Shown here piece by piece: positions 1 through 64,000 of a stretch of 64,000 nucleotides of DNA (the first letter of the stretch is position 1; each line of letters begins with the position of its first letter). Location of the stretch: positions 124,001 to 188,000 of the forward strand of contig NZ_BSTR01000009.1 of assembly GCF_030269645.1 (NCBI RefSeq), written 5' to 3'. A program made the translations under genes and the position numbers. Below the pieces are notes generated by a model. That model ran no database searches. It was given only the letters and a program-made list of their open reading frames with translations, and was not told where the DNA came from. This DNA is from Actinokineospora sp. NBRC 105648 (GTDB lineage Bacteria > Actinomycetota > Actinomycetes > Mycobacteriales > Pseudonocardiaceae).

Positions 1-2
1 GG

Positions 3-431
3 CTCGTGCTCTACGTCATCGCACTCCTCTTAGCCGACATCGACTGGACAGTCGGGCGCGTGGTCTTGGCCGTGCTCGCGCCGATAGCGGGGACGGTGTT
101 CTTCGCCAGCCTTTTCGTCGCGGGCGCTACCGTGGCGTTCTGGTGGATCGAGTCCGGTGAGGTCGCCAACGCGTTCACCTACGGCGGGCGCGACTTCACC
201 TCTTACCCGTCCACGATGTACGGCGGCTGGTTCGGCGATCTGTTCACCCTGGGCATCGGATTCGGCTTCGTGGCCTACTACCCCTCCCTCGCCCTGCTCG
301 ACCACCCCGACCCGATGGGCGTGCCGAGCTGGCTGCACTGGTGCTCACCCGTCGTCGCCCTCATCGCCGCCTCCCTCGCCGCGCTGTTCTGGCGCGTGGG
401 CGTCCGCCACTACCGGAGCACCGGATCATGA
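3..431 (+). CDS. ABC-2 type exporter permease, C-terminal part (5' end outside window)
   Basis: The reading frame is open to the left edge, so the start lies outside the window and only the last 142 or so residues are visible. At least three hydrophobic stretches are visible, near the start, middle and end. The protein ends four bases into the next gene (ATGA overlap), and that gene is an ABC-2 exporter ATPase. The phrase 'ADIDWTVGRVVLAV' and the aromatic loop before the last helices fit the ABC-2 membrane family often annotated DUF990/ABC2_membrane_6. The inferred role is the membrane half of an exporter with an unknown substrate. Permease identity is likely; the subfamily is inference. Confidence 0.7.
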   Translation, partial: LVLYVIALLLADIDWTVGRVVLAVLAPIAGTVFFASLFVAGATVAFWWIESGEVANAFTYGGRDFTSYPSTMYGGWFGDLFTLGIGFGFVAYYPSLALLDHPDPMGVPSWLHWCSPVVALIAASLAALFWRVGVRHYRSTGS

Positions 432-1384
432 TCATCTCGGCCTCGGGCCTGCGCAAGGAGTTCACCGTCACCCGCAAGGCGGGCCGGTTCCGCCGGGAGC
501 GGCACGTCGTGTCCGCTGTGGACGGCGTCGACTTGCGAGTGGAGCGCGGCGAGCTGTTGGGCTACATCGGCCCCAACGGCGCAGGTAAGTCCACCACCCT
601 CAAGATGCTCACCGGCGTTCTCACACCAAGCGGCGGAGAGGTGACGGTGTGCGGTATCGAGCCGGTAGCCAAACGCACCACTCTTGCCCGCCGCATCGGA
701 GTGGTGTTCGGCCAGCGCTCACAGCTGTGGTGGGATCTACCGCTGGGGGAGTCGTTCTCCTTGCTGCGCCACATCTACCGCGTTCCCGCGGGGGACCACG
801 CGACACGTCTGCGCCAGTGCTCAGACCTTCTTGGTCTGGACGAGTTCATCGAGACCCCCGTCCGCCAGCTGTCTCTAGGCCAACGAATGCGCGGCGAACT
901 CACCGCCGCCCTCTTGCACGGTCCCGAGGTCTTGTTCCTAGACGAGCCCACCATCGGTCTGGACGTCTTGAGCAAACAAGCCGTACGCGGCTTCTTGGCC
1001 GAACTCGACGCTCGCGGTGACACGACTGTCGTGCTCACCACCCACGACCTCGCCGACATCGAAAAACTCTGCCGCAGACTGGTTGTCATCGACCACGGCC
1101 GAGTCGTGCACGACGGCACCCTCGACGAACTGCACGCCCGCTACCGCTCCCGCCGCACGATCGTCGCCGACCTGGACACCCCCTGGCCCCCGAACCTGAA
1201 GATCCCCGGCGCCGAGGTGACCACCGTCGAGGCCGACGGCCGCCGGGTCACCCTCGCCCTGGACGGACTCGCCGCAGGCCAAGTGGTCGCCGCCCTCGCC
1301 CAAGCCGTGGCCCTGCGCGACCTGTCGGTCCAAGAACCACAGATCGAGGACGTAATCGCCCGCCTCTACCGCGACGCGGACTGA
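428..1384 (+). CDS. ABC-2 exporter ATP-binding protein
   Basis: A 318-residue ATPase. The ATG at 428 overlaps the permease stop (ATGA), so the two genes are translationally coupled. Walker A GPNGAGKST is at about residues 48-56, the signature LSLGQ at 148-152, Walker B VLFLDEP at 168-174, and the H-loop TTHD near 204-207. The extended N-terminus before Walker A and about 90 residues after the H-loop fit the YadG-like/DUF990-associated ATPases that pair with ABC-2 permeases. It energises export by the neighbouring permease; the substrate is unknown. Its last 19 bases overlap the convergent psuG gene. Confidence 0.9.
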   Translation: MIISASGLRKEFTVTRKAGRFRRERHVVSAVDGVDLRVERGELLGYIGPNGAGKSTTLKMLTGVLTPSGGEVTVCGIEPVAKRTTLARRIGVVFGQRSQLWWDLPLGESFSLLRHIYRVPAGDHATRLRQCSDLLGLDEFIETPVRQLSLGQRMRGELTAALLHGPEVLFLDEPTIGLDVLSKQAVRGFLAELDARGDTTVVLTTHDLADIEKLCRRLVVIDHGRVVHDGTLDELHARYRSRRTIVADLDTPWPPNLKIPGAEVTTVEADGRRVTLALDGLAAGQVVAALAQAVALRDLSVQEPQIEDVIARLYRDAD

Positions 1385-2298
1385 GCCAGCGCCACCGCGA
1401 CCTCCGCGGCAACCCGCGCGTTGTCGGCCACCAGCTCGGTATTGGCCGTCAGACTCGCCCCACCGCTGCCTTCATGAAAGTGCGCCAACAGCGCGGGCGT
1501 GACGTCCTTGCCCCGGATGTCCCGCTCCCGCACCATCTCCATGCCCTCGCGCAACAGCCGGTCGTGCAGCTCGACATCGAGCTCGAACTCCACCGGCACC
1601 GGATTGACCAACAACACCCCAGCCCCACCGGGCACCTCCCGGTGCGCGGCCACAACCGCCGCCGCCGCCACGGCGGAATCCACCCGCCACGGCACCGAAT
1701 GGGCCGACCCACGCAGGTAGAAGCCGGGAAAGGAATCGGTCCCAAACCCGATCACCGGCACCGACCGAGTCTCCAACACCTCAACCGTCGCCGCGATGTC
1801 CAAGATCGACTTAACCCCGGAGCACACCACCACAACCGGCGTCTGAGACAGCACATCAAGGTCGGCCGACACATCCCACGAAGCCGCCCCGACAGGCGCA
1901 GCCAAGTGCACCCCACCCAACCCGCCAGTCGCGAAAACCCCAACCCCGGCCTGATGAGCGAGCGTGGCAGTACTGGCCACCGTCGTCGCCCCATCACACC
2001 CCAGCGCGTACGCAGCCCCAAGATCACGCCGCGACAGCTTCGCGAACCCCGCCCCAGGTGCACACAACCTGGCCAACTCATCCGCCCCGAGCCCGATCCG
2101 AGCAACACCGTCGAGCACCGCAATCGTCGCCGGCACCGCACCTGCCGCCCGCACGACCCGCTCCAACCGCAACCCAACCTCAAGATTGCGCCCCGGCGGC
2201 AACCCGTGCGCCAACAACGTGCTCTCCAACGCCACCACGCCCCGCCCCTCAGCCAGCGCGTCGGCAACCTCTTCAGCGACCTTCAGATGTCCACTCAC
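1366..2298 (-). CDS. psuG: pseudouridine-5'-phosphate glycosidase
   Basis: About 310 residues from a GTG start (VSGHLKVAEEVADALAEG), the usual PsuG length; a longer in-frame extension upstream is glycine-rich and unlikely. Family features are visible: VALESTLLAHGLP near the N-terminus, the DGVARIGL segment, KLSRRDLG, the glycine-rich FATGGLGGVH, and the C-terminal NPVPVEFELD. PsuG reversibly splits pseudouridine 5'-phosphate into uracil and ribose 5-phosphate in the cytosol. The usual partner kinase psuK is not adjacent. The gene is convergent with the ABC ATPase and overlaps its 3' end by 19 bases. Confidence 0.9.
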   Translation of the reverse strand: MSGHLKVAEEVADALAEGRGVVALESTLLAHGLPPGRNLEVGLRLERVVRAAGAVPATIAVLDGVARIGLGADELARLCAPGAGFAKLSRRDLGAAYALGCDGATTVASTATLAHQAGVGVFATGGLGGVHLAAPVGAASWDVSADLDVLSQTPVVVVCSGVKSILDIAATVEVLETRSVPVIGFGTDSFPGFYLRGSAHSVPWRVDSAVAAAAVVAAHREVPGGAGVLLVNPVPVEFELDVELHDRLLREGMEMVRERDIRGKDVTPALLAHFHEGSGGASLTANTELVADNARVAAEVAVALAQSASR

Positions 2299-2502
2299 GC
2301 ACGCATCATGCCCACCCACCACCACCCGCGCGAACCCACCATGAAGCAACGGAGGAAATCCCGCCCCACCCACCAAACCGCAATAGCAGAGCCCGGCCCT
2401 ACCACCCATCCACCCACCAGCCGAACCTGAAGGCCGCCCCCACCCCACCCCACCCACCCACCAAGACCGCAGCGGATAGGCCGCCCCGGCTGGAACGCAA
2501 GG

Positions 2503-2690
2503 CCCGCTACGGATGCTCGATCTAGTGGACTCGCTTCGTGTGGGGGGAGAGCACCGCTAAACTCGCCTGTGGTGGGGAATGCCCTTCACCCGCCCTTTTT
2601 TCGCCACCGCGGTGCTCTAGGGGCCCCGCGCGAAGCGAGTTCACTAGATCGAGCCCATGCTTGTAACCCGGGCAACGAAGACGGCAGCGC
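2503..2690. repeat. Palindromic element A (copy of element C, inverted)
   Basis: This fills most of the 458-base gap between psuG and the Spo0M-like gene. Arms of about 45 bases begin GCTCGATCTAGTG and face each other at 2515-2557 and 2608-2654. They enclose a core with GTGGTGGGG and CCCTTCACCC. The whole element, including flanks on both sides of the arms (CCGCTACGGATGCT on the left, CGGGCAACGAAGACGGC on the right), reappears in inverse orientation at 59018-59206 with scattered substitutions. No reading frame is convincing in it. It could act as a bidirectional terminator, a structured RNA or a miniature mobile element. Confidence 0.85.
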
Positions 2691-2756
2691 TCAAGTGAGT
2701 CCTAGATGCAGCCACGCCTGAAGCCCAGGCAACCCAAGACGCAAGCAGCCAGCAGC

Positions 2757-3542
2757 TCAGTCGAAGATCCCGCGCGGCGCCGCGACCCCCCGCAGCCACC
2801 CATCAATCTGCTTCTCCCAGTTGGTCCGCCCCAACGCCGAGTACTCCACCGCGAACGTCCCCAGGAACGACTGCCCCCGTCCGCCGAGCCCGCCGCCCTT
2901 GGCCACCCGGACCTTCTTCACCACGTCCAGCACCACCTGCACGTCGGTGGGCCGGGCCAGGAACGTCACCGACACCCCCGTGAACCCGTACGCCGGCGCG
3001 GCGAAGGTGATCTCCTGGAAGAACGGCAGCTGCTGGTCCACCCCGTCGAGCCGCTGCTTGACCAGGGTCGCCGAGCGGAAGGTGCAGCCGAGCCTGCTCA
3101 GCGCGTCCAGGACCCGGTGCTGGGCGGGCAGCGGTTCGATCGGCACCCCGTCGACGTCCTGCGGGTCCACCACGGACCCGGACAGGTCCAGGTTCGTCTG
3201 CAGTCCGACCGCCATGCCGGTGAGGTGCTTGCCGAACACCGAGGTGATCGGGGTCTCCCAGGGCAGCTGCACCTCGAACGGCACCGCGATCCGCGCGCCC
3301 GCGCGCACCAGCTCGCGCCCGGCCAGGTGCACGTTCTGGAACGGCAGGTCGGCGGTGCCCTCGCCGTCGACGACCCGGGCCAGCAGGGTCACCCCGAGGG
3401 ACTCGACCTCCTGGTCGACCTGCCCGCCGAGCAGCTGCACCTCACCGTGCAGCACCCCGCCGGGACGGACTGTCCGGTCGAGCAGCCGCGCGTCGACCTT
3501 GGCGCCACCCGCGCCGAAACTGGCCAGGACCTTCTGGAACAT
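2757..3542 (-). CDS. Spo0M-like sporulation-control protein
   Basis: A 261-residue protein starting at the ATG of MFQKVLASFGAGGAKVD; upstream in-frame residues look like intergenic sequence. The length and the layout match the SpoOM family: an N-terminal arrestin-like beta domain with 'RPGGVLHGEVQLLGG', then 'FEVQLPWETPITSVFG' and the C-terminal 'EYSALGRTNWEKQIDGWL'. In Bacillus Spo0M modulates sporulation; in actinomycetes the family is widespread and its role is unclear. It is probably cytosolic. It is transcribed divergently from the DUF3039 gene, with only 57 bases between the two starts. Confidence 0.85.
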   Translation of the reverse strand: MFQKVLASFGAGGAKVDARLLDRTVRPGGVLHGEVQLLGGQVDQEVESLGVTLLARVVDGEGTADLPFQNVHLAGRELVRAGARIAVPFEVQLPWETPITSVFGKHLTGMAVGLQTNLDLSGSVVDPQDVDGVPIEPLPAQHRVLDALSRLGCTFRSATLVKQRLDGVDQQLPFFQEITFAAPAYGFTGVSVTFLARPTDVQVVLDVVKKVRVAKGGGLGGRGQSFLGTFAVEYSALGRTNWEKQIDGWLRGVAAPRGIFD

Positions 3543-3599
3543 GGCGCGCATCCTGCCGGCAAGGGGGATCGTCCGCGCCGTTTGTTGCAGAATGGTGTG

Positions 3600-3842
3600 G
3601 TGAGCGCACCGACCCAGACTCTGCCGGAACTCGACACCCGGCCCGAGGGCACCGAGACCACGGGTGACGACACCCCGAAGATGTTCCACTACGTGCGGAA
3701 GAACAAGATCGCCGAGAGCGCTGTCATGGGCAACATGGTGGTCGCGCTCTGCGGCGAGGTCTTCCCGGTGACCAAGTCCCCCAAGCCGGGGTCCCCGGTC
3801 TGCCCCGACTGCAAGAAGATCTACGAATCCATGAAGGACTGA
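3600..3842 (+). CDS. DUF3039 family small protein
   Basis: An 80-residue protein from GTG at 3600 (an alternative GTG lies three bases earlier). The C-terminal half carries the conserved block HYVRKNKI...VALCGEVFPVTKSPKPGSPVCPDCKKIYESM. One cysteine (ALCG) and a CPDC pair suggest a small metal-binding fold. The N-terminus is acidic and probably disordered. The function of DUF3039 is unknown. A strong hairpin follows directly, so the gene is probably monocistronic. Confidence 0.85.
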   Translation: MSAPTQTLPELDTRPEGTETTGDDTPKMFHYVRKNKIAESAVMGNMVVALCGEVFPVTKSPKPGSPVCPDCKKIYESMKD

Positions 3843-3852
3843 GACGCGCGAA

Positions 3853-3881
3853 GGGCCACCCCGCGCGCGGCGGGGTGGCCC
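3853..3881. terminator. Hairpin terminator between convergent genes
   Basis: Perfect 12-base arms GGGCCACCCCGC and GCGGGGTGGCCC are separated by five bases. The hairpin lies 11 bases after the DUF3039 stop and 17 bases from the stop of the convergent RND gene, so it can serve both. It has no clear U-tract, which is common in high-GC actinobacteria. Confidence 0.75.
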
Positions 3882-3897
3882 TCGTCCCGGTCGGGCG

Positions 3898-6800
3898 CTA
3901 GACCGGCTGCAGCTCCGGCTCCTCGACCGGCACCGCGCCGCGCTTGGCCGCCCGCTTGGCGCGGCGGCGCTCCTTGGAGTTCTCCACCATGGTGTAGAGC
4001 GTCGGCACCAGCACCAGGGTCAGCAGCGTCGAGCTGATCAGCCCGCCGATGACCACCAGCGCCAGCGGCTGGCCGATGAACGAGCCCTGCCCGGTGAACC
4101 CGAGCGCCATCGGCAGCAGCGCGAAGATCGTCGCCGCCGCGGTCATCAGGATCGGCCGCAACCGCCTGCGGCCGCCCTCCACGACCGCCTCCCGCACGCC
4201 CATCCCCTCGGCCCGGTACTGGTTGACCAGGTCGATGAGCACGATCGCGTTGGTCACCACGATGCCCACCAGCATCAGCATGCCGATCAGCGCGGGCAGG
4301 CCGAGCGGCGTGCCGGTGAGCAGCAGCAGCCCGATCGCGCCGGTCGCCGCGAACGGGATCGACACCAGCAGGATCAGCGGCTGCACCAGGCTGCGGAAGG
4401 TCGCCACCATGATCAGGAAGACGATGGCGATCGCGGCCAGCATGGCCAGCCCGAGGTCGCCGAAGGTGTCCGCCTGGTCGGCGCTGACGCCGCCGATGGC
4501 GTAGCTCGCGCCGCCGGTCAGCGTCAGCTTGCCGAGCCTGCCGGTCAGGTCCTTGGTGACCGCGCCGAGGTCGCTGCCGGTGGCCTTGGCCGAGACGGTG
4601 GTGCCCCGGTTGCCGTCGGTGCGGTTGACCTGGGTGGGCCCGTCGACGGTGGTCACCTTCGCCACCTCGCCCAGGGTGACCCGGCCGGGCAGCGGCAGCG
4701 CCTTGAGCGCCGCCACGTCCGCGGGCGCGGTGCCCGTGCGCAGCACGACCTGCTGCCGGGTACCGCCGATGGGCAGCTCGGCGACCTGGGTGCCGCGGAT
4801 GGCCTGGGTGGCCAGCTGGCTGATCGTCTGGGTGCTCAGCCCGCGCGCCGCGGCGGCTTGCTGGTCGACCACGACCTCCACCCGCGGCGAGCTCTTGGCC
4901 AGGTCGCTGGTCGCCTCGGTGAGCCCGGGCGTGCCCGCGACGGTGTCCTGCACCAGCTTGGTCGCCGCGGCCAGGGCGGCCGCGTCCGGTGCGAACACGT
5001 CGACCTCGACCGCGTCGGAGGAGAACCCGGAGGCCTCGGCACCGATCTTGACCACCCCGGTGCCCGGCACCCCGGCCAGCCGGTCCTTGATCTTCTTCGT
5101 CAGCGCGTCCTTGTCCGTGCCCTCCTTGACGGTGGCGTTGACCTTGGTGTTCGCATCGCCCGACATGCCGAAGGCGGCGAGGCTGTCGTCGCTGCCCACG
5201 GTGGTCTGGAACACGGTGATCTCGTCGAGGTCGGCGAGCACGCCCTCGAGCTTCTCGGCCGCCTCGTCCCGGGTCGCCAGGCTGGTCCCCGGCGGCAGCT
5301 CCTGCGAGAGCTGCACGGCGGTGCCCTGGTCGTCGTCGATGAAGTTGGTCTTCAGGCCGCCGGCCAGCACGAGCGTGCCGCCGAAGATCAGCACCGCCAG
5401 GAACAGGGTCAGCCAGCGCCGGGTGGTGGCGAACCGCAGCACCGGCAGGTAGGCCCGCTGCAGCGGGCTGCGCCGCTCCTTCGCCAGCGCCGCCGCGCGC
5501 ACCGCCTCGGCCTCGGCCGGGTCGGCGGGGGTCGCGGGCGGCTTGAGGAACCAGTACGCCAGCACCGGCACGATGGTCAGCGACACCAGCAGCGAGGCCA
5601 GCAGGGCCACCGTGACAGTGATCGAGAACGGCCCGAACAGCTCACCGGCGATCCCGCCGACGAACGCGATCGGCAGGAACACCGCGACGGTGGTCAGCGT
5701 CGACGCGGTCACCGCGCCCGCCACCTCCCGGGTGCCCTCGAGCACCGCGCGCTGCTTGTCCTCGCCGTAACCGAGGTGGCGCTTGATGTTCTCCAGCACC
5801 ACGATCGAGTCGTCCACCACCCGGCCGATCGCGATGGTCAGCGCGCCCAGGGTGAGCAGGTTCAGCGACAGGTCGCCGGTCCACAGCGCCAGCAGCGCGA
5901 CCAGCACCGACAGCGGGATGGACACCGCGGTGACGATCGTGGAGCGCACCGAGAGCAGGAACAGCAGGATCACCAGCACCGCGAAGCCGAGGCCGAGCAG
6001 GCCCTCCGTGGTCAGCCCGCCGATCGCCTTCTCCACCTCGGGGCCCTGGTCGAACACCACGGTCAAGTCGGTGTCGGCCGCCTTCTCCAGGGCGGGGACC
6101 TTGTCCGCGACGGCCTTGGAGATCTCGACCGCGTTGCCGTCGCGGGTCATGGTGACCATGACGCCCAGCGTCGGCTTGCCGTCGGTCCGGGTGATCACCT
6201 GGCTGGGCGCCAGCCCCGGCTCCACCTGGGCCACATCGCCCAGCCGCACCGGCCTCGCGCCCGGCAGCACCAGCGCGCGCAGGTCGTCGACGGAGTTCAG
6301 CGGGCCGCCGACCTGCACCGCCAGCGACTTGCCGTCCTCGGTCACCCCGCCCGCGGGCACCGGCGTGCCCGCCGAGGCCAGCACCCCTGCCAGTGCCTGC
6401 GGGTCGACCCCGGCCGCGCCGAGCTTGGCGTAGTCCACGGTCACGTTCACCTGGGGCGAGCGGGTGCCGGTCAGCGACACGTCGCGGACCCCGGTGATGC
6501 CGCGCAGCGCGGGCACGACCTCGGTGTTGAGCCTGCCCGCGGCGGCCACCTCGTCGGTGCCCGAGGTCGCGGCGAGCACCACGACCGGGATCTGGTCGGT
6601 GCTGCCCTGCAGGACCGTCGGCTCGACGTTCTGCGGCAGCCGCGGCCGCAAGCGGTTGACCGCCTGCTGCAGCTGCCCGACGGCGGCGTCGACGTCGGTG
6701 CCGTAGACGAACTGCACCTGCACGGTGGCCGAGCCCTCGGCGGCGGTGGTGGTGATCTTCTCCACCCCGGCGACGCCGCGCAGGCTCGACTGGATCGGCT

Positions 6801-6996
6801 CGGCGACCTGGCTGTCGACGATGTCGGGCGAGGCGCCCGGGTAGGCCGCGACGACGACGGCGCCGGGCAGCTGGATGGACGGGAAGAGCTGTTGCTTGAG
6901 CGACGGCAGCGCGATGGCGCCGAAACCGATGATGAGCAGGCTGAGCAGCCCCACCAGGCTTCGGTTGCCCAGGCTGAGTCGGGCCAGCACGGACAT
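3898..6996 (-). CDS. RND (HAE1-type) efflux permease
   Basis: A 1032-residue inner-membrane transporter, the standard AcrB-like length, starting at the ATG of MSVLARLSLGNRSLVG. It has the duplicated RND layout: helix 1 at about 14-30, a large extracellular loop, helices 2-6 from about 332, helix 7 near 545, a second loop, then the last helices. The proton-relay pair VDDSIVVLEN lies at residues 394-403. 'FPSIQLPGAVVVAAYPGASPDIVDSQV' is typical of the HAE1 porter domain. No membrane-fusion or outer-membrane partner is adjacent, as expected in a monoderm. It probably exports drugs, lipids or metabolites by proton antiport; the substrate is unknown. Confidence 0.92.
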   Translation of the reverse strand: MSVLARLSLGNRSLVGLLSLLIIGFGAIALPSLKQQLFPSIQLPGAVVVAAYPGASPDIVDSQVAEPIQSSLRGVAGVEKITTTAAEGSATVQVQFVYGTDVDAAVGQLQQAVNRLRPRLPQNVEPTVLQGSTDQIPVVVLAATSGTDEVAAAGRLNTEVVPALRGITGVRDVSLTGTRSPQVNVTVDYAKLGAAGVDPQALAGVLASAGTPVPAGGVTEDGKSLAVQVGGPLNSVDDLRALVLPGARPVRLGDVAQVEPGLAPSQVITRTDGKPTLGVMVTMTRDGNAVEISKAVADKVPALEKAADTDLTVVFDQGPEVEKAIGGLTTEGLLGLGFAVLVILLFLLSVRSTIVTAVSIPLSVLVALLALWTGDLSLNLLTLGALTIAIGRVVDDSIVVLENIKRHLGYGEDKQRAVLEGTREVAGAVTASTLTTVAVFLPIAFVGGIAGELFGPFSITVTVALLASLLVSLTIVPVLAYWFLKPPATPADPAEAEAVRAAALAKERRSPLQRAYLPVLRFATTRRWLTLFLAVLIFGGTLVLAGGLKTNFIDDDQGTAVQLSQELPPGTSLATRDEAAEKLEGVLADLDEITVFQTTVGSDDSLAAFGMSGDANTKVNATVKEGTDKDALTKKIKDRLAGVPGTGVVKIGAEASGFSSDAVEVDVFAPDAAALAAATKLVQDTVAGTPGLTEATSDLAKSSPRVEVVVDQQAAAARGLSTQTISQLATQAIRGTQVAELPIGGTRQQVVLRTGTAPADVAALKALPLPGRVTLGEVAKVTTVDGPTQVNRTDGNRGTTVSAKATGSDLGAVTKDLTGRLGKLTLTGGASYAIGGVSADQADTFGDLGLAMLAAIAIVFLIMVATFRSLVQPLILLVSIPFAATGAIGLLLLTGTPLGLPALIGMLMLVGIVVTNAIVLIDLVNQYRAEGMGVREAVVEGGRRRLRPILMTAAATIFALLPMALGFTGQGSFIGQPLALVVIGGLISSTLLTLVLVPTLYTMVENSKERRRAKRAAKRGAVPVEEPELQPV

Positions 6997-7142
6997 GTGA
7001 CGTGGATCCCCTCGGTCGGACACCGGCGACCCCCGGGCGCCGTGAGGCGCCACATCGCCGGTGGAGTGGCCGAAGCCTGGCACACACGCCCTGAGACCGG
7101 ACTCAGCCCACGGTCCCGACTTAGGTCATACGAAAGGATGAT

Positions 7143-8204
7143 TCACGTGGGGCGGACGTCGGCCTGCGGTGACGCCTCGTGATCAGTGGGCGGCTCCGCT
7201 GGGCTTTCCGGGCGGTGCTCCCGGTCCTCGCTGGAGCGGATCTTCTCCGCCGCCCGCTCCATCTCCAGCCGCCGCCACCGCCTGCGCTGGCGGCGGGTCA
7301 TCTTGGCGGGCCAGAGCTCCTGGATGGCGGCGTTGAAGTAGGCGCCCATGACCACGGCCAGCCCGATGAAGAAGGCGAAGAGCAGGAACGCGATCGGGGT
7401 GGCCAGCGCGCCGTAGGTGTAGCCGGTGGTGGTGATCCAGCCGATGTAGAGCCGCAGCCCGATGCTGGAGAGCAGGAACAGCACCATCGCCAGCACCGCG
7501 CCGGGCAGGCCGCGGTGCCAGGGCAGCTTGCGCGGCAGCGCCACCTTGTAGAGCGTGGCCAGCGCGACCACCAGGATCACGCCGATCGCCGGGTAGTAGG
7601 TGATGTCCACCCAGCCGACCACCACCGGCTGCCAGGACACCGGGAAGATCTTGGGCAGCAGGTCCGGGCCGAGCGCGAGCACCGGCAGCCCGACGATCAG
7701 CAGCACCAGGCTGGCCACGTAGAGCAGCAGCGCGAAGATCCGCTGCCACACCTCGTGCCGGACCCCGTACTGACCGTGCGCCACGGTGATCGCGTCGACG
7801 AACGAGGACATCGCCGACGAGCCCGCCCACAGCGAGATCAGGAAGCCCACCGAGACGATCTCGCCGCGACCGACGGTGAGGATGTCGGAGACCGTGGGCT
7901 GGATGATCTGCGTCACCACGTTCTCGCTGAACGCCTTGCGCGAGAGGTCGAGGATGTCGGCCTGGACCGCGTTGATCACGTCCTGGCCGAACCACTCGGC
8001 CACGTAGCCCAGGCTGCCCAGCAGGCCCAGCAGCAGTGGCGGCAGCGAGAGCACCTGCCAGAAGGCCGCCTCGGCGGCCTCGGAGAAGATGTTGCCCTCC
8101 CACGCCTTGGACAGGGTGCGCTTGATCAGCCGCGACGGCACCCGGCCCGTGGCTGGTCCAGGTGTGCCGTCGCGGCCTGCGTGGGGTCTGGGCTGCGCGG
8201 TCAT
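7143..8204 (-). CDS. YihY/BrkB family inner-membrane protein
   Basis: About 353 residues from the ATG of MTAQPRPHAG; another ATG 21 bases upstream (8225) is also possible. A basic N-terminal stretch is followed by about six transmembrane helices (around residues 50, 115, 155, 190, 235 and 270) and a charged tail RRQRRRWRRLEMERAAEK. The diagnostic segment 'FWQVLSLPPLLLGLLGSLGYV' and 'LWAGSSAMSSFVDAIT' match YihY/BrkB proteins, once called ribonuclease BN. The molecular role is not established. Its start region faces the divergent helicase gene. Confidence 0.88.
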   Translation of the reverse strand: MTAQPRPHAGRDGTPGPATGRVPSRLIKRTLSKAWEGNIFSEAAEAAFWQVLSLPPLLLGLLGSLGYVAEWFGQDVINAVQADILDLSRKAFSENVVTQIIQPTVSDILTVGRGEIVSVGFLISLWAGSSAMSSFVDAITVAHGQYGVRHEVWQRIFALLLYVASLVLLIVGLPVLALGPDLLPKIFPVSWQPVVVGWVDITYYPAIGVILVVALATLYKVALPRKLPWHRGLPGAVLAMVLFLLSSIGLRLYIGWITTTGYTYGALATPIAFLLFAFFIGLAVVMGAYFNAAIQELWPAKMTRRQRRRWRRLEMERAAEKIRSSEDREHRPESPAEPPTDHEASPQADVRPT

Positions 8205-8445
8205 ACCTGGACAAGCATGGTCCATCCCAGCGGGATCGGCTCAACCGTCGGGTGTGATCCGACCCGGCGTGTCGCGGCTCGCGGCGATCTTGGCCGGGCG
8301 GGCGGTAGTCTCACGGACGCCCTCCACCGGGTCCGTACTCGCCGCGCACCGTCCGCCCGGCGGGAGCCGCTGGGGGCATCACCATGTCGGCGATCGTGCT
8401 TCGCCGATCGACGTGTTCGCGAGCCGAGAGGAGCTGGGGCATCCC

Positions 8446-10179
8446 GTGACCCGGGCCGAGGTGGAACCGGACTCCCAGGGCAAGGCCCCGGCGCGACCGC
8501 TGCGCGAGTGGCAGCGCCGGGCGCTGACGAGGTACCTGACCCGCCGCCCCAGGGACTTCCTGGCCGTGGCGACCCCCGGCGCGGGCAAGACGGTGTTCGG
8601 CCTGCGGGTGGCCGCCGAGCTGCTCGCCGACCGCACCGTCGAGTCGCTGACGATCGTCGCCCCGACCGAGCACCTCAAGTACCAGTGGGCGGCCTCGGCC
8701 AACGCCGCGGGCATCCCGATCGACCCCAACTTCACCAACTCGATGGGCGCCACCTCCCGCGACTACCGGGGCGTCGCGGTCACCTACGCCCAGGTCGCGG
8801 CCCACCCGACCCTGCACCGCGTGCGCACCGAGCAGCGCAAGACCCTGGTGATCCTCGACGAGGTCCACCACGGCGGCGACGCCAAGAGCTGGGGCGACGC
8901 CGTCCGCGAGGCGTTCACCCCGGCCGTGCGCAGGCTGGCCCTCACCGGCACCCCCTTCCGCAGCGACGACTCCGCCATCCCGTTCGTCGAGTACGAACCC
9001 GACGGCGCGGGCTTCCTCCGGAGCAAGGCCGACCACACCTACGGCTACGCCGACGCCCTGCGCGACGGCGTCGTCCGCCCGGTGATCTTCCTGGCCTACT
9101 CCGGCGAGGCCAGCTGGCGCACCAGCGCGGGCGAGGAGTTCACCGCGCGCCTGGGCGAGCCGCTCACCCCGGAGCAGACCGCCCGGGCCTGGCGCACCGC
9201 GCTGGACCCGTCGGGGGAGTGGATCCCGTCGGTCCTCTCGGCCGCCAACACCCGCCTGAACCAGGTCCGCCAACACATCCCCGACGCTGGCGGCCTGGTG
9301 ATCGCCTCGGACCACACCTCGGCCAAGGCCTACGCCGACATCCTGCGCACCGCGACCGGCGAAGAGCCGACCCTGGTCCTCTCCGACGACCCGAAGGCCT
9401 CCGGCCGGATCCAGGAGTTCTCCGACGGCACCTCCAAGTGGCTGGTAGCGGTCCGCATGGTCAGCGAGGGCGTCGACGTCCCCAGACTGGCGGTCGGCGT
9501 CTACGCGACGAGCGCGTCCACCCCGCTGTTCTTCGCCCAGGCCATCGGCCGCTATGTGCGAGTCCGCGTCCCCGGCGAGACCGCAAGCATCTTCCTGCCC
9601 TCGGTCCCGGTCTTGTTGGACTTGGCCAGCCAACTGGAAGCCGAACGGGACCACGTCCTGGGCAAACCCCACCGCGAAAAGGACGGCTGGGACGACGAAC
9701 TCCTGGCCGACGCCAACCGCACCAAGGACGAACTCGGCGAGGAAGAAAAGGCCTTCACCTCACTCGGCGCCTCAGCGGAGCTGGACCAGGTCATTTTCGA
9801 CGGCTCCTCATTCGGCACAGCGGCATTCGCGGGCACGGCAGAAGAAGAGGAATACCTAGGTCTCCCGGGCCTCTTAGCGCCCGACCAGGTCCGCGCACTG
9901 CTCAAGCAACGCCAAGACCAGCAACTGGAAGACCGCACCAGACGAGCCGCGGAACGGAAGCCGGACCAGCCCGCCCAGGCCAAACCCCAGTCGGTGCAAG
10001 AGCGCCTCAGCACCCTGCGCAAGGAACTCAACGCCCTGGTCGGCATGGCCCACCACCGCACCGGCAAACCCCACGGCCTGATCCACGGCGAACTCCGCAA
10101 GACCTGCGGCGGCCCCCCGACCGCGATGGCCACCGTGGACCAACTGGAAGAGCGCATCGCGACCCTGCGCTCCTGGTGA
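8446..10179 (+). CDS. DEAD/DEAH-box superfamily 2 helicase
   Basis: 577 residues from GTG at 8446, chosen because GGAG sits upstream at a plausible distance. Superfamily 2 motifs are in order: a Q-like segment PLREWQRRAL, Walker A TPGAGKT (43-49), DEVHH (138-142), LTGTPFR (166-172), and in the second RecA domain 'SEGVDVPRLAVGVY' with 'AIGRYVRVR' (motifs V and VI). This layout is like the ATPase part of type III restriction enzymes and XPB-like helicases, but no nuclease domain is visible. The C-terminal 170 residues are charged and lower in GC codon bias. It probably unwinds DNA; the pathway is unknown. Confidence 0.88.
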   Translation: MTRAEVEPDSQGKAPARPLREWQRRALTRYLTRRPRDFLAVATPGAGKTVFGLRVAAELLADRTVESLTIVAPTEHLKYQWAASANAAGIPIDPNFTNSMGATSRDYRGVAVTYAQVAAHPTLHRVRTEQRKTLVILDEVHHGGDAKSWGDAVREAFTPAVRRLALTGTPFRSDDSAIPFVEYEPDGAGFLRSKADHTYGYADALRDGVVRPVIFLAYSGEASWRTSAGEEFTARLGEPLTPEQTARAWRTALDPSGEWIPSVLSAANTRLNQVRQHIPDAGGLVIASDHTSAKAYADILRTATGEEPTLVLSDDPKASGRIQEFSDGTSKWLVAVRMVSEGVDVPRLAVGVYATSASTPLFFAQAIGRYVRVRVPGETASIFLPSVPVLLDLASQLEAERDHVLGKPHREKDGWDDELLADANRTKDELGEEEKAFTSLGASAELDQVIFDGSSFGTAAFAGTAEEEEYLGLPGLLAPDQVRALLKQRQDQQLEDRTRRAAERKPDQPAQAKPQSVQERLSTLRKELNALVGMAHHRTGKPHGLIHGELRKTCGGPPTAMATVDQLEERIATLRSW

Positions 10180-10235
10180 ACAGAAAACGCAACAATCCTC
10201 GCAGGCTTCTCCCCTGCGGAAGCCGGAAAAAAAAG

Positions 10236-10470
10236 GGCCGCCCCAATCCCCAAGCTGCCCCAATCCAAGCCACCCCGATCCTCAAGCGGCCTCAATTCAA
10301 GCGGCCCCATCCCCAAGTAGCCCCCATCCCCAAGCCGCGCCAACTCCACAGCCGCGCCAATCTTTAAACTCCGCCAACTCCACAGCCGCGCCAATCTTTA
10401 AACTCCGCCAACATCAAAGCCGCACCAATCCCTAAACTGTGCCAGCCGTAAAGCCGCGCCAATCCCCCTA
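10236..10470. repeat. Degenerate tandem repeat downstream of the helicase
   Basis: A low-complexity tract is built from units resembling 'CCGCGCCAATCCCCAAG'. It includes one exact tandem pair of 34 bases at 10338-10371 and 10372-10405, each beginning CGCCAACTCCACAGCCGCG and ending TTTAAACTC. It lies between the helicase stop and palindromic element B, and no gene is supported here. The remainder of the 733-base gap holds element B, about 200 bases of unremarkable sequence and the operator at 10830. Confidence 0.8.
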
Positions 10471-10473
10471 ACT

Positions 10474-10623
10474 GCTCGATTGGGTGGAGTGGTTTGTCTG
10501 GGGCCCCTAAAGAAATGAGGCGCTAAGCTGACCCGCGAGTGGGTGACTCCCTTCCCTACCCGCTCTACCCACCGCGCCTCATTTCTTTAGGGGCCCCAGA
10601 CAAACCACTCCACCCAATCGAGC
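10474..10623. repeat. Palindromic element B with perfect 50-base arms
   Basis: The arms at 10474-10523 and 10574-10623 are exact reverse complements over 50 bases, starting GCTCGATTGGGTGGAGTGG and containing GGGGCCCCTA. The 50-base centre contains an inner inverted pair GTGGGT/ACCCAC. The core (TTAGCG, CGGTGGG, GAAGGG on the complementary strand) and the arm landmarks GCTCGAT and GGGGCCCCTA are shared with elements A and C, although most of the arm sequence differs. Confidence 0.92.
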
Positions 10624-10829
10624 ACCCCCACCCCAGCGCCCCCGACGGCAACCGAGAACGGCGCCCCAAAGCGCAGCCGACCGGCGGCCAAGAGCGACAC
10701 GCACAGCGCCCACCCCACCGCGCACAGCGACCAACATTGCCGCCAAGCGACGCCCCCGTTGCCAAACCGTGTCCTCCAACCGGGTCTGAATCGTTCCAGT
10801 GTGCTTCCGGTCACCCAGAACGGGGGCAT

Positions 10830-10848
10830 ATGTTGTGCTCCACAACAT
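10830..10848. promoter_or_regulatory. Candidate ROK-regulator operator
   Basis: A perfect inverted repeat ATGTTGTG-CTC-CACAACAT lies 64 bases upstream of the sugar-binding lipoprotein gene. ROK repressors bind short palindromes in front of sugar operons, and the operon's last gene is a ROK regulator, so autoregulation through this site is the likely reading. No clear -35/-10 pair was identified around it. Confidence 0.6.
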
Positions 10849-10912
10849 TCCCCCCACCACCGACGACCCGCCCGGGCCCAGGCGGCCGTCTGCGGCTACG
10901 AAAGGGACGACA

Positions 10913-12037
10913 ATGCGCAGCAAGACACTGGCCCTCCTCGCCGCCGGCGCCCTCACGCTCACCGCCTGCGGCGCCAACCAGGCCACCCCGCCCGCCTCGA
11001 CCGGTGGTGGCGGCGCCACCACCGGGAGCAGTGCCGCCGGTGGGGTGAAGGTGGGCGTGATCCTCCCCGAGACGGCCACCTCGGCCCGCTGGGAGGGCTT
11101 CGACAAGCCCATGATCACCGCGGCCATGCAGGCCGCCGGGCTCGACGCCGACGTGCAGAACGCCCAGGGCGACGTGCAGAAGTTCACCACCCTGGCGGAC
11201 GGCATGATCAGCCAGGGGGTCAAGGTCCTGGTGATCGCCTCGATCAACAGCGAGGTCGGCAGCGCGGTGGCGGCCAAGGCGAAGGCCCGCGGCATCCCCA
11301 CCATCGACTACGACCGGCTCAACCTCGGCGGCAGCTCCGACTACTACGTCTCCTTCGACAACGTCAAAGTCGGTGAGCTGCAGGGGAAGGGGCTCGCGGA
11401 CGCGCTCAAGGACAAGGCGGGCGGCCAGGTCATCGAGATCGAGGGCGCGCCGACGGACAACAACGCGACCCTGTTCTACAACGGGCAGCAGAACGTCCTC
11501 AAGCCGCTCTACGAGGCGGGCACGCTCAAGCTCGTGCAGTCGCAGCCCATCGACGGCTGGGACAACCAGAAGGGCGGCGTGACCTTCGAGCAGATCCTGA
11601 CCGCCAACGGCGGCAAGGTCGACGGTGTCGTGGCGGCCAACGACGGGCTGGCGGGCGCGGTGATCACCGTGCTGCGCAAGAACGGCCTCAACGGCAAGGT
11701 CCCGGTCACCGGTCAGGACGCCACCCCCGACGGCCTGATGGCCGTGCTGCGCGGCGACCAGTACATGACCGTGTTCAAGCCGATCAAGCAGGAGGCCGAG
11801 GCCACCGCCAAGCTGGCCGCCGCGCTGGCCAAGGGCGACACCGCCGCCGCCGACGCGATCGCCAAGGACTCCAGCGACGACCCCAAGGGCAACCGCAAGG
11901 TCAAGTCGGTCCTGCTCACCCCGCAGCTGACCACAAAGGACAGTGTGAAGACGGTGGTGGGGCAGGGTTACGTCAAGGCGACCGACATCTGCACCGGTGA
12001 CCTGGCCGCCGCCTGCTCGCAGCTCGGCATCAGCTGA
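10913..12037 (+). CDS. xylF: Xylose-type ABC transporter substrate-binding lipoprotein
   Basis: 374 residues from the ATG of MRSKTLALLAAG. A lipoprotein signal ends in the lipobox LTAC with the lipidated cysteine at residue 19, followed by a Thr/Gly/Ala linker. The mature part is a periplasmic-binding-protein type 1 sugar fold. Close XylF/ChvE-like features are 'GAPTDNNATLFYNGQQ', 'VDGVVAANDGLAGAVI' and 'VTGQDATPDGL'. It should capture a pentose, probably D-xylose, at the outer membrane face of the cell and deliver it to the two downstream genes. Sugar specificity is inferred from family resemblance. Confidence 0.85.
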   Translation: MRSKTLALLAAGALTLTACGANQATPPASTGGGGATTGSSAAGGVKVGVILPETATSARWEGFDKPMITAAMQAAGLDADVQNAQGDVQKFTTLADGMISQGVKVLVIASINSEVGSAVAAKAKARGIPTIDYDRLNLGGSSDYYVSFDNVKVGELQGKGLADALKDKAGGQVIEIEGAPTDNNATLFYNGQQNVLKPLYEAGTLKLVQSQPIDGWDNQKGGVTFEQILTANGGKVDGVVAANDGLAGAVITVLRKNGLNGKVPVTGQDATPDGLMAVLRGDQYMTVFKPIKQEAEATAKLAAALAKGDTAAADAIAKDSSDDPKGNRKVKSVLLTPQLTTKDSVKTVVGQGYVKATDICTGDLAAACSQLGIS

Positions 12038-12045
12038 CCCAGCCC

Positions 12046-12080
12046 GCCGGTCCGCGGGGGGACAGGCCCCGCGGACCGGC
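12046..12080 (+). other. Intra-operon hairpin between xylF and the ATPase gene
   Basis: Perfect 14-base arms GCCGGTCCGCGGGG and CCCCGCGGACCGGC have a seven-base loop. They start eight bases after the binding-protein stop and end 20 bases before the ATPase start. In many binding-protein operons such a stem protects the upstream message from 3' decay or causes partial termination, so that binding protein outnumbers transporter. That role here is inference. Confidence 0.75.
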
Positions 12081-12099
12081 CTCCCTCGACAGGAGCGCC

Positions 12100-12873
12100 A
12101 TGAGCGAACCCATCCTCGAGCTGACCGGGCTGAACAAGAGCTTCGGTCCGGTGCACGTGCTGCACGACGTGGACTTCACCGTCCGCGCCGGCGAGGTCAC
12201 CGCACTGGTCGGCGACAACGGCGCCGGTAAGTCCACTTTGGTCAAGTGCGTCGCGGGCATCCACCCGATGGACTCCGGCCAGGTCTTCTTCAACGGCGAG
12301 CGGGTCAGCGTCACCGGCCCGCGCGACGCAGCCGACCTCGGCATCGAGGTCGTCTACCAGGACCTCGCGCTGGCCGACAACCTCGACATCGTCCAGAACA
12401 TGTTCCTCGGCCGCGAGCGCGGCAGCGGCTGGCTGCTCGACGAGGCCGCGATGGAGAAGGCCGCCCGCGACACGCTGGCCTCGCTCTCGGTCCGCACGGT
12501 GAAGTCCGTGCGCACCCCGGTGTCCTCGCTCTCCGGCGGCCAGCGGCAGACCGTCGCGATCGCCAAGTCGGTGCTCTGGGAGAGCAAGGTCGTGCTGCTC
12601 GACGAGCCGACCGCCGCGCTCGGCGTGGCGCAGACCCGGCAGGTCCTCGACCTGGTCCGCAGGCTCGCCGAGCAGGGGCTGGGGGTGGTGCTGATCAGCC
12701 ACAACATGGCCGACGTGTTCGAGGTCGCCGACCGGATCTCCACCCTCTACCTCGGCCGGATGGTCGCCGAGGTCGCCACCCGCGACGTCACCCACTCCCA
12801 GGTCGTCGAGCTGATCACCGCGGGCCGCTCCGGCGACCTCGGGCTGGCCCGCCCCGAGACCGCCACCGTCTGA
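12100..12873 (+). CDS. Sugar ABC transporter ATP-binding protein (single domain)
   Basis: 257 residues with a strong AGGAG four bases before the ATG. Walker A GDNGAGKST is at 38-46, signature LSGGQRQ at 144-150, Walker B VLLDEP at 165-170 and the H-loop histidine in LISHNMAD. E. coli XylG, RbsA and similar proteins carry two ABC domains in about 500 residues; this one has a single domain and presumably dimerises. It lies in an operon with the XylF-like protein, the permease and the ROK regulator. Confidence 0.88.
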   Translation: MSEPILELTGLNKSFGPVHVLHDVDFTVRAGEVTALVGDNGAGKSTLVKCVAGIHPMDSGQVFFNGERVSVTGPRDAADLGIEVVYQDLALADNLDIVQNMFLGRERGSGWLLDEAAMEKAARDTLASLSVRTVKSVRTPVSSLSGGQRQTVAIAKSVLWESKVVLLDEPTAALGVAQTRQVLDLVRRLAEQGLGVVLISHNMADVFEVADRISTLYLGRMVAEVATRDVTHSQVVELITAGRSGDLGLARPETATV

Positions 12874-12886
12874 CCGAGGGACGACC

Positions 12887-14326
12887 ATGACCGACACCCC
12901 CACCGCGCCCGCGGCCCCCGCCAAGAGCGAGCCCGGCGGCGCCATCGCCGACTTCGGCATCGACACCACCGCCCAGTCCACCGGCGAGGCGCTGCGCGAC
13001 TACCTGGCCCGGCTGCGCGGCGGCGACCTCGGCTCGCTGCCCGCCGTCCTCGGCCTGGCCGCGCTCGTGATCGTCTTCTGGTGGCTCTCCGACAGCTTCC
13101 TCACCCTGGACAACACCGCGAACCTGCTCGCCCAAGGCGCGGGCAAGATGGTCATCGCCATGGGGCTGGTCTTCGTCCTGCTCCTCGGCGAGATCGACCT
13201 CTCCGCGGGCACCGCCTCCGGCGTGTGCGCTGCGGTGATGGCTATGCACTACGTCCGCTCGGGCAACCTGCTCGGGGGGATGGGCAGCACCGTCTTCTAC
13301 GTCTTCGTCGGCGGCCTGGTCGTGGCGGCGGCGCTGGCGCTGTTCATGCGGATCTGGGCCGGGGCGGCGCTCGCCCTGGTCGCCGTGGTGATCGCGATGA
13401 TCGGCGCGGCGCCGAACCCGTGGATCGAGATGCTGCTGGCCGTCTGCGTGGGCACCGCGATCGGCGTGGTCACCGGGTTCCTGGTCTCCAAGATCGGCAT
13501 GCCCTCGTTCGTGGTCACCCTGGCGCTGTTCATCACCTGGCAGGGCGTGATCCTGCAGTTCATCGGCGAGGGCGGCGTCTTCGGCATCGGTACCCAGCCG
13601 GTGCTGTTCTCCGTGGCCAACGGCAACATGTCCGTGCTGGGCAGCTGGGTCCTGTGCCTGGTCGCGGCGGGCGGCTACGCCTTGGTCGTCCTCGGTGAGC
13701 ACTACAGCAGGCTCCGCCGCGGCCTGGTGACCTCGCCCACCCCGATCGTGCTGGCCAAGGTCGGCGCCGTCGCGGTGCTCGCCGCGCTGGCCACCCTCGC
13801 GCTCACCCGCAACCGCTCGCCGAACGACTTCGTGGTCATCGAGGGCGTGCCCTACGTGGTCCCGATCGTGCTCGTCCTGCTGGTCGTGGGCACCTACGTG
13901 CTCAACCGCACCCGCTACGGCAGGCACATCTACGCCGTCGGCGGCAACGCCGAGGCGGCCCGGCGCGCGGGCATCAACGTGCCCAGGATCCGGGCCAGCG
14001 TGTTCGTCGTCGCCTCGGCCACCGCCGCACTCGGAGCGATCGTTTACTCCTCGAAGGTGGGGTCGGTCGACCCCCAAGCGGGTGGTCTCAATACGCTGCT
14101 GTTCGCGGTGGGTGCGGCGGTGATCGGCGGGACGTCGCTGTTCGGCGGTCGCGGCAAGGTGTTCCACGCCGTGGTCGGCGGGCTGGTGCTCGCCGTCGTC
14201 GAGAACGGGTTGGGCCTGCTCAAGCAGCCCGCCGCCGTGGTCAACATCGTGACCGGGCTGGTGCTGCTGCTGGCGGCCACGGTCGACGCCCTCTCCCGGC
14301 GGCGCGCGGCGGTGTCGACCCGGTAG
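12887..14326 (+). CDS. xylH: Xylose-type ABC transporter permease
   Basis: 479 residues starting 13 bases after the ATPase stop, with GAGGG upstream of the ATG. An unusually long, Pro/Ala-rich and then acidic N-terminal region (about 60 residues) precedes roughly ten to twelve transmembrane helices. The cytoplasmic coupling loop 'AVGGNAEAARRAGINVPRIR' is the hallmark of BPD_transp_2 (XylH/RbsC) permeases. It forms the membrane channel for the sugar bound by the upstream lipoprotein. The gene symbol rests on the company it keeps. Confidence 0.85.
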   Translation: MTDTPTAPAAPAKSEPGGAIADFGIDTTAQSTGEALRDYLARLRGGDLGSLPAVLGLAALVIVFWWLSDSFLTLDNTANLLAQGAGKMVIAMGLVFVLLLGEIDLSAGTASGVCAAVMAMHYVRSGNLLGGMGSTVFYVFVGGLVVAAALALFMRIWAGAALALVAVVIAMIGAAPNPWIEMLLAVCVGTAIGVVTGFLVSKIGMPSFVVTLALFITWQGVILQFIGEGGVFGIGTQPVLFSVANGNMSVLGSWVLCLVAAGGYALVVLGEHYSRLRRGLVTSPTPIVLAKVGAVAVLAALATLALTRNRSPNDFVVIEGVPYVVPIVLVLLVVGTYVLNRTRYGRHIYAVGGNAEAARRAGINVPRIRASVFVVASATAALGAIVYSSKVGSVDPQAGGLNTLLFAVGAAVIGGTSLFGGRGKVFHAVVGGLVLAVVENGLGLLKQPAAVVNIVTGLVLLLAATVDALSRRRAAVSTR

Positions 14327-14351
14327 GGGAGCGCGAGGGAGAGGCGGGCAG

Positions 14352-15527
14352 GTGACCAGCACACCCACCGCGGGCACGCGCCCGGACGAGGTGCGCAGGC
14401 ACAACCGCACCGTGCTGCTGCGCAGGCTGCACGTCGAGGGCCCGTGCACCCGCGCCGAGCTGGCCACCGAGCTGGGCCTCAACCGCAGCACGATCAAGGC
14501 GCTGGTCGACGGCCTGGCCGAGTCCGGCGTGGTGCAGGAGCGGGTCCCCCGGGCCCGCTCCGGCGCGGGCAGGCCGTCGCTGCTGGTGCTGCCGCAGCCG
14601 CTGGCCGCGGTGGTGCTGGCGGTGGACATCCGGGTCGAGCAGGTGGCGATCGCCCTGGTCGGGCTGGGCGGGCAGATGCTCGGCCGCAACAGCTGGAACC
14701 TGCGCGGCAAGGCGGCGCACCCGGACGAGGTGATCACGCACGTGATCGAGTCCACCCGGGTGCTGGCCGACGAGCTGGGCGTGACCACGATCGGGGCGGG
14801 CGTCTCGGTCCCCGGCGTGGTCCGCCGCCGGGACGGCTACGTGCACGAGGCGCCCAACCTCAAGTGGACCGACGTCCCGGTCGGCGACCGGCTGGGCGCC
14901 GCGCTCGGCGTGCCGGTCCGGGTCGCCAACGACGCCGAGATCGCCGCGGTGGCCGAGCACCTGCGCGGCGCCGCCCGCGGGTCCCTGGACGCGGTCTACG
15001 TCTCCGCCGACATCGGGGTCGGCGCGGGCGTGATCTCCGACGGCTCACCGCTGCGCGGCACGGCGGGCTACGTCGGCGAACTCGGCCACATGGTGATCAA
15101 CCCGGCGGGCCGCGACTGCTACTGCGGCAACCGCGGCTGCTGGGAGACCGAGGTCGGCGAACTTGCTCTTTGCCGCGCTCTCGACCTGCCCGAGCACTCC
15201 CCGCGCGGCATGGTCGTCGCCGAGCTGCGCTCGGTGGCCGCCGACCCGGCCCGGCTCGCCGCCCGGCTGGGCGCCTTCCAGGAGTGGCTCACCCAGGGCC
15301 TGGTCAACATCGTCAACGTCTTCGGCCCCGAACTGCTGGTCCTGGGCGACCTGTTCACCGCCCTGCCCGCCGCCTTGGTCGCCGAGGTGGGGGCCGAGGT
15401 GGCCAAGCGCAGCCTGGTCAGCCGCGCGATCGGCGGCACCCGCCTGCTGACCTCGACGATGGGCTCGGACGTCAAGCTGGTCGGCGCCGCCGAGCTCGCC
15501 TTCGAACCCGTGCTCGACCTGGTCTGA
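14352..15527 (+). CDS. ROK family transcriptional regulator (XylR-like)
   Basis: 391 residues from GTG at 14352, 25 bases after the permease. An N-terminal winged helix (residues about 15-65, 'TRAELATELGLNRSTIKALVDGL') is followed by a sugar-kinase-like ROK domain. The zinc motif is intact: GELGH at 242-246, then CYCGNRGCWE with cysteines 256, 258 and 263. It should repress the upstream transport operon until its sugar inducer binds. The palindrome at 10830-10848 is the obvious candidate site. Confidence 0.9.
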   Translation: MTSTPTAGTRPDEVRRHNRTVLLRRLHVEGPCTRAELATELGLNRSTIKALVDGLAESGVVQERVPRARSGAGRPSLLVLPQPLAAVVLAVDIRVEQVAIALVGLGGQMLGRNSWNLRGKAAHPDEVITHVIESTRVLADELGVTTIGAGVSVPGVVRRRDGYVHEAPNLKWTDVPVGDRLGAALGVPVRVANDAEIAAVAEHLRGAARGSLDAVYVSADIGVGAGVISDGSPLRGTAGYVGELGHMVINPAGRDCYCGNRGCWETEVGELALCRALDLPEHSPRGMVVAELRSVAADPARLAARLGAFQEWLTQGLVNIVNVFGPELLVLGDLFTALPAALVAEVGAEVAKRSLVSRAIGGTRLLTSTMGSDVKLVGAAELAFEPVLDLV

Positions 15528-15534
15528 GCACCGC

Positions 15535-16146
15535 TCAGAACTGCACCGGCACGAACACGTTGCGCATCACCTCGGCGACCAGCGCCCGCACCTGGTCGTA
15601 GTACCGGTGCGGGTCATCGCGCGCCGCGCGCGGGTCCACGGCGTGCTCCTCGTCAGAAGCGGCGCTCGCGGCGAGCTCCAACCGCGTCTGCCACCGCCTC
15701 GGCACCGGGCCGGCGGCGGCGGGCACTGTGGCGGACTCGTCCGCCGGGTGCTCGGGCAGCTCGACCCGGATCTCGCCCAGTCCGTCGGCCGCCCGGTCCA
15801 GCGCCGCCTTGGCGGCCTCGGCCTCGGCGGCCAGCTGCAGGTGCCACCGGGCCCGTTGCCCATCCGGCAGGTCTGGTGCGTGCCGGTTCAGCGACTGCAG
15901 GTGGACCAGGGTCTCGCGGTAGCGGTCGAGGGCGATCGCGGCGTCCTCGTGGTGGTCGCCCGCGCGTCGCAGCTGCTTGCCCAAGCGCTGCCGGAAGACC
16001 TCGAACGCCTCCGCCGCCGCGCCGCGCCAGGTGTCCGTGTCGAACGCCAGCACGCGCCGCGCGCCGTCCCAAAGCCGGTCCCTGAGCCCGTTGAGCCGGT
16101 CCACCTCGTCTCGCAGGGCGTCGGCGTCGCCCGGGAAGCCGGTCAC
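15535..16146 (-). CDS. Candidate type VII secretion (WXG-type) protein, 203 aa
   Basis: A mostly helical, charged protein. An N-terminal helical hairpin carries a WxG turn ('DTWRGAAAEAFEVFRQRLG', W about residue 39) as in ESX substrates, followed by about 110 residues of helix-rich sequence with no recognised toxin domain. Its ATG overlaps the stop of the upstream small gene by four bases (ATGA), so the two are translated together, as ESX partner proteins usually are. No ESX secretion machinery is in the window. The role is inferred from fold and pairing only. Confidence 0.65.
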   Translation of the reverse strand: MTGFPGDADALRDEVDRLNGLRDRLWDGARRVLAFDTDTWRGAAAEAFEVFRQRLGKQLRRAGDHHEDAAIALDRYRETLVHLQSLNRHAPDLPDGQRARWHLQLAAEAEAAKAALDRAADGLGEIRVELPEHPADESATVPAAAGPVPRRWQTRLELAASAASDEEHAVDPRAARDDPHRYYDQVRALVAEVMRNVFVPVQF

Positions 16147-16469
16147 CGGGCCGACGCCCCGTCCACCTCACCGACCAGTCGTGCGTTCGCGGCATCGGTG
16201 GCGAGGTAGGCGGTCGCCGTGTCCGCCAACCGGTCGGCGGTCCGCCCGGCCACGGCGAGGAGGTGGTCGACCTTGGTCGCGGACGCTTCCTGGAAGCGCT
16301 TGAGGGCCACCGCCAACGCGCCGTTCCCCACCCGCAGGGCGGGCATCGGTTGCTCGCGCCCCGCGGCCGTGCCCGCCTCGTCGACGAAGTCCTGGATCGA
16401 CGTCGCGAGCTGTCGCACCTCGTGTGGATCCACGGCGTACTCGGCCACCGGCTCAACCCCTTCCGCCAC
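16143..16469 (-). CDS. Small helical ESX/EspC-like protein, 108 aa
   Basis: The start region MAEGVEPVAEYAVDPHEVRQLATSIQDFVD and the predominantly helical make-up resemble the 'type VII secretion target' (DUF2580/EspC-like) proteins of actinobacteria. Its size (about 100 residues) and its tight coupling to the WXG-type gene support a partner role. No cysteines or membrane segments are visible. The identification is tentative. Confidence 0.6.
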   Translation of the reverse strand: MAEGVEPVAEYAVDPHEVRQLATSIQDFVDEAGTAAGREQPMPALRVGNGALAVALKRFQEASATKVDHLLAVAGRTADRLADTATAYLATDAANARLVGEVDGASAR

Positions 16470-16503
16470 CGAGTGGAACCGTACACGCGACGATTGGGGT
16501 CGA

Positions 16504-17199
16504 CTAGGCTGGCGAACGGGTGTCGCGCCCGGCGTTCAGCGCGACGATCACGTGGTGCGGCAGCGGCATCGCCTCGCGGGCCGCCTCGTCCGGGTCGACC
16601 AGCAGACCGACCGAGATGGGCAGCGCGCACACCCGTCGGATCAGCTCATCGCCCCGCATCTTCAGGTGGGCGCCGTCCCACGCGGGCACAGCGCGCGGCC
16701 GGTGTTCCCGCACCCCCGCCTGGGTGGTGAACGCGCACATCCACACGCCCGCCCGGGCCGTCGGCGAGATCAGGAACGACCGGTCCGCGCTCACCGGCAC
16801 GTAGGCCAGCGCCCGCTGGAACAGCGACACCGGGTCGCCGCGGCCGGAAAGCCCGAGCTTCGCCTCGCGCAGTAGCGCCGGGTCGCTGTAGCCGCGGGCG
16901 GACCGGGCCGCCCGGTCGGCGGTGTCCCACAGCGCCCGGATCCGCACGACCTCGTCCGGGATCTCGCCGGTGGGCAGGGTCAACTGGGCCAGGGTGAGCG
17001 CGAGGACGCGCACGCTGCCCCACCTGGCGGGCTTGCCGTTGAGGATCCGGTGCACGGTGTCCGCGCTGATCACGTGGTCGTAGCCGCCCACCCCGATGAA
17101 CTCGGCCACCGTCGCGGGCGCCGGGCACCCGGCGCGCACGTGCAACCGGGTGATGGCCTCGGTGAGGGCGCGCAGCGCGTCCCCGGACTCGTCGAACAC
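16504..17199 (-). CDS. HTH protein with SseB-like C-terminal region
   Basis: 231 residues from GTG at 17199, chosen over the GTG at 17205 because GGAGG then sits six bases upstream. The first 90 residues look like a helix-turn-helix unit ('GGYDHVISADTVHRILNGKPARWGSVRVLALTLAQL', an XRE-type arrangement). The last 110 residues contain 'YVPVSADRSFLISPTARAGVWMCAFTT' and 'GVGLLVDPD'-like segments reminiscent of the SseB family seen near ESX genes. It lies directly upstream of the two ESX-like genes and may regulate them. Domain calls are by eye. Confidence 0.55.
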   Translation of the reverse strand: MFDESGDALRALTEAITRLHVRAGCPAPATVAEFIGVGGYDHVISADTVHRILNGKPARWGSVRVLALTLAQLTLPTGEIPDEVVRIRALWDTADRAARSARGYSDPALLREAKLGLSGRGDPVSLFQRALAYVPVSADRSFLISPTARAGVWMCAFTTQAGVREHRPRAVPAWDGAHLKMRGDELIRRVCALPISVGLLVDPDEAAREAMPLPHHVIVALNAGRDTRSPA

Positions 17200-17318
17200 C
17201 CTCACCCTCCGCGGGTCACCACCTGGACACCGGCCGCCAGGGATCGTGACAGCGGCCGCGGACGCGGAACGGGCGGGACCCGAGGGTCCCGCCCGTTCAC
17301 CGACGTGCTTGCAGGTGA

Positions 17319-17501
17319 TCAGCCCTTCTGCAGTTCGGCCGCCAGCTCGCGCAGGCGGTCCTCGTGCGCGCGGGCGTGGTGCCCGCAGAACAGCAGCTCT
17401 CCTCCGGAGGGAAGTACAGCGCGAACCTGTGCGGCGGCCCCGCACCGGTCACAGCGGTCGGCAGCGGTCAGCTCGGGGCGGGTGAGCGTCGGCGTCGTCA
17501 T
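17319..17501 (-). CDS. DUF7455-type zinc-ribbon small protein, 60 aa
   Basis: A 60-residue protein starting at the ATG of MTTPTLTRPELTAAD. It contains CDRCGAAAQVRAVLPSGGELLFCGHHARAHEDRL: a CxxC pair plus CxHH, likely a single zinc site. This compact pattern is common and conserved in actinobacteria; its function is unknown. A GGAGGGAG stretch lies about a dozen bases before the start. Confidence 0.8.
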   Translation of the reverse strand: MTTPTLTRPELTAADRCDRCGAAAQVRAVLPSGGELLFCGHHARAHEDRLRELAAELQKG

Positions 17502-17901
17502 GGGAGTTCTCCCTCCGTCCCGGCACCGGAAATGGGATCCGGTGCCCTCATCGGCTGCGGTCACGGAGGCGGAATCTCCGCCGTGGTCGCGCTTCTACTC
17601 TTACAGACGTACGGGCCCCCGGCAGTGTTCCCGCGCCCGATGTTCGATTCGGTAACCCCTGATTAACCCGGTTGGCCCACCGGAACCGGGCGAAATGGCC
17701 CTCGGCCAGGGCAAAGACCGCCCCCGAGCCATTCGGACACCCGGTGTTCGCGTGTCGTTGTTCACCACGGGCGAACACCCAGGTGCGCCACACCGGCCCG
17801 GAACACCTCGGCGCCACCGACGATGTCCCGGACGTGCAGACGACTCCCGGGGCAAGATCAGTTGGCGGCGCCACCCCCGTGCGCCCGGTAGGCGGTGCGA
17901 G
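17502..17901. other. 400-base intergenic region between divergent small genes
   Basis: This holds the upstream regions of the DUF7455 gene (minus) and the 107-residue gene (plus). I see no convincing coding frame, repeat or long hairpin. Local AT-rich patches such as 'TTCGATTCGGTAACCCC' near 17643 could hold promoters, but no consensus pair was identified. Confidence 0.5.
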
Positions 17902-18225
17902 ATGAGCTACGAAGTCCCGGCCCTGCCGCCGTGCCTGCCCGGCTGCAGGTACGCGCTCGACCGGATCACCGACCTGGCCGACCGCGTCGACGGCAGCCAC
18001 ACCTGCGTGGTCACCGTCGCGGTGGTGGAGAGCATCGACCGCACCCCGGTCTACGTCCAGGTGGTCCGCTGGTTCGACGCCGAGGGCCTCACCGAGCCCG
18101 CCTTCGTCGAACTGCGCGGCGGCGACTTGGTCGGCGACGACGGCTTCGGCGCCCTCGCCGCCCGCGAACTCGGCGCCGCCTTCGCCGCCGCGGCGGCGCT
18201 CATCGACAGCGCCGCCCCACCGTGA
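17902..18225 (+). CDS. Hypothetical protein, 107 aa
   Basis: It starts at the ATG of MSYEVPALPPCLPGC with a G-rich sequence upstream. The N-terminal PPCLPGC motif followed by a beta-rich middle ('TCVVTVAVVESIDRTPVYVQVVRW') and an alanine-rich helix at the end loosely resembles DUF6907-type actinobacterial proteins, but I would not assign it. Codon bias is typical of a real gene. A 14-base hairpin lies about 100 bases downstream. Confidence 0.6.
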   Translation: MSYEVPALPPCLPGCRYALDRITDLADRVDGSHTCVVTVAVVESIDRTPVYVQVVRWFDAEGLTEPAFVELRGGDLVGDDGFGALAARELGAAFAAAAALIDSAAPP

Positions 18226-18322
18226 CCGCGACCAGGCCCGGCCGCGGCGGGTGCGAACACCCACCGGGGCCGGAGCCCTTCGCGCGGCTACCCAAATAGG
18301 TCGCGGCGGTCGGAGATGGACA

Positions 18323-18354
18323 ACGCCCCCGACCGGTGACCCGGTCGGGGGCGT
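18323..18354. terminator. GC-rich hairpin terminator
   Basis: 14-base arms ACGCCCCCGACCGG and CCGGTCGGGGGCGT have a four-base TGAC loop, located about 100 bases after the 107-residue gene. There is no U-tract. It marks the left boundary of the accessory region. Confidence 0.7.
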
Positions 18355-19276
18355 CGCACACGAACCACAGCTAGGCGGTTTATTCGAGGTAGTCGCGCAG
18401 TATGCTTTGGTGTGCGCTGTGCTTGACCAGCAAAAACGAGGTCGGATGTGAGCGCTGTGCAGTGAAATATCCTGTATCAGGGCCCGTCGGCCGTGTTGGT
18501 GACACCCGCCCAGACCTGGACCAACCACCTGGCGAGAGGCGTCCGTGGTGCATCCACCGTGGTGCGCTCGTCCCGTAGCGTCCCGTAGCGTCCCGTAGCG
18601 TCCCGTAGCGTCCCGCGTCCCGTGACTCCCGGTCACCGTGGTCGCCCGCCGCGACCGGTTCGGCGCTGGCCTCCTGCGCACAGTCGGGGGTGTCTGACGA
18701 TGCTGTCCTTCGATGTCATGATCGGTTACCTCGGCAACCTGATGTCGGCTGGGCGCGGCGCCGTGCTCGACAAGCGCGAGCACATGCACTACCTCCACTC
18801 CGCTGCGGCCGGAGCGAGGTGATGCTCTGACTCAAGCGCGCCGGGGCATGTTGAAGCCAAGGCTGCCGGTCGTCAGGCGGCGAGGCAGCCGTGGTGGCCC
18901 GCGCGGTCGACATCGGCGAACCCACTCTGCGGACCATCGGGGGTGGTGATGTTGACGCAGGCTGAGTGCACCTGTCGGCCGACCGCGTGGGCACAATTCT
19001 CCAATTCGGCCCTGCTCCAGTGTGCGTTGCCTCCCCGGCGGGAGTGCCAAAGGACGGGACCAGGCTGAACTGTGTGTCCCCCTGTTGGCGGTGGACAAAG
19101 ATCGGTGGTGGTCGTCGTGACCGCGCGGCTGGAAATCCGTCTTGCCGGCATCGGAAAGTGGTCTTGCCTGTGAGCCGCTCGATCGGTGGCTGACGGGTGG
19201 TGGGGTCGACGTGTCTGCTGGTAGTGCATCAGGTGGTGCTCACCAGGAGGTTCCAGATCCATTCACCACCACCGAC
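18355..19276. other. 922 bases without a confident gene, left of CRISPR array 1
   Basis: The codon bias of the flanking genes is lost here and the sequence is lower in GC in patches (for example around 18400-18480). It contains a 10-base tandem repeat (18571-18615). Between about 18870 and 19100 the minus strand has a peptide-like stretch (WSRAELENCAHAVGRQVH...) that may be a gene remnant but has no start or recognisable family. The right end is the trailer of CRISPR array 1. Confidence 0.5.
18571..18615. repeat. 10-base tandem repeat, four and a half copies
   Basis: The unit TCCCGTAGCG occurs four times in exact tandem at 18571-18610, followed by a partial TCCCG. It lies in the gene-free stretch left of CRISPR array 1. 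The period is not a multiple of three and no frame uses it. Confidence 0.95.
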
Positions 19277-21258
19277 GGAACAGCCCCGCTCGCGCGGGGA
19301 AGAGGCTCCGGCGAGGATCTGGTCGGCGGTGGCGGGTTCGCGGCCGGAACAGCCCCGCTCGCGGGGAAGAGCAGCCCACTCAAAGCACCTGTTGGACGCC
19401 CACCTTGGAACAGCCCCGCTCGCGCGGGGAAGAGGGCACCGAGTCGACCAGCACCCAGGGGAACGTCGGAACAGCCCCGCTCGCGCGGGGAAGAGACACG
19501 CAGGTACCGCGACAACGCCTGACCTGTCGGAACAGCCCCGCTCGCGCGGGGAAGAGGCGGCAACGCGATTGACTTTGACTCCTACCGCGGGAACAGCCCC
19601 GCTCGCGCGGGGAAGAGGAGAAGATGCTGGAGTTCCCGCACCGGGACCTGGGAACAGCCCCGCTCGCGCGGGGAAGAGTAGCCCGGCAAGTCGGGAGCTG
19701 ACGGGTAAGGAATAGCCCCGCTCGCGCGGGGAAGAGGCGCAGGGCTTCCACATCACGTCCGGTGAGACGGGAACAGCCCCGCTCGTGCGGGGAAGAGGGC
19801 GACGCTAGCCCAGGTCACCGACGGTCTACAGGAACAGCCCCGCTCGCGCGGGGAAGAGGGCCAGGTCACCTACCGGGTGGACGGGCAGTCCGGAACAGCC
19901 CCGCTCGCGCGGGGAAGAGGCTGGGCGGACGGCGGACCGCCGCGCCTTGGGCGGAACAGCCCCGCTCGCGCGGGGAAGAGCGTGAAGACGCTGACGCCCC
20001 ACTCCGCTGCTAGGGAACAACCCCGCTCGCGCGGGGAAGAGGGGGCGCGGTGGCGTGGCCCCTCTGACGGGCGAGGAACAGCCCCGCTCGCGCGGGGAAG
20101 AGGCAGCTTGGACGCGATGGCGCACGCCTCGTCGAGGAACAGCCCCGCTCGCGCGGGGAAGAGCTGCAGTTCTTCAAGAACGGCGCGACGCCGCAGGGAA
20201 CAGCCCCGCTCGCGCGGGGAAGAGACCGTGACGCTCACGGTCTTCGGGGAGGTGGTGGGAACAGCCCCGCTCGCGCGGGGAAGAGCGGCCGCCACCGCCG
20301 CCTACCGGGCGACCCTGTGGAACAGCCCCGCTCGCGCGGGGAAGAGACCGCGACGATCCGCGACCCCGCCACGCAGGCGGGAACAGCCCCGCTCGCGCGG
20401 GGAAGAGGGAGACAGCGATGACGACCACCACGATCTGCGCGGAACAGCCCCGCTCGCGCGGGGAAGAGCGTCACCCGAGACGCCGCTGAACCTGATCATC
20501 AGGAACAGCCCCGCTCGCGCGGGGAAGAGCAATCCATCGGGCGGCCGTTGAGAATCACATTGGGAACAGCCCCGCTCGCGCGGGGAAGAGATCGCGTACG
20601 GCGAGGACGACGCCGCCCCAGGCGGAACAGCCCCGCTCGCGCGGGGAAGAGGAGGTTCTGGAGGACCGCTTCGGGTCCCATTCCGGAACAGCCCCGCTCG
20701 CGCGGGGAAGAGGCGGACGCCACATGGCACGCCATGGTCGAATACGGAACAGCCCCGCTCGCGCGGGGAAGAGGTCACGGACCGGTGGGTGAAGGTCGGG
20801 CGGATGGGAACAGCCCCGCTCGCGCGGGGAAGAGCGGCTGCGGCCGCGTCAGGACCGTCGCCAGGGGAACAGCCCCGCTCGCGCGGGAAGAGGCTCGGGT
20901 CGAGCGTCCGGTCGTACATGATGTAGGAACAGCCCCGCTCGCGCGGGGAAGAGAGAAACACGCGCGCGATGGCATCGCTCCCCTTCGGAACAGCCCCGCT
21001 CGCGCGTGGAAGAGGCCCCGGGCCCGACCACCGAGACCGCCCACATCGGAACAGCCCCGCTCGCGCGTGGAAGAGGCCCCGGGCCCGACCACCGAGACCG
21101 CCCACATCGGAACAGCCCCGCTCGCGCGGGGAAGAGAAGTCGGCCGTGCGGGGCCCCTGGTGAGCAGCCGGAACAGCCCCGCTCGCGCGGGGAAGAGGAG
21201 GCCAAGGTCGACGGGTGGAGGACTGCGGTGGGAACAGCCCCGCTCGCGCGGGGAAGAG
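19277..21258 (-). CRISPR. CRISPR array 1, type I-E, 33 repeats / 32 spacers
   Basis: The 28-base repeat on the plus strand starts GGAACAGCCCCGCTCGCGCG and ends GGGAAGAG; most units have a 61-base period with 33-base spacers. Read on the minus strand the repeat has the usual I-E form (CTCTTCCCCGCGCGAGCGG...), so crRNA is transcribed leftward from the leader at 21259. The leader-distal (left) end is degenerate: repeat 2 lacks two bases, the first spacer is 41 bases, and repeats 8, 9 and 13 carry single changes. Repeat 27 lacks one G. Repeats 29 and 30 share a G-to-T change and flank identical spacers. Confidence 0.99.
20987..21108 (-). repeat. Exact duplication of one repeat-spacer unit inside array 1
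   Basis: Units 20987-21047 and 21048-21108 are identical over all 61 bases, including a repeat variant (GCGCGTGG instead of GCGCGGGG) found nowhere else in the array. This points to a recent slip or recombination event rather than independent acquisition. Confidence 0.97.
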
Positions 21259-21374
21259 GCTTCTTGACCTGCGGCGTTATGAACCGTAACGCCGTTTCTC
21301 ATTCACTTTCCTTGACCGTGAACGACACGGTGATCCCTGCTTCGCGCGTGTGTGGGAGGTGGATCGGGTACGGG
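21259..21374 (-). promoter_or_regulatory. Leader of CRISPR array 1
   Basis: A sequence lower in GC than its surroundings lies between the last repeat and the cas2 stop. Reading away from the array it contains CTTCTTGACCTGCGG, a small hairpin CGGCGTTA/TAACGCCG, and TCATTCACTTTCCTTGA. The first and last motifs recur in the leader of array 2, which supports a shared role in transcription start and spacer integration. Confidence 0.8.
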
Positions 21375-21740
21375 CTAGTCGGGCTGGCTTCGAGGGCGGC
21401 CGGTGCCGTAGCGGCGGCGTTTGCTGGCGTTGCTCCAGCCTGTGGGCGTATGCGTTGTCCGGTGATCAGCCGAAGGGCGCAGCATGAGGTGGATGCCCTC
21501 GCGGTCAACCGGTATCCATTCGTGGGAGTGGACCTGGAAGTCCAGGCCCTGTTCGTTGTCCGCCTTGTGCACCATGATCGCGCGGCCGGTCTTGACCATG
21601 TCCGTCACGCGTTGCCACATCAGGTGCCGCACGCGTGCGGAGATGTTGCCGACGAAGACTCCGGGGGCTATCTCCAGCAGCCAACGTGTCAGGTGGCCGC
21701 GGAGTCCGACGGGGCAGGCGGCTACGACGATCACTGTCAT
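21375..21740 (-). CDS. cas2: CRISPR-associated endonuclease Cas2e
   Basis: 121 residues; its ATG overlaps the cas1 stop by four bases. The N-terminal MTVIVVAACPVGLRGHLTRWLLEIAPGVFVGN matches type I-E Cas2, which bridges two Cas1 dimers in the spacer-integration complex. Typical I-E Cas2 is about 95-100 residues; here the last 25 or so residues (after about residue 95) form a basic extension rich in Arg/Lys/Thr. It is the last gene of the operon, followed by the leader of array 1. Confidence 0.95.
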   Translation of the reverse strand: MTVIVVAACPVGLRGHLTRWLLEIAPGVFVGNISARVRHLMWQRVTDMVKTGRAIMVHKADNEQGLDFQVHSHEWIPVDREGIHLMLRPSADHRTTHTPTGWSNASKRRRYGTGRPRSQPD

Positions 21741-22696
21741 TCGTCGTCGGCCTCCCCGTAGGCCGTGCCCCCTGCGACCTTCCGGCCGTTGTCGTCCCAG
21801 AGCATCACGACGTCTGCGTCCTCGAACGCTTCAGGTCCGTACTCGATGACGCCCTCGTCGGCGAGCAGCGACTTGATGTCGGCGACGCAGGTCTCCAGGA
21901 ACTTGCCGTCCTTCATGTGGTCCCGGACAGCACGCCGGGTGGCGGAACCGATGTCTGCGGGTTCCGCGGCGGTCACGTCGAAGGCGATCGGGATGGTGAT
22001 GTCCGCCTTGTAGAGGTCGGCCACGTCGTAGACGAACGACTTGGTGTGACCGGTGTGCGCGAAACCCAGACCCGGCGAGCACCCGAGTGCCACGATCACG
22101 GCGTGGACGACACCGTAGAGGCTCGTGTTGGCCGCGGACAGGGCCTTGTTGACCGGTGTCCCACTGTCGAAGTCGCCCGGGTCGTAGTCCCGTCGCTCCC
22201 ATGCGACGCCGGTGCGCTGCGAGTGCGCCCGGTACAGCCTTCGGACGCGGGCGCCCTCGCGGCCGCGGAGCTGCTGCATGGTCAGCCCGCTGGTGTCCTC
22301 GCCCGGGAAGCGCATCGCGTACATCTGCCGCGCGACGCGCAGTCTGGCGGTCTGGTTGCTGACCAGCGCGGCCTGGGCCTCCAGCAACCGCGAGGAGCGG
22401 GCGAGTGTGCGGCCGTGCGCGTAGTACCGCACGCCGTGCTCGCCCACCCACACCGCGGTCGACCCGCTCTCGGCGAGCAGGACCATGGCCTGTTGGCTGA
22501 CCGTGGTGCCTGGGCCGAGGAGCAGGGCGCCGAGCGTTGCCGCCGGGAGGTGCACGGTGCCGCGGCGGTCTTGGGCGGTGATGGCGTTCGCGTCCCGGTG
22601 AATGACGCAGTGTTCCAAGTAGACGAACGAGAGTCGGTCCTGGGCGCGGGTCAGGTGGGAGATGGGGACCGGGCGGGCTCCGGGGATCTCGGGCAT
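21737..22696 (-). CDS. cas1: CRISPR-associated integrase Cas1 (type I-E)
   Basis: 319 residues, ATG sharing one base with the cas6e stop. Catalytic residues align with the E. coli enzyme: Glu147 in the 'RGREGARVRRLY' helix, His214 in GFAHTGHT, and Asp227 in VYDVADLYK. The C-terminal 30 residues after 'GPEAFEDADVVMLWDD' are acidic. With Cas2 it integrates new spacers at the leader end of the arrays. Confidence 0.97.
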   Translation of the reverse strand: MPEIPGARPVPISHLTRAQDRLSFVYLEHCVIHRDANAITAQDRRGTVHLPAATLGALLLGPGTTVSQQAMVLLAESGSTAVWVGEHGVRYYAHGRTLARSSRLLEAQAALVSNQTARLRVARQMYAMRFPGEDTSGLTMQQLRGREGARVRRLYRAHSQRTGVAWERRDYDPGDFDSGTPVNKALSAANTSLYGVVHAVIVALGCSPGLGFAHTGHTKSFVYDVADLYKADITIPIAFDVTAAEPADIGSATRRAVRDHMKDGKFLETCVADIKSLLADEGVIEYGPEAFEDADVVMLWDDNGRKVAGGTAYGEADDE

Positions 22697-23370
22697 CAGC
22701 GGGCGAGGGTGAGCAGGCCGCAGCCGTAACCCTTGGCCGGGCCGATGCCGTGGGTCAGCGCTCGGCGGAACGCGTCGACGTCGGTGATCTCCAGGCGACC
22801 GCCGAAGGTCGCGGTGGCGAGGGTGACGGTGTGCGAGTCGCGTGTGAACCGCCAGGTGTGCCTGCTCTGGACCGCCACGTCGAGTTCCTTGTCGATGGTC
22901 TCGGTGATCGAGAAACCATGTTGATCGCGGCGATCGAGCAGCCAGGTGGTCTGTTGGGCGGCGGTCACATGGCCTCGGCGCCGAGACTTCTCGGCTGGTG
23001 CGGCGGCGGAGTCGGCGTCCGGCTTTCGACTGCTGCGCGTCGGGTTCGCGGTGAGCCGGAACGCCCACTGTTGCCCAACCGCCAAGCGGTCGAGCAGCGG
23101 GGTGTAGGGACGGCTGGCCCAGCTGCTCGTGGTCGGCCAGCCCGCGACCTCCACGACGTGGGTCAGGTCGGGCAGGTGCGGGCTGACGATGTACAGCAGC
23201 GTCTGGTGCGTGCCGCTGTCCAACCGCCAGAGCACGCGCCCGGCGGTGGTGGGGTCGCGGTGGGCAGCCGGGAACGCCTTCACCACCGCGCCGTGCAGGC
23301 GGTGTGGCGAGGCGAGCAGTTCGCGGGCACCGCGGCGGGCCGGGTTGAGTTCGAGCCTGGTCAGGTGCAT
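22696..23370 (-). CDS. cas6e: crRNA endoribonuclease Cas6e (CasE/Cse3)
   Basis: 224 residues from the ATG of MHLTRLELNP; the start lies ten bases inside the cas5e 3' end. It has two ferredoxin-like halves. His26 in 'SPHRLHGAVVKAFP' is at the catalytic position of the T. thermophilus homologue, and the C-terminal glycine-rich loop GIGPAKGYGCGLLTLAR is intact. It cuts pre-crRNA at the base of the repeat hairpin and stays bound as part of Cascade. Confidence 0.96.
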   Translation of the reverse strand: MHLTRLELNPARRGARELLASPHRLHGAVVKAFPAAHRDPTTAGRVLWRLDSGTHQTLLYIVSPHLPDLTHVVEVAGWPTTSSWASRPYTPLLDRLAVGQQWAFRLTANPTRSSRKPDADSAAAPAEKSRRRGHVTAAQQTTWLLDRRDQHGFSITETIDKELDVAVQSRHTWRFTRDSHTVTLATATFGGRLEITDVDAFRRALTHGIGPAKGYGCGLLTLAR

Positions 23371-24065
23371 TCGAGCAGGTCCATCGGGTCGTGGGGGTCG
23401 TGTCCCGGGCGGTGATCGGGATTGGGCACCGTGATCGGGACTCGGTGCACGGTGCGCCATCCGTATTGGCGGTGGCGGGGGTCGAAGCTGATCGGGTCGT
23501 CGCGCACGGTGTCGCTGCCCGGTGTCCCGGGTGGGCAATCGAGAACGGTGTCCAGCCTGACCTGGCTCGCCGCGTGTCGGCGGCGGATGGCGGGGGATGC
23601 CAACCAGGGTGTTCCGGTGAGCGCTTGCTTGATGTCTCCCGTTGCCATCCCCACCAACAGCTTGCCCGCGGGCGGGCAGGAGCGGCGGCCCAGGAACAGT
23701 GGGAAGGCCGGACGTCGCAGGGCTGCCGCCAAGTCGTCGAGCAGGGTGGTCGCACCCTCGACCGCGACGACGAATACCGCATCCGCCAGGTAGAAGCGGT
23801 AGGACAGCGGCATCGAGCGCGAGCCGTCGCGGGTGCGGGCCGTCTGGAAGTCGCGTTCGAGCTGGCCCGCTTGCTCGACCCGGACCCCGATCCGCAGGTC
23901 GCGCAGCTCGTCCAGCGGGTCGACGCGGCTGAGGCCCTTGGCGGCGGCCAGCAGCCCGATGACACCACTGCGGCTGGGTGCCAGATCGGTCCCCCGACGG
24001 GTGAACCGGCTGCTGGTGCCCCAGGACTGCAGCGGGGCCGCCAGCCGCAGCACCAGCGCCGTCAC
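23361..24065 (-). CDS. cas5e: Cascade subunit Cas5e (CasD)
   Basis: 234 residues. The N-terminal 'LVLRLAAPLQSWGTSSRFTRRGTDLAPSRSGVIGLLAAAKG' is the hallmark of the I-E Cas5 family. It holds the 5' handle of the crRNA in Cascade. Its ATG overlaps the cas7e stop by four bases. Confidence 0.96.
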   Translation of the reverse strand: MTALVLRLAAPLQSWGTSSRFTRRGTDLAPSRSGVIGLLAAAKGLSRVDPLDELRDLRIGVRVEQAGQLERDFQTARTRDGSRSMPLSYRFYLADAVFVVAVEGATTLLDDLAAALRRPAFPLFLGRRSCPPAGKLLVGMATGDIKQALTGTPWLASPAIRRRHAASQVRLDTVLDCPPGTPGSDTVRDDPISFDPRHRQYGWRTVHRVPITVPNPDHRPGHDPHDPMDLLECT

Positions 24066-25195
24066 GGCGAGAGCCGATCGGCGACCAGCGCGCCCACCCC
24101 GTTGACGACTCCATCCAAAGTGGACCGTTCACCCAGTTCCGCCAGCGGCTCGATGCGCTCGCCCACCCCGAATGCCCAGGTGTGCAGTGGGGTCTCGTCG
24201 AACGCCTCGTGCAGGTCGCGTGCGTGGGTCGCCAGCCGGTGGATGGATGCCGTGATGCGCCCGCCCTTCTCGCCCTCGCCGACTGCCTCCTCGAAGGCGC
24301 CGACCAGGTTCACCGGTTGGGTCTCGCGGGCGACCACCAGGACCGCGTCGGGCAAGGTGCGGTTCGCGAAGGTGTTCTGCTTGCCGCTGGGCATGGTCGT
24401 GACGAACGCCCGCGTGAAGGCCTCGACCGCGCGACGCGTCGCCACGACGTCGCCGAGGTTCCGCTGGAGTTGGTCCACGTCCAAGGCGGCATAGCGGTAC
24501 AGGGTGGACGAGTTGAACTCGACGGTGCCGATCATCCCGGCTCCAGCGTCTTCCTCGTCGTCGTTCGCCTTGTAGTCGTCGACCGCGGTGAAGTAGTCGT
24601 ACTCGTTGGTCACCTTGTGCACGCTCAGCGCGTGCGCGACCTGGACCGCTGCCTCGACGTTGAGCTCGGGCAGGTTGGCCACCATGCGGCCGAAGAGCGA
24701 CACGTCGACCGAGTGGTCCCGGTCGGCGCGCGCTTTCGCCTCGGCCTTCTCGATCGTCAGCTTCGCCTCGCCTGCCGCGTGCGCGGCCTCGACGGCGAGG
24801 TCGGCCAGGTTGCCGACCTGCTGGTGGGACAGGAAGAGCAGGAACTCGGCCTGTTCGAGGTCATCGGTCTTCTTGCGTGCTGCCTTGAGTTTGAACCCGG
24901 CCGCCTCCAGCACGGCCTTGGCCAGTTCGAAGGCCCGGTCCGCGAGATCGGGGGAGCGGGTTGCGATCTCCTTGCCGACCATCTCCACGACCTGCTTGGT
25001 CCGCACACCGAGCTGATCGCGGTCGAGCAGGTCGTCGAAGCCGTCGCGCACGGCGCGTTTCCAGGACTGGCTGGACACCCGTGCCCGGGTCACCCCGCCG
25101 TAGACGGCCGTTTTGGGGCTGCCGGTGTCATCTCGGTTGATGTTGCTGGGCGGGACTGTCTGGATGACGTGGAAGTCGATGATGGTGCGCGGCAC
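24062..25195 (-). CDS. cas7e: Cascade backbone subunit Cas7e (CasC)
   Basis: 377 residues from the ATG of MPRTIIDFHVIQTVPPSNINRDDTGSPKTAVYGGVTRARVSSQSWKRA, a textbook CasC N-terminus. Six copies coat the crRNA in Cascade. It starts three bases after the cse2 stop and overlaps cas5e by four bases. Confidence 0.97.
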   Translation of the reverse strand: MPRTIIDFHVIQTVPPSNINRDDTGSPKTAVYGGVTRARVSSQSWKRAVRDGFDDLLDRDQLGVRTKQVVEMVGKEIATRSPDLADRAFELAKAVLEAAGFKLKAARKKTDDLEQAEFLLFLSHQQVGNLADLAVEAAHAAGEAKLTIEKAEAKARADRDHSVDVSLFGRMVANLPELNVEAAVQVAHALSVHKVTNEYDYFTAVDDYKANDDEEDAGAGMIGTVEFNSSTLYRYAALDVDQLQRNLGDVVATRRAVEAFTRAFVTTMPSGKQNTFANRTLPDAVLVVARETQPVNLVGAFEEAVGEGEKGGRITASIHRLATHARDLHEAFDETPLHTWAFGVGERIEPLAELGERSTLDGVVNGVGALVADRLSP

Positions 25196-25198
25196 TGG

Positions 25199-25816
25199 TC
25201 AGTCCCTCGTGTTCTGTTTCGAGTCGGTCTGCGGCTGGGGCTTGGCGGGCGCGAGGTGGAAGTCCCGTCCCCAGATCGGCCGCACGCGGTCGGGTCCGCC
25301 CACGTGCTGCCAGGTGATGAGCTGCCGGGTGAGCAGCCCGTAGTCGAGCGGGACGCGTGCGGCGCGCAGCAGCTGCACCACACCACGCAGGTGGTGGGTG
25401 AGTTCGCGGAAGTCGCCGCTGGTACCGAGCATGGTGAACCGCCGGGCGATCGGATCGGTGGGTTTGATCGAATCGCCGGTGTGCAGCTTGCGGATGGAAC
25501 GCCCCAGTCGAGCTCCCGGTTGGTGCATCCCGGTGCGCGACGACTGCTGGTGCACCGCGTAGAGGGTCATGGCGTGGTGGGCGGCCGCCTCCTCGTAGCT
25601 GACCTCCTCCCGGTTCCAGCCGTGGGAGAACTCCTCGGCGAGCGTGTGCTCGAAGATGTCGAACACCGCACCCGGTTCCTTGCCTGCGGCTCGACGCAAC
25701 CGGGCGAGCGCGGCCACGCTGTCGGATCGGTCGTTGAGGTATCCGTGCTGGATCCGGGTGATCCTGCTCGCCACGACATCCCACGCGGGAGTCGGTGCGG
25801 CCGTGGTCTCAGTCAT
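25199..25816 (-). CDS. cse2: Cascade small subunit Cse2 (CasB)
   Basis: 205 residues from the ATG of MTETTAAPTPAWDVV, overlapping the cas8e stop by four bases (ATGA). It is helical and basic, with the conserved central stretch 'VFDIFEHTLAEEFSHGWNREEVSYEEAAAHHAMTLYAVHQ'. The small subunit stabilises the R-loop. The C-terminal 40 residues are proline/glutamine-rich. Confidence 0.94.
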   Translation of the reverse strand: MTETTAAPTPAWDVVASRITRIQHGYLNDRSDSVAALARLRRAAGKEPGAVFDIFEHTLAEEFSHGWNREEVSYEEAAAHHAMTLYAVHQQSSRTGMHQPGARLGRSIRKLHTGDSIKPTDPIARRFTMLGTSGDFRELTHHLRGVVQLLRAARVPLDYGLLTRQLITWQHVGGPDRVRPIWGRDFHLAPAKPQPQTDSKQNTRD

Positions 25817-27420
25817 GTGACTTCCTTCTTCGCCGCCCACTGCCGTGCCATCGGCAGAGCGGCGCGCAGGTCTCGGTCGAACTTCCGGTCGGCGTGCGCG
25901 GTGCACCACCAACGCTGGTTGATCACGCGGCCTTGCCAAGCGGCGAGCGGTGCCCCCGCGATCAGTTGCTCGGCCAGCCGACGGACCGCCTTGGCGGCAT
26001 CGGTGTGCCACGAGGTCTTGCTGTCGATCGGGTCGGCATCGGGGCCCAATCTGGCCAGCCACGTGCGGAACAGCGGGTCGAGCCGGGCATAGGCCCGTTC
26101 GCCCGCTCGGGCGCGGGGCCCATCGCTTTCCCGGGTGCCCGCGGCTTCCGCCAGCCCGACCGCCAGCCCGCCGAGGGCGTACGCGGCGTTCTCGGCGTCG
26201 TGAACGCAATCCAGGACGACCTGCCGGAGTTCATGGGCGCCTTGGTCGAGCAGGACGGCGTGCAGGGTGACCGCGTCGTCGACGATCTCGGCGGTCGTGG
26301 AGCTCTGACTGCCGTAGGTCATGCCGATCGTGCGCAGGCGCAGCGGTTGGCCCTTCGGTAGTAGTCGCGCGTCGGTCAGGCGGCTGATCCACCGCAGCAC
26401 CTCCGGGGACAACCGGGCTGCCGCTTCGGTTCGCTGGGCGCTGGTGGTCGTGCTGGGCAACATCGCCTGCAGGCCACGCCAGATCAACCTCTCCGGCATG
26501 TGTTCGAGCGGCATGTACACCGGTGTGGACGAACCCAGCTTCTTCTCCTGGGTCTGACTGCGCCGCCACGCCGTGTGCGTCTCGACGACGTGCTTGTTCT
26601 GCGGTGTGATCCGATCGCCGTTGCAGATCAACACCGCCGTCACCCGGTCCTGCTCGGACACCAGGCGGATGCGCCTGCTCTGCCACGTGTACAGGTCGAC
26701 CGCGCCGGATGGGGTTCGCTCGACCTCCTGGGGACCAGGCGCTTCCCGCTCCCAGGTGGGCAGGTCTTGCGGCGTGGTCGGAACGAGGTTGAGCAGCAGC
26801 GTTTCGAGCAGCGAAGCGCCCTCCGGGAGAACTCCACCGAGGTAACCGGACCACCCGGTGCCGATCGGATAGCCCTTGCCGTGCTTCACCCGGTCGTCAC
26901 CGACCGCACCGGACTTGATGCCGGACGGGTCGAAGGCGTGGCAGTGCACCAACCACCGCGCGGCTTCCGGTAGGGAGAGCGCGATGCTTCGATCCAGGCG
27001 CATGGAGAAGAACGGTTCGCCGTTGGGCACGTCCGCGACCAACTTGTCCAGCGCGGACACCTCGCCCTTGGTGGTGTGCAGCCCGCCCACCTGGAAGAAC
27101 GGGGTCTGCGGGTGCAGCAGGTCGAACCGCGATCGGTGGCGGCCGAGGTAGGACTCGATGCGCTCGACGGGCAACCCGTCGCCCTGCCACATCAGAGCCC
27201 AGGCGTCCTCGTCAAGCACGCCGTCCAGCGCGCGATGGACGATCGCGAGCAGCAAACGCGTCAACGCGAACACCTGCGTGGGGACATCACCGACCAGACC
27301 GGCAAGACGGTCCGCGGTTCGGAAAGTGTCCATCAGCGAACTCTCGCTGACTGTGCCGTCGAGGGATCGGACCAGCAGCCATGGGCGGTCGATCAGGTCG
27401 TAGGACTCAGCAACGCTCAT
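25813..27420 (-). CDS. cas8e: Cascade large subunit Cas8e (CasA/Cse1)
   Basis: 535 residues from the ATG of MSVAESYDLIDRPWLLVRSLDGT; the start lies 14 bases inside the cas3 3' end. Typical Cse1 blocks are visible: 'FDLLHPQTPFFQVGGL', 'NGEPFFSMR', 'KHGKGYPIGTGWSGYLG' and 'LPTWERE'. It recognises the PAM and recruits Cas3. Length and motif order are normal, with no sign of decay. Confidence 0.96.
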   Translation of the reverse strand: MSVAESYDLIDRPWLLVRSLDGTVSESSLMDTFRTADRLAGLVGDVPTQVFALTRLLLAIVHRALDGVLDEDAWALMWQGDGLPVERIESYLGRHRSRFDLLHPQTPFFQVGGLHTTKGEVSALDKLVADVPNGEPFFSMRLDRSIALSLPEAARWLVHCHAFDPSGIKSGAVGDDRVKHGKGYPIGTGWSGYLGGVLPEGASLLETLLLNLVPTTPQDLPTWEREAPGPQEVERTPSGAVDLYTWQSRRIRLVSEQDRVTAVLICNGDRITPQNKHVVETHTAWRRSQTQEKKLGSSTPVYMPLEHMPERLIWRGLQAMLPSTTTSAQRTEAAARLSPEVLRWISRLTDARLLPKGQPLRLRTIGMTYGSQSSTTAEIVDDAVTLHAVLLDQGAHELRQVVLDCVHDAENAAYALGGLAVGLAEAAGTRESDGPRARAGERAYARLDPLFRTWLARLGPDADPIDSKTSWHTDAAKAVRRLAEQLIAGAPLAAWQGRVINQRWWCTAHADRKFDRDLRAALPMARQWAAKKEVT

Positions 27421-30214
27421 GGATCAGCCCTCGTCGGAGGTCGTAGTAGAGGTCGTAACCGTGCAGCCTGGCTCGCCGATCGGCGTCCAGCGGCAGTACC
27501 AGCTGTCCCTTGAGCAGCGGACTCAGCTCGAACCCAGGAAAGCGCCTCTGCTCCAGTTCGGCGATGACGGCGTCGATCACTCCGCCGTGGCTCAGCGCGA
27601 GCGGTAGCCGCAACGAGCACGCCGCGATGACCTTGGCGAGGTTGTGCGGGACCATCGAGTCGACCGGGATCTGCTTGCCGCCACCGGGAATCCAGTCGAC
27701 GGTGAGCAGGCCGCCGTCCGAATCCTGCCGCACAACGAGGACCTCGAGCGACTCGGCTCCGTCGCGCACCTGCGCCGTGCCCTTCGGGCTGTCCTCGTGC
27801 ACATCGCCGACGCCCGCGTGCAACCAGTCGACCAGGCTGCCGGGGGTGGTGGCCTCGCCCAGCAGGAAGACCTGTGCGGCCTCGACGCGCTCGCGCCGTT
27901 CCTTTTCGGCTGCGGCAGTCGCTTCGGCGATCGCGGGCTGCCAGGTGGTCGGCCCGAGCGCATCGGCACCGTAGGCGGATTGGACGATGGCGGGGATGTC
28001 GTGCGGGATCGAGATGCTCGGGCGTTCGTGGAACAACGCGGCGGCGCGCAGCAGCAGCTGGTCGCCGTAGACCCGCCGTGACCCGGGCACGCCGCGCACC
28101 GGTGCCGCGGACCAGTCCCCTACGCCCACCAGCCCACACCGCGGCGAGCTGACCTCTGCCGGCCGCTCGCGGTCGTGTCTGTGCAGCCGACCCAGCCGTT
28201 GCAGGACCAGGTCGGCCGGGGCCAGGTCGGTGACCATGAGGTCGAAATCGACGTCGAGCGATTGCTCGATCACCTGCGACGCGACCACGATGTGGGTTCT
28301 CGGTCGAGCTGAACCGGGTGTCGGCGGGCCGAAACGGGAAACCAGGCCGCGGTCGATGCGCACCCGGTCGCAGGCCAGGAACCGCGAGTGCGCGATGGTG
28401 ACGCTGTCTTCACCGAACTCGGCGATCAAGCGTTCGGCGGTTTCCTGCACTCGGGCGACTGTGTTGCGCACGACGGCCGCGCAACCACCACCGGCGAGGT
28501 GTTCGCGCAGGTAGGACACGAGGGTGTCCAACTCGTCGCCCAGTCGATCGATGCGCACATCGGTCCTGGTGTCGGGCATGGGAATCACAACGGGAGGGGT
28601 ACCACCGCTCACCGACAGAACCGGATACCCGGTGGCGGAGCTGGACATCGGCGTCGCAATTCCGCGACCGTTGTCGTATGCGTGCAGCAATTCTGTGCGC
28701 CGGTGGTGGGGCAGAGTCGCCGACAACAGGACCACTGGAACCTCGTACGCGCCCAGCCAGTGCAGCACGCGGTGAAGGTATTGGGACATGTAGACGTCGT
28801 AGGCGTGCACCTCGTCGATGACGACGACTTTCCCTGCCAGAGCGAGGTGGCGGAGCATCACGTGCCTGCTCTTCAGGCCCGCGAACAGCACCTGATCGAT
28901 CGTGCCCACCACGAACGACGCGAGCCCGGACTTCTTGCGCCCGCTCAGCCACCAGTGCGCGACCACGCCCTCGTCCGCGCACGGATCCCCGACCGACTCG
29001 AAGTGACCTGTCCGGACCATCCCGGCGTAGGTCTCGTTCAGATGTGCCTTGCCGTGGGCCAATCCCAGCGAGAGCCTGCCGTCCAACCGATCCAGCCAGG
29101 TTCGCACCCGGGAGAACATCGCATCGGTCGTGGCTTGCGTCGGCAACGCCAGGAAGACACCGGCCGCACCGGAGCGGTATGCCAGAACTTCCGCCGCCAG
29201 CAGGGCCGCTTCGGTCTTGCCCGCACCCATGGGCGCCTCGATGATGATCAGCCCGGGTTCGGCCTGATTCCGAGCGGCGTGGACGGCGGCAACCTGCACC
29301 GGCCGAGCGTGCGACCTGCCGAACCGTCGCGCGAGCATGTCGTCGGCGTCGCCGCTGAACCTCGCTGGTTGCCATCGTGGTGGCAGGTTCAGGGCGGACA
29401 TCGCCTCGGTGAGTCGCCTCTCGGTCTCACGATCGTCCGCCGGTTCGGGTTCGGCGGGCAGCGGGCGCAAGGGGAACAGCGTGTCGTTCGAGGCGATCCA
29501 GTCGGCGACGATCACGATCGCGGTCAGCAGCGCGAGGGTCGGTTTGCTGAACCGAACCTGTTTGTAAGAAGCCAAAACAGCCCGCCCGCCGACTCGCTCG
29601 GTCGCGCGGTCGAGGATGTGCTCGCGCACGTCGTTCCACAGGCCGGTCCCCAACAGGTACCGGAGCCCATCCGCTTGCACTAGCCGTTCCCGCTCGGGTG
29701 GCACACCGTGGTGGCTACCGATGACCGACGCCACTTGATCGGCGCCGTGCCGGAAGTCGAACCCGAGTTCGTCGGCCAACCACTCACGGACGACCAGGTG
29801 CCCGGCCAATGCGTGGTGCACGACAGATCGGCCAGGATCATGCACTGTCCGGGGATCGATGCCCAAACCCTCGTGTTCCATGTGGACACACAGTGCGTCG
29901 ACCTGGCAAGCGAACGCGGGACTGCACTTGAGTACGTCATGCACCGCGGCCAGCCAGACGACCAGCGGCTCGACCCCTGCGGTGCCACTGAGGTCCTGCC
30001 CGATCCGGTTCAGTACCAGAGGCGGGACCCACTCGCGCACCAGCCTGGCCGCCACACCCGCGGCATCGTCCAAATGCTGCTGGAGGGGCAGCCAGCCCAC
30101 GACCTCTGACGAACCGTCATGCCCGGACTTGGCCCACACCGACAGCCATGCCCGCTCAACCGATGCCAACCGGGCCCCCTTCGTGCGCCACTGCTCCAGA
30201 ACGTCTCCGCACAC
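27407..30214 (-). CDS. cas3: CRISPR-associated nuclease-helicase Cas3
   Basis: 935 residues from GTG at 30214. The N-terminal HD nuclease domain shows His47, HD at 92-93, HH at 133-134, His139 and SHHG at 167-170. The second motif reads HDVLK rather than the usual HD[LI]GK. The helicase part has Walker A APMGAGKTE, DEVHAYD, the LLSATLP motif, and QRLGRLHRH (motif VI). It degrades DNA marked by Cascade. The gene leads a run of eight genes joined by overlaps or very short gaps. Confidence 0.96.
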   Translation of the reverse strand: MCGDVLEQWRTKGARLASVERAWLSVWAKSGHDGSSEVVGWLPLQQHLDDAAGVAARLVREWVPPLVLNRIGQDLSGTAGVEPLVVWLAAVHDVLKCSPAFACQVDALCVHMEHEGLGIDPRTVHDPGRSVVHHALAGHLVVREWLADELGFDFRHGADQVASVIGSHHGVPPERERLVQADGLRYLLGTGLWNDVREHILDRATERVGGRAVLASYKQVRFSKPTLALLTAIVIVADWIASNDTLFPLRPLPAEPEPADDRETERRLTEAMSALNLPPRWQPARFSGDADDMLARRFGRSHARPVQVAAVHAARNQAEPGLIIIEAPMGAGKTEAALLAAEVLAYRSGAAGVFLALPTQATTDAMFSRVRTWLDRLDGRLSLGLAHGKAHLNETYAGMVRTGHFESVGDPCADEGVVAHWWLSGRKKSGLASFVVGTIDQVLFAGLKSRHVMLRHLALAGKVVVIDEVHAYDVYMSQYLHRVLHWLGAYEVPVVLLSATLPHHRRTELLHAYDNGRGIATPMSSSATGYPVLSVSGGTPPVVIPMPDTRTDVRIDRLGDELDTLVSYLREHLAGGGCAAVVRNTVARVQETAERLIAEFGEDSVTIAHSRFLACDRVRIDRGLVSRFGPPTPGSARPRTHIVVASQVIEQSLDVDFDLMVTDLAPADLVLQRLGRLHRHDRERPAEVSSPRCGLVGVGDWSAAPVRGVPGSRRVYGDQLLLRAAALFHERPSISIPHDIPAIVQSAYGADALGPTTWQPAIAEATAAAEKERRERVEAAQVFLLGEATTPGSLVDWLHAGVGDVHEDSPKGTAQVRDGAESLEVLVVRQDSDGGLLTVDWIPGGGKQIPVDSMVPHNLAKVIAACSLRLPLALSHGGVIDAVIAELEQRRFPGFELSPLLKGQLVLPLDADRRARLHGYDLYYDLRRGLIHERC

Positions 30215-30305
30215 CCCTGGCCTGTTCCACTTGAGCGCACCCCTTCGCCCAATCGGACTAACGCGATCCGTGGGTGAGCTTGTCGCCCATCCACGGATCG
30301 ACTGC

Positions 30306-30551
30306 CTAGAGCACCTTTCCAGCAGACACGATCACCGCCAAGGCGGTCATGCACGACGTGCTCGTACCCGCGGCCAGCGCGCCCAAGGTTCGCAACACAG
30401 GGTTCATGTCGGATCCGATCGCGGCCCAGGTCATCGCAGCCGCACTCGCGAAACTGGAGAATCCGACTACGCAGGCGAGGACGACGATTACCGCGAATTG
30501 CAGGTGTGGATGTGGTGGTCTTCGGTCGTCGGAGTCGTCTAGGCTAGCCAT
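30306..30551 (-). CDS. Small two-helix membrane protein between array 2 and cas3
   Basis: 81 residues from the ATG of MASLDDSDDRRPPHPH. A short charged N-terminus is followed by two hydrophobic segments, at about residues 16-40 (LQFAVIVVLACVVGFSSF...) and 54-78 (LGALAAGTSTSCMTALAVIVSAG). A purine-rich GGAGAGGA lies about ten bases before the start. It is on the same strand as cas3, ending 91 bases upstream of it. I recognise no family, and no such gene belongs to the standard I-E set. Coding status is supported by the helices and start context only. Confidence 0.5.
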   Translation of the reverse strand: MASLDDSDDRRPPHPHLQFAVIVVLACVVGFSSFASAAAMTWAAIGSDMNPVLRTLGALAAGTSTSCMTALAVIVSAGKVL

Positions 30552-30573
30552 GTTTCTTAGTCCTCTCCATGGC

Positions 30574-30622
30574 GAGGAACGAGCGGTGGACCCCGTTTCG
30601 CACACGGGGTCCACCATTCCTC
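30574..30622 (-). terminator. Long hairpin downstream of CRISPR array 2
   Basis: Perfect inner arms GGTGGACCCCGT (30585-30596) and ACGGGGTCCACC (30604-30615) are reinforced by outer arms GAGGAA (30574-30579) and TTCCTC (30617-30622). On the minus strand it lies between the trailer of array 2 and the small membrane-protein gene. It can therefore stop the array transcript before that gene and cas3. With no U-tract, the terminator call is inference. Confidence 0.7.
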
Positions 30623-30908
30623 GGATAGCGATGCCGTTGATCAAGCGTCAGCGGCAGCCCCGCGGCGGCGGGGACCATGCGGCGCTACTAGCCGTCGCTG
30701 GACCAAGCCGGCTTCGGCTGGTGGAATCCACCCTTTCGTTGTGGTGTAGCGGTGTAGGCGACTCTAGCCGTCGCCTTTGTCGGCCTGCGAGGACTGGAGC
30801 GGACTTGGGCGCGAACCCGCCATCGCGAGGTGTTCTGTTGGGCAGGACCAGCTTCTTTCAGCCCTACCCGCGCAGGGAACCCTGTGCGTAACGGTCAGGT
30901 AGAGGTAC
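30623..30908. other. Trailer region of CRISPR array 2
   Basis: 286 bases without a supported gene. A short hairpin at about 30654-30674 (CAGCCCCGC...GCGGGGA) resembles the stem of the CRISPR repeat and may be a decayed repeat. The rest shows no clear structure. Confidence 0.5.
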
Positions 30909-31605
30909 CGAACAGCCCGCCTGCGCGGGGAAGACTACCTTCGCCCATACCGCCGGAGGCAAGAAGCAGGGAACAGCCCCGCCTGCGCGGCGAAGACGAG
31001 GTTCGAGCCCGGCGCGAGCTACACCCTGCAGGGAACAGCCCCGCCTGCGCGGGGAAGACCAACTGTTGTGCCACGCGACTGGATGGAGATAGGGAACAGC
31101 CCCGCCCGCGCGGGGAAGACACGGTGGTGGGACTGATCGGCGCGGCGGCCGGCGGAACAGCCCCGCTTGCGCGGGGAAGACTGACCAAGCCAACCAACCT
31201 AGACAGCGTTGGGAACAGCCCCGCTTGCGCGGGGAAGACCGAGCCGGGTCGGATCTCCCTGCCCTTGGACCCGGAACAGCCCCGCTTGCGCGGGGAAGAC
31301 CGTTTGAACTTCGCGACGTCGACCCGGCCCGCCGGAGCAGCCCCGCTTGCGCGGGGAAGACGACACCGACGACGACAACACCGAATGGACCGCAGGAGCA
31401 GCCCCGCTTGCGCGGGGAAGACAGGCACAACCCCACCCGGTGCGACCCGGACCCGGGAGCAGCCCCGCTTGCGCGGGGAAGACGTGCTCGCCGCCGGGTA
31501 CGACCAGCTGCTGTGGGGAGCAGCCCCGCTTGCGCGGGGAAGACGCCCTGGCCGTGCTCAAGCTCATGTACTCGACCGGAGCAGCCCCGCTTGCGCGGGG
31601 AAGAC
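30909..31605 (-). CRISPR. CRISPR array 2, type I-E, 12 repeats / 11 spacers
   Basis: 28-base repeats end in GGGGAAGAC (array 1 ends AAGAG), mostly with 33-base spacers; one spacer is 30 and two are 34. The repeat changes along the array. The leader-distal repeats read GGAACAGCCCCGCCTGCGCG, the middle ones have TTGC, and the five leader-proximal ones (from 31334) start GGAGCAG. The first repeat (30909) has lost a base and is degenerate. Transcription is leftward from the leader at 31606, toward cas3. Confidence 0.98.
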
Positions 31606-31680
31606 ACTTCCTGACCTGCGGGTCTGCCGGGCGGTAGGTTGGTTTTCATTCACTTTCCTGAACACCTGCTGCACCCTCAA
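31606..31680 (-). promoter_or_regulatory. Leader of CRISPR array 2
   Basis: It begins ACTTCCTGACCTGCGGG immediately next to the last repeat and contains TTCATTCACTTTCCTGAA about 45 bases further. Both motifs match the array 1 leader, so the two arrays probably share the same Cas1-Cas2 and promoter type. Confidence 0.8.
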
Positions 31681-31957
31681 GAGGCTACCCACCGTGCCGG
31701 GTGGATCGGGTGGGCTGCCTCGATCACCAGAGCGTGGATCATCGGTGATGGGACGATGCAGTCCGGGGCTGGCTCACATGGTGATCTCGACGCTGCGGCT
31801 GTGTGCGGTCACTGCCGCGGGTACCGAGCCAGGGGCGGTCGGGTCGCTGTGGTCGGTGAGGAAGTGGTTTCGAACAAGGAAGTCTGACCGCGCGCCCGGA
31901 CCGCGGCACCCGTGCAACTTGGCCCACCGACACGACCGCAACCCGGGGGGTGAGGCA

Positions 31958-32458
31958 GTGACCCTGCCCGAGACGTACGCCGCGAAGCCCGAGGTAACCG
32001 GACTCGGCGACCTGCCCGACGCGTGGCACTGGTCGGCCGCCCCGGGACGCGACTCCACCGCCGCGCTGTCCGACGACGGGAAACATGCCTTCGAAGCCCA
32101 CGCCCGGGACTCGTTCGATGAGGGGCTCGCCATCGCGCTGCTGTCCATGAGTGCGAGCCGACAGCTGGCTGGGGCCCGAGTCAGAGCGGTGGAGCCGTCT
32201 TGTGGAACCACACAGGTCGTGGCTCACCCACCGTGTCCGGTCGCCGCGATCGCGGTGGCGGGCCCGGTTAGGGTGGAAGTCTCGGCACTCCTCAGGGTTC
32301 GCACCGCCGCGTTCACCCGGGGTGGTGCGGGCTCCGCCATGTCCGGGCCGGTTCCCGCGGTGCGCACCGCGACCCGTTCCACGCCGTGCGGTCCGAGTGG
32401 TCCGGACCACTCGGGCAATCGGGCGGTACTCCGCGAAACCGCCGACCGCCGCGGATGA
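31958..32458 (+). CDS. Possible hypothetical gene, weakly supported
   Basis: A frame from GTG at 31958 (MTLPETYAAKPEVTGLGDL) with GGGGGG about ten bases upstream. The first 70 residues look protein-like (acidic, 'ALSDDGKHAFEAHARDSFDEGLAIALLSM'); the rest does not. No family is recognised. It may be a truncated remnant. The stretch 31681-31957 before it shows no other feature. Confidence 0.25.
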   Translation: MTLPETYAAKPEVTGLGDLPDAWHWSAAPGRDSTAALSDDGKHAFEAHARDSFDEGLAIALLSMSASRQLAGARVRAVEPSCGTTQVVAHPPCPVAAIAVAGPVRVEVSALLRVRTAAFTRGGAGSAMSGPVPAVRTATRSTPCGPSGPDHSGNRAVLRETADRRG

Positions 32459-32501
32459 TCACTGGTACTACTGGCCCCGGTGCGGCGGAGGGGGTGCGGG
32501 T

Positions 32502-33211
32502 GTGGACAGCAGGGTGGTCGAGATCGACCCCGCCGACGGCGCGGAGTCGGCGCAGGTGCATCTGTTCGGCGGGGGACCGTTGGAGCCCAACGACTTCATC
32601 GGCTCGTTACGGGTGGACGTGGGCGCCTTCCGGGACTTCCTCGTCCGCATCGGGGTGCCGGTGGACGTCGGTGCGGTTCTTCCGGGTGGCGGGGACCAAT
32701 GCGCTCCACCAGCACTCAGTGGTCGACGGGAAGCTCCTAGTCTTCCGCGGTGCCGCGCTGGCGGAGGTGACCGGGGCCCAGCGCGTCGATCCCGCGCTCA
32801 CCGAGGAAGCGGCGGCGCGGTCGCCTGCCCGCGACCTGTCCGACGCCATGATCCACCTGGGCGGGCACATCCTCAGTCAGCAGATGGCCGACGAGGAGCT
32901 GAGCGGGCCGCAAGAGGCCCGAGCCCGCGTGTGCGGGGTAGTGGGGGCTCTGATCTTCTTCATGCCCTTCGCCCTCCTGATCGGCATCTCGGATCCGAAC
33001 ACCTTCCTGTCGCTCTACGGCGCCTTCTCCGCCGCTCTGGGTTACGGGCTCGGGGCGATGACGGGTTCCGGCGCGAAGGCGCGGCAGCTGGTCGCGACCG
33101 GTCAGGTCACCGCGACCAGCGAGCGCAGGCCGACATGATCGGCGAGGTCTACGCCGACGAACCCCCTTCGTCTCGGTAACGCTCACCCCGTTCTCTACCT
33201 GGCCCCGATAA
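32502..33211 (+). pseudogene. Frameshifted first copy of a two-helix membrane protein
   Basis: The GTG at 32502 follows GGAGGGGG. The product aligns with the next gene throughout: 'SLRVDVGAFRDFLVRIGVPVDV' in one frame, then 'TSVRFFRV...ARDLSDAMIHLGGH' and the two helices in another frame, and finally the tail 'PFVSVTLTPFSTWPR' in a third frame ending at TAA 33209-33211. At least two frameshifts (near 32670 and 33130) are needed. It is a decayed tandem duplicate, unless the sequence has local indel errors. Confidence 0.8.
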
Positions 33212-33239
33212 GCGCATGCACGTCGTCGAGAGGAACGCA

Positions 33240-33974
33240 ATGGAGCAAGTGACCGACGTCATCGAGGTGGACCTCACCGGTGGCACCGATGACGCCAAGG
33301 TGGTCGTGCGCGGTTCTGGGCCGCTGGACCCGACTGCCCACATCGCCTCGTTGCGGGTGGACTTGGGCGCCTTCCGGGAGTTCCTCGTCGACATCGGGGT
33401 GCCCTCGTTTGCCGCGGAGTGGACGTCGGTGCGGTTCGACCTGGAAGCCGGGGACAAGGTGATCACCCAGCACCTCGTGCACGACCGGGTGCTGCGGATC
33501 AGCCTGGGAGCGGCGCTGGCGAAGGTCGTCGAGGCCCGGCGCACCCGTGCCGTGCGCACCGAGTCCGACGCCGCGGCCGCGCTGGCCCGCGAGCTGTCCG
33601 ATGCCATGATCCACCTGGGTGGTCACCTCAGCGGGGCGCCCGACGCCGATGCGGAGCTGGAAAAGGCCCAGCGCCGCCAGGGTTGGCTGGTCGCGGCCGG
33701 GGCGGCCGCGCTGCTCCTGGTCGGGTACGTGGTACTGGCGACGTCGAACCACTGGGTGAGTCCTTTCACCTACCTCTCCGGCCTCGTCGCGGTGGTCGTC
33801 GTCTTCCAGGGCGCGCGCCGGGCGGTGCCCGCGGCCACGGCGGCCAGGCAAGTGCGCACCGGGAAGTTCGCCGAGGTCCACGAACGGGTGCCCGCCCTGG
33901 TCAGCGAGCACTACGCCGAGGAAGGCCCGTTCGTGACGGTCTCGATGACCCCGTTCGACACCTGGCCGGACTAG
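33240..33974 (+). CDS. Two-helix membrane protein of unknown family (intact copy)
   Basis: 244 residues from the ATG of MEQVTDVIEVDLTGG; GAGAGGA lies six bases upstream. The N-terminal 130 residues are soluble and beta/helix mixed, with 'RELSDAMIHLGGHLSG' just before the membrane part. Helices are at about 149-168 and 175-191, followed by a cytosolic tail ending PFDTWPD. The soluble-sensor plus paired-helix layout resembles membrane-perturbing parts of conflict systems (for instance the TRADD-N-associated membrane domain), but I cannot assign it. It is a tandem paralogue of the broken gene upstream. Confidence 0.7.
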   Translation: MEQVTDVIEVDLTGGTDDAKVVVRGSGPLDPTAHIASLRVDLGAFREFLVDIGVPSFAAEWTSVRFDLEAGDKVITQHLVHDRVLRISLGAALAKVVEARRTRAVRTESDAAAALARELSDAMIHLGGHLSGAPDADAELEKAQRRQGWLVAAGAAALLLVGYVVLATSNHWVSPFTYLSGLVAVVVVFQGARRAVPAATAARQVRTGKFAEVHERVPALVSEHYAEEGPFVTVSMTPFDTWPD

Positions 33975-34329
33975 GGCGTGTCTCGAAGTACTGGCCCGCC
34001 GACATCGCTGAGTGGGGTCTTCGTCGGCGTGTCGTTGATCGAGTGGGTGAGGTCTGCGGTGGATCGGTCAACGACGAAGGAGGCGGCAGCGCGATGCTCG
34101 CCGACGGGCTTGAGGAGATGTTCGGTTCCGGTCGCGTCGCGGTGCACCACCGCGATGCGACCGGACACCGTCGCCGGGTGATGGTGCGCGGGTCGTCCGG
34201 CCAGGCAGTGACCTTCGCGCGCCCGCCCGACGCCCTCGGCCGCCGCCGATCGCGTCAGCCCGTCGACCAACCGCGGCGGTGGCAACGCCAAGGTTCCGAA
34301 GGTCAGGCCAAGAGGACGATCAGCAGCGA
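33975..34329. other. 355 bases of probable gene remnants
   Basis: This begins with CTAGGGCGTGTCTCGAAGTA right after the preceding stop, a sequence type often seen at insertion-sequence ends. A partly open minus-strand frame is present, but there is no recognisable transposase core and no second end. Nothing else is supported. Confidence 0.35.
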
Positions 34330-34866
34330 GGTGTGGCGATCCCACCTGCGGCGCGGCGAGCTCTTGAGGCGCGCGGACCCCGTCGACCTCACGGTGGCCT
34401 ATTACGCGAACTGTCTCCGTTCACCCGGGAGACAAGGCGACGCAGAGGGGCTGGACGACCTCTCCTCCGAGGCGCGTGAGCTGGTGGCAGCCTGGCTCGT
34501 CGAGTTGGGGGTACCCGCAGGGGACATCGCAGGGCTACCCGACCTGGCCGATCCGGCAGGCCCTGGCCTGGGTCGCGCGACGCCGTCGCCTGTCTCCGCT
34601 CCTAGTGGAGATATTCGTGGCGACCTTTTCCGAGAGGTCGCCACCTACCTGGGAACGGACTAGGCGAGGAAGACCTGCGGCGAGCGAGTGGTCGAAACCA
34701 TTCAGGCACACCAACCGGACGTGGTCATCGCGCACTCACTGGGATCGGTGGTGGCCTACGAGGCATTGTGGAACTCCGGCGCGACGGTGGACCTGCTGAT
34801 CACCCTGGGCTCTCCCCTGGCGTTGCCGAACGTCGGGACGCACGTGCGGCTCAGGCCAGATCGACG
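34330..34866 (+). pseudogene. Broken alpha/beta serine-hydrolase gene
   Basis: Pieces of one protein lie in different frames: 'VDLTVAYYANCLRSPG' and 'SSEARELVAAWLVELG' (from about 34382), then 'RQALAWVARRRRLSPLLVEIF', then 'LFREVATYLGTD', a stop, and 'VVIAHSLGSVVAYEALW' with 'LLITLGSPLALPN'. The nucleophile elbow HSLGS and the following LGSPL strand are typical of actinobacterial serine hydrolases that occur as effectors or accessory genes in conflict loci. At least three frame changes show it is non-functional. It lies directly upstream of the caspase gene. Confidence 0.7.
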
Positions 34867-35157
34867 GAGGCCTCGGCGTGGCGCCAGAACCCTATAGGGC
34901 TGCTGTGTAACCCGCTGCCGGCGACCAGATTGCTACACGGTGCCGCAGCCAGTCAGGCTCGTGATGACGAGCCGATGCGGGCAGAGTGGCGCAAGACTGG
35001 TTGCACCATCACCCTGGCCTGTGACTTCCCAGGTCACCTCGGTTTCGTTACCGGCTGCGATTGCGGGCGAGTCGATGCCGAGACTCGTCCCACAGCTAGT
35101 CATGATCACGGTCGTGCGATGATCCCGGTTCGGATCGATAGCGTGGGAGACGACACC

Positions 35158-36462
35158 GTGCGACTGCCGGACCCGGAGCGTTCGGCGGCTGTCCTGATCG
35201 GGACCACCGCCTACTGCCACCCGGACTTGGTTGACCTGCCCGCGGTAGCGGCCAACCTCCGAGACCTGCGCTCCGCGCTCATCCACCCGGTCCACGGTAG
35301 TTACCGCCCAGACCGCGTGACCGTCCTCGAAGACCCAGACTCCGCGCGAACCATCTACCGGGTCCTGCGCAGGCAGACCGCTGAGGACACCCTGCTGGTC
35401 TACTTCGCGGGGCACGGCCTGGTCGGGGCGACGGCCGGTGACCTCCACCTGGCCCTCGCCGAAACCGACCCGGACGAACTGCGCGTTAGCGCGCTCCCAT
35501 TCGACGTCGTCCGCGAGGCCCTGCGCGACAGCCCAGCCACCACCCGCGCTCTGATCCTCGATTGTTGTTTCAGCGGACGCGTCACCACCGCGACCATGGG
35601 CACCGGCCAGACCGAGATCGAAGGCGCCTACACCCTGGCCTCCGCCCCTGCCAACGCCCTCTCACTCGCCCCACCCGGCGCGACCCACACCGCGTTCACA
35701 GGCACGCTGATCGATCTGCTCACCACCGGGATCCCCCACGGTCCTGAACTGCTGACCCTCGGCACCATCTACCCGCGACTGCGCGCCGCCGCCCTGGCTC
35801 GCGGCTACCCGGTTCCGACCCGCCAGGGCACCGGTACCGCCGACCAGTTAGCCATCGCCCGCAACCCTGCTTGGGGCATCCCCATCCCCAGCGAACCATT
35901 ACCGACCTCCGCGACCGCCCCACGGAGATACATCGGAATGATTCCCACGGTCGTCGTCAGAATATCCGTAGCCTTGCTCCTCATCGTCGGGATAGGCGGA
36001 GTCGCACTGGCCATCAAGTTCAATGCACTCGACGACCTCCTCAATGGCGACCGCACAGCCCACTCGACCACGCCCACATCCGCCAGCCAAACCCCTCGCA
36101 CCACTACCTCGACTACCGACCCACCCGCGACCGCCACGACGACATCCACCACACGAGCACCTGACGACCCCAAGTCGCAACCGGTCAGGATCTACAACAA
36201 CAGTACGATCGACGGCCTCGAAACCCAGGCCGCCGACGACCTTGCCCACTCCGGCTGGACCATCAGCGTCACAGGCAACTACACCGGCGGCAAGATTCCC
36301 ACAAGCACCGCCTACTACCAGGCAGACAACCCGGCTGAGAAGGCCGCCGCCAAGAATATTGCGGCCCACTTCGGCCTCAGGGTTGAGGAACGTTGGGAAG
36401 GAATCGCCGACAGTGGGCCAGGGGTGATTGTCATCGTCACCAACGATTACCACAGTCCCTAG
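35158..36462 (+). CDS. Caspase-family protease fused to a membrane helix and LytR_C domain
   Basis: 434 residues from GTG at 35158, chosen because GGGAG sits eight bases upstream and because the N-terminus (VRLPDPERSAAVLIGTTAY) is where these proteins normally start. The C14 caspase domain spans about 5-240. The histidine is in VYFAGHGL (His86) and the cysteine is in LDCCFSG (Cys137, aligned with DACHSG of metacaspases). A membrane helix at about 264-286 follows, then a Thr/Ser/Pro linker. The last 95 residues are LytR_C-like (VRIYNNSTIDGLETQAADDLAHSGW). The caspase part is predicted to be inside and the LytR_C part outside the cell. The gene is intact between decayed neighbours. Confidence 0.85.
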   Translation: MRLPDPERSAAVLIGTTAYCHPDLVDLPAVAANLRDLRSALIHPVHGSYRPDRVTVLEDPDSARTIYRVLRRQTAEDTLLVYFAGHGLVGATAGDLHLALAETDPDELRVSALPFDVVREALRDSPATTRALILDCCFSGRVTTATMGTGQTEIEGAYTLASAPANALSLAPPGATHTAFTGTLIDLLTTGIPHGPELLTLGTIYPRLRAAALARGYPVPTRQGTGTADQLAIARNPAWGIPIPSEPLPTSATAPRRYIGMIPTVVVRISVALLLIVGIGGVALAIKFNALDDLLNGDRTAHSTTPTSASQTPRTTTSTTDPPATATTTSTTRAPDDPKSQPVRIYNNSTIDGLETQAADDLAHSGWTISVTGNYTGGKIPTSTAYYQADNPAEKAAAKNIAAHFGLRVEERWEGIADSGPGVIVIVTNDYHSP

Positions 36463-36752
36463 CGGACCTTGAGCATGGTTGGGTGACACGCCAGATAATC
36501 GTGGTGTGGGTCGTGACGCTGTGCTGTCGAACCTAAGAGTGCTCGACAAAAGTCCGGTGGACCTTTGACTACGACGGCGGCATCAGCCCAGACGACGAAC
36601 CTATCCTCATCGACGCTCCACTGGGGTATGGACTCCGGGCGCACACGCTGTCACCGGAACCTACGTCGAGGGAGCCACGGGAAACATCGCGGTCGGCTCC
36701 TGCCTGGCTTGGATGGCCAGCGCCTGCGTCGTTGACGGGACACAATGATCGA

Positions 36753-37563
36753 GTGAGCGATGACTGGGAACTGCGCTGGGCATCGGGAGCCCGGCGGTTG
36801 TACGTCGCCGAGATCGTGCGGCAGGCGAGTTACGCCTTGACCGCAGTGCAACAGGCTCTCACTCGCAGTCGGGATCCGCGGCGGCGTTCCGAGGCTTGGC
36901 CTGCGATCCAGTCGTTCCTCACTGCGTCCGCCATCATCAGCAAGCTGTTGTGGCCCGTCAGGGCCGATGGAACCGATCCCCAAGTCTGGTTGGCGTCGCT
37001 TCCGCGCCGACCGGCTGCGGACCGAGCTGATGATCAGCAACACCTCGGCCCTCCGGGACAGGAAGGTCCGGGACTCCGCCGATCACTTTGACGAACGCAT
37101 CGACGACTTTGTCCGCGATCAGTGCCTCCCGCAGTCGTGGACAGACCTTGCCGAGGAGGAGTTCACGCAACACCCGGCTCCGTTCCGCGCGATCAACCCT
37201 GACACAGGTGAGGTACTCGCAGGCCATGACCGAATGGCCCTGACGCCCATCGTCACGGAGTTGAACGCGGTTTTGCGCAGGTGCGAAACCATCGAGCCCG
37301 GATCAACCAGCGAACCCGACGTAGTCATGCTGCTGGCCACGTTGAGGTGGCCGCCGCTGCCCTCCTTATTCGCGCCCACCGGGCGATCGGACGAACTGGT
37401 CGCTGCCGGGGCCAGTGTAACCGCGACCGGCCCCGAGAGCCTGGAAGAGCTGATCACGCTGGTTGTCGATCAGCTCCGAGCACCCGGACTCGAACCGACC
37501 ACCCGACGCCGAGGGATACGTGATGTCGAGCCGGGCCAGCCCCGTCCGGGCGCGTGCGAATGA
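36753..37563 (+). pseudogene. Frameshifted hypothetical gene (FDERID-motif family)
   Basis: It starts at GTG 36753 (VSDDWELRWASGARRLYVAEIVRQASYAL) and stays in frame to about 36965 (IISKLLWPVR). It then continues in another frame with 'LRDRKVRDSADHFDERIDDF' up to about residue 110 of that frame. Together they read as one helical protein of a type common in actinobacterial accessory regions; the DHFDERID part recalls HEPN-like helical proteins, but this is only a resemblance. The tail after about 37280 looks non-coding. The 290 bases before it (36463-36752) show no supported feature. Confidence 0.55.
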
Positions 37564-38218
37564 GTCGATGCACGGAGCTGGCGGAAGCTCTGGACTGACT
37601 TCTCGCTAATGCCGGGATTGCCCGATTTCGGACTACTAACTGATAGAGCCGCCGCTCAGGTGGCATCAGCACACATGAGCAGCAAAATTAATTCCACAGG
37701 GCGGGCGCACATCGATCATCAAATCCGCCTCATCTCTTCCGGTCCGCTATTCGCGCCAACGCAAGCAGTCGCTGGGGCTCCGAAACGCCAGCTCGTGCAG
37801 GTAAGATCGACAACCTCGGCCGCGTGCTGCGACCGGAAGTGCTCGACTTCTCAGTCCACGTCAGGTGGCGCTGGCGGCTCATCTCGGCGACCGGATCGGG
37901 CCCCGCCGACCACGAGGTCTGATTGGAGGAGTCGGCGCCGGCCATCGTCTGGCAGATTGTCCAGGTGCTTATCTAGCTTCTTGCCGCCGAGGGACTCGTC
38001 AGAAGTTTAGTCAGCTAGATAGCCAGATTTCGAATGCCATATCTCCGATATGAAAGAAACGGTATGAGTCGTCGTCGCGACCCTCAAGGTACGGACCACC
38101 GACGAACTGCCGTGGCTAGTCCAACTCGATGCGGGCTGAGTAACGTCGATCGCCAGTCAATCGCGTACGATCCGGGATCAGGTGCGGGTGTGGTCGAGCG
38201 ATATCAGCGGTGCACGGT
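37564..38218. other. 655 bases without a supported gene
   Basis: GC is below the window average and all frames are broken. No repeat, hairpin or family resemblance was found by eye. It separates the frameshifted gene from the NB-ARC remnant and probably consists of decayed sequence. Confidence 0.5.
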
Positions 38219-39165
38219 ATGGCTGGTGAACAGGTCGTGGTGTCGATGCAGCGTCTCGTTCATAAGGATGCGCTGCGTGTGTTGACCGCTGCGGATGCCG
38301 CCGCTGGCGTCGAGTTGGCGGCCGCGGCCGAGACGTTGTTGTCCCTGCTCGACCCCGACGGGGTCCAGGCGGGCAAGTACGCGGGCATGCGTGTGCGCGA
38401 CAACCAGGGCGTGGTCATCGGCGACGGTAACCAGGTGCGCAACGAGTTCTACCAACACCTGCACCCCGCGACGATGCTGGCCGCGGCGGCGCAGGTCGAG
38501 GTGATCACCGGCACGGCGACCGACGCGGTGTTCACCGGACGCGACACCCCGGTCCAGGCGTTGCTGGCCGTGCTCGACCCCGCGACCGCGGGTGGTCCTC
38601 GTCGAGCGGGACCGGTTGTCCCACCGGCGTTTGCGGCAGGCTTGCCTGGAGCAGCGTGACCTCGGTGTGGGTCAGGGTGAGGCGGTGGTGGTCTCGGCCG
38701 GGATGGGTGGGGTCGGCAAGACCGCCCTCGCGCGACACTGCGCCGCCCACGCCCGCGGCCCGGGGATGGTTCCCCGGCGCGGTGTTGTGGGTCGACATGC
38801 TCGGCTACTCGCCCACCCCGGTCGAGGTCGACGCGGTGTACTCGCCCCTGCTGCGCCGCTTCGGGCTCACCGGGGAGCAGTCCCGCCCGAGGCCGCCGAC
38901 GCCCACACCGTCTACCACCAGGTCCTGGCCCAACGCACGGCCGCGGGGCGACGGGTGCTGCTGGTGGTGGACAACGCCTCGACCGGTGCCCAGGTCCGGC
39001 CGCTGCTGCCCGCCCCCGGCGGCAGACACGCGGTGATCGTGACCGTGCGCGACACCCTCGACCTGCCTGCCAGGCCCTGCCCCTCGACGCCCTCGACGAA
39101 CCGGGCTCGATCGAGTTGCCCGTCAAAGACCTGCACGCCCTGGCGCCCGGGGACCAGCGCCTGAC
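38219..39165 (+). pseudogene. Broken NB-ARC/NLR-like gene with RHIM-like motif
   Basis: The first frame (ATG 38219) gives a helical N-terminus (LVHKDALRVLTAADAAAG), then RVRDNQGVVIGDGNQVRNEF (residues about 60-80), then 'FTGRDTPVQALLAVLDP', the usual lead-in to a STAND NTPase. The NTPase continues in other frames: Walker A SAGMGGVGKTALARH, 'AVLWVDMLGYSP', Walker B RRVLLVVDNAS, and 'HAVIVTVRDTLDLPA'. At least three frameshifts are needed and no C-terminal sensor repeats remain. The VIGDGN motif resembles RHIM-like/BASS3 amyloid signalling motifs. Confidence 0.75.
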
Positions 39166-39414
39166 GCGGCGTCGAGTACTGAGATCCCAAGGACATCCAG
39201 ATCCTCGAGGACTGTGTTCTCTGGGGTGCACCGTTGAAGTTCACCTCGATCATCTAACTCCCACCTGGCCACGCCCAGAGATGTCGACCTCAAATGGTCG
39301 TCGCGGCGCATGACCAGCATCGTCGACTCTGCCTGCGGCGTGCCTGGTCGTGAGCCAGATAGTCATCGCAGCGAAAGTGTGGGCGCCTCAGTGATCACTC
39401 GGTCGCATAAGGGC

Positions 39415-39888
39415 CTACTCGATCTTCGCGAGCCGGATCAGCCAGTGTTCGGAGAAGTAGCCCGGGTTGTCTTCCGCTTCGAAGATGTCTGAGTCGAGTT
39501 GGTACTCTCGTTGAATCCGCGACCTCCAGGCTCGGATGGCATACCGGCCTGGATCAATGTCGATCGCAATGTCGTCAGGACTTCCGGGGATACCGCCGAG
39601 GAGCAATTTTCCTGTTTCGCAGGTAAGTTGGCCCTCGAACACGTCTGATTCGCGCTGGCCGTCATTGGGGAGTCTCTGCCAGTGTTCGAGCCGGACATGC
39701 GGACGAGCGAGGTCCCCTTGTGTGGTAAAGATGCCTCCACCGGGGCCGGTCACGGCTATTTTTTCAGACGCGATACTCGGTAGGTGGTCGTACGACAGGC
39801 TCGACCAGACATCGAAGAGCAGGAACTGATTGAAGTCCGACGGGGGATGGTGTTCGATGAAAGCGAGGGGTTGGACATCCTCCGACAT
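39415..39888 (-). CDS. Hypothetical acidic protein, candidate partner of the DNase
   Basis: 157 residues from the ATG of MSEDVQPLAFIEHHPP with CGGAGAA about seven bases upstream. It is acidic, with beta-rich sequence and 'IDPGRYAIRAWRSR' near the C-terminus, a pattern found in small actinobacterial proteins of unknown role. GC is lower than in the flanking housekeeping genes, suggesting transfer. It starts 76 bases after the stop of a secreted nuclease gene on the same strand, the usual place for an immunity gene. No family was recognised. Confidence 0.65.
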   Translation of the reverse strand: MSEDVQPLAFIEHHPPSDFNQFLLFDVWSSLSYDHLPSIASEKIAVTGPGGGIFTTQGDLARPHVRLEHWQRLPNDGQRESDVFEGQLTCETGKLLLGGIPGSPDDIAIDIDPGRYAIRAWRSRIQREYQLDSDIFEAEDNPGYFSEHWLIRLAKIE

Positions 39889-39964
39889 AGGTTCTCCGTA
39901 CGTGACGCGGTGCGGGTAGGCGGAGACAGCCTATCCCGTTACCCGCACCGCGGCGCGCCGTACG

Positions 39965-41353
39965 CTAGTTGTAAGCGGTCACGTAGTAGTCGTCACCGTC
40001 GAGGATGTGATCTTCGGCAACGAACAGGCTCAGGCGGCTGCCTACCTTCTGGTTGTGAGAACTCAGCACGGGGCGGACCGCGTAGGTACGCAGCATGCCC
40101 TCGGTGACCGTGAACGATCCCTCGTAGGTCGTGGCGAAAGGGAATTCGTCGCAGTCGTTGGTCAGCCCATCGGGGCGCTGTGTGTAGTTTGCTCCCCAGT
40201 GCGCCTTGCACGCCGCGACAGACTTGTTACGATTGGCGGTGCGCAAATTCGCATCGTAGAAGAGGCGCTGGATCGGTTCTGTCTTCCCGATCTTGCCCGG
40301 GATGTATTTTCCGGTGTTGCCCGGGTACGTACTCCCGATATTGTTGTGAGCATCGTAGATGAACCGGGCAGACTCGGCGATCTCGGCGTCGGCGGTGTTC
40401 AGCTTGAGCCAACCGGTCGCGGCATGGAAGACGCAGTCGCTACTCTTGGCATAGTTCGGGTTTTGTGAGCGTGCTATGTCGCATCGGAACGGTGCTGTCA
40501 CGACGCCGGTCTGGGAGTAGTGGTCATACGGCCCCGGGCCGCCGTAGGTGAACACGTAGGTGCGGATCGCGTAAAATGTCCGCTTCTCCGCGTTGATTTG
40601 AACCGGTTCCGAAGCGCTCGGAGGATCTTCGCCTGAGGTCGTGATGGTAGAGGTTTGCGAGTCGGCAGCTTGCCAAGCCGAGATGGACTTCGACCAGCCA
40701 GAGCCCGGTACGCTACACTTGGCCGTTGACCCGGTGGTGATTACCTTGCTGCACTGGAATTCGACCCCGATGTCCATGTTGACGTTGACGGTGCCGGTGA
40801 AGGTCCAGTCCCAGAACCGCGTCGTCAGGGTGAACTGGCGTGCGTTCCAGTTCATATTCCAGGTCATTGCCCACTTGGCTACGGCTCGTCCCGTCGGCAA
40901 GCAGCCCGACGCCGAGCAGTTGAAGTGGTCGACGACAATGAACTCTGAATGGCAGGCGGCGAACCGGTTCTTGTACAAGACGGGCCCGGAAAATCCGCCG
41001 AGGTAGCGGTCCACGCACTCCTGTGGTGAGATCGGATCACCGGGCGTTGCCAGCGGAGTTGCAGCGCTCGTGGCGTACCTGCCGGAATCTACCTCGTAGA
41101 CCTGCTGCGGCGGGTTCACCAGTTCAGGCAGCGGTGGAAGGCCGTCGCCTGTTCGGCGTTGCGCTGACCGGGCGGGCGGCAGGCTTGGGATCGCGGCCAA
41201 TGAGTCCGTTGTCATGGGGAGTGATCTCACGACCTGGTAGTTCGCTTGACCGCTTGCCTGTGCTTGCGGCAAAGCGGCAAATGTCGAGATGGCCGTAGCC
41301 GCGACGCAGAGCGAGATCGTGCGCACGGCCCAGCGCCTTCTGTTGATTTTCAT
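39965..41353 (-). CDS. Secreted protein with C-terminal NucA/NucB DNase domain
   Basis: 462 residues from the ATG of MKINRRRWAVRTISLCV, with GAGGGG just upstream. A Sec signal peptide spans about residues 1-34 (cleavage after AQA). The long middle region is Thr/Ser/aromatic-rich with several cysteine pairs. The C-terminal 130 residues contain 'GLTNDCDEFPFATTYEG' (DCDE at 400-403), the signature of NucA/NucB deoxyribonucleases. It is expected to cut DNA outside the producing cell. The upstream region (41354-41480) is AT-rich, with TAAAAT as a possible -10. GC is lower than in the housekeeping block. Confidence 0.82.
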   Translation of the reverse strand: MKINRRRWAVRTISLCVAATAISTFAALPQAQASGQANYQVVRSLPMTTDSLAAIPSLPPARSAQRRTGDGLPPLPELVNPPQQVYEVDSGRYATSAATPLATPGDPISPQECVDRYLGGFSGPVLYKNRFAACHSEFIVVDHFNCSASGCLPTGRAVAKWAMTWNMNWNARQFTLTTRFWDWTFTGTVNVNMDIGVEFQCSKVITTGSTAKCSVPGSGWSKSISAWQAADSQTSTITTSGEDPPSASEPVQINAEKRTFYAIRTYVFTYGGPGPYDHYSQTGVVTAPFRCDIARSQNPNYAKSSDCVFHAATGWLKLNTADAEIAESARFIYDAHNNIGSTYPGNTGKYIPGKIGKTEPIQRLFYDANLRTANRNKSVAACKAHWGANYTQRPDGLTNDCDEFPFATTYEGSFTVTEGMLRTYAVRPVLSSHNQKVGSRLSLFVAEDHILDGDDYYVTAYN

Positions 41354-41587
41354 TTTCCCCTCAGAATGTTCGCGCGTCACCCGGCTGAGTGCACGCACGA
41401 TTCACACTAAGGGTCGTGATCATTTTACACACTAGGGCGAATCGGTATAAATAGTTCACAGGTCATTACATTGAGTGGCCGCTCACCGCCGAAGGGGTGT
41501 GTCCACCACCACGTGATTGCGCTAGACGCGCTGCATCGCGCCGACGGAGGCCGGTCTACACCTATGAGAACCAACGCCTATTGGTAA

Positions 41588-41866
41588 GTGACCCCGGCCA
41601 CTGCTTCAAGGCCACCCGTGACTGTGGCCACGCCACACACTCCGACGCGTCCGGGACGAGGCGTGGCCCTGTCCGGCGCATGCCTCGGCCACAGCACACT
41701 CAACTGCGTGACCCTGCCAGAAGTGGACTTGTCCGATGCCATCCTGACCGGCGCGGACTTGACTGGGGCGGATCTGACCGGCGCCAAACATGCTAATGCC
41801 AAACATGCCAATACCGTGATTGGGGGAGCGATCAGCGATTCCACCCAAAAGGGCGTGTGGTGGTGA
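41588..41866 (+). CDS. Short pentapeptide-repeat protein or fragment
   Basis: A frame from GTG at 41588 (about 92 residues) whose middle shows pentapeptide repeats (DLSDAILTGADLTGADLTGAKHANAKHAN). Only five or six pentapeptides are present, fewer than in typical full-length members. The N-terminus is low in complexity. It may be a fragment. The function of such repeats ranges from DNA mimicry to unknown. Confidence 0.4.
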   Translation: MTPATASRPPVTVATPHTPTRPGRGVALSGACLGHSTLNCVTLPEVDLSDAILTGADLTGADLTGAKHANAKHANTVIGGAISDSTQKGVWW

Positions 41867-41962
41867 CCATCAGACATTCGTCCACCTCGGCCGCCCTCTC
41901 GGTCTGCGGATGCCCGGACCCAGTTGGCCGATTCGATGCTGGCCCGCGCCTGTTATGCGCTG

Positions 41963-42247
41963 TCACCGCGTGAGATCGGGAAGGGGACCGCGTACGTCCC
42001 ATTTCAGCAGTGTCTTGCCGGTGGCGCGGTAGTGGGTCTGCTTGGCGCGTTTGCGGGTTTCGTAGTCGTCTCGGTCGTGGATCCCCCAGACCTCGAGGTA
42101 GGTCTCGGGGGTGGTGTCGAGCAGGACGAAGTCGGGGAACACCGCCCCGCTGTCGTAGTGCAGGGGCTTGAGGAAGGTGCGGCCCGCCGCGGTGAGTGCG
42201 TCGGCCGTGCGCGCCTCGTGGCCGATGGTCTCGCAATGGCCGATCAT
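41963..42247 (-). pseudogene. C-terminal fragment of a DUF1173-like protein
   Basis: The fragment 'GRTFLKPLHYDSGAVFPDFVLLDT...YLEVWGIHDRDDYETRKRAKQTHY' matches the C-terminal end of DUF1173-type proteins, which are found on integrative elements and plasmids. Only about 95 residues are left, with no continuation upstream. It suggests that an integrative element once occupied this site. Confidence 0.5.
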
Positions 42248-43056
42248 CGTGTCAGCTCCGCCAGCGGCACCACATCGGCCTGGCGGCGCAGAGCGGCGGC
42301 CCGCTCGGCGACGGAGGTCACCAGCGGCCGTCGAGGTGGTGAGCGACGTGTGTGGTCAGCGCATCGCGCCATGGGCCAACGCGGCCGCGGCGGCGTCGAG
42401 ATCACGGTCGATCTGTCGCGCCACCGCCTCGACGCGCCGGGCGCTGTCGAGTTCGCCGAGGATGCGGACGCTGTTGTCGCGCGCGTGAGCCAGCTCCGAG
42501 CGCACGGTCGCCAATCTGGTCACCGGCACCAGCGTGGACAACCACCGCATCTGCTCCGCCTGCCCGGCGACATCCACTACGCGCGCCCCCCGCTGCCCTC
42601 GTACTGCGGACCGCCCGATGCTCGGCCTGAAGCTCCCGGATGATCGAAGGGTGCCAGAGCGACGTGGGCGAACGACAGACGTCGAACGTTGCCAGCACCG
42701 TTTGCCCACACTGTCGATGTCCCGTGTCCGAGTCGAGCCCGGGCGACGGGGCGGCAACCGGGCCACAGTGTTCAGGTCCCTGCTGACATCCGGTGGCTCT
42801 GAACAACCGTGACGCTCCGTGTCTTGAGTCGCCGACGCGAGCACCCCCGGCGGGGCTCGGCCTCAACACCGCGGAGGTGTCCACCCGGTTCGAATGTGAG
42901 CATGCACGCCATCTGGGCGGTGCTCGGCTCCGTGGCCGCACGCCGCCTCAGCCGCCCCGGTAGACGGCGTGAACTGATGCGGATACGACATCACGAGAGG
43001 CGGTCCTACCCCGCATCACCTTTCACCCATAAAAGGACCGAAGAGTGAGGCAAAGA
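42248..43056. other. 809 bases of decayed sequence
   Basis: No intact gene. On the minus strand at about 42356-42600 a coiled-coil-like stretch (LVPVTRLATVRSELAHARD...) is probably another fragment of the old mobile element. The rest, up to the integrase remnant, has no visible structure. Confidence 0.45.
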
Positions 43057-44010
43057 TCACACTTCGCCGAGGTTGAGTCCCCGGGCCTCGGCGGCGGCGC
43101 GATCGGACGCCGTGGCCCGGGTGTAGCGGTCGAGCATGTCCCTGCGAGACCAGCCCGCGATGGCCATGGCGCCGCCCTCGCTGCCGCCTGCGGCAAGCCA
43201 GCGGGTGTCCCAGGTGCCGCGTGCGGTGGGGGTGGAAGCCCTTGATCCCGGCGCGCTCCGCCCGCAGTTTCAGGGCGTGGTACATGGCGTCATAGGTGAA
43301 CCCGCGGTTGCGGCGCCGAGCCACAGGGCGGGACGGCCGGCAAGGCGGTGCTGGCGACGCACCCCCAGGTAGCGGTCCACGGCGCGGCAGGCTTGTGGTC
43401 CCAACGGCACGCGGCGGCCCTTGCCCCTTGCCGGGCTCCACGACCGTGACGCCCTCACGCAGGTCGACTTGATCCAGTTGCATGCCGATCAACTCTGACG
43501 CCCCGGACGCCGGTCTCCAGCATGACCCGCACGATCGCCTCGTCGCGCCGATCCCGGTAGCCCGGTCCCTGGCAGGCCCGAACGAGGGCCTGCAACTCGT
43601 CGTCGGTGAGCGGGTTGATGACCTTGTCGTCGAGCTTGGGCTGCTTGAGGCCGAGCAGTTCGTCGCGGGGTGTCTCGCCCTCATCGGCCAGCCAGGCGGA
43701 GAACCGGCGCAGGGCCAGGTGGCGGGTGCGCGCAGTGGCAGGTTCGACGTCGGCTTCCTTGATCAAGTACACGATCCAGGCCCCGACGGTGGGCCGATCC
43801 ACTGCAGGAAGCGTGCCGGTGCTCGCGCACCAGGTGAGGAACTGGGCCAAGCCGGTCCCGTAGCTCGTCAGCGTCTCCGCGCCCTTGCGCTCGGCGCGCA
43901 GATGCAGCAGCCACGACTCTCCGAGCGCGGCAAGGTTCTTGTGCGCGGCGAGGCGCACGAGCTCGACAGGGTCCCTGGTGGAGGTATCTCGACTAGGACC
44001 GCTGTACTTG
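43057..44010 (-). pseudogene. Frameshifted tyrosine recombinase (integrase)
   Basis: The N-terminal SAM-like core-binding part reads 'AAHKNLAALGESWLLHLRAERKGAETLTSYGTGLAQFL'. The catalytic part is split over three frames: 'VMLETGVRA/SELIGMQLDQVDLREGV' (Arg), 'GIKGFHPHRTRH' (HxxR), and 'GGAMAIAGWSRRDMLDRYTRAT' (tyrosine), ending at TGA 43057. All catalytic motifs survive but at least three frameshifts disrupt them. The first codons touch the sigA terminator. It probably integrated the element whose remains fill the sequence to its left. Confidence 0.8.
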
Positions 44011-44011
44011 T

Positions 44012-44063
44012 CCAGTGTCGGCCGCCCGACCGGCGTTTCCGCAGGTCGGACGGCCGACACTGG
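44012..44063. terminator. Long hairpin after sigA
   Basis: The 20-base arms CCAGTGTCGGCCGCCCGACC and GGTCGGACGGCCGACACTGG pair at 19 of 20 positions around a 12-base loop, eight bases after the sigA stop. It is the likely sigA terminator and abuts the integrase remnant. Confidence 0.8.
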
Positions 44064-44070
44064 GGCCTTG

Positions 44071-45390
44071 CTATTCCAGGTAATCCCGCAGCACCTGCGA
44101 GCGCGACGGGTGGCGCAGCTTCGACATCGTCTTCGACTCGATCTGGCGGATCCGCTCGCGGGTGACCCCGTAGACCTGGCCGATCTCGTCCAGGGTGCGC
44201 GGCTGGCCGTCGGTGAGGCCGAAGCGCAGGCGGACCACGCCCGCCTCGCGCTCGGACAGGGTGGCCAGCACCGACTGGAGCTGGTCCTGCAGCAGCGTGA
44301 ACGACACCGCGTCCACGGCCACCACGGCCTCGGAGTCCTCGATGAAGTCGCCGAGCTGGCTGTCGCCCTCGTCACCGATGGTCTGGTCGAGCGAGATGGG
44401 CTCCCGGGCGTACTGCTGGATCTCCAGCACCTTCTCCGGGGTGATGTCCATCTCCTTGGCCAGCTCCTCCGGCGTGGGCTCGCGGCCCAGGTCCTGGAGC
44501 AGCTCGCGCTGGATGCGGCCGAGCTTGTTGATGACCTCGACCATGTGCACCGGGATGCGGATGGTGCGCGCCTGGTCGGCCATCGCGCGGGTGATCGCCT
44601 GGCGGATCCACCACGTCGCGTAGGTGGAGAACTTGTAGCCCTTGGTGTAGTCGAACTTCTCCACCGCGCGGATCAGGCCCAGGTTGCCCTCCTGGATCAG
44701 GTCCAGGAACGCCATGCCGCGGCCGGTGTAGCGCTTGGCCAGCGAGACCACCAACCGCAGGTTCGCCTCGAGCAGGTGGTTCTTGGCCCGCTCGCCGTCG
44801 CGCACGATCCAGCGCAGGTCGCGGCGCATCTGCGGCTGCAGCTTCTCGTTCTCGTCCTCGGACTTGCGCACCCGCTCGGCGGCGTAGAGGCCCGCCTCGA
44901 TCCGCTTGGCGAGCTCGACCTCCTCCTCCGCGTTGAGCAGGGCGACCTTGCCGATCTGCTTGAGGTAGGCGCGGACCGAGTCGGCCGAGGCGGTGAGCTC
45001 GGCGTCCTTGCGCGCCTGGCGCAGGGCCTCGGACTCCTCCTCGTCCCAGACGAAGTCGCCGTCCTTGCCCGACTCCTTGGGGTCCTTCTCCTCGGGCTCC
45101 TCGACCGGCTCCTCCACCGGCTCGACCTCGACCTCCTCGAGATCGGACAGGTCGGGGTTCTCCGGGTCCTCGAGCTCCTCGCCCTCGGGGCCCTCGCCCG
45201 CCTTCTTCGGCCCGGCGGCCTTGGCCCCGGCGGCCTTCTTCGGGGCGCGCGCGGCGGGCTTGGCGCCTGGCGCGCGCTTCGCCGTCGTCTTGGGAGCGCC
45301 GTTCAGCTCTTCGTCCTCGGCGCTCTTGGTCGTCTTGGCGGCGCTCGCCGACGCCGTCGAGCGTCGGGTTGCGGTTCGTGCGGCTGCCAC
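44071..45390 (-). CDS. sigA: Primary RNA polymerase sigma factor
   Basis: 439 residues from GTG at 45390 ([14 protein letters not shown]), preferred over an ATG at 45414 because AAGGG then lies six bases upstream and because related SigA proteins start this way. A basic, then Glu/Pro-rich N-terminal tail (about 125 residues) precedes region 1.2 ([21 protein letters not shown]), region 2 ([57 protein letters not shown]), region 3 and region 4 ([29 protein letters not shown]). It directs housekeeping transcription. Neighbours ppgK and suhB match the actinobacterial gene order. Confidence 0.97.
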
Positions 45391-45589
45391 GTACGCCCTT
45401 TCACAACTGTCCATCACGGCGACGCCCGGGAGGTGCAAACGCCTGGTCGCCGCCGGAGTTCGGGGGAGTGCCCTGAGGCTCGTTCCGCCGCGGGCTGCGT
45501 TCCATTGTAGCGACGTACGGCGTGTCCCCGGGAAACGCCAAGGCCGAAAAGTCCTCCGGCCGGTCTTTCCCCAGGGCCACGCCCGGAAA

Positions 45590-46354
<765 letters not shown>

Positions 46355-46434
46355 CCCCGGGTCCTCTCGTATTCGATTCAGTAGCGTCCGCGCAGACATT
46401 AGCCGCCGCCGCTGACTTGTGGTCGGATAGCCGC

Positions 46435-47232
46435 GTGGGCAGCACAGAGCAGCACCTCGCGGAGATCGCGCTGACCGTGGCCGCCGAGGCGGCCGACCTG
46501 GCCAGGACGACCCGCGGGAGCGCGATCCGCGACGTCGGCACCAAGAGCACCAGCACGGACGTGGTCACCGCCGCCGACCACGCCGCCGAGCAGCTGATCC
46601 GGGACCGGCTGGCCGCGCTGCGCCCCGGCGACGCCGTGCTCGGCGAGGAGGCAGGCGGCGCCGCGGGCAGCGGGGTCACCTGGGTCGTCGACCCGATCGA
46701 CGGCACCGTCAACTACCTCTACGGCTACCCCTGGTACGCCGTCTCGGTCGCCGCCCAGGTCAACGGCGCGTCAGTCGCCGGGGCGGTCGTCGAGCCCGCG
46801 TCCGGCAGGCGGTGGACGGCCGCCCGCGGCCACGGCTCCTGGCTGGACGGCGAGCGCCTGCGGGTGTCCGCCCCCGCGGGCCTGGACGTGGCGCTGCTGG
46901 CCACCGGGTTCGCCTACGCCCCCGAGCGCCGCCGTGCCCAGGCGGCCGCGGTGGCGCGGCTGCTGGGGCGGGTGCGCGACATCCGCCGCTCCGGGTCGGC
47001 CGCGCTGGACCTGTGCGCCGTCGCGGCGGGCTGGGTGGACGCCTACTGCGAGCGCGGGCTCTCCCGCTGGGACTGGGCCGCGGGCGCGTTGATCGCCCAG
47101 GAGGCGGGCGCGGTGGTCGACCTGCCCGGGGCGGCGCCGGAGCTGGGCGCGGACGCGGTGTTCGCCGCCGCCCCGGAGATCGCGGGGCCGCTGCGCGCTG
47201 CCCTGGTGGACGCGGGGATGGGCGAGTTCTAG
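46435..47232 (+). CDS. suhB: Inositol monophosphatase family protein
   Basis: 265 residues from GTG at 46435 (VGSTEQHLAEIAL); a GTG 18 bases earlier is possible. Metal-binding motifs are intact: GEEAGG, WVVDPIDGTVNY and 'SRWDWAAGALIAQEAGG'-like near the C-terminus. It dephosphorylates inositol phosphates, part of inositol lipid or mycothiol supply in actinobacteria. It is divergent from ppgK with about 80 bases between. Confidence 0.93.
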   Translation: MGSTEQHLAEIALTVAAEAADLARTTRGSAIRDVGTKSTSTDVVTAADHAAEQLIRDRLAALRPGDAVLGEEAGGAAGSGVTWVVDPIDGTVNYLYGYPWYAVSVAAQVNGASVAGAVVEPASGRRWTAARGHGSWLDGERLRVSAPAGLDVALLATGFAYAPERRRAQAAAVARLLGRVRDIRRSGSAALDLCAVAAGWVDAYCERGLSRWDWAAGALIAQEAGAVVDLPGAAPELGADAVFAAAPEIAGPLRAALVDAGMGEF

Positions 47233-47262
47233 CGACGGCGGGCGGAGAGCTGACCGACAGCC

Positions 47263-47964
47263 CTAGCAGCGGCCGGACCGGGCCGCGGTGATCAGTGCGC
47301 CGTCGACCGGTGCGGCGGGCGAGCCCTCGGTTTGTAAGCCGCCCTGGTCGCCGGGGTTGGACTGGGCCCACTCGGCGAGCTGCTCGAGCACCTGCCGGGT
47401 GGCCGCCGACGGCTGCAGGTGGTCGAACTTCTGGCCCAGGGCCAGGTCGACGGTGGCGTCCTGGCGCTCGTCGCGGATCAGCTCGGCGCACGGCTCCACC
47501 AGGCTCATCGTCCTGGCCACGCCGATGCCCTGCTGGCCGAACCGGATCTGGGCCCGGCAGCTCAGCGTGCCCTTGGGGTAGAGCGTGTCGTTGTCCGGCG
47601 CGCCGACCTGGGTGAAGCCCAGGTCGCGCAGCTCCTCGGTGACCGCGCCCGCCTGCCGGTTCTGCCCGCTGGCGTTGACCACCCGCACCAGGGCGCCCGC
47701 GGCGGGCGCGGGCGGGGTGCGGTCGAGGCTGTCGGCGGGCAGCGCCTGCCCGAGCGTGGGGGCGGGCTGGCCCTCCACCGCCACCGCGGCGGGCGGCGCG
47801 GAGCACGAGATCGCCTTGCTCGCGCCCGAGTCCGTGTTGATCACGCGCAGCCACACGACCGTGGCGGCCAGTCCGAGCACGGCGATGAGGATGATCGCCG
47901 GGAGCGGTCGTCGTCTGCGGTACCGCTGGGGTTTGGGCCCCCCGGTCACATTTCCGGTCGCCAC
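47263..47964 (-). CDS. cei: Membrane-anchored LytR_C protein, Cei-like
   Basis: 233 residues from GTG at 47964 with GGGAGGG about seven bases upstream. A short basic cytosolic N-terminus (RYRRRRPLP) precedes one membrane helix (AIILIAVLGLAATVVWL, about 21-40). The extracytoplasmic LytR_C domain follows (ALVRVVNASGQNRQAGAVTEELRDLGF...). Its position matches Rv2700 (cei, cell-envelope integrity). It converges with suhB, with 30 bases between the stops. The symbol is assigned by synteny and architecture. Confidence 0.85.
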   Translation of the reverse strand: MATGNVTGGPKPQRYRRRRPLPAIILIAVLGLAATVVWLRVINTDSGASKAISCSAPPAAVAVEGQPAPTLGQALPADSLDRTPPAPAAGALVRVVNASGQNRQAGAVTEELRDLGFTQVGAPDNDTLYPKGTLSCRAQIRFGQQGIGVARTMSLVEPCAELIRDERQDATVDLALGQKFDHLQPSAATRQVLEQLAEWAQSNPGDQGGLQTEGSPAAPVDGALITAARSGRC

Positions 47965-48447
47965 GCGCGGACCCTCCCTACGGACCTCATCGGTCCACCC
48001 CCGTGGACACCTGGGCCGGGGTGTCGCCCCGGCTCGGCTGTCGTCGCTGCTCAGCCTATTCGTTTCGGAGTGGACCGCGGTATGCGGGCCAGGCGTGTCC
48101 CGAGTGTGCGCGGATCGCCGGGAGCGACGGGGTCGTGGCGGAAAGTCACTCCACTGGGCATCGCACCACGCCTGCCCGCGCGGGGCAAGCAGGATCCCCC
48201 GCCGCGCGACCCACCACCCTGCACGGACCGGTCCGAACACCCCCGCACGGGTGAGGCTGTGCACGGCCCCGTCCGGCATGGGCTACCCTCTGCCCGCTCC
48301 AGTCGCCGGACACACCCAGCGGAATCGATTCCGACGGGCCTGCGGACTGCGAGACCGCCGTCACTCGGATGGCGGGCACAAACCGGGGCGCTGGAACGTT
48401 GACCAGCGGCACGACCCACATCCTGAAGGACCGCAGGGGTGAAGAAG
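47965..48447. other. 483-base divergent intergenic region
   Basis: Upstream regions of the Cei-like gene (minus) and DUF4193 (plus). I see no coding frame with normal codon bias. A weak hairpin-like pair (CTGCCC/GGGGCA) near 48175 is present; no promoter consensus was identified with confidence. Confidence 0.5.
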
Positions 48448-48756
48448 ATGGCGACCGACTACGACGCACCACGGCGCAGCGAGGCCGACGACCTGGCCGA
48501 GGACTCCCTCGAGGAGCTCAAGGCCCGGCGCAACGAGAACCAGTCCGGGGTTGTCGACGTCGACGAGACCGACACGGCGGAGAGCTTCGAGCTCCCCGGC
48601 GCGGACCTGTCCGCGCTCTCGGGCGAGGACCTCACCGTGCGCGTGGTGCCCAAGCAAGCTGACGAGTTCACCTGCTCCAAGTGCTTCCTGGTGCACCACC
48701 GCAGCAGGCTGGCAGAGGACAACGGGGGCGTCTTCGTCTGCCGCGACTGCTCTTGA
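48448..48756 (+). CDS. DUF4193 family zinc-ribbon protein
   Basis: 102 residues from the ATG of MATDYDAPRR. An acidic N-terminal half precedes the zinc-ribbon block 'FTCSKCFLVHHRSRLAEDNGGVFVCRDCS', with two CxxC pairs ending at the C-terminus. It is the counterpart of Rv2699c and is conserved across actinobacteria; its function is unknown. Confidence 0.92.
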   Translation: MATDYDAPRRSEADDLAEDSLEELKARRNENQSGVVDVDETDTAESFELPGADLSALSGEDLTVRVVPKQADEFTCSKCFLVHHRSRLAEDNGGVFVCRDCS

Positions 48757-48880
48757 CGGGTTCCCCGGGCCGGGTCAGGCGGCCGGGGGAGTTCGACGAT
48801 CGGGACAGCCGGGTGGCCCAGCCGGGCACCCGGCTGTTGCTGTGCCTGCGACCGGTCCGGGCTCCCGGCTGAGCCGGTGG

Positions 48881-49420
48881 CTAGTGACCGGCTGCCTGGT
48901 GGCCGGTGGCCTGGCGACCGGCCGCGCCCGCGGTGATCGCCGCCACCAGCTCCGCCGGGTGGCGGGTGCTCAGGACCCAGTACGGCGTCGGGTCGGCCGG
49001 GTCGACCACCTGCACGCGCACCAGCGGCCCGACCCAGCCGCGGTGCAGCAGGAACGCGGCCGGGTCCAGGTTCGGGCCGAGCACCCGGCGCTTGTCCTTC
49101 GGGTCGAACGCGCTCACCTCGCCCGCGAACTCCAGCGGCAGGTGCGCGTCGGCGACCCACAGCTCACCGTCGACGACCCGCACCGGGGTGCGGCCCGCCC
49201 GCCAGAGCAGCAGCGCGGTCAACGGGATGATCAGCGCGTAGGGCAGCCAGGCGCGCACGCCCGGGTAGCCCATGTGGATCTCCGCGGCGAGCAGCCCGGC
49301 GGCCAGCAGCGGCAGTGGCCACCAGTACCAGGTCACGTGCAGCCGCTCGGCGTACCGCGCGGCAGCCGGGTAGCCGTGGTCGGACGCGGTGCCCGCGCCC
49401 GTGCCTGAGGTGTCGGTCAC
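48881..49420 (-). CDS. DUF3093 membrane protein
   Basis: 179 residues from GTG at 49420. Two membrane helices lie at about residues 29-45 and 55-70 ('[18 protein letters not shown]', '[16 protein letters not shown]'), then a soluble PH-like part with '[21 protein letters not shown]' and '[28 protein letters not shown]'. It matches the Rv2698-type family in sequence pattern and position, divergent from dut with a 24-base gap. Function unknown. Confidence 0.88.
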
Positions 49421-49444
49421 GGGCCCAGGGTAGTCTCGCCGCTC

Positions 49445-49933
49445 GTGCCCAGCGTCGAGGTCCTGCTCACCCGGATGGACCCGGGTGTCCCGGTGCCGTC
49501 CTACGCCCGTCCGGGTGATGCCGGACTGGACCTGGTCACCACCGCGGACGTGGTCATCGCCCCCGGCGAGCGGGTGCTGGTCGGCACCGGCGTCGCGATC
49601 GCGCTGCCCGAGGGCCACGCCGGGTTCGTGCACCCCCGGTCCGGGCTCGCCGCCCGGCTGGGGCTGGGCGTGGTCAACGCCCCTGGCACCATCGACGCGG
49701 GCTACCGCGGCGAGATCAAAGTCTGTTTGATCAACCACGACCCGCGCGAGTCCATCGCGCTGCGCCGGGGCGACCGGATCGCGCAGCTGGTGGTGCAGCG
49801 GGTCGAGCACGTGGTTTTCCACGAGGTGGCCGAGCTGGGGTGGTCCCAGCGCGGCACAGGCGGGCACGGGTCGACCGGTGGGCACGAGGTGCTCAGCGGT
49901 TCGGCGGGGTCGGGACACAACACGGAGGACTAG
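49445..49933 (+). CDS. dut: dUTP diphosphatase
   Basis: 162 residues from GTG at 49445. All five trimeric dUTPase motifs are present: [37 protein letters not shown], and the C-terminal [11 protein letters not shown]. It hydrolyses dUTP to dUMP, keeping uracil out of DNA and feeding dTMP synthesis. Its stop shares one base with the next gene's start. Confidence 0.96.
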
Positions 49934-50598
49934 TGGCACTGTTCGGGCGACGCAGGCGCGAGGGCGAGGAGCCGGTGGCCGACACCGGTCGCACCGCCGA
50001 CGGCGTTGACGACCTCGACGGGGACGACGAGGACGACTACCCGACGCCGGTCCAGGCGCCGGAGGGTCCCTACGACGAGGCCGACGCCCCCGACGACGAC
50101 TTCCCGCGGCTGGACCTCGGCTCGGTCCGGATCCCGGTGCCCGACGGCGCCCAGCTCCAGGTGGAGATGGACCCGGCGGGCCCGGTGCGCGCGGTGCACG
50201 TGCTGACCCCGGTCGGCCAGGTGACCCTCAACGCCTACGCCGCGCCCCGCTCCGGGGGCCTGTGGCGGGAGGTGTGCGGCGAGCTCGCCGAGCAGCTGCG
50301 CGGCGACGGCGCCGCCGTGCGCAGCCACGCGGGTGAGTGGGGCCAGGAGCTCGGTGCCGCGCTGGGCGAGGTGTCGCTGCGGTTCGTCGGCGTCGACGGC
50401 CCGCGGTGGATGCTGCGCGGCGTGGTGGCGGGCCCCCCGGAGCTGGCCGACACCAGCGCGCAGGCGCTGCGCGAGCTGGTCCGCAACACCGTCGTCGTGC
50501 GCGGCGACCAGCCGATGCCGGTCCGCACGCCGCTGCAGATCGACCTGCCCAAGGCGATCGCCGACCACATCGCCGAGCAGGCCGAGCAACAGCAGTAG
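49933..50598 (+). CDS. DUF3710 family protein
   Basis: 221 residues from GTG at 49933, with GGAGG upstream inside dut. A strongly acidic N-terminal third precedes a conserved domain ('PRLDLGSVRIPVPDGAQLQVE', 'EVSLRFVGVDGPRWMLRGVVAGPP', 'VVVRGDQPMPVRTPLQIDLP'). It matches Rv2696c in type and place. Function unknown; translational coupling to dut is evident. Confidence 0.92.
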   Translation: MALFGRRRREGEEPVADTGRTADGVDDLDGDDEDDYPTPVQAPEGPYDEADAPDDDFPRLDLGSVRIPVPDGAQLQVEMDPAGPVRAVHVLTPVGQVTLNAYAAPRSGGLWREVCGELAEQLRGDGAAVRSHAGEWGQELGAALGEVSLRFVGVDGPRWMLRGVVAGPPELADTSAQALRELVRNTVVVRGDQPMPVRTPLQIDLPKAIADHIAEQAEQQQ

Positions 50599-50607
50599 CG
50601 GGCGGGT

Positions 50608-51315
50608 TCAGGAGTCCCGGGCGCGCAGCCAGCCGAGCACGGCGGCGCGCCCGAGGGCCGCCGGGTCGACGCCGACGATCTCCAGCCGGGTCGTGCACAG
50701 CCGCCCCGCGGGCAGCGCCCCGGCCCACTGCCGGGCGACCTGCAGCGGGTGCACCGGGTCGTCCGGGCAGCCCGCCACGCCCGCGGGCACGTCGAGCACG
50801 GCCAAGTCGTCCAGGGTCGGCGCCGGGTACTCGGCCGCCACCTCCAGCGAGTCGGCGAGGCCCTCGCCGTAGCCGGTCCACGCACGCGTGAGTTCCGCGG
50901 CCAGCCAGGCGGGCACGTCCGCCACGGCCGAGGCCAGCGCCGCCGCCGTGCCCCGGGCGCGCACATCGGCGGCGCTGAACCGCGCGGCGAGGGCGGCGGG
51001 CGCGTCCCCGGGCTCACCGCACCAACCCGGCAGCGCGAGCAGCAGGCCCGCGCACCGGCCGGGGTTGCGGACCGCCCACGCGGCGCCCAGGTGGGCGCCC
51101 AGCGAGACCCCGCCCACGAGCACCGGCGCGGCCCGCGCCGCGGCGTCCAGCGCGGCCAGGTGAGCGGCGATCAGCCCTGGTCCGGGCACCGGGGAGGGGG
51201 TCAGCAGGGGGATCCCGACGGCCGCCAGCGGCGCCTCGAACACCGCCCGCGCGAACACCTCGTCTGACCCGGTACCGGGCAGCAGGACGGCCGTGGGCGG
51301 CTGGGTCACACTCAC
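50608..51315 (-). CDS. Alpha/beta hydrolase
   Basis: 235 residues from GTG at 51315, with AAGGA about seven bases upstream (a GTG six bases later is also possible). The nucleophile elbow GGVSLGAH is a GxSxG motif, the oxyanion segment is LLPGTGSDEVF, and the late histidine is likely in 'PDDPVHPLQ'. The position corresponds to Rv2695. Substrate unknown. It converges on DUF3710, with nine bases between the stops. Confidence 0.85.
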   Translation of the reverse strand: MSVTQPPTAVLLPGTGSDEVFARAVFEAPLAAVGIPLLTPSPVPGPGLIAAHLAALDAAARAAPVLVGGVSLGAHLGAAWAVRNPGRCAGLLLALPGWCGEPGDAPAALAARFSAADVRARGTAAALASAVADVPAWLAAELTRAWTGYGEGLADSLEVAAEYPAPTLDDLAVLDVPAGVAGCPDDPVHPLQVARQWAGALPAGRLCTTRLEIVGVDPAALGRAAVLGWLRARDS

Positions 51316-51410
51316 GCCCCGATCCTTGTCCACCCGGCACCTAGCACGGTTACGCTGATTGTGCACGGGTCGGAGTCGGGGCCGGCCCCCACCACAGGAG
51401 ACGACTGCGC

Positions 51411-51791
51411 ATGGGCACCAAGGGGGACGGTTATTGGCACCGTCTCGTCAAGCGGCTCACCACCGACGTGGACGAGCTCGACGCAGACGACCTGTCCTCG
51501 CACGCCCGGGAGCAGGGAGCGCAGCGCGCCTGTGACTGCCGGTCCGGCGAGGAGGTGACCGTCTTCGGGCGGTTACGCAGCGTGGAGCTGTGCCCGAGGG
51601 ACGCCGCGGCGACCCTGGAGGCGGAGTTGTTCGACGGGACCGAGGGCGTGACACTAGTGTGGCTCGGGCGCCGACGGATCCCGGGCATCGAGCCCGGTCG
51701 GACCGTCAAGGCCCAGGGCCGGATCGCGGTCAGGGACGGGCGCAAGGTGCTCTACAACCCGTACTACGAGCTGCAGCAGACGGCTCCATGA
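51411..51791 (+). CDS. OB-fold nucleic-acid-binding-like protein
   Basis: 126 residues. After a helical N-terminus the sequence has the OB pattern of a five-strand barrel ('EEVTVFGRLRSVELCPRDAAATLEAELFDGTEGVTLVWLGRRRIPGIEPGRTVKAQGRI'), as in tRNA-anticodon-type OB folds. It corresponds to Rv2694c. A GGAG lies about ten bases upstream of the ATG. The role is unknown. Confidence 0.87.
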   Translation: MGTKGDGYWHRLVKRLTTDVDELDADDLSSHAREQGAQRACDCRSGEEVTVFGRLRSVELCPRDAAATLEAELFDGTEGVTLVWLGRRRIPGIEPGRTVKAQGRIAVRDGRKVLYNPYYELQQTAP

Positions 51792-51804
51792 CGAAACCGG
51801 TGCC

Positions 51805-52572
51805 ATGACCCAACCGGCCGCGCAGGTCAACTCCCCGGGCGAGCCCGACGGCGAGGACCCGAAGACCGACCAGGACACCACCACACCGGCGGACAAACCC
51901 GAGCCCACGCTGCTCGAGCAGATGGGCGGCGTCAGCGGCCTGGTCTACTCGTCGGTGCCGGTCGTGGTGTTCGTGCTCGCCAACGCCTTCTTCGGCCTCA
52001 AGGTCGGCATCTGGAGCGCGGTCGGCAGCGCGGTGGCGATCACCGTGCTGCGGGTGGTCCGCAAGGAGCCGCTGCAGCCGGCCATCTCCGGCTTCTTCGG
52101 CGTGGCCATCGCGGCGTTCATCGCCAACCAGACCGGCTCGGCGAAGGGCTTCTTCCTCTTCGGCATCTGGACGAGCCTGATCTACGGCGGCGTCTTCGCG
52201 GTGTCGATCCTGCTCCGCTGGCCGCTGGTCGGCGTGGTGTGGTCGGCGCTCAACGGGCACGGCCAGGCCTGGCGCCAGGACAAGCGCTCGCGGGCCGCCT
52301 ACGACCTGGCGACGCTGACCTTCGTGCTGGTCTTCGCCGCCCGCTTCATCGTGCAGAAGTGGCTCTACGACGAGGACCTCACCGGTTGGCTGGCGTTCGC
52401 CCGGCTGGCCATGGGCTACCCGCTGTTCGCCATCGCCCTCGCGGTCACCGTGTGGGCGGTGCGCCGGGCGCAGGCCCGCCAGAACGACCTGGAGTCCGCG
52501 GCCGAGGCCGAGGAGACCGACGACGCGGCGGTCGAGGCCGCCCTGCGCCGCAAGTACGGCGAGACCGGCTGA
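51805..52572 (+). CDS. DUF3159 membrane protein
   Basis: 255 residues from the ATG of MTQPAAQVNSPGEP. A disordered 35-residue N-terminus precedes about six helices, with the DUF3159 features 'LLEQMGGVSGLVYSSVPVVVFVLAN', 'RWPLVGVVWS' and 'KRSRAAYDLATL'. It starts 13 bases after the OB-fold gene, probably in one transcript (Rv2693c counterpart). Function unknown. Confidence 0.92.
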   Translation: MTQPAAQVNSPGEPDGEDPKTDQDTTTPADKPEPTLLEQMGGVSGLVYSSVPVVVFVLANAFFGLKVGIWSAVGSAVAITVLRVVRKEPLQPAISGFFGVAIAAFIANQTGSAKGFFLFGIWTSLIYGGVFAVSILLRWPLVGVVWSALNGHGQAWRQDKRSRAAYDLATLTFVLVFAARFIVQKWLYDEDLTGWLAFARLAMGYPLFAIALAVTVWAVRRAQARQNDLESAAEAEETDDAAVEAALRRKYGETG

Positions 52573-52678
52573 GCGCGGAGCACGACCGGAGACCACCACC
52601 CGAGGCGGGCGGTGGTCTCCGGCGCGTGTGCGCCAACTGTCATCCCGGGGACATCCCCTTCCGGCCGATTTCGCGTAC

Positions 52679-52702
52679 ACTTACGGTTACGTAACCGTAA
52701 GT
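52679..52702. promoter_or_regulatory. Perfect 24-base palindrome before the desaturase gene
   Basis: The arms ACTTACGGTTAC and GTAACCGTAAGT are exact reverse complements with no spacer, centred about 54 bases upstream of the desaturase GTG. The size and perfection are typical of TetR-family operators, which control acyl-CoA desaturases in several bacteria. The regulator gene is not in the neighbourhood. Confidence 0.8.
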
Positions 52703-52744
52703 ACCGTCTTGGGGGAGACGCCGAAGAGCCGAGGTATCCCACAC

Positions 52745-53686
52745 GTGACGTCCACTCTCGAGAGTCCCCCCGTATCGGGCCCGAAACCGCTGCTCGGCCG
52801 CACGCGCACCACCGGTGAGCAGGTCGGGGTCTACCTGTTCGTGATCCTGCCGCTGGTCGCGCTGGTCGCGGCCGTGCCGTTCGCCTGGGGCTGGGGCCTG
52901 GGCTGGTCGGACGTGGTCATCGGACTGGTGTTCTTCACCATCAGCGGGCTCGGCGTGACCATCGGCTACCACCGGCTGTTCACCCACGGCTCGTTCCGCG
53001 CCAAGCGCGGGCTCAAGATCGCACTGGCCGCCGCGGGCGGCCTCTCGGCGCAGGGCTCGGTCATCGAGTGGGTCGCCGACCACCGCCGCCACCACGCCTT
53101 CTCCGACCGCGAGGGCGACCCGCACTCCCCGTGGCTGTTCGGCACCGGCCCGGTCGCGCTGGCCAAGGGCTTCTGGCACTCGCACATGGGCTGGCTGTTC
53201 AGCCGCGACCGCACCAACATCGAGCGCTTCGCCCCCGACCTGCAGGCCGACGCCGACCTGCGCAAGGTCGACCAGCTGTTCCCGGTGCTCACGGTGGTCT
53301 CGATGCTGGCGCCCGCGCTGATCGGCGGCCTGGTGACCTGGTCGTTCTGGGGCGCGCTGACCGCGTTCTTCTGGGCGGGCATCATCCGCGTCGCGGTCCT
53401 GCACCACGTGACCTGGTCGGTGAACTCGGTCTGCCACATGATCGGCGACCGCCCGTTCAAGTCCCGCGACCGCGCCTCGAACTTCTGGCCGCTGGCCATC
53501 CTCAGCTTCGGCGAGTCCTGGCACAACAGCCACCACGCCGACCCGACCTCGGCCCGGCACGGCGTCCTGCGCGGCCAGCTCGACATCTCGGCCCGGCTGA
53601 TCTGGCTGTTCGAGAAGGCGGGTTGGGCGACCAACGTCCGCTGGCCCACCCCCGAGCGCATCGCCAAGCTCCGCGTCGAGAGCTGA
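52745..53686 (+). CDS. Acyl-CoA / fatty-acid delta-9 desaturase
   Basis: 313 residues from GTG at 52745 (VTSTLESPPVSGPK). About four membrane helices and all three histidine boxes are present: HRLFTH (HxxxxH), DHRRHHAF (HxxHH) and WHNSHHADP (HxxHH). It is a membrane di-iron enzyme that introduces a double bond into fatty acyl chains, adjusting membrane fluidity. The palindrome at 52679 suggests repression tied to acyl-chain supply. The gene is an insertion relative to the mycobacterial gene order. Confidence 0.93.
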   Translation: MTSTLESPPVSGPKPLLGRTRTTGEQVGVYLFVILPLVALVAAVPFAWGWGLGWSDVVIGLVFFTISGLGVTIGYHRLFTHGSFRAKRGLKIALAAAGGLSAQGSVIEWVADHRRHHAFSDREGDPHSPWLFGTGPVALAKGFWHSHMGWLFSRDRTNIERFAPDLQADADLRKVDQLFPVLTVVSMLAPALIGGLVTWSFWGALTAFFWAGIIRVAVLHHVTWSVNSVCHMIGDRPFKSRDRASNFWPLAILSFGESWHNSHHADPTSARHGVLRGQLDISARLIWLFEKAGWATNVRWPTPERIAKLRVES

Positions 53687-53768
53687 CCCCGACCTCGCTC
53701 GGCTGCCCCTGGACCACGCCCCGGTCCAGGGGCAGTTCCGACTCAGCACCACCTTCGGGTGAAGCCCT

Positions 53769-53807
53769 CTAGCCCCTCTGGACGTTGACATCTAGGGGGG
53801 CTAGAAC
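53769..53807 (+). promoter_or_regulatory. Promoter/operator of the HicB-like gene
   Basis: TTGACA at 53785-53790 is flanked by the inverted pair CTAGCCCC (53769-53776) and GGGGCTAG (53797-53804), with a further CTAG at 53792. The arrangement, a -35 box inside a CTAG-type palindrome just before the start, suggests autorepression. A -10 box at normal spacing is not evident. Confidence 0.5.
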
Positions 53808-53813
53808 AGCCTG

Positions 53814-54242
53814 GTGGAGGGGACTTCCCATCGGGCGACCGCGAGGCGCGAGGGCAGGTTCTGGGTCGTGGAGGTCGACGGGGTGGGCGTGACCCAGGGC
53901 CGCACAGCCCAGGAGGCGCGTGCGATGGCTGGCGACCTGGTCGCCGCGATGCTCGACCGCCCGCTCGACCAGGTCCACGTCGACGTGGCCTTCGAGGTCG
54001 GCGGGATCGGCCCGGCCGAGGTCTCGGCGGTCAAGCGGGACCTCGAGGCGGCCGCGGCGGCCCAGGAGCGGGCGGCCACCGGCTCGCGGACCCTGGCGGC
54101 CAAGCTCCGCGCGGCCGGTCTCAGCGGGCGCGACGTCGCCGAGATCATGGGCGTCTCACCCCAGCGCGTATCGCAGCTCACCAACCGGCGCGCCACCACG
54201 ACGCGCCGGATCCAGCCCGCGGATCCAGACCCCCAGAGCTAG
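53814..54242 (+). CDS. HicB-like domain protein with C-terminal HTH
   Basis: 142 residues from GTG at 53814. The N-terminal beta-alpha unit 'GRFWVVEVDGVGVTQGRTAQEARAMAGDLVAAML' resembles HicB antitoxin folds. A helical spacer follows, then an HTH at the end ('LSGRDVAEIMGVSPQRVSQLTNR'). No HicA toxin gene adjoins it, so it is probably a solitary regulator, possibly binding its own promoter. It overlaps the end of the convergent TrkA-type gene by four bases. Confidence 0.7.
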   Translation: MEGTSHRATARREGRFWVVEVDGVGVTQGRTAQEARAMAGDLVAAMLDRPLDQVHVDVAFEVGGIGPAEVSAVKRDLEAAAAAQERAATGSRTLAAKLRAAGLSGRDVAEIMGVSPQRVSQLTNRRATTTRRIQPADPDPQS

Positions 54243-54895
54243 TGGCCCAGGGCGGCGCGGATCTCGTTCTCCACGTCGGCCGAGGCCACGAACAGCAGCT
54301 CGTCGCCGCCCTCGAGCGGGTCGTCGGCCTGCGGCACGATCACCCGGCCGCCGCGCAGGATGGTGACCAGGGCGGCGTCGCGGGGCAGCTTCACCTCGCG
54401 GACCGGGCGGCCCGCCCACGGGGTGTCGGCGGGCAGCGTCATCTCCACCAGGTTGGCCTGGCCCTGGCGCAGGGTCAGCAGCTGGACCAGCCCGCCGACG
54501 CTCACCGCCTCCTCGACCATCGCCGCGAGCACCCGCGGGGTCGACACCGCGACGTCCACGCCCCAGGCGCCGGTGAAGAGCCACTCGTTGGCCGGGTCGT
54601 TGACCCGGGCGACCACCCGGCGGACCGCGAAGACCGTCTTGGCCAGCAGCGAGACCACCAGGTTGACCTTGTCGTCGCCGGTGGCCGCGATGACGCAGTC
54701 GCACAGCTGCAGCCCGGCGTCCTCCAGCGAGGACAGCTCGCAGGCGTCGGCCAGCACCCACTCGGCCTGCTCGACGGTGTGCGGTTCGAACTGCTTGGCC
54801 TCGCGCTCGATCAGCATGACCTGGTGGTCGCCGCCGATCAGCTCGGCGGCGATCGAGCGGCCCACGGCGCCCGCTCCGGCGATGGCGACCCGCAT
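54239..54895 (-). CDS. ceoC: TrkA-family K+ uptake regulatory subunit (second copy)
   Basis: 218 residues: Rossmann NAD-binding RCK_N (VAIAGAGAVGRSIAAELIGGDHQVMLIERE, then DACELSSLEDAGL and CVIAATGDD) and RCK_C. Start ATG shares one base with the stop of the preceding gene. It gates K+ transport in response to nucleotides. The symbol follows the mycobacterial pair Rv2691/Rv2692. Confidence 0.9.
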   Translation of the reverse strand: MRVAIAGAGAVGRSIAAELIGGDHQVMLIEREAKQFEPHTVEQAEWVLADACELSSLEDAGLQLCDCVIAATGDDKVNLVVSLLAKTVFAVRRVVARVNDPANEWLFTGAWGVDVAVSTPRVLAAMVEEAVSVGGLVQLLTLRQGQANLVEMTLPADTPWAGRPVREVKLPRDAALVTILRGGRVIVPQADDPLEGGDELLFVASADVENEIRAALGH

Positions 54896-55560
54896 CAGTT
54901 CCCCTCCTCCGGCGCCTGCGCGGCGGCCGCTGTGACGTCGCTGACCGTGCCGGACAGGGCGGCGACGTAGACCTGGTCGTCGGCCTGGATCACGGTCTTG
55001 GCGGTGGGCAGCACGCCGGTGCCGAAGCGCATCACGAAGGCGACCCGGCAGCCGGTGGTGGCCTGGAACTCCTTGACCGTGTGGCCGATCCAGCCCTCGT
55101 TGACCGGGACCTCCAGCACCGCGACCTTGCCGGTGGGGTCCCGCCACGCCGAGGACACCCCGTCGGGCAGCAGGGTGCGCAGCAGCCGGTCGGTGGTCCA
55201 CGGCACGGTGGCCACCGTGGGGATGCCCAGGCGCTCGTAGACCTCGGCCCGCTTGGGGTCGTAGATGCGCGCCACGACGTGCTCGACGCCGAAGGTCTCC
55301 CGGGCCACCCGGGCGGAGATGATGTTGGAGTTGTCACCGCTGGAGACCGCGGCGAACGCGGCCGCGCGCTCCACCCCGGCCTCGATCATCACCTGCCGGT
55401 CGAAGCCGGTGCCGACGACCTGCTGACCGTGGAAGTCCGCGCCGAGCCTGCGGAAGGCCTGCGGATCCTTGTCGATCACGGCCACGGTGTGGTCGAGCCG
55501 CTCCAGCGCCGCGGCCATGGAGGCCCCGACGCGGCCGCAGCCCATGATCACCACGTGCAC
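54895..55560 (-). CDS. ceoB: TrkA-family K+ uptake regulatory subunit (first copy)
   Basis: 221 residues from GTG at 55560 (VHVVIMGCGRVGASMAAALERLDHTVAVIDKD), with GGAGG about seven bases upstream. RCK_N and RCK_C domains as in its partner. The two genes form one operon divergent from an APC-type transporter that they may control. Divergent spacing is about 130 bases. Confidence 0.92.
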   Translation of the reverse strand: MHVVIMGCGRVGASMAAALERLDHTVAVIDKDPQAFRRLGADFHGQQVVGTGFDRQVMIEAGVERAAAFAAVSSGDNSNIISARVARETFGVEHVVARIYDPKRAEVYERLGIPTVATVPWTTDRLLRTLLPDGVSSAWRDPTGKVAVLEVPVNEGWIGHTVKEFQATTGCRVAFVMRFGTGVLPTAKTVIQADDQVYVAALSGTVSDVTAAAAQAPEEGN

Positions 55561-55693
55561 GACCAGCCTCCTCGTTCCCGGTACGCGAGAATCGGACACC
55601 GCGTGACATGCGGTACCCGATCGTCGTGTGACACCGACGAACCTACCGGTGGTGGCGCGTAGCCGGTGATGCGACCGCCTACGCTGTGCGTCC

Positions 55694-57736
55694 GTGTCCA
55701 AGTTCTCCACGGCGGCGAAACGACTGGTGGTCGGGCGGCCGTTCCGCAGCGACCGGCTGGCGCACACGCTGCTGCCCAAGCGCATCGCGCTGCCGGTCTT
55801 CGCCTCCGACGCGATGTCCTCGGTGGCCTACGCGCCAGAAGAGATCTTCCTCATGCTGTCGGTGGCCGGGCTGTCGGCCTACACCTTCGCCCCGTGGGTC
55901 GGTCTGGTGGTCGTCCTGGTGATGCTCACCGTGGTGGCCAGCTACCGGCAGAACGTCCGCGCCTACCCCTCCGGGGGCGGTGACTACGAGGTCGCCACGG
56001 TCAACCTGGGCAAGCGGGCCGGGCTCACCGTGGCCAGCGCGCTGCTGGTGGACTACGTGCTGACCGTCGCGGTCTCGATCGCCTCCGCGGCGGCCAACAT
56101 CGGCTCGGCGATCCCGTTCGTGGCCACCCACAAGGTCGAGTTCGCGGTGGTGGCGATCATCGTGCTCACCGCGATCAACCTGCGTGGCATCCGCGAGTCC
56201 GGGGCCGCGTTCGCCGTCCCGACCTACGCGTTCATGGCCGGGATCATGCTGATGATCGGCTGGGGCCTCTTCCGCGGCCTGGTGCTCGGCCAGGACATGC
56301 CCGCCGAGAGCGCGGACCTGCAGATCAACGCCGAGCACGGCGACCTCGCCGGGTTGGCGCTGGTGTTCCTGATCCTGCGCGCGTTCTCCTCCGGCTGCGC
56401 CGCGCTCACCGGTGTCGAGGCGATCAGCAACGGCGTGCCCGCCTTCCGCAAGCCCAAGTCGAAGAACGCGGCCACCACGCTGCTGCTGATGGGCGGCATC
56501 GCGGTGGTGATGCTGATGGGCCTGATCGTGTTGGCCCAGCTCACCGACGTGCGCATCGCCGAGGACCCGGCGACCCAGCTGGTCAACGCGCCCGCGGGCT
56601 ACGAGCAGAAGACGATGGTCGCCCAGGTCGCCGAGGCGGTGTTCAGCGGTTTCCCGGCGGGCTTCTTCTTCATCACCATCGTCACCGCGCTGATCCTGGT
56701 GCTGGCCGCCAACACCGCGTTCAACGGCTTCCCGGTGCTCGGCTCGATCCTGGCCCAGGACCGCTACCTGCCCCGCCAGCTACACACCCGCGGCGACCGG
56801 CTGGCCTTCTCCAACGGCATCATCGGCCTGGCCGGGTTCGCCATCGTGCTGGTGATCGCCTTCGACGCCGAGGTCACCCGGCTGATCCAGCTCTACATCG
56901 TGGGCGTGTTCGTCTCGTTCACGATGAGCCAGACCGGCATGATCCGGCACTGGAACCGCAAGCTGGCGGGCGAGACCGACCCGGTCGAGCGCCGCCGGAT
57001 GCGCCGGGCGCAGGCGATCAACGCCTTCGGCCTGGCGATGACCGGTTCGGTGCTGGTGGTCGTGCTGATCACCAAGTTCCTGCTCGGCGCCTGGATCGCG
57101 ATCGCCGCCATGGCGGCCATCTACCTGCTGATGACCGCCATCCGCAGGCACTACGACCGGGTGGCCGACGAGCTGGCCAGGGCCGAGGGCGAGAGGGTCT
57201 TCGTGCTGCCGTCCCGGATCCACTCGATCGTGCTGGTCTCCAAGCTGCACCTGCCGACCCGGCGGGCGCTGGCCTACGCCCGGGCGACCCGGCCGGACGT
57301 GCTGGAGGCGATCACCGTCAACGTCGACGACGTCGACACCAAGCGGCTGGTGGCCGAGTGGGACAAGGAGGGCTTCTCGGTGCCGCTCAAGGTGATCGAG
57401 TCGCCCTACCGCGAGATCACCAAGCCGGTGCTGGACTACGTCAAGCGGGTCCGCACCGACAACCCGCGCGACGTGGTCACCGTGTTCATCCCGGAGTACG
57501 TGGTGGGCCACTGGTGGGAGCAGTTCCTGCACAACCAGAGCGCGCTGCGGCTCAAGGGCAGGCTGCTGTTCCAGCCGGGGGTGATGGTCACCAGCGTGCC
57601 CTGGCAGCTGGCGTCCTCGGAGAAGGTGGCCGAGCGCGACCTGGTCGCCCCCGGCGCCATCCGGCGCGGGCTCACCGGCAAGGACCGCGTGCCCGCCGAC
57701 TCGACCAAGGACCCGAACAAGGATGTGCGCAAGTGA
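55694..57736 (+). CDS. APC-superfamily transporter with cytosolic domain (KimA-like)
   Basis: 680 residues from GTG at 55694. About twelve helices are followed by a 180-residue cytosolic C-terminal domain from about 490. 'SDAMSSVAYAPEEIFLML' in helix 1 and 'YPSGGGDYEVA' match the KUP/KimA-type K+ importers and Rv2690c-like proteins. With the divergent TrkA-type genes it suggests a potassium uptake unit. Substrate assignment is inference. Confidence 0.88.
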   Translation: MSKFSTAAKRLVVGRPFRSDRLAHTLLPKRIALPVFASDAMSSVAYAPEEIFLMLSVAGLSAYTFAPWVGLVVVLVMLTVVASYRQNVRAYPSGGGDYEVATVNLGKRAGLTVASALLVDYVLTVAVSIASAAANIGSAIPFVATHKVEFAVVAIIVLTAINLRGIRESGAAFAVPTYAFMAGIMLMIGWGLFRGLVLGQDMPAESADLQINAEHGDLAGLALVFLILRAFSSGCAALTGVEAISNGVPAFRKPKSKNAATTLLLMGGIAVVMLMGLIVLAQLTDVRIAEDPATQLVNAPAGYEQKTMVAQVAEAVFSGFPAGFFFITIVTALILVLAANTAFNGFPVLGSILAQDRYLPRQLHTRGDRLAFSNGIIGLAGFAIVLVIAFDAEVTRLIQLYIVGVFVSFTMSQTGMIRHWNRKLAGETDPVERRRMRRAQAINAFGLAMTGSVLVVVLITKFLLGAWIAIAAMAAIYLLMTAIRRHYDRVADELARAEGERVFVLPSRIHSIVLVSKLHLPTRRALAYARATRPDVLEAITVNVDDVDTKRLVAEWDKEGFSVPLKVIESPYREITKPVLDYVKRVRTDNPRDVVTVFIPEYVVGHWWEQFLHNQSALRLKGRLLFQPGVMVTSVPWQLASSEKVAERDLVAPGAIRRGLTGKDRVPADSTKDPNKDVRK

Positions 57737-58968
57737 GTGACTGGACCGGCAAGCGGTTCGAGGTCGAGGTCGGCGCGGTCGCGCACGGCGGGCACTGCGT
57801 CGCCCGGGCGGAGGGCCGCGTGGTCTTCGTGCGGCACGCGCTGCCCGGCGAGCGGGTCGTCGTGGCGATCACCGAGGACAAGGGCGGCTCGTTCTGCCGC
57901 GGCGACGCGGTGGAGGTCCTGGTGGCCTCGCCGTCGCGGGTGGAGCCGCCGTGCCCGGTGGCCGTCCCCGGCGGCTGCGGCGGCTGCGACTGGCAGCACG
58001 CCGCGGCACCGGAGCAGCGGCGGCTCAAGGGGGTCGTGGTGGCCGAGCAGCTGAGCAGGCTGGCGGGTCTCACCTGGGACGTCGAGGTCGAGGAGCTGGC
58101 GGGCGGGCTGTCGCACTGGCGCACCCGCACCCGGCTCGCGGTCGACCGCGCGGGCCACGTCGGCTTCCGCGCCCACCGCAGCCACCGGGTGGTGCCGGTG
58201 GACGACTGCGTGATCGCCGCGCCGGGCACGGTGGACGTGCTGGCGGGCCGCGAGTGGACCCCGGGCGCGGAGCTGGAGGTGTCGGTCGACGCCACCGGGC
58301 GCACCCACGCCAGCGAGCTGCTGCCCGACAAGGGACGGCTGCGCAGCGGCAAACCGGTGCTCAAGCCGCACCGCGTGCTGGGCTCGTCGGTGGCCGTGGA
58401 ACAGGCCGCCCGCCGCGAGTGGCGCCTGGACGCGCACGGGTTCTGGCAGGTCCACCCGGACGCCGCCGACGTGCTGGCCGAGGTGGTCGAGCAGTGGTCG
58501 GGCGTCACCGAGGGCGACACCGCGTGGGACCTCTACGCCGGGGTGGGCCTGTTCGCCGCGGTGCTGGCGGGCCAGGTGGGTCCACAGGGGACGGTCGTGG
58601 CGGTGGAGTCGGCCCGCCGGGCAGCCGAGGACGGCGCGGAGAACCTCGCCGACCTGCCGCAGGTGCGGGTGTTCGCGGGCAAGGTCGAGGACGTGCTGGC
58701 CTCCGGCGACCTGCCCTCGCCCGAGGTGGTGGTGCTCGATCCGCCGCGGAAGGGGGCTGGGCGGGCTGTGGTCGAGGCGATCGTGGCTCGGACGCCTGAT
58801 CGGGTGGTCTACGTGGCCTGCGATCCGGCGGCGTTGGCGCGGGATGTGGCGTCGTTCGCGTCGCACGGGTATGAGTTGAGTCGGCTTCGGGCTTTCGACA
58901 CGTTTCCGATGACGCATCACGTGGAGTGTGTGGCGCTGTTGACGCGTATGTCTGGGGCTGTCGAGTAG
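57733..58968 (+). CDS. TrmA/RlmD-type 23S rRNA or tRNA uracil-5 methyltransferase
   Basis: 411 residues from GTG at 57733, overlapping the transporter stop by four bases. An N-terminal TRAM domain is followed by iron-sulfur-type cysteines (PPCPV...GGCGGCDWQH), the SAM-binding segment 'WDLYAGVGLFAAVLA', the DPPRKGAG motif, the catalytic cysteine in VYVACDPA and 'FPMTHHVECV'. It methylates uracil at C5 in RNA. The exact target cannot be told from sequence. Confidence 0.92.
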   Translation: MSDWTGKRFEVEVGAVAHGGHCVARAEGRVVFVRHALPGERVVVAITEDKGGSFCRGDAVEVLVASPSRVEPPCPVAVPGGCGGCDWQHAAAPEQRRLKGVVVAEQLSRLAGLTWDVEVEELAGGLSHWRTRTRLAVDRAGHVGFRAHRSHRVVPVDDCVIAAPGTVDVLAGREWTPGAELEVSVDATGRTHASELLPDKGRLRSGKPVLKPHRVLGSSVAVEQAARREWRLDAHGFWQVHPDAADVLAEVVEQWSGVTEGDTAWDLYAGVGLFAAVLAGQVGPQGTVVAVESARRAAEDGAENLADLPQVRVFAGKVEDVLASGDLPSPEVVVLDPPRKGAGRAVVEAIVARTPDRVVYVACDPAALARDVASFASHGYELSRLRAFDTFPMTHHVECVALLTRMSGAVE

Positions 58969-59017
58969 GGGCTGTTGAGGTTTCCCCGACTGCGGTCGCG
59001 AGGGTGGGCGCGTTTTC

Positions 59018-59206
59018 GCGTTGCCGTCTTCGTTGCCCGAGTTAAAGACGGGGGCTCGATCTAGTGAACTCACTTCGCGCGGGGCCCCTAGAGCACCGCG
59101 GTGGGGAAAAAGCGTGGGGTGAAGGGCATCCCCACCACAGGTCAAGTTTAGCGGTGCTCTCCCCCCACACGAAGCGAGTCCACTAGATCGAGCATCCGTA
59201 GCGGGG
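59018..59206. repeat. Palindromic element C (inverted copy of element A)
   Basis: The arms begin GCTCGATCTAGTGAACTCAC on the left and end GTCCACTAGATCGAGC on the right. The core contains CGGTGGGG, GGGGTGAAGGGCATCCCC and AGTTTAGCGG, with an inner stem GGTGGGG/CCCCACC. It is the reverse-oriented counterpart of 2503-2690, including flanks. It sits between the convergent methyltransferase and proline-rich genes. Confidence 0.88.
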
Positions 59207-59526
59207 CCGCCGGTACCAGCGAGGTCGGCCTGCCGCTGCGGTACCAGCGGGTCGGCCTCACCAGCGGGGCGGCATTTCCGCTGCGGTCTGGTGGGGGCGG
59301 GATCTTGTCGCGTACCGGTCGGGTGGGCCTCTCCGCTGTGGTATCAGCGGGTCGGACTTCCTTTCCTCTTTCTCGTCCTGATTCCTTTCCTCCTTTTCTT
59401 CGCTCCCCTTTCTTTTTCTTCCCTCTTTATTTCCTGCTTCCTGCTGCCTCTCTCCCTGGCCTTATCTTTCGTCGGCCAGGCCTTTTCCGTTTGCTGCTCT
59501 TCTTTGTGGTTGGTGCGAGTGCCGGG
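59207..59526. other. Intergenic region with pyrimidine tract and weak terminator
   Basis: 320 bases without a gene. From about 59366 to 59460 the plus strand is almost pure C/T (for example CCCTTTCTTTTTCTTCCCTC). It ends in a short hairpin CCTGGCC/GGCCAGG at 59455-59480 followed by CCTTTTCC, which could terminate rightward transcription. Earlier it contains three imperfect copies of a GGTACCAGCGGGTCGG-like unit (59209-59355). Confidence 0.55.
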
Positions 59527-60621
59527 CTAGTCCCGTTCTGGGTGTTCGGGGTGCCAGTCGGCCTCGGGTGTGTCCCGTGCTGGTGGGGGCTGTCGCCTGG
59601 GTGGCTGGTCTTGTGGCTGCCATCCGGGCTGTCCACCGCGTGGTGGGTACGGGTTCGGGCGGGGGCCGGGTGGGTTCATCGGGTGTGGGCCGGTCGGCGG
59701 GCCTGGGTGCTGCCTGCCGGTCGGCTGCTGGCCGCCGTGTCGTGGACCCGGTTGCTGTCGTGCGCCGGTGCCCCAGTCGCCCGCCGGCTGCCGGGGGTGT
59801 CCGGGCTGGTGTTCTCCCCCGGAGTGCCTGGGTTGTCTTGGCTGGTGCTCGCCGGTTGGCTGCCAAGGCTGTGCTGGGCGGTGTTCGTCGCCAGGTTGTC
59901 TGGGCGGTTGGGGTTGGTGCCCATCCCCGGCGTGCCTGGGCTGGTGTTCGTCCGGTGACTGCCACGGCTGGCTGAGCTGGTGACCTTCCGACGGGTGCCA
60001 GGGCTGGGTCGGCTGTTGTTCCGCCGGTGGGCGCTGCCGCGCGTGGCCGGGTGTGCCGTCCGGGCGCGGTCTGGGTTGTGAGCCGTCGGCCTGCTGCTGT
60101 GGTGGTGGTCCGGTGTGTCTGCCGGGCAGTTCCACCCCGTGCGGTGGGGTGTGCGCGGCCTGGGTCTCGGCGGAGACAGCTGGTGGTAGGCCCGCTCGGG
60201 CCCGGAACCAGTCCGGGATGAACTCCTCTGAGCGGGGGAAGGTTCGCAGCTCGTCGGCGAAGCCGATTGGTGGGGGGACGCGTCGCCAGGTGGGTTCGAG
60301 GTCGGGTTCGAACTCGCAGGTGAAGGCGCCGGGGGGTTCGATCTCGTAGGTGGCGCCGATCCAGGTGCCGCGGCCCGGGCGGTACATGCCCGCGCGGAGT
60401 TTGCCGAGGCCGTCGACCACCTCGGCCGGTGGGCGGGCCTGGCGTGGTGCGCCGTCCGGTCCGGTGATCACCAGGTCGACCTCGACGTGCCTGCCCGCGG
60501 CCCGGTACTCGGCGCGGACCCGTCGCCAGTCCGGGCCCGCCGCCCGGACCAGCGCGCGGCCGACCGCCCTGGTCAGCCGGTCGAGTTCCGCCTGCTCCAG
60601 CATCGGTCCCGGCTCAGTCAC
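59527..60621 (-). CDS. YezG-like domain protein with long Pro/Gln/His-rich tail
   Basis: 364 residues from GTG at 60621 (VTEPGPMLEQAELDRL). The first 150 residues look like the immunity-type YezG/DUF600 fold ('PDWRRVRAEYRAAGRHVEVDLVITGPDG', 'GTWIGATYEIEPPGAFTCEFE', 'RTFPRSEEFIPDWF'). The remaining 210 residues are low-complexity with imperfect repeats of the type QPWQPTGEHQPRQPRHSGG. The family call is by eye, and the tail is unusual. Divergent from dxs; the 292 bases between starts hold its promoter region. Confidence 0.7.
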   Translation of the reverse strand: MTEPGPMLEQAELDRLTRAVGRALVRAAGPDWRRVRAEYRAAGRHVEVDLVITGPDGAPRQARPPAEVVDGLGKLRAGMYRPGRGTWIGATYEIEPPGAFTCEFEPDLEPTWRRVPPPIGFADELRTFPRSEEFIPDWFRARAGLPPAVSAETQAAHTPPHGVELPGRHTGPPPQQQADGSQPRPRPDGTPGHARQRPPAEQQPTQPWHPSEGHQLSQPWQSPDEHQPRHAGDGHQPQPPRQPGDEHRPAQPWQPTGEHQPRQPRHSGGEHQPGHPRQPAGDWGTGARQQPGPRHGGQQPTGRQHPGPPTGPHPMNPPGPRPNPYPPRGGQPGWQPQDQPPRRQPPPARDTPEADWHPEHPERD

Positions 60622-60798
60622 GACTGCTCCCGCGTGCCCTCGCCGCCCGTCCCCTAGACACAGCACTCCCCCTGTTCAACCCCCTGGTGTGCGGGGAACC
60701 CTACCGGGTGAATCGGGGGCGCACTCCTGGGTTGGGAGCGTTCACTCTCGCGTTGAACGACCCGAACGGGCGATCTTCGACACCCATCAGGGGGCCGA

Positions 60799-60813
60799 TA
60801 CCGGAATCCGGTA
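60799..60813. promoter_or_regulatory. Small palindrome upstream of dxs
   Basis: TACCGG-AAT-CCGGTA lies about 100 bases before the dxs GTG. TAGACT about 20 bases further could be a -10 box. It may be an operator or chance; there is no further support. Confidence 0.35.
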
Positions 60814-60913
60814 GCCCGATCGCACTCGTAGACTCGGTGGTAGCCGGCGCACGGCGGGAACCGGTCGAGATCAGGAGACCAGCCAATCGACGACAGGACG
60901 AGGTGACAACGCG

Positions 60914-62836
60914 GTGACCCTGCTGGATTCCGTGCACGGACCGGCCGATCTCCGGCGCATGACTCCCGACGAGCTCGACCGGTTGGCGGTGGAGATCCGC
61001 TCGTTCCTGGTGGACAAGGTCACCAGGACCGGTGGCCACCTGGGGCCCAACCTCGGGGTCGTCGAGCTCACCATCGCCCTGCACCGGGTGTTCGACTCCC
61101 CGCGCGACGGGTTGATCTTCGACGTCGGCCACCAGGGCTACGTCCACAAGATCCTCACCGGCCGCCGCGACGGGTTCGACGAGCTGCGCCAGCAGGACGG
61201 CGTCTCCGGGTACCCGTGCCGCGCCGAGAGCGAGCACGACCTGGTCGAGAACAGCCACGCCTCCACCGCCCTCTCCTACGCCGACGGCCTGGCCAAGGCC
61301 CACCAGCTGCGCGGCGAGCGGCGCAGCGTGGTCGCCGTGGTCGGCGACGGCGCGCTGACCGGCGGCATGTGCTGGGAGGCGCTGAACAACATCGCCGCGG
61401 GCACCGACCGCAGCGTCGTGATCGTGGTCAACGACAACGGCCGCTCGTACTCGCCCACCATCGGTGGGCTCGCCGACCACCTGGCCTCGCTGCGGCTGCG
61501 CCCCGGCTACGAGCGCGCCCTCGAGGAGGGCAAGCGGGTGCTGCGCGGCACGCCGGTCGTCGGCAAGCCGATCTACGCCGCCCTGCACGCGGCCAAGCGC
61601 GGGATCAAGGACGCGCTGAGCCCGCAGGCGATGTTCGAGGACCTGGGCCTGAAGTACCTCGGCCCGGTCGACGGGCACGACCTGGAGGCCCTGGAGGCCG
61701 CGCTGCGCCGGGCCAAGGACTTCGGCGGGCCGGTGATCGTGCACGCGGTCACCCGCAAGGGCAACGGCTACCCGCTGGCCGAGAACGACGAGCTCGACCA
61801 GATGCACCAGACCGACCCGATCGACCCGGTCACCGGCAAGCCGCGCAAGTCCAAGGGCACGGTGTGGACCTCGGTGTTCGCCGAGGAGCTGGCCGAGATC
61901 GGCGCCGAGCGCGAGGACGTGGTGGCGATCACCGCCGCGATGCTGCGCTCCACCGGTCTGGCCCCGTTCGCCGACCGGTTCCCGGACCGGGTCTTCGACG
62001 TGGGCATCGCCGAGCAGCACGCGATCACCTCGGCCGCGGGCATGGCGATGGCGGGCCTGCACCCGGTGGTGGCGATCTACTCGACCTTCCTCAACCGGGC
62101 CTTCGACCAGGTGCTGATGGACGTGGCGCTGCACCGCCAGCCGGTCACCATCGTGCTGGACCGGGCGGGCATCACCGGCCCGGACGGCGCCAGCCACCAC
62201 GGCATGTGGGACCTGTCGATCCTGGGCGTCGTGCCCGGCATCCACATCGCCGCCCCGCGCGACGCGGCCACGCTGCGCGCGGAGCTGCGCGAGGCGGTCG
62301 AGATCGACGACGGCCCCTCGGTGCTGCGCTTCCCCAAGGCCACCGTGGGCGAGGACATCCCGGCCGTCGAGCGGGTCGGCTCGGTCGACGTGCTGCGCAG
62401 GCCCGCGCCGGGGGAGAACCCGGACGTGCTGCTGGTGACCGTGGGCTCGTTCGCCGAGCTGGGTCTGGCCGCCGCCGAGCGGCTGGCCGACCAGGGCATC
62501 GGCGTCACCGTGGTGGACCCGCGCTGGGTCGCCCCGGTGCCCGCCGAGCTGGCCGAGCTGGCCGCGGGGCACCGGCTGGTGGTCAGCGTGGAGGACAGCG
62601 GGCGGCACGGCGGCTTCGGCTGGGCGCTGGCCGCGCTGCTGCGCGACTCCGACGTCGACGTCCCGCTGCGCGACCTGGGCATCCCGAACGAGTTCCACGC
62701 CCAGGGCACCCGCGACGAGGTGCTCGTCCGGCTCGGCCTGACCGCCCAGCACGTCGCCCGCCGGGTCACCGGCTGGGCCTCGGACCTGATCGGCCAGACC
62801 GCTGGCTCGGAGGCGAGCGCGGTCGACTCCGCCTGA
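60914..62836 (+). CDS. dxs: 1-deoxy-D-xylulose-5-phosphate synthase
   Basis: 640 residues from GTG at 60914, standard length. The thiamine diphosphate motif is [17 protein letters not shown], with '[17 protein letters not shown]', '[15 protein letters not shown]', and in the second half '[15 protein letters not shown]' and '[19 protein letters not shown]'. It condenses pyruvate and glyceraldehyde 3-phosphate, the first step of the MEP isoprenoid pathway. Position matches dxs1 (Rv2682c). Confidence 0.97.
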
Positions 62837-62873
62837 GGCGGAACGGGACCGGGACGCCCGGCGTCGCAAGATC

Positions 62874-64000
62874 GTGACTCGATCACTGCCGCTCGTCCTG
62901 GTCCTGGTCACCCTCACCGCCTGCTCGGCGCCGAGCGCGCGGTCCACGGAGTCCACGGTGCCGCCGTCGAACCCGTTGCCCGCGGTCGCCAAGACCGAGG
63001 TCCTGCACCGCCAGACCGGGTGGACGACGCCGCCCGCCGGGGTGCTGCACGCGCCGAAGGAGGCGTGGCGGACCCCGGTCACCAGCGGCCTGTTCGTGGT
63101 GGCCGACGGCGCCATCGTCACCGCTGCGGGCACGGAGGTCCGCAGGCTCGACCCGGCGACCGGCAAGCCGCTCTGGGCGGTGCCGGTGGCCTTCGTGGTC
63201 ACCATGGTCTCCGAGCTGGACGGCGTCGTGGTGGTCGAGGCAGCCGACCACGCCGCGGTCGCGCTCGACCTCGCGGGCGGACGGGAGCTGTGGCGCGGCC
63301 TGCCGGACGCCAAGTCGGCCGCCCCGATCCAGACAACCCGCGACCTGATGCTGGTCTCCCGGGGTGACGACCAGGTCGCGATCGACCGGGCGACCGGCGC
63401 CGAGCGCTGGCGGACCGCCGACTCCGCCCGGGTCTCGGCAGGCCGGTTGGTCCGCCAGCACGTGGTCGACCCGTCGACCTGGTCCGTGCTGGACCCGGCG
63501 ACCGGCAAGCCGCTGTGGACGCTGCCGCGCGAGCGCTTCAGCGACGCCGGTGCCGTCGGCGACGTCCTGGTGATCACCCAGGACGAGACCGGCTCGGTCG
63601 ACTCGGCCGCCGGGCACGACATCGCCACCGGCGAGAAGCGGTGGCAGGTGCGGCTGCCGCCGGTGGAGCGGGCCGAGGTCAGCGCCCTGGACGAGGACAC
63701 CGCCCTGATCACCGGCGGTTCGGCGTTCGCGGTCGTGGACGTGCGGGCCGGGAAGGTGCTGTGGCAGGACACCGGACTGGTGACCCCCGTCCGGGTCGAC
63801 GGGGAGGCCCGCCTGGTGGTGCGCCGGGGCGAGTCGGTGACGCTGCACCGGGCCCGGGAACAGGCGCCGATGGTGCCGCCCGCGTCGCTGCCCGAGGTGA
63901 ACTCCCCGGACCACGCCGACGGGGTGGTCTACCTCCAGGACTTCGACGTCCTGACCGCCTACCGACCGCAGGACCTCGGCGTGCAGTGGACCATGGCGCT
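62874..64000 (+). CDS. PQQ-repeat beta-propeller lipoprotein (3' end outside window)
   Basis: The frame from GTG at 62874 (VTRSLPLVLVLVTLTACS) is open to the window edge. It has a lipoprotein signal with lipobox LTAC, then propeller repeats each with the [LI]D..TGk..W pattern: 'RLDPATGKPLWAVP', 'ALDLAGGRELWRGL', 'AIDRATGAERWRTA', 'LDPATGKPLWTLP', 'DIATGEKRWQVRLP' and 'VVDVRAGKVLWQD'. It is anchored outside the membrane; function unknown. It begins 37 bases after dxs. Confidence 0.85.
   Translation, partial: MTRSLPLVLVLVTLTACSAPSARSTESTVPPSNPLPAVAKTEVLHRQTGWTTPPAGVLHAPKEAWRTPVTSGLFVVADGAIVTAAGTEVRRLDPATGKPLWAVPVAFVVTMVSELDGVVVVEAADHAAVALDLAGGRELWRGLPDAKSAAPIQTTRDLMLVSRGDDQVAIDRATGAERWRTADSARVSAGRLVRQHVVDPSTWSVLDPATGKPLWTLPRERFSDAGAVGDVLVITQDETGSVDSAAGHDIATGEKRWQVRLPPVERAEVSALDEDTALITGGSAFAVVDVRAGKVLWQDTGLVTPVRVDGEARLVVRRGESVTLHRAREQAPMVPPASLPEVNSPDHADGVVYLQDFDVLTAYRPQDLGVQWTMA

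Follow-up and report, generated by a model that had tools for sequence, protein, structure and literature searches.

Palindromic intergenic repeats with covarying stems in Actinokineospora and other Pseudonocardiaceae

Three palindromes in the window and their predicted architecture

The window analysed here is a stretch of 64,000 nucleotides from the 8.43 Mb genome of an Actinokineospora strain (G000), whose nearest named relative by dxs, among those listed, is A. globicatena (92%). Three palindromes, A, B and C, are found in it at the positions given by the original prediction, and C lies at an rlmD-like gene. The bounds first drawn for B proved accurate (10474–10623), whereas those for A and C were too wide and included flanks that are themselves repeated. 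The features are as follows, the RNA strand being the one on which the A.C mismatches described below read as G.U, and the scores being those of our covariance model R1.

2515–2654, RNA strand +: element A, type 1 (149.1 bits on + versus 61.3 on −)
2515–2545/2624–2654, +: outer stem of A, from arm comparison
2548–2557/2609–2618, +: second stem of A, from arm comparison
2619–2623, +: purine bulge AGGGG of A
10474–10623, RNA strand probably + on the evidence of the core: element B, type 2, a symmetric variant (83.9 bits on + versus 70.6 on −)
10473–10523/10574–10624: perfect 51-bp arms of B, with GGGGCCCCTA in both
59054–59193, RNA strand −: element C, type 1 (155.4 bits on − versus 55.0 on +)
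59054–59084/59163–59193, −: outer stem of C, from arm comparison
59090–59099/59151–59160, −: second stem of C, from arm comparison
59018–59053, +: repeated left flank of type-1 copies, absent from type-2 copies
59194–59242, +: right-hand flank, likewise repeated in type-1 copies and starting with A, which corresponds to T at position −1 on the RNA strand

As had been proposed, C is nearly a copy of A in the reverse orientation (92% identity), and each of the two has a separate, perfect second stem of 10 bp. The outer stem of A measures 31 nt and is 90% Watson-Crick complementary; that of C measures 37 nt and is 84% complementary. The arms of B are indeed perfectly self-complementary. The outer arms of all three elements were said to contain a common motif, and this holds for both arms of B; in A and C, GGGGCCCCTA occurs in one arm only, and the element therefore has a direction. 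Among 23 distinct elements, B alone was matched on both strands. Single-stranded DNA folding was run on the strand that has GGGGCCCC first (the + strand for B, which has GGGGCCCC in both arms); A, B and C gave z-scores of −6.5, −18.5 and −6.6, beating all 200 shuffles each time. The 56-kb inverted repeat formed by A and C, to which attention had been drawn, is nothing special in a genome with 63 full copies in 1.64 Mb. Around type-1 copies in G000 lie short degenerate repeat arrays built from TTGCCGTCTTCGTTGCC and CCGCTGCGGTACCAGCGGGGTCGG units, for example at 2655–2720 and 59206–59340 of the window.

The elements are 140–150 bp long and follow a plan that is common to those of other genera. 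An outer stem (stem 1) of 31–37 bp in Actinokineospora, shorter in other genera, is followed by a second stem (stem 2) and then by a variable apical hairpin. An unpaired purine run, usually AGGGG, with the variants AGAGG, AAGGG, GGGGU and AGGGU, adjoins CCCC in one arm only. The predicted order on the RNA strand, most likely that of a transcript, would be 5'-stem 1-GG-stem 2-apical hairpin-stem 2'-AGGGG-CCCC-rest of stem 1. In three elements from two other genera (L261, L276 and L262), the bulge is AGAGG where the neighboring stem is GGAG/CUCC, which hints at either a tertiary contact or a single shared ancestral change. One 63-nt copy (L344:5765–5827) is a bare hairpin without the core.

Copy number and distribution

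Further copies, for which the original prediction had suggested a search, are numerous both in G000 and in its relatives. A DNA search of G000 returned 301 first-look candidates, 40 of which were scored, and R1 identified 63 full copies in 1,639,838 bases of this genome. By extrapolation, G000 would contain about 324 copies, which at 140 bp each amount to about 0.5% of the genome, and a second Actinokineospora genome (G005) contains about 440. The copies in G000 are of two types. Those of type 1, including A and C, have flanks that are repeated on both sides, whereas in those of type 2, including B, the second stem differs and the flanks are unlike type 1 and mostly unlike one another. For this reason the palindrome itself is likely to be the unit, with the type-1 copies lying within larger repeated intergenic arrays.

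At an E-value of 0.01, R1 matches were found in all 16 Actinokineospora genomes, three of which have at least 150 matches each, whereas G012 has only three weak ones, the best of them (L217) being a palindrome of 81 nt, possibly unrelated to the family. The patchy presence within the genus suggested by the DNA search, which matched 7 of 41 genomes including the source, was thus an effect of sensitivity. Across the Pseudonocardiaceae, 16 of 120 genomes match R1 at 1e-5, representing 8 of 46 genera with Actinokineospora included, and 15 of the 16 have at least two matches. Umezawaea endophytica has one element about 0.4 kb from dxs, with new arms on the same plan. A shorter model, R2, was run on 397 genomes of the order and matched 13, namely 12 from Pseudonocardiaceae and, weakly, one from outside the family (G232), and among 396 genomes of the phylum it matched the source genome alone; nine candidates were scored per genome in both scans, so that misses are likely and absence is soft. 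The remaining 15 genomes of the genus have no R1 match within 1.5 kb of the rlmD-like gene at which C lies; the sequence downstream of this gene in G004 is the same as in the A. globicatena strain. A loose motif test had given a signal at four orthologous loci besides the element's own, and R1 finds none there. A blastn search of C with its flanks against plasmid and phage records gave no match.

The family was thought to be undescribed, and nothing in our searches contradicts this. No Rfam family (Rfam 15) was matched at the gathering score in the window or in the loci of six relatives, the matches below gathering being mostly miRNA hairpins, and no report of the family was found in the titles and abstracts of the open-licence literature. 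A second family of palindromes was also observed in G000, at L031:14993–15051 (contig C3), at C3:147, 326478 and 373242, and at sites in C1, C8, C9 and C11. It has 25-bp stems, a loop that is mostly GGGAAAGAT and fixed ends, while the inner ~12 bp vary by copy and are perfectly paired in 11 of 11 (1.64 Mb searched with the inner core fixed). One copy was scanned against Rfam and matched 0 families at gathering.

Covariation and strand polarity

The main alignment comprises 39 elements from seven species, B being left out. Read on the strand with GGGGCCCCTA on the left, 90.4% of 1506 cells are paired, and the cells that are not Watson-Crick comprise 133 A.C, 5 G.T and 11 other mismatches, with A.C occurring in 17 columns and G.T in three. 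On the opposite strand, the RNA strand, A.C becomes G.U and 98.6% of 1622 cells are paired. The GGGGCCCCTA-left strand was rejected as the functional one because its mismatches are A.C and turn into G.U when the opposite strand is read. Of the 47 pairs, 29 have changed on both sides, several columns carry G.C, G.U and A.U states, and none of 500 shuffles reaches any of the five measures scored on the RNA strand; controls with the pairing slid along the alignment were 34.6–44.6% paired.

The same polarity is seen within single genomes. On the RNA strand, the 63 copies of G000 show 115 G.U, 4 A.C and 16 other mismatches, and 47 copies of G005 (one truncated) show 90 G.U, 4 A.C and 42 other mismatches. 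The bias is the same in either genomic orientation, and it persists when only the 13 G005 copies without T at position −1 are counted, so it does not reflect a mutation bias of the direction of transcription or replication.

Covariation extends across genera. In an R2 alignment of 31 elements, 86.9% of 716 cells are paired and 173 cells are changed on both sides versus 67 in shuffles. Double changes occur in 20 pairs versus 17.3 (reached by 8 of 500 shuffles), and there are 55 further pair types versus 49.2 (reached by 7 of 500). The G.U to A.C count was 12:2 with 17 other mismatches in further elements (29 of 30 scored, outer stem only), and 3:1 with 13 other mismatches in the 19 of these that come from other genera; a cruder count gave 19:5. 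The polarity is thus established for the few species of Actinokineospora that were covered, not beyond the genus.

These data strongly support the central claim of the original prediction, that pairing itself is maintained, both in the genus and across genera. Since the G.U excess is confined to one strand, selection for pairing within the genus acts on one strand, whose polarity is fixed, and the ratio of G.U to A.C, which exceeds 20 and fits RNA better than DNA, makes this strand most likely RNA rather than single-stranded DNA; G.T pairs also form in DNA hairpins. Of the three meanings that had been offered, namely structured RNA, hairpin-replicating DNA and a dedicated terminator, the first has the strongest support, which comes from the G.U bias seen on one strand in Actinokineospora. 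It is very improbable that the arms are kept matched by template switching alone, with no selection. Such a process would suit the perfect 51-bp arms of B and the perfect 31-bp arms seen in 10 of the 63 G000 copies, but it is already disfavored by the G.U test within the genus, as an excess of G.U relative to A.C on a single strand would not follow from it, and the purine bulge stays asymmetric.

Genomic context, insertion and nature of the family

Genes were called with a simple composition-based method, so that the contexts given here are approximate, and the counts exclude one of the 63 copies, which lies at a contig edge. In G000, 26 of the 47 element-bearing gaps are convergent, compared with 80 of all 410 gaps of at least 150 bp (p 4e-9), and in G005 the corresponding figures are 14 of 23 and 43 of 230 (p 2e-6). 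Divergent gaps make up 3 of 47 element-bearing gaps versus 138 of 410 in G000, and 1 of 23 versus 65 of 230 in G005. The gap that holds C was called tandem; the segment 60137–60631, conserved in relatives, lies within a 379-aa minus-strand ORF that would make it convergent. In all 11 pairs of elements found in convergent G000 gaps the RNA strands point inward, whereas in tandem gaps of G000 the RNA strand is sense to the neighboring gene in 13 cases versus antisense in 9, and the clusters of G005 have mixed orientations. Sense orientation to the upstream gene was therefore rejected as a rule, since it fits the G000 pairs but fails in tandem gaps and in G005. Four gaps of G005 (L316, L322, L330 and L347) hold four or five elements each, spaced about 240–380 bp apart with changes of orientation.

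These preferences bear on the possibility that the family is a dispersed terminator or mRNA 3'-end hairpin, selected by the host and not selfish. The use of convergent gaps, the avoidance of divergent ones and the inward-pointing pairs would all suit such a role, as would the core hairpin followed by at least three U residues, which 14 of 27 representatives have on the RNA strand and 1 of 27 on the other. However, orientation follows no rule in the tandem gaps or in G005, a terminator scan at A, B and C gave nothing above shuffles, and none of the other 15 genomes of the genus has a counterpart of C at the rlmD-like gene. The case for a dedicated terminator is consequently weak, and we judge a host-selected origin of this kind rather improbable, while a terminator or 3'-end role is possible.

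In G000, 62 of 63 copies have T immediately before the element (position −1) on the RNA strand, the T content of the 1.64 Mb being 15%; this is the only fixed base, position −2 being A in 32, G in 24 and C in 7 of the 63. In G005, 34 of 47 copies have T at −1; of the 13 that do not, 12 carry A at +1 and look flipped between fixed flanks that keep the T. The flanks of type-1 copies are shared by descent, and the flank counts for these copies are therefore not independent. No target-site duplication was detected for lengths k of 2–6 among the 63 G000 copies, and in G005 the numbers were 6 observed versus 3.2 expected for k of 2, 1 versus 0.9 for k of 3, and 0 for k of 4–6. An empty site in G000 (C3:330873–330951) was aligned with the flanks of pair members after these had been joined; three of the alignments are free of gaps, at 78–79% identity, at which level the junction is uncertain by a base or two, and loss of the element is as possible as gain. 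Four candidate empty sites in G005 gave no clean alignment at the junction.

It is quite improbable that the elements are classical MITEs of a DDE transposon, in which the arms would be terminal inverted repeats and their pairing a by-product of symmetric binding sites. Despite the long inverted arms, high copy number and presence/absence, there is no target duplication, covariation continues into the second stem, about 40 bp inside, and double-stranded sites would provide no reason for a G.U bias on one strand.

A single-stranded DNA element of the REP/REPIN kind, in which folded DNA would be cut and joined by a hairpin-recognizing enzyme (HUH or other), is possible and deserves to be taken seriously, at clearly less than even probability. 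It would suit the lack of target duplication, the fixed base beside one end, the fixed polarity of the hairpin, and the tandem and inverted clusters, which resemble REPIN arrays (PMC3116915). Against it stand the preference for G.U noted above, the lack of a GTAG-type foot, and the lack of a replication-strand bias in 150 scored G005 copies (at most 63 versus 87, with origins tried in 50-kb steps). Furthermore, Y1 (PF01797, RAYT/TnpA-REP) was found in 2 of 16 genomes of the genus (G006 and G014) and not in the other 14, G000 and G005 among them. The strand and Y1 results also make hairpin-replicating DNA, as originally proposed, less probable, though possible.

Two other protein families were searched for. 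RVT_1 (PF00078) is present in three of the 16 genomes, including G000, and missing from 13, among them G005 and also G012, which has weak R1 matches only. IS110 (PF01548) is present in seven, again including G000, and absent from nine carriers, each with at least 13 R1 matches. Each of the three families is thus missing from several high-copy genomes. In a comparison of ORFs next to the elements (54 loci, 1.5-kb flanks), the matches listed were attributed to repeated non-coding flanks, and no autonomous copy was recognized among them.

The explanation that we favor, with modest confidence, is that these palindromes make up a family of miniature, non-autonomous mobile elements of the Pseudonocardiaceae, and that selection, in Actinokineospora at least, acts on a single folded strand, which is most likely a transcript. 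Copies would spread by insertion, in trans, through a putative enzyme that recognizes the fold; the RNA strand would be transcribed; and convergent gaps may be where hairpins are tolerated or useful, through 3'-end protection or termination. A more specific version, that a putative enzyme recognizes the fold of the transcript, with its purine bulge beside CCCC, and that spread takes place via RNA, in a SINE-like or guide-like manner and not via DNA ends, we consider unlikely. The bridge RNA of IS110, group II RNA and retron RNA are structured RNAs tied to mobility, and a similar tie is conceivable here; unlike those systems, the present family occurs in genomes without IS110 (9 of 16) or RVT_1 (13 of 16). 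Integron attC sites, in which structure is kept while sequence varies and one strand is active, offer a likeness in both respects, structure kept despite sequence change and one favored strand.

Closer parallels are found among bacterial repeats, as described in the sources cited. REPINs show compensatory stem changes and tandem clusters (PMC3116915), and for GTAG REPs the authors read the presence of G.T pairs as suggesting that many of these repeats could function as RNA (PMC3733652). REPINs and GTAG REPs with their RAYTs resemble the present family in being high-copy intergenic hairpins in tandem or inverted clusters, with compensatory changes and G.T pairs in the stem (PMC3116915, PMC3733652, PMC6006769). 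Unlike REPINs, the Actinokineospora elements are 140–150 nt long with two stems and a purine bulge, and they have neither a GT[AG]G foot nor, in 14 of 16 genomes, a Y1 match. The string 'actinobacter' has 0 occurrences in PMC3733652. ERIC/IRU, YPAL and NEMIS are likewise repeats of 100–200 bp with long stem-loop transcripts, some of which act on neighboring mRNA (PMC2229807), whereas the transcript here is only predicted. These stem-loop repeats have target-site duplications, ERIC and NEMIS with 5'-TA-3' termini (PMC2229807), and the Actinokineospora elements have no such duplication. The family behaves like a miniature element of the REPIN or ERIC type, but without the Y1 association, GTAG foot or target duplication that mark those groups.

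The palindromes of the window belong to a large family of structured repeats that spans at least eight genera of Pseudonocardiaceae and has no Rfam match. The family points to a mobilizing activity outside the three protein families tested, and it provides a natural data set in which selection on a folded single strand can be set against selection on DNA ends in bacterial palindromes.
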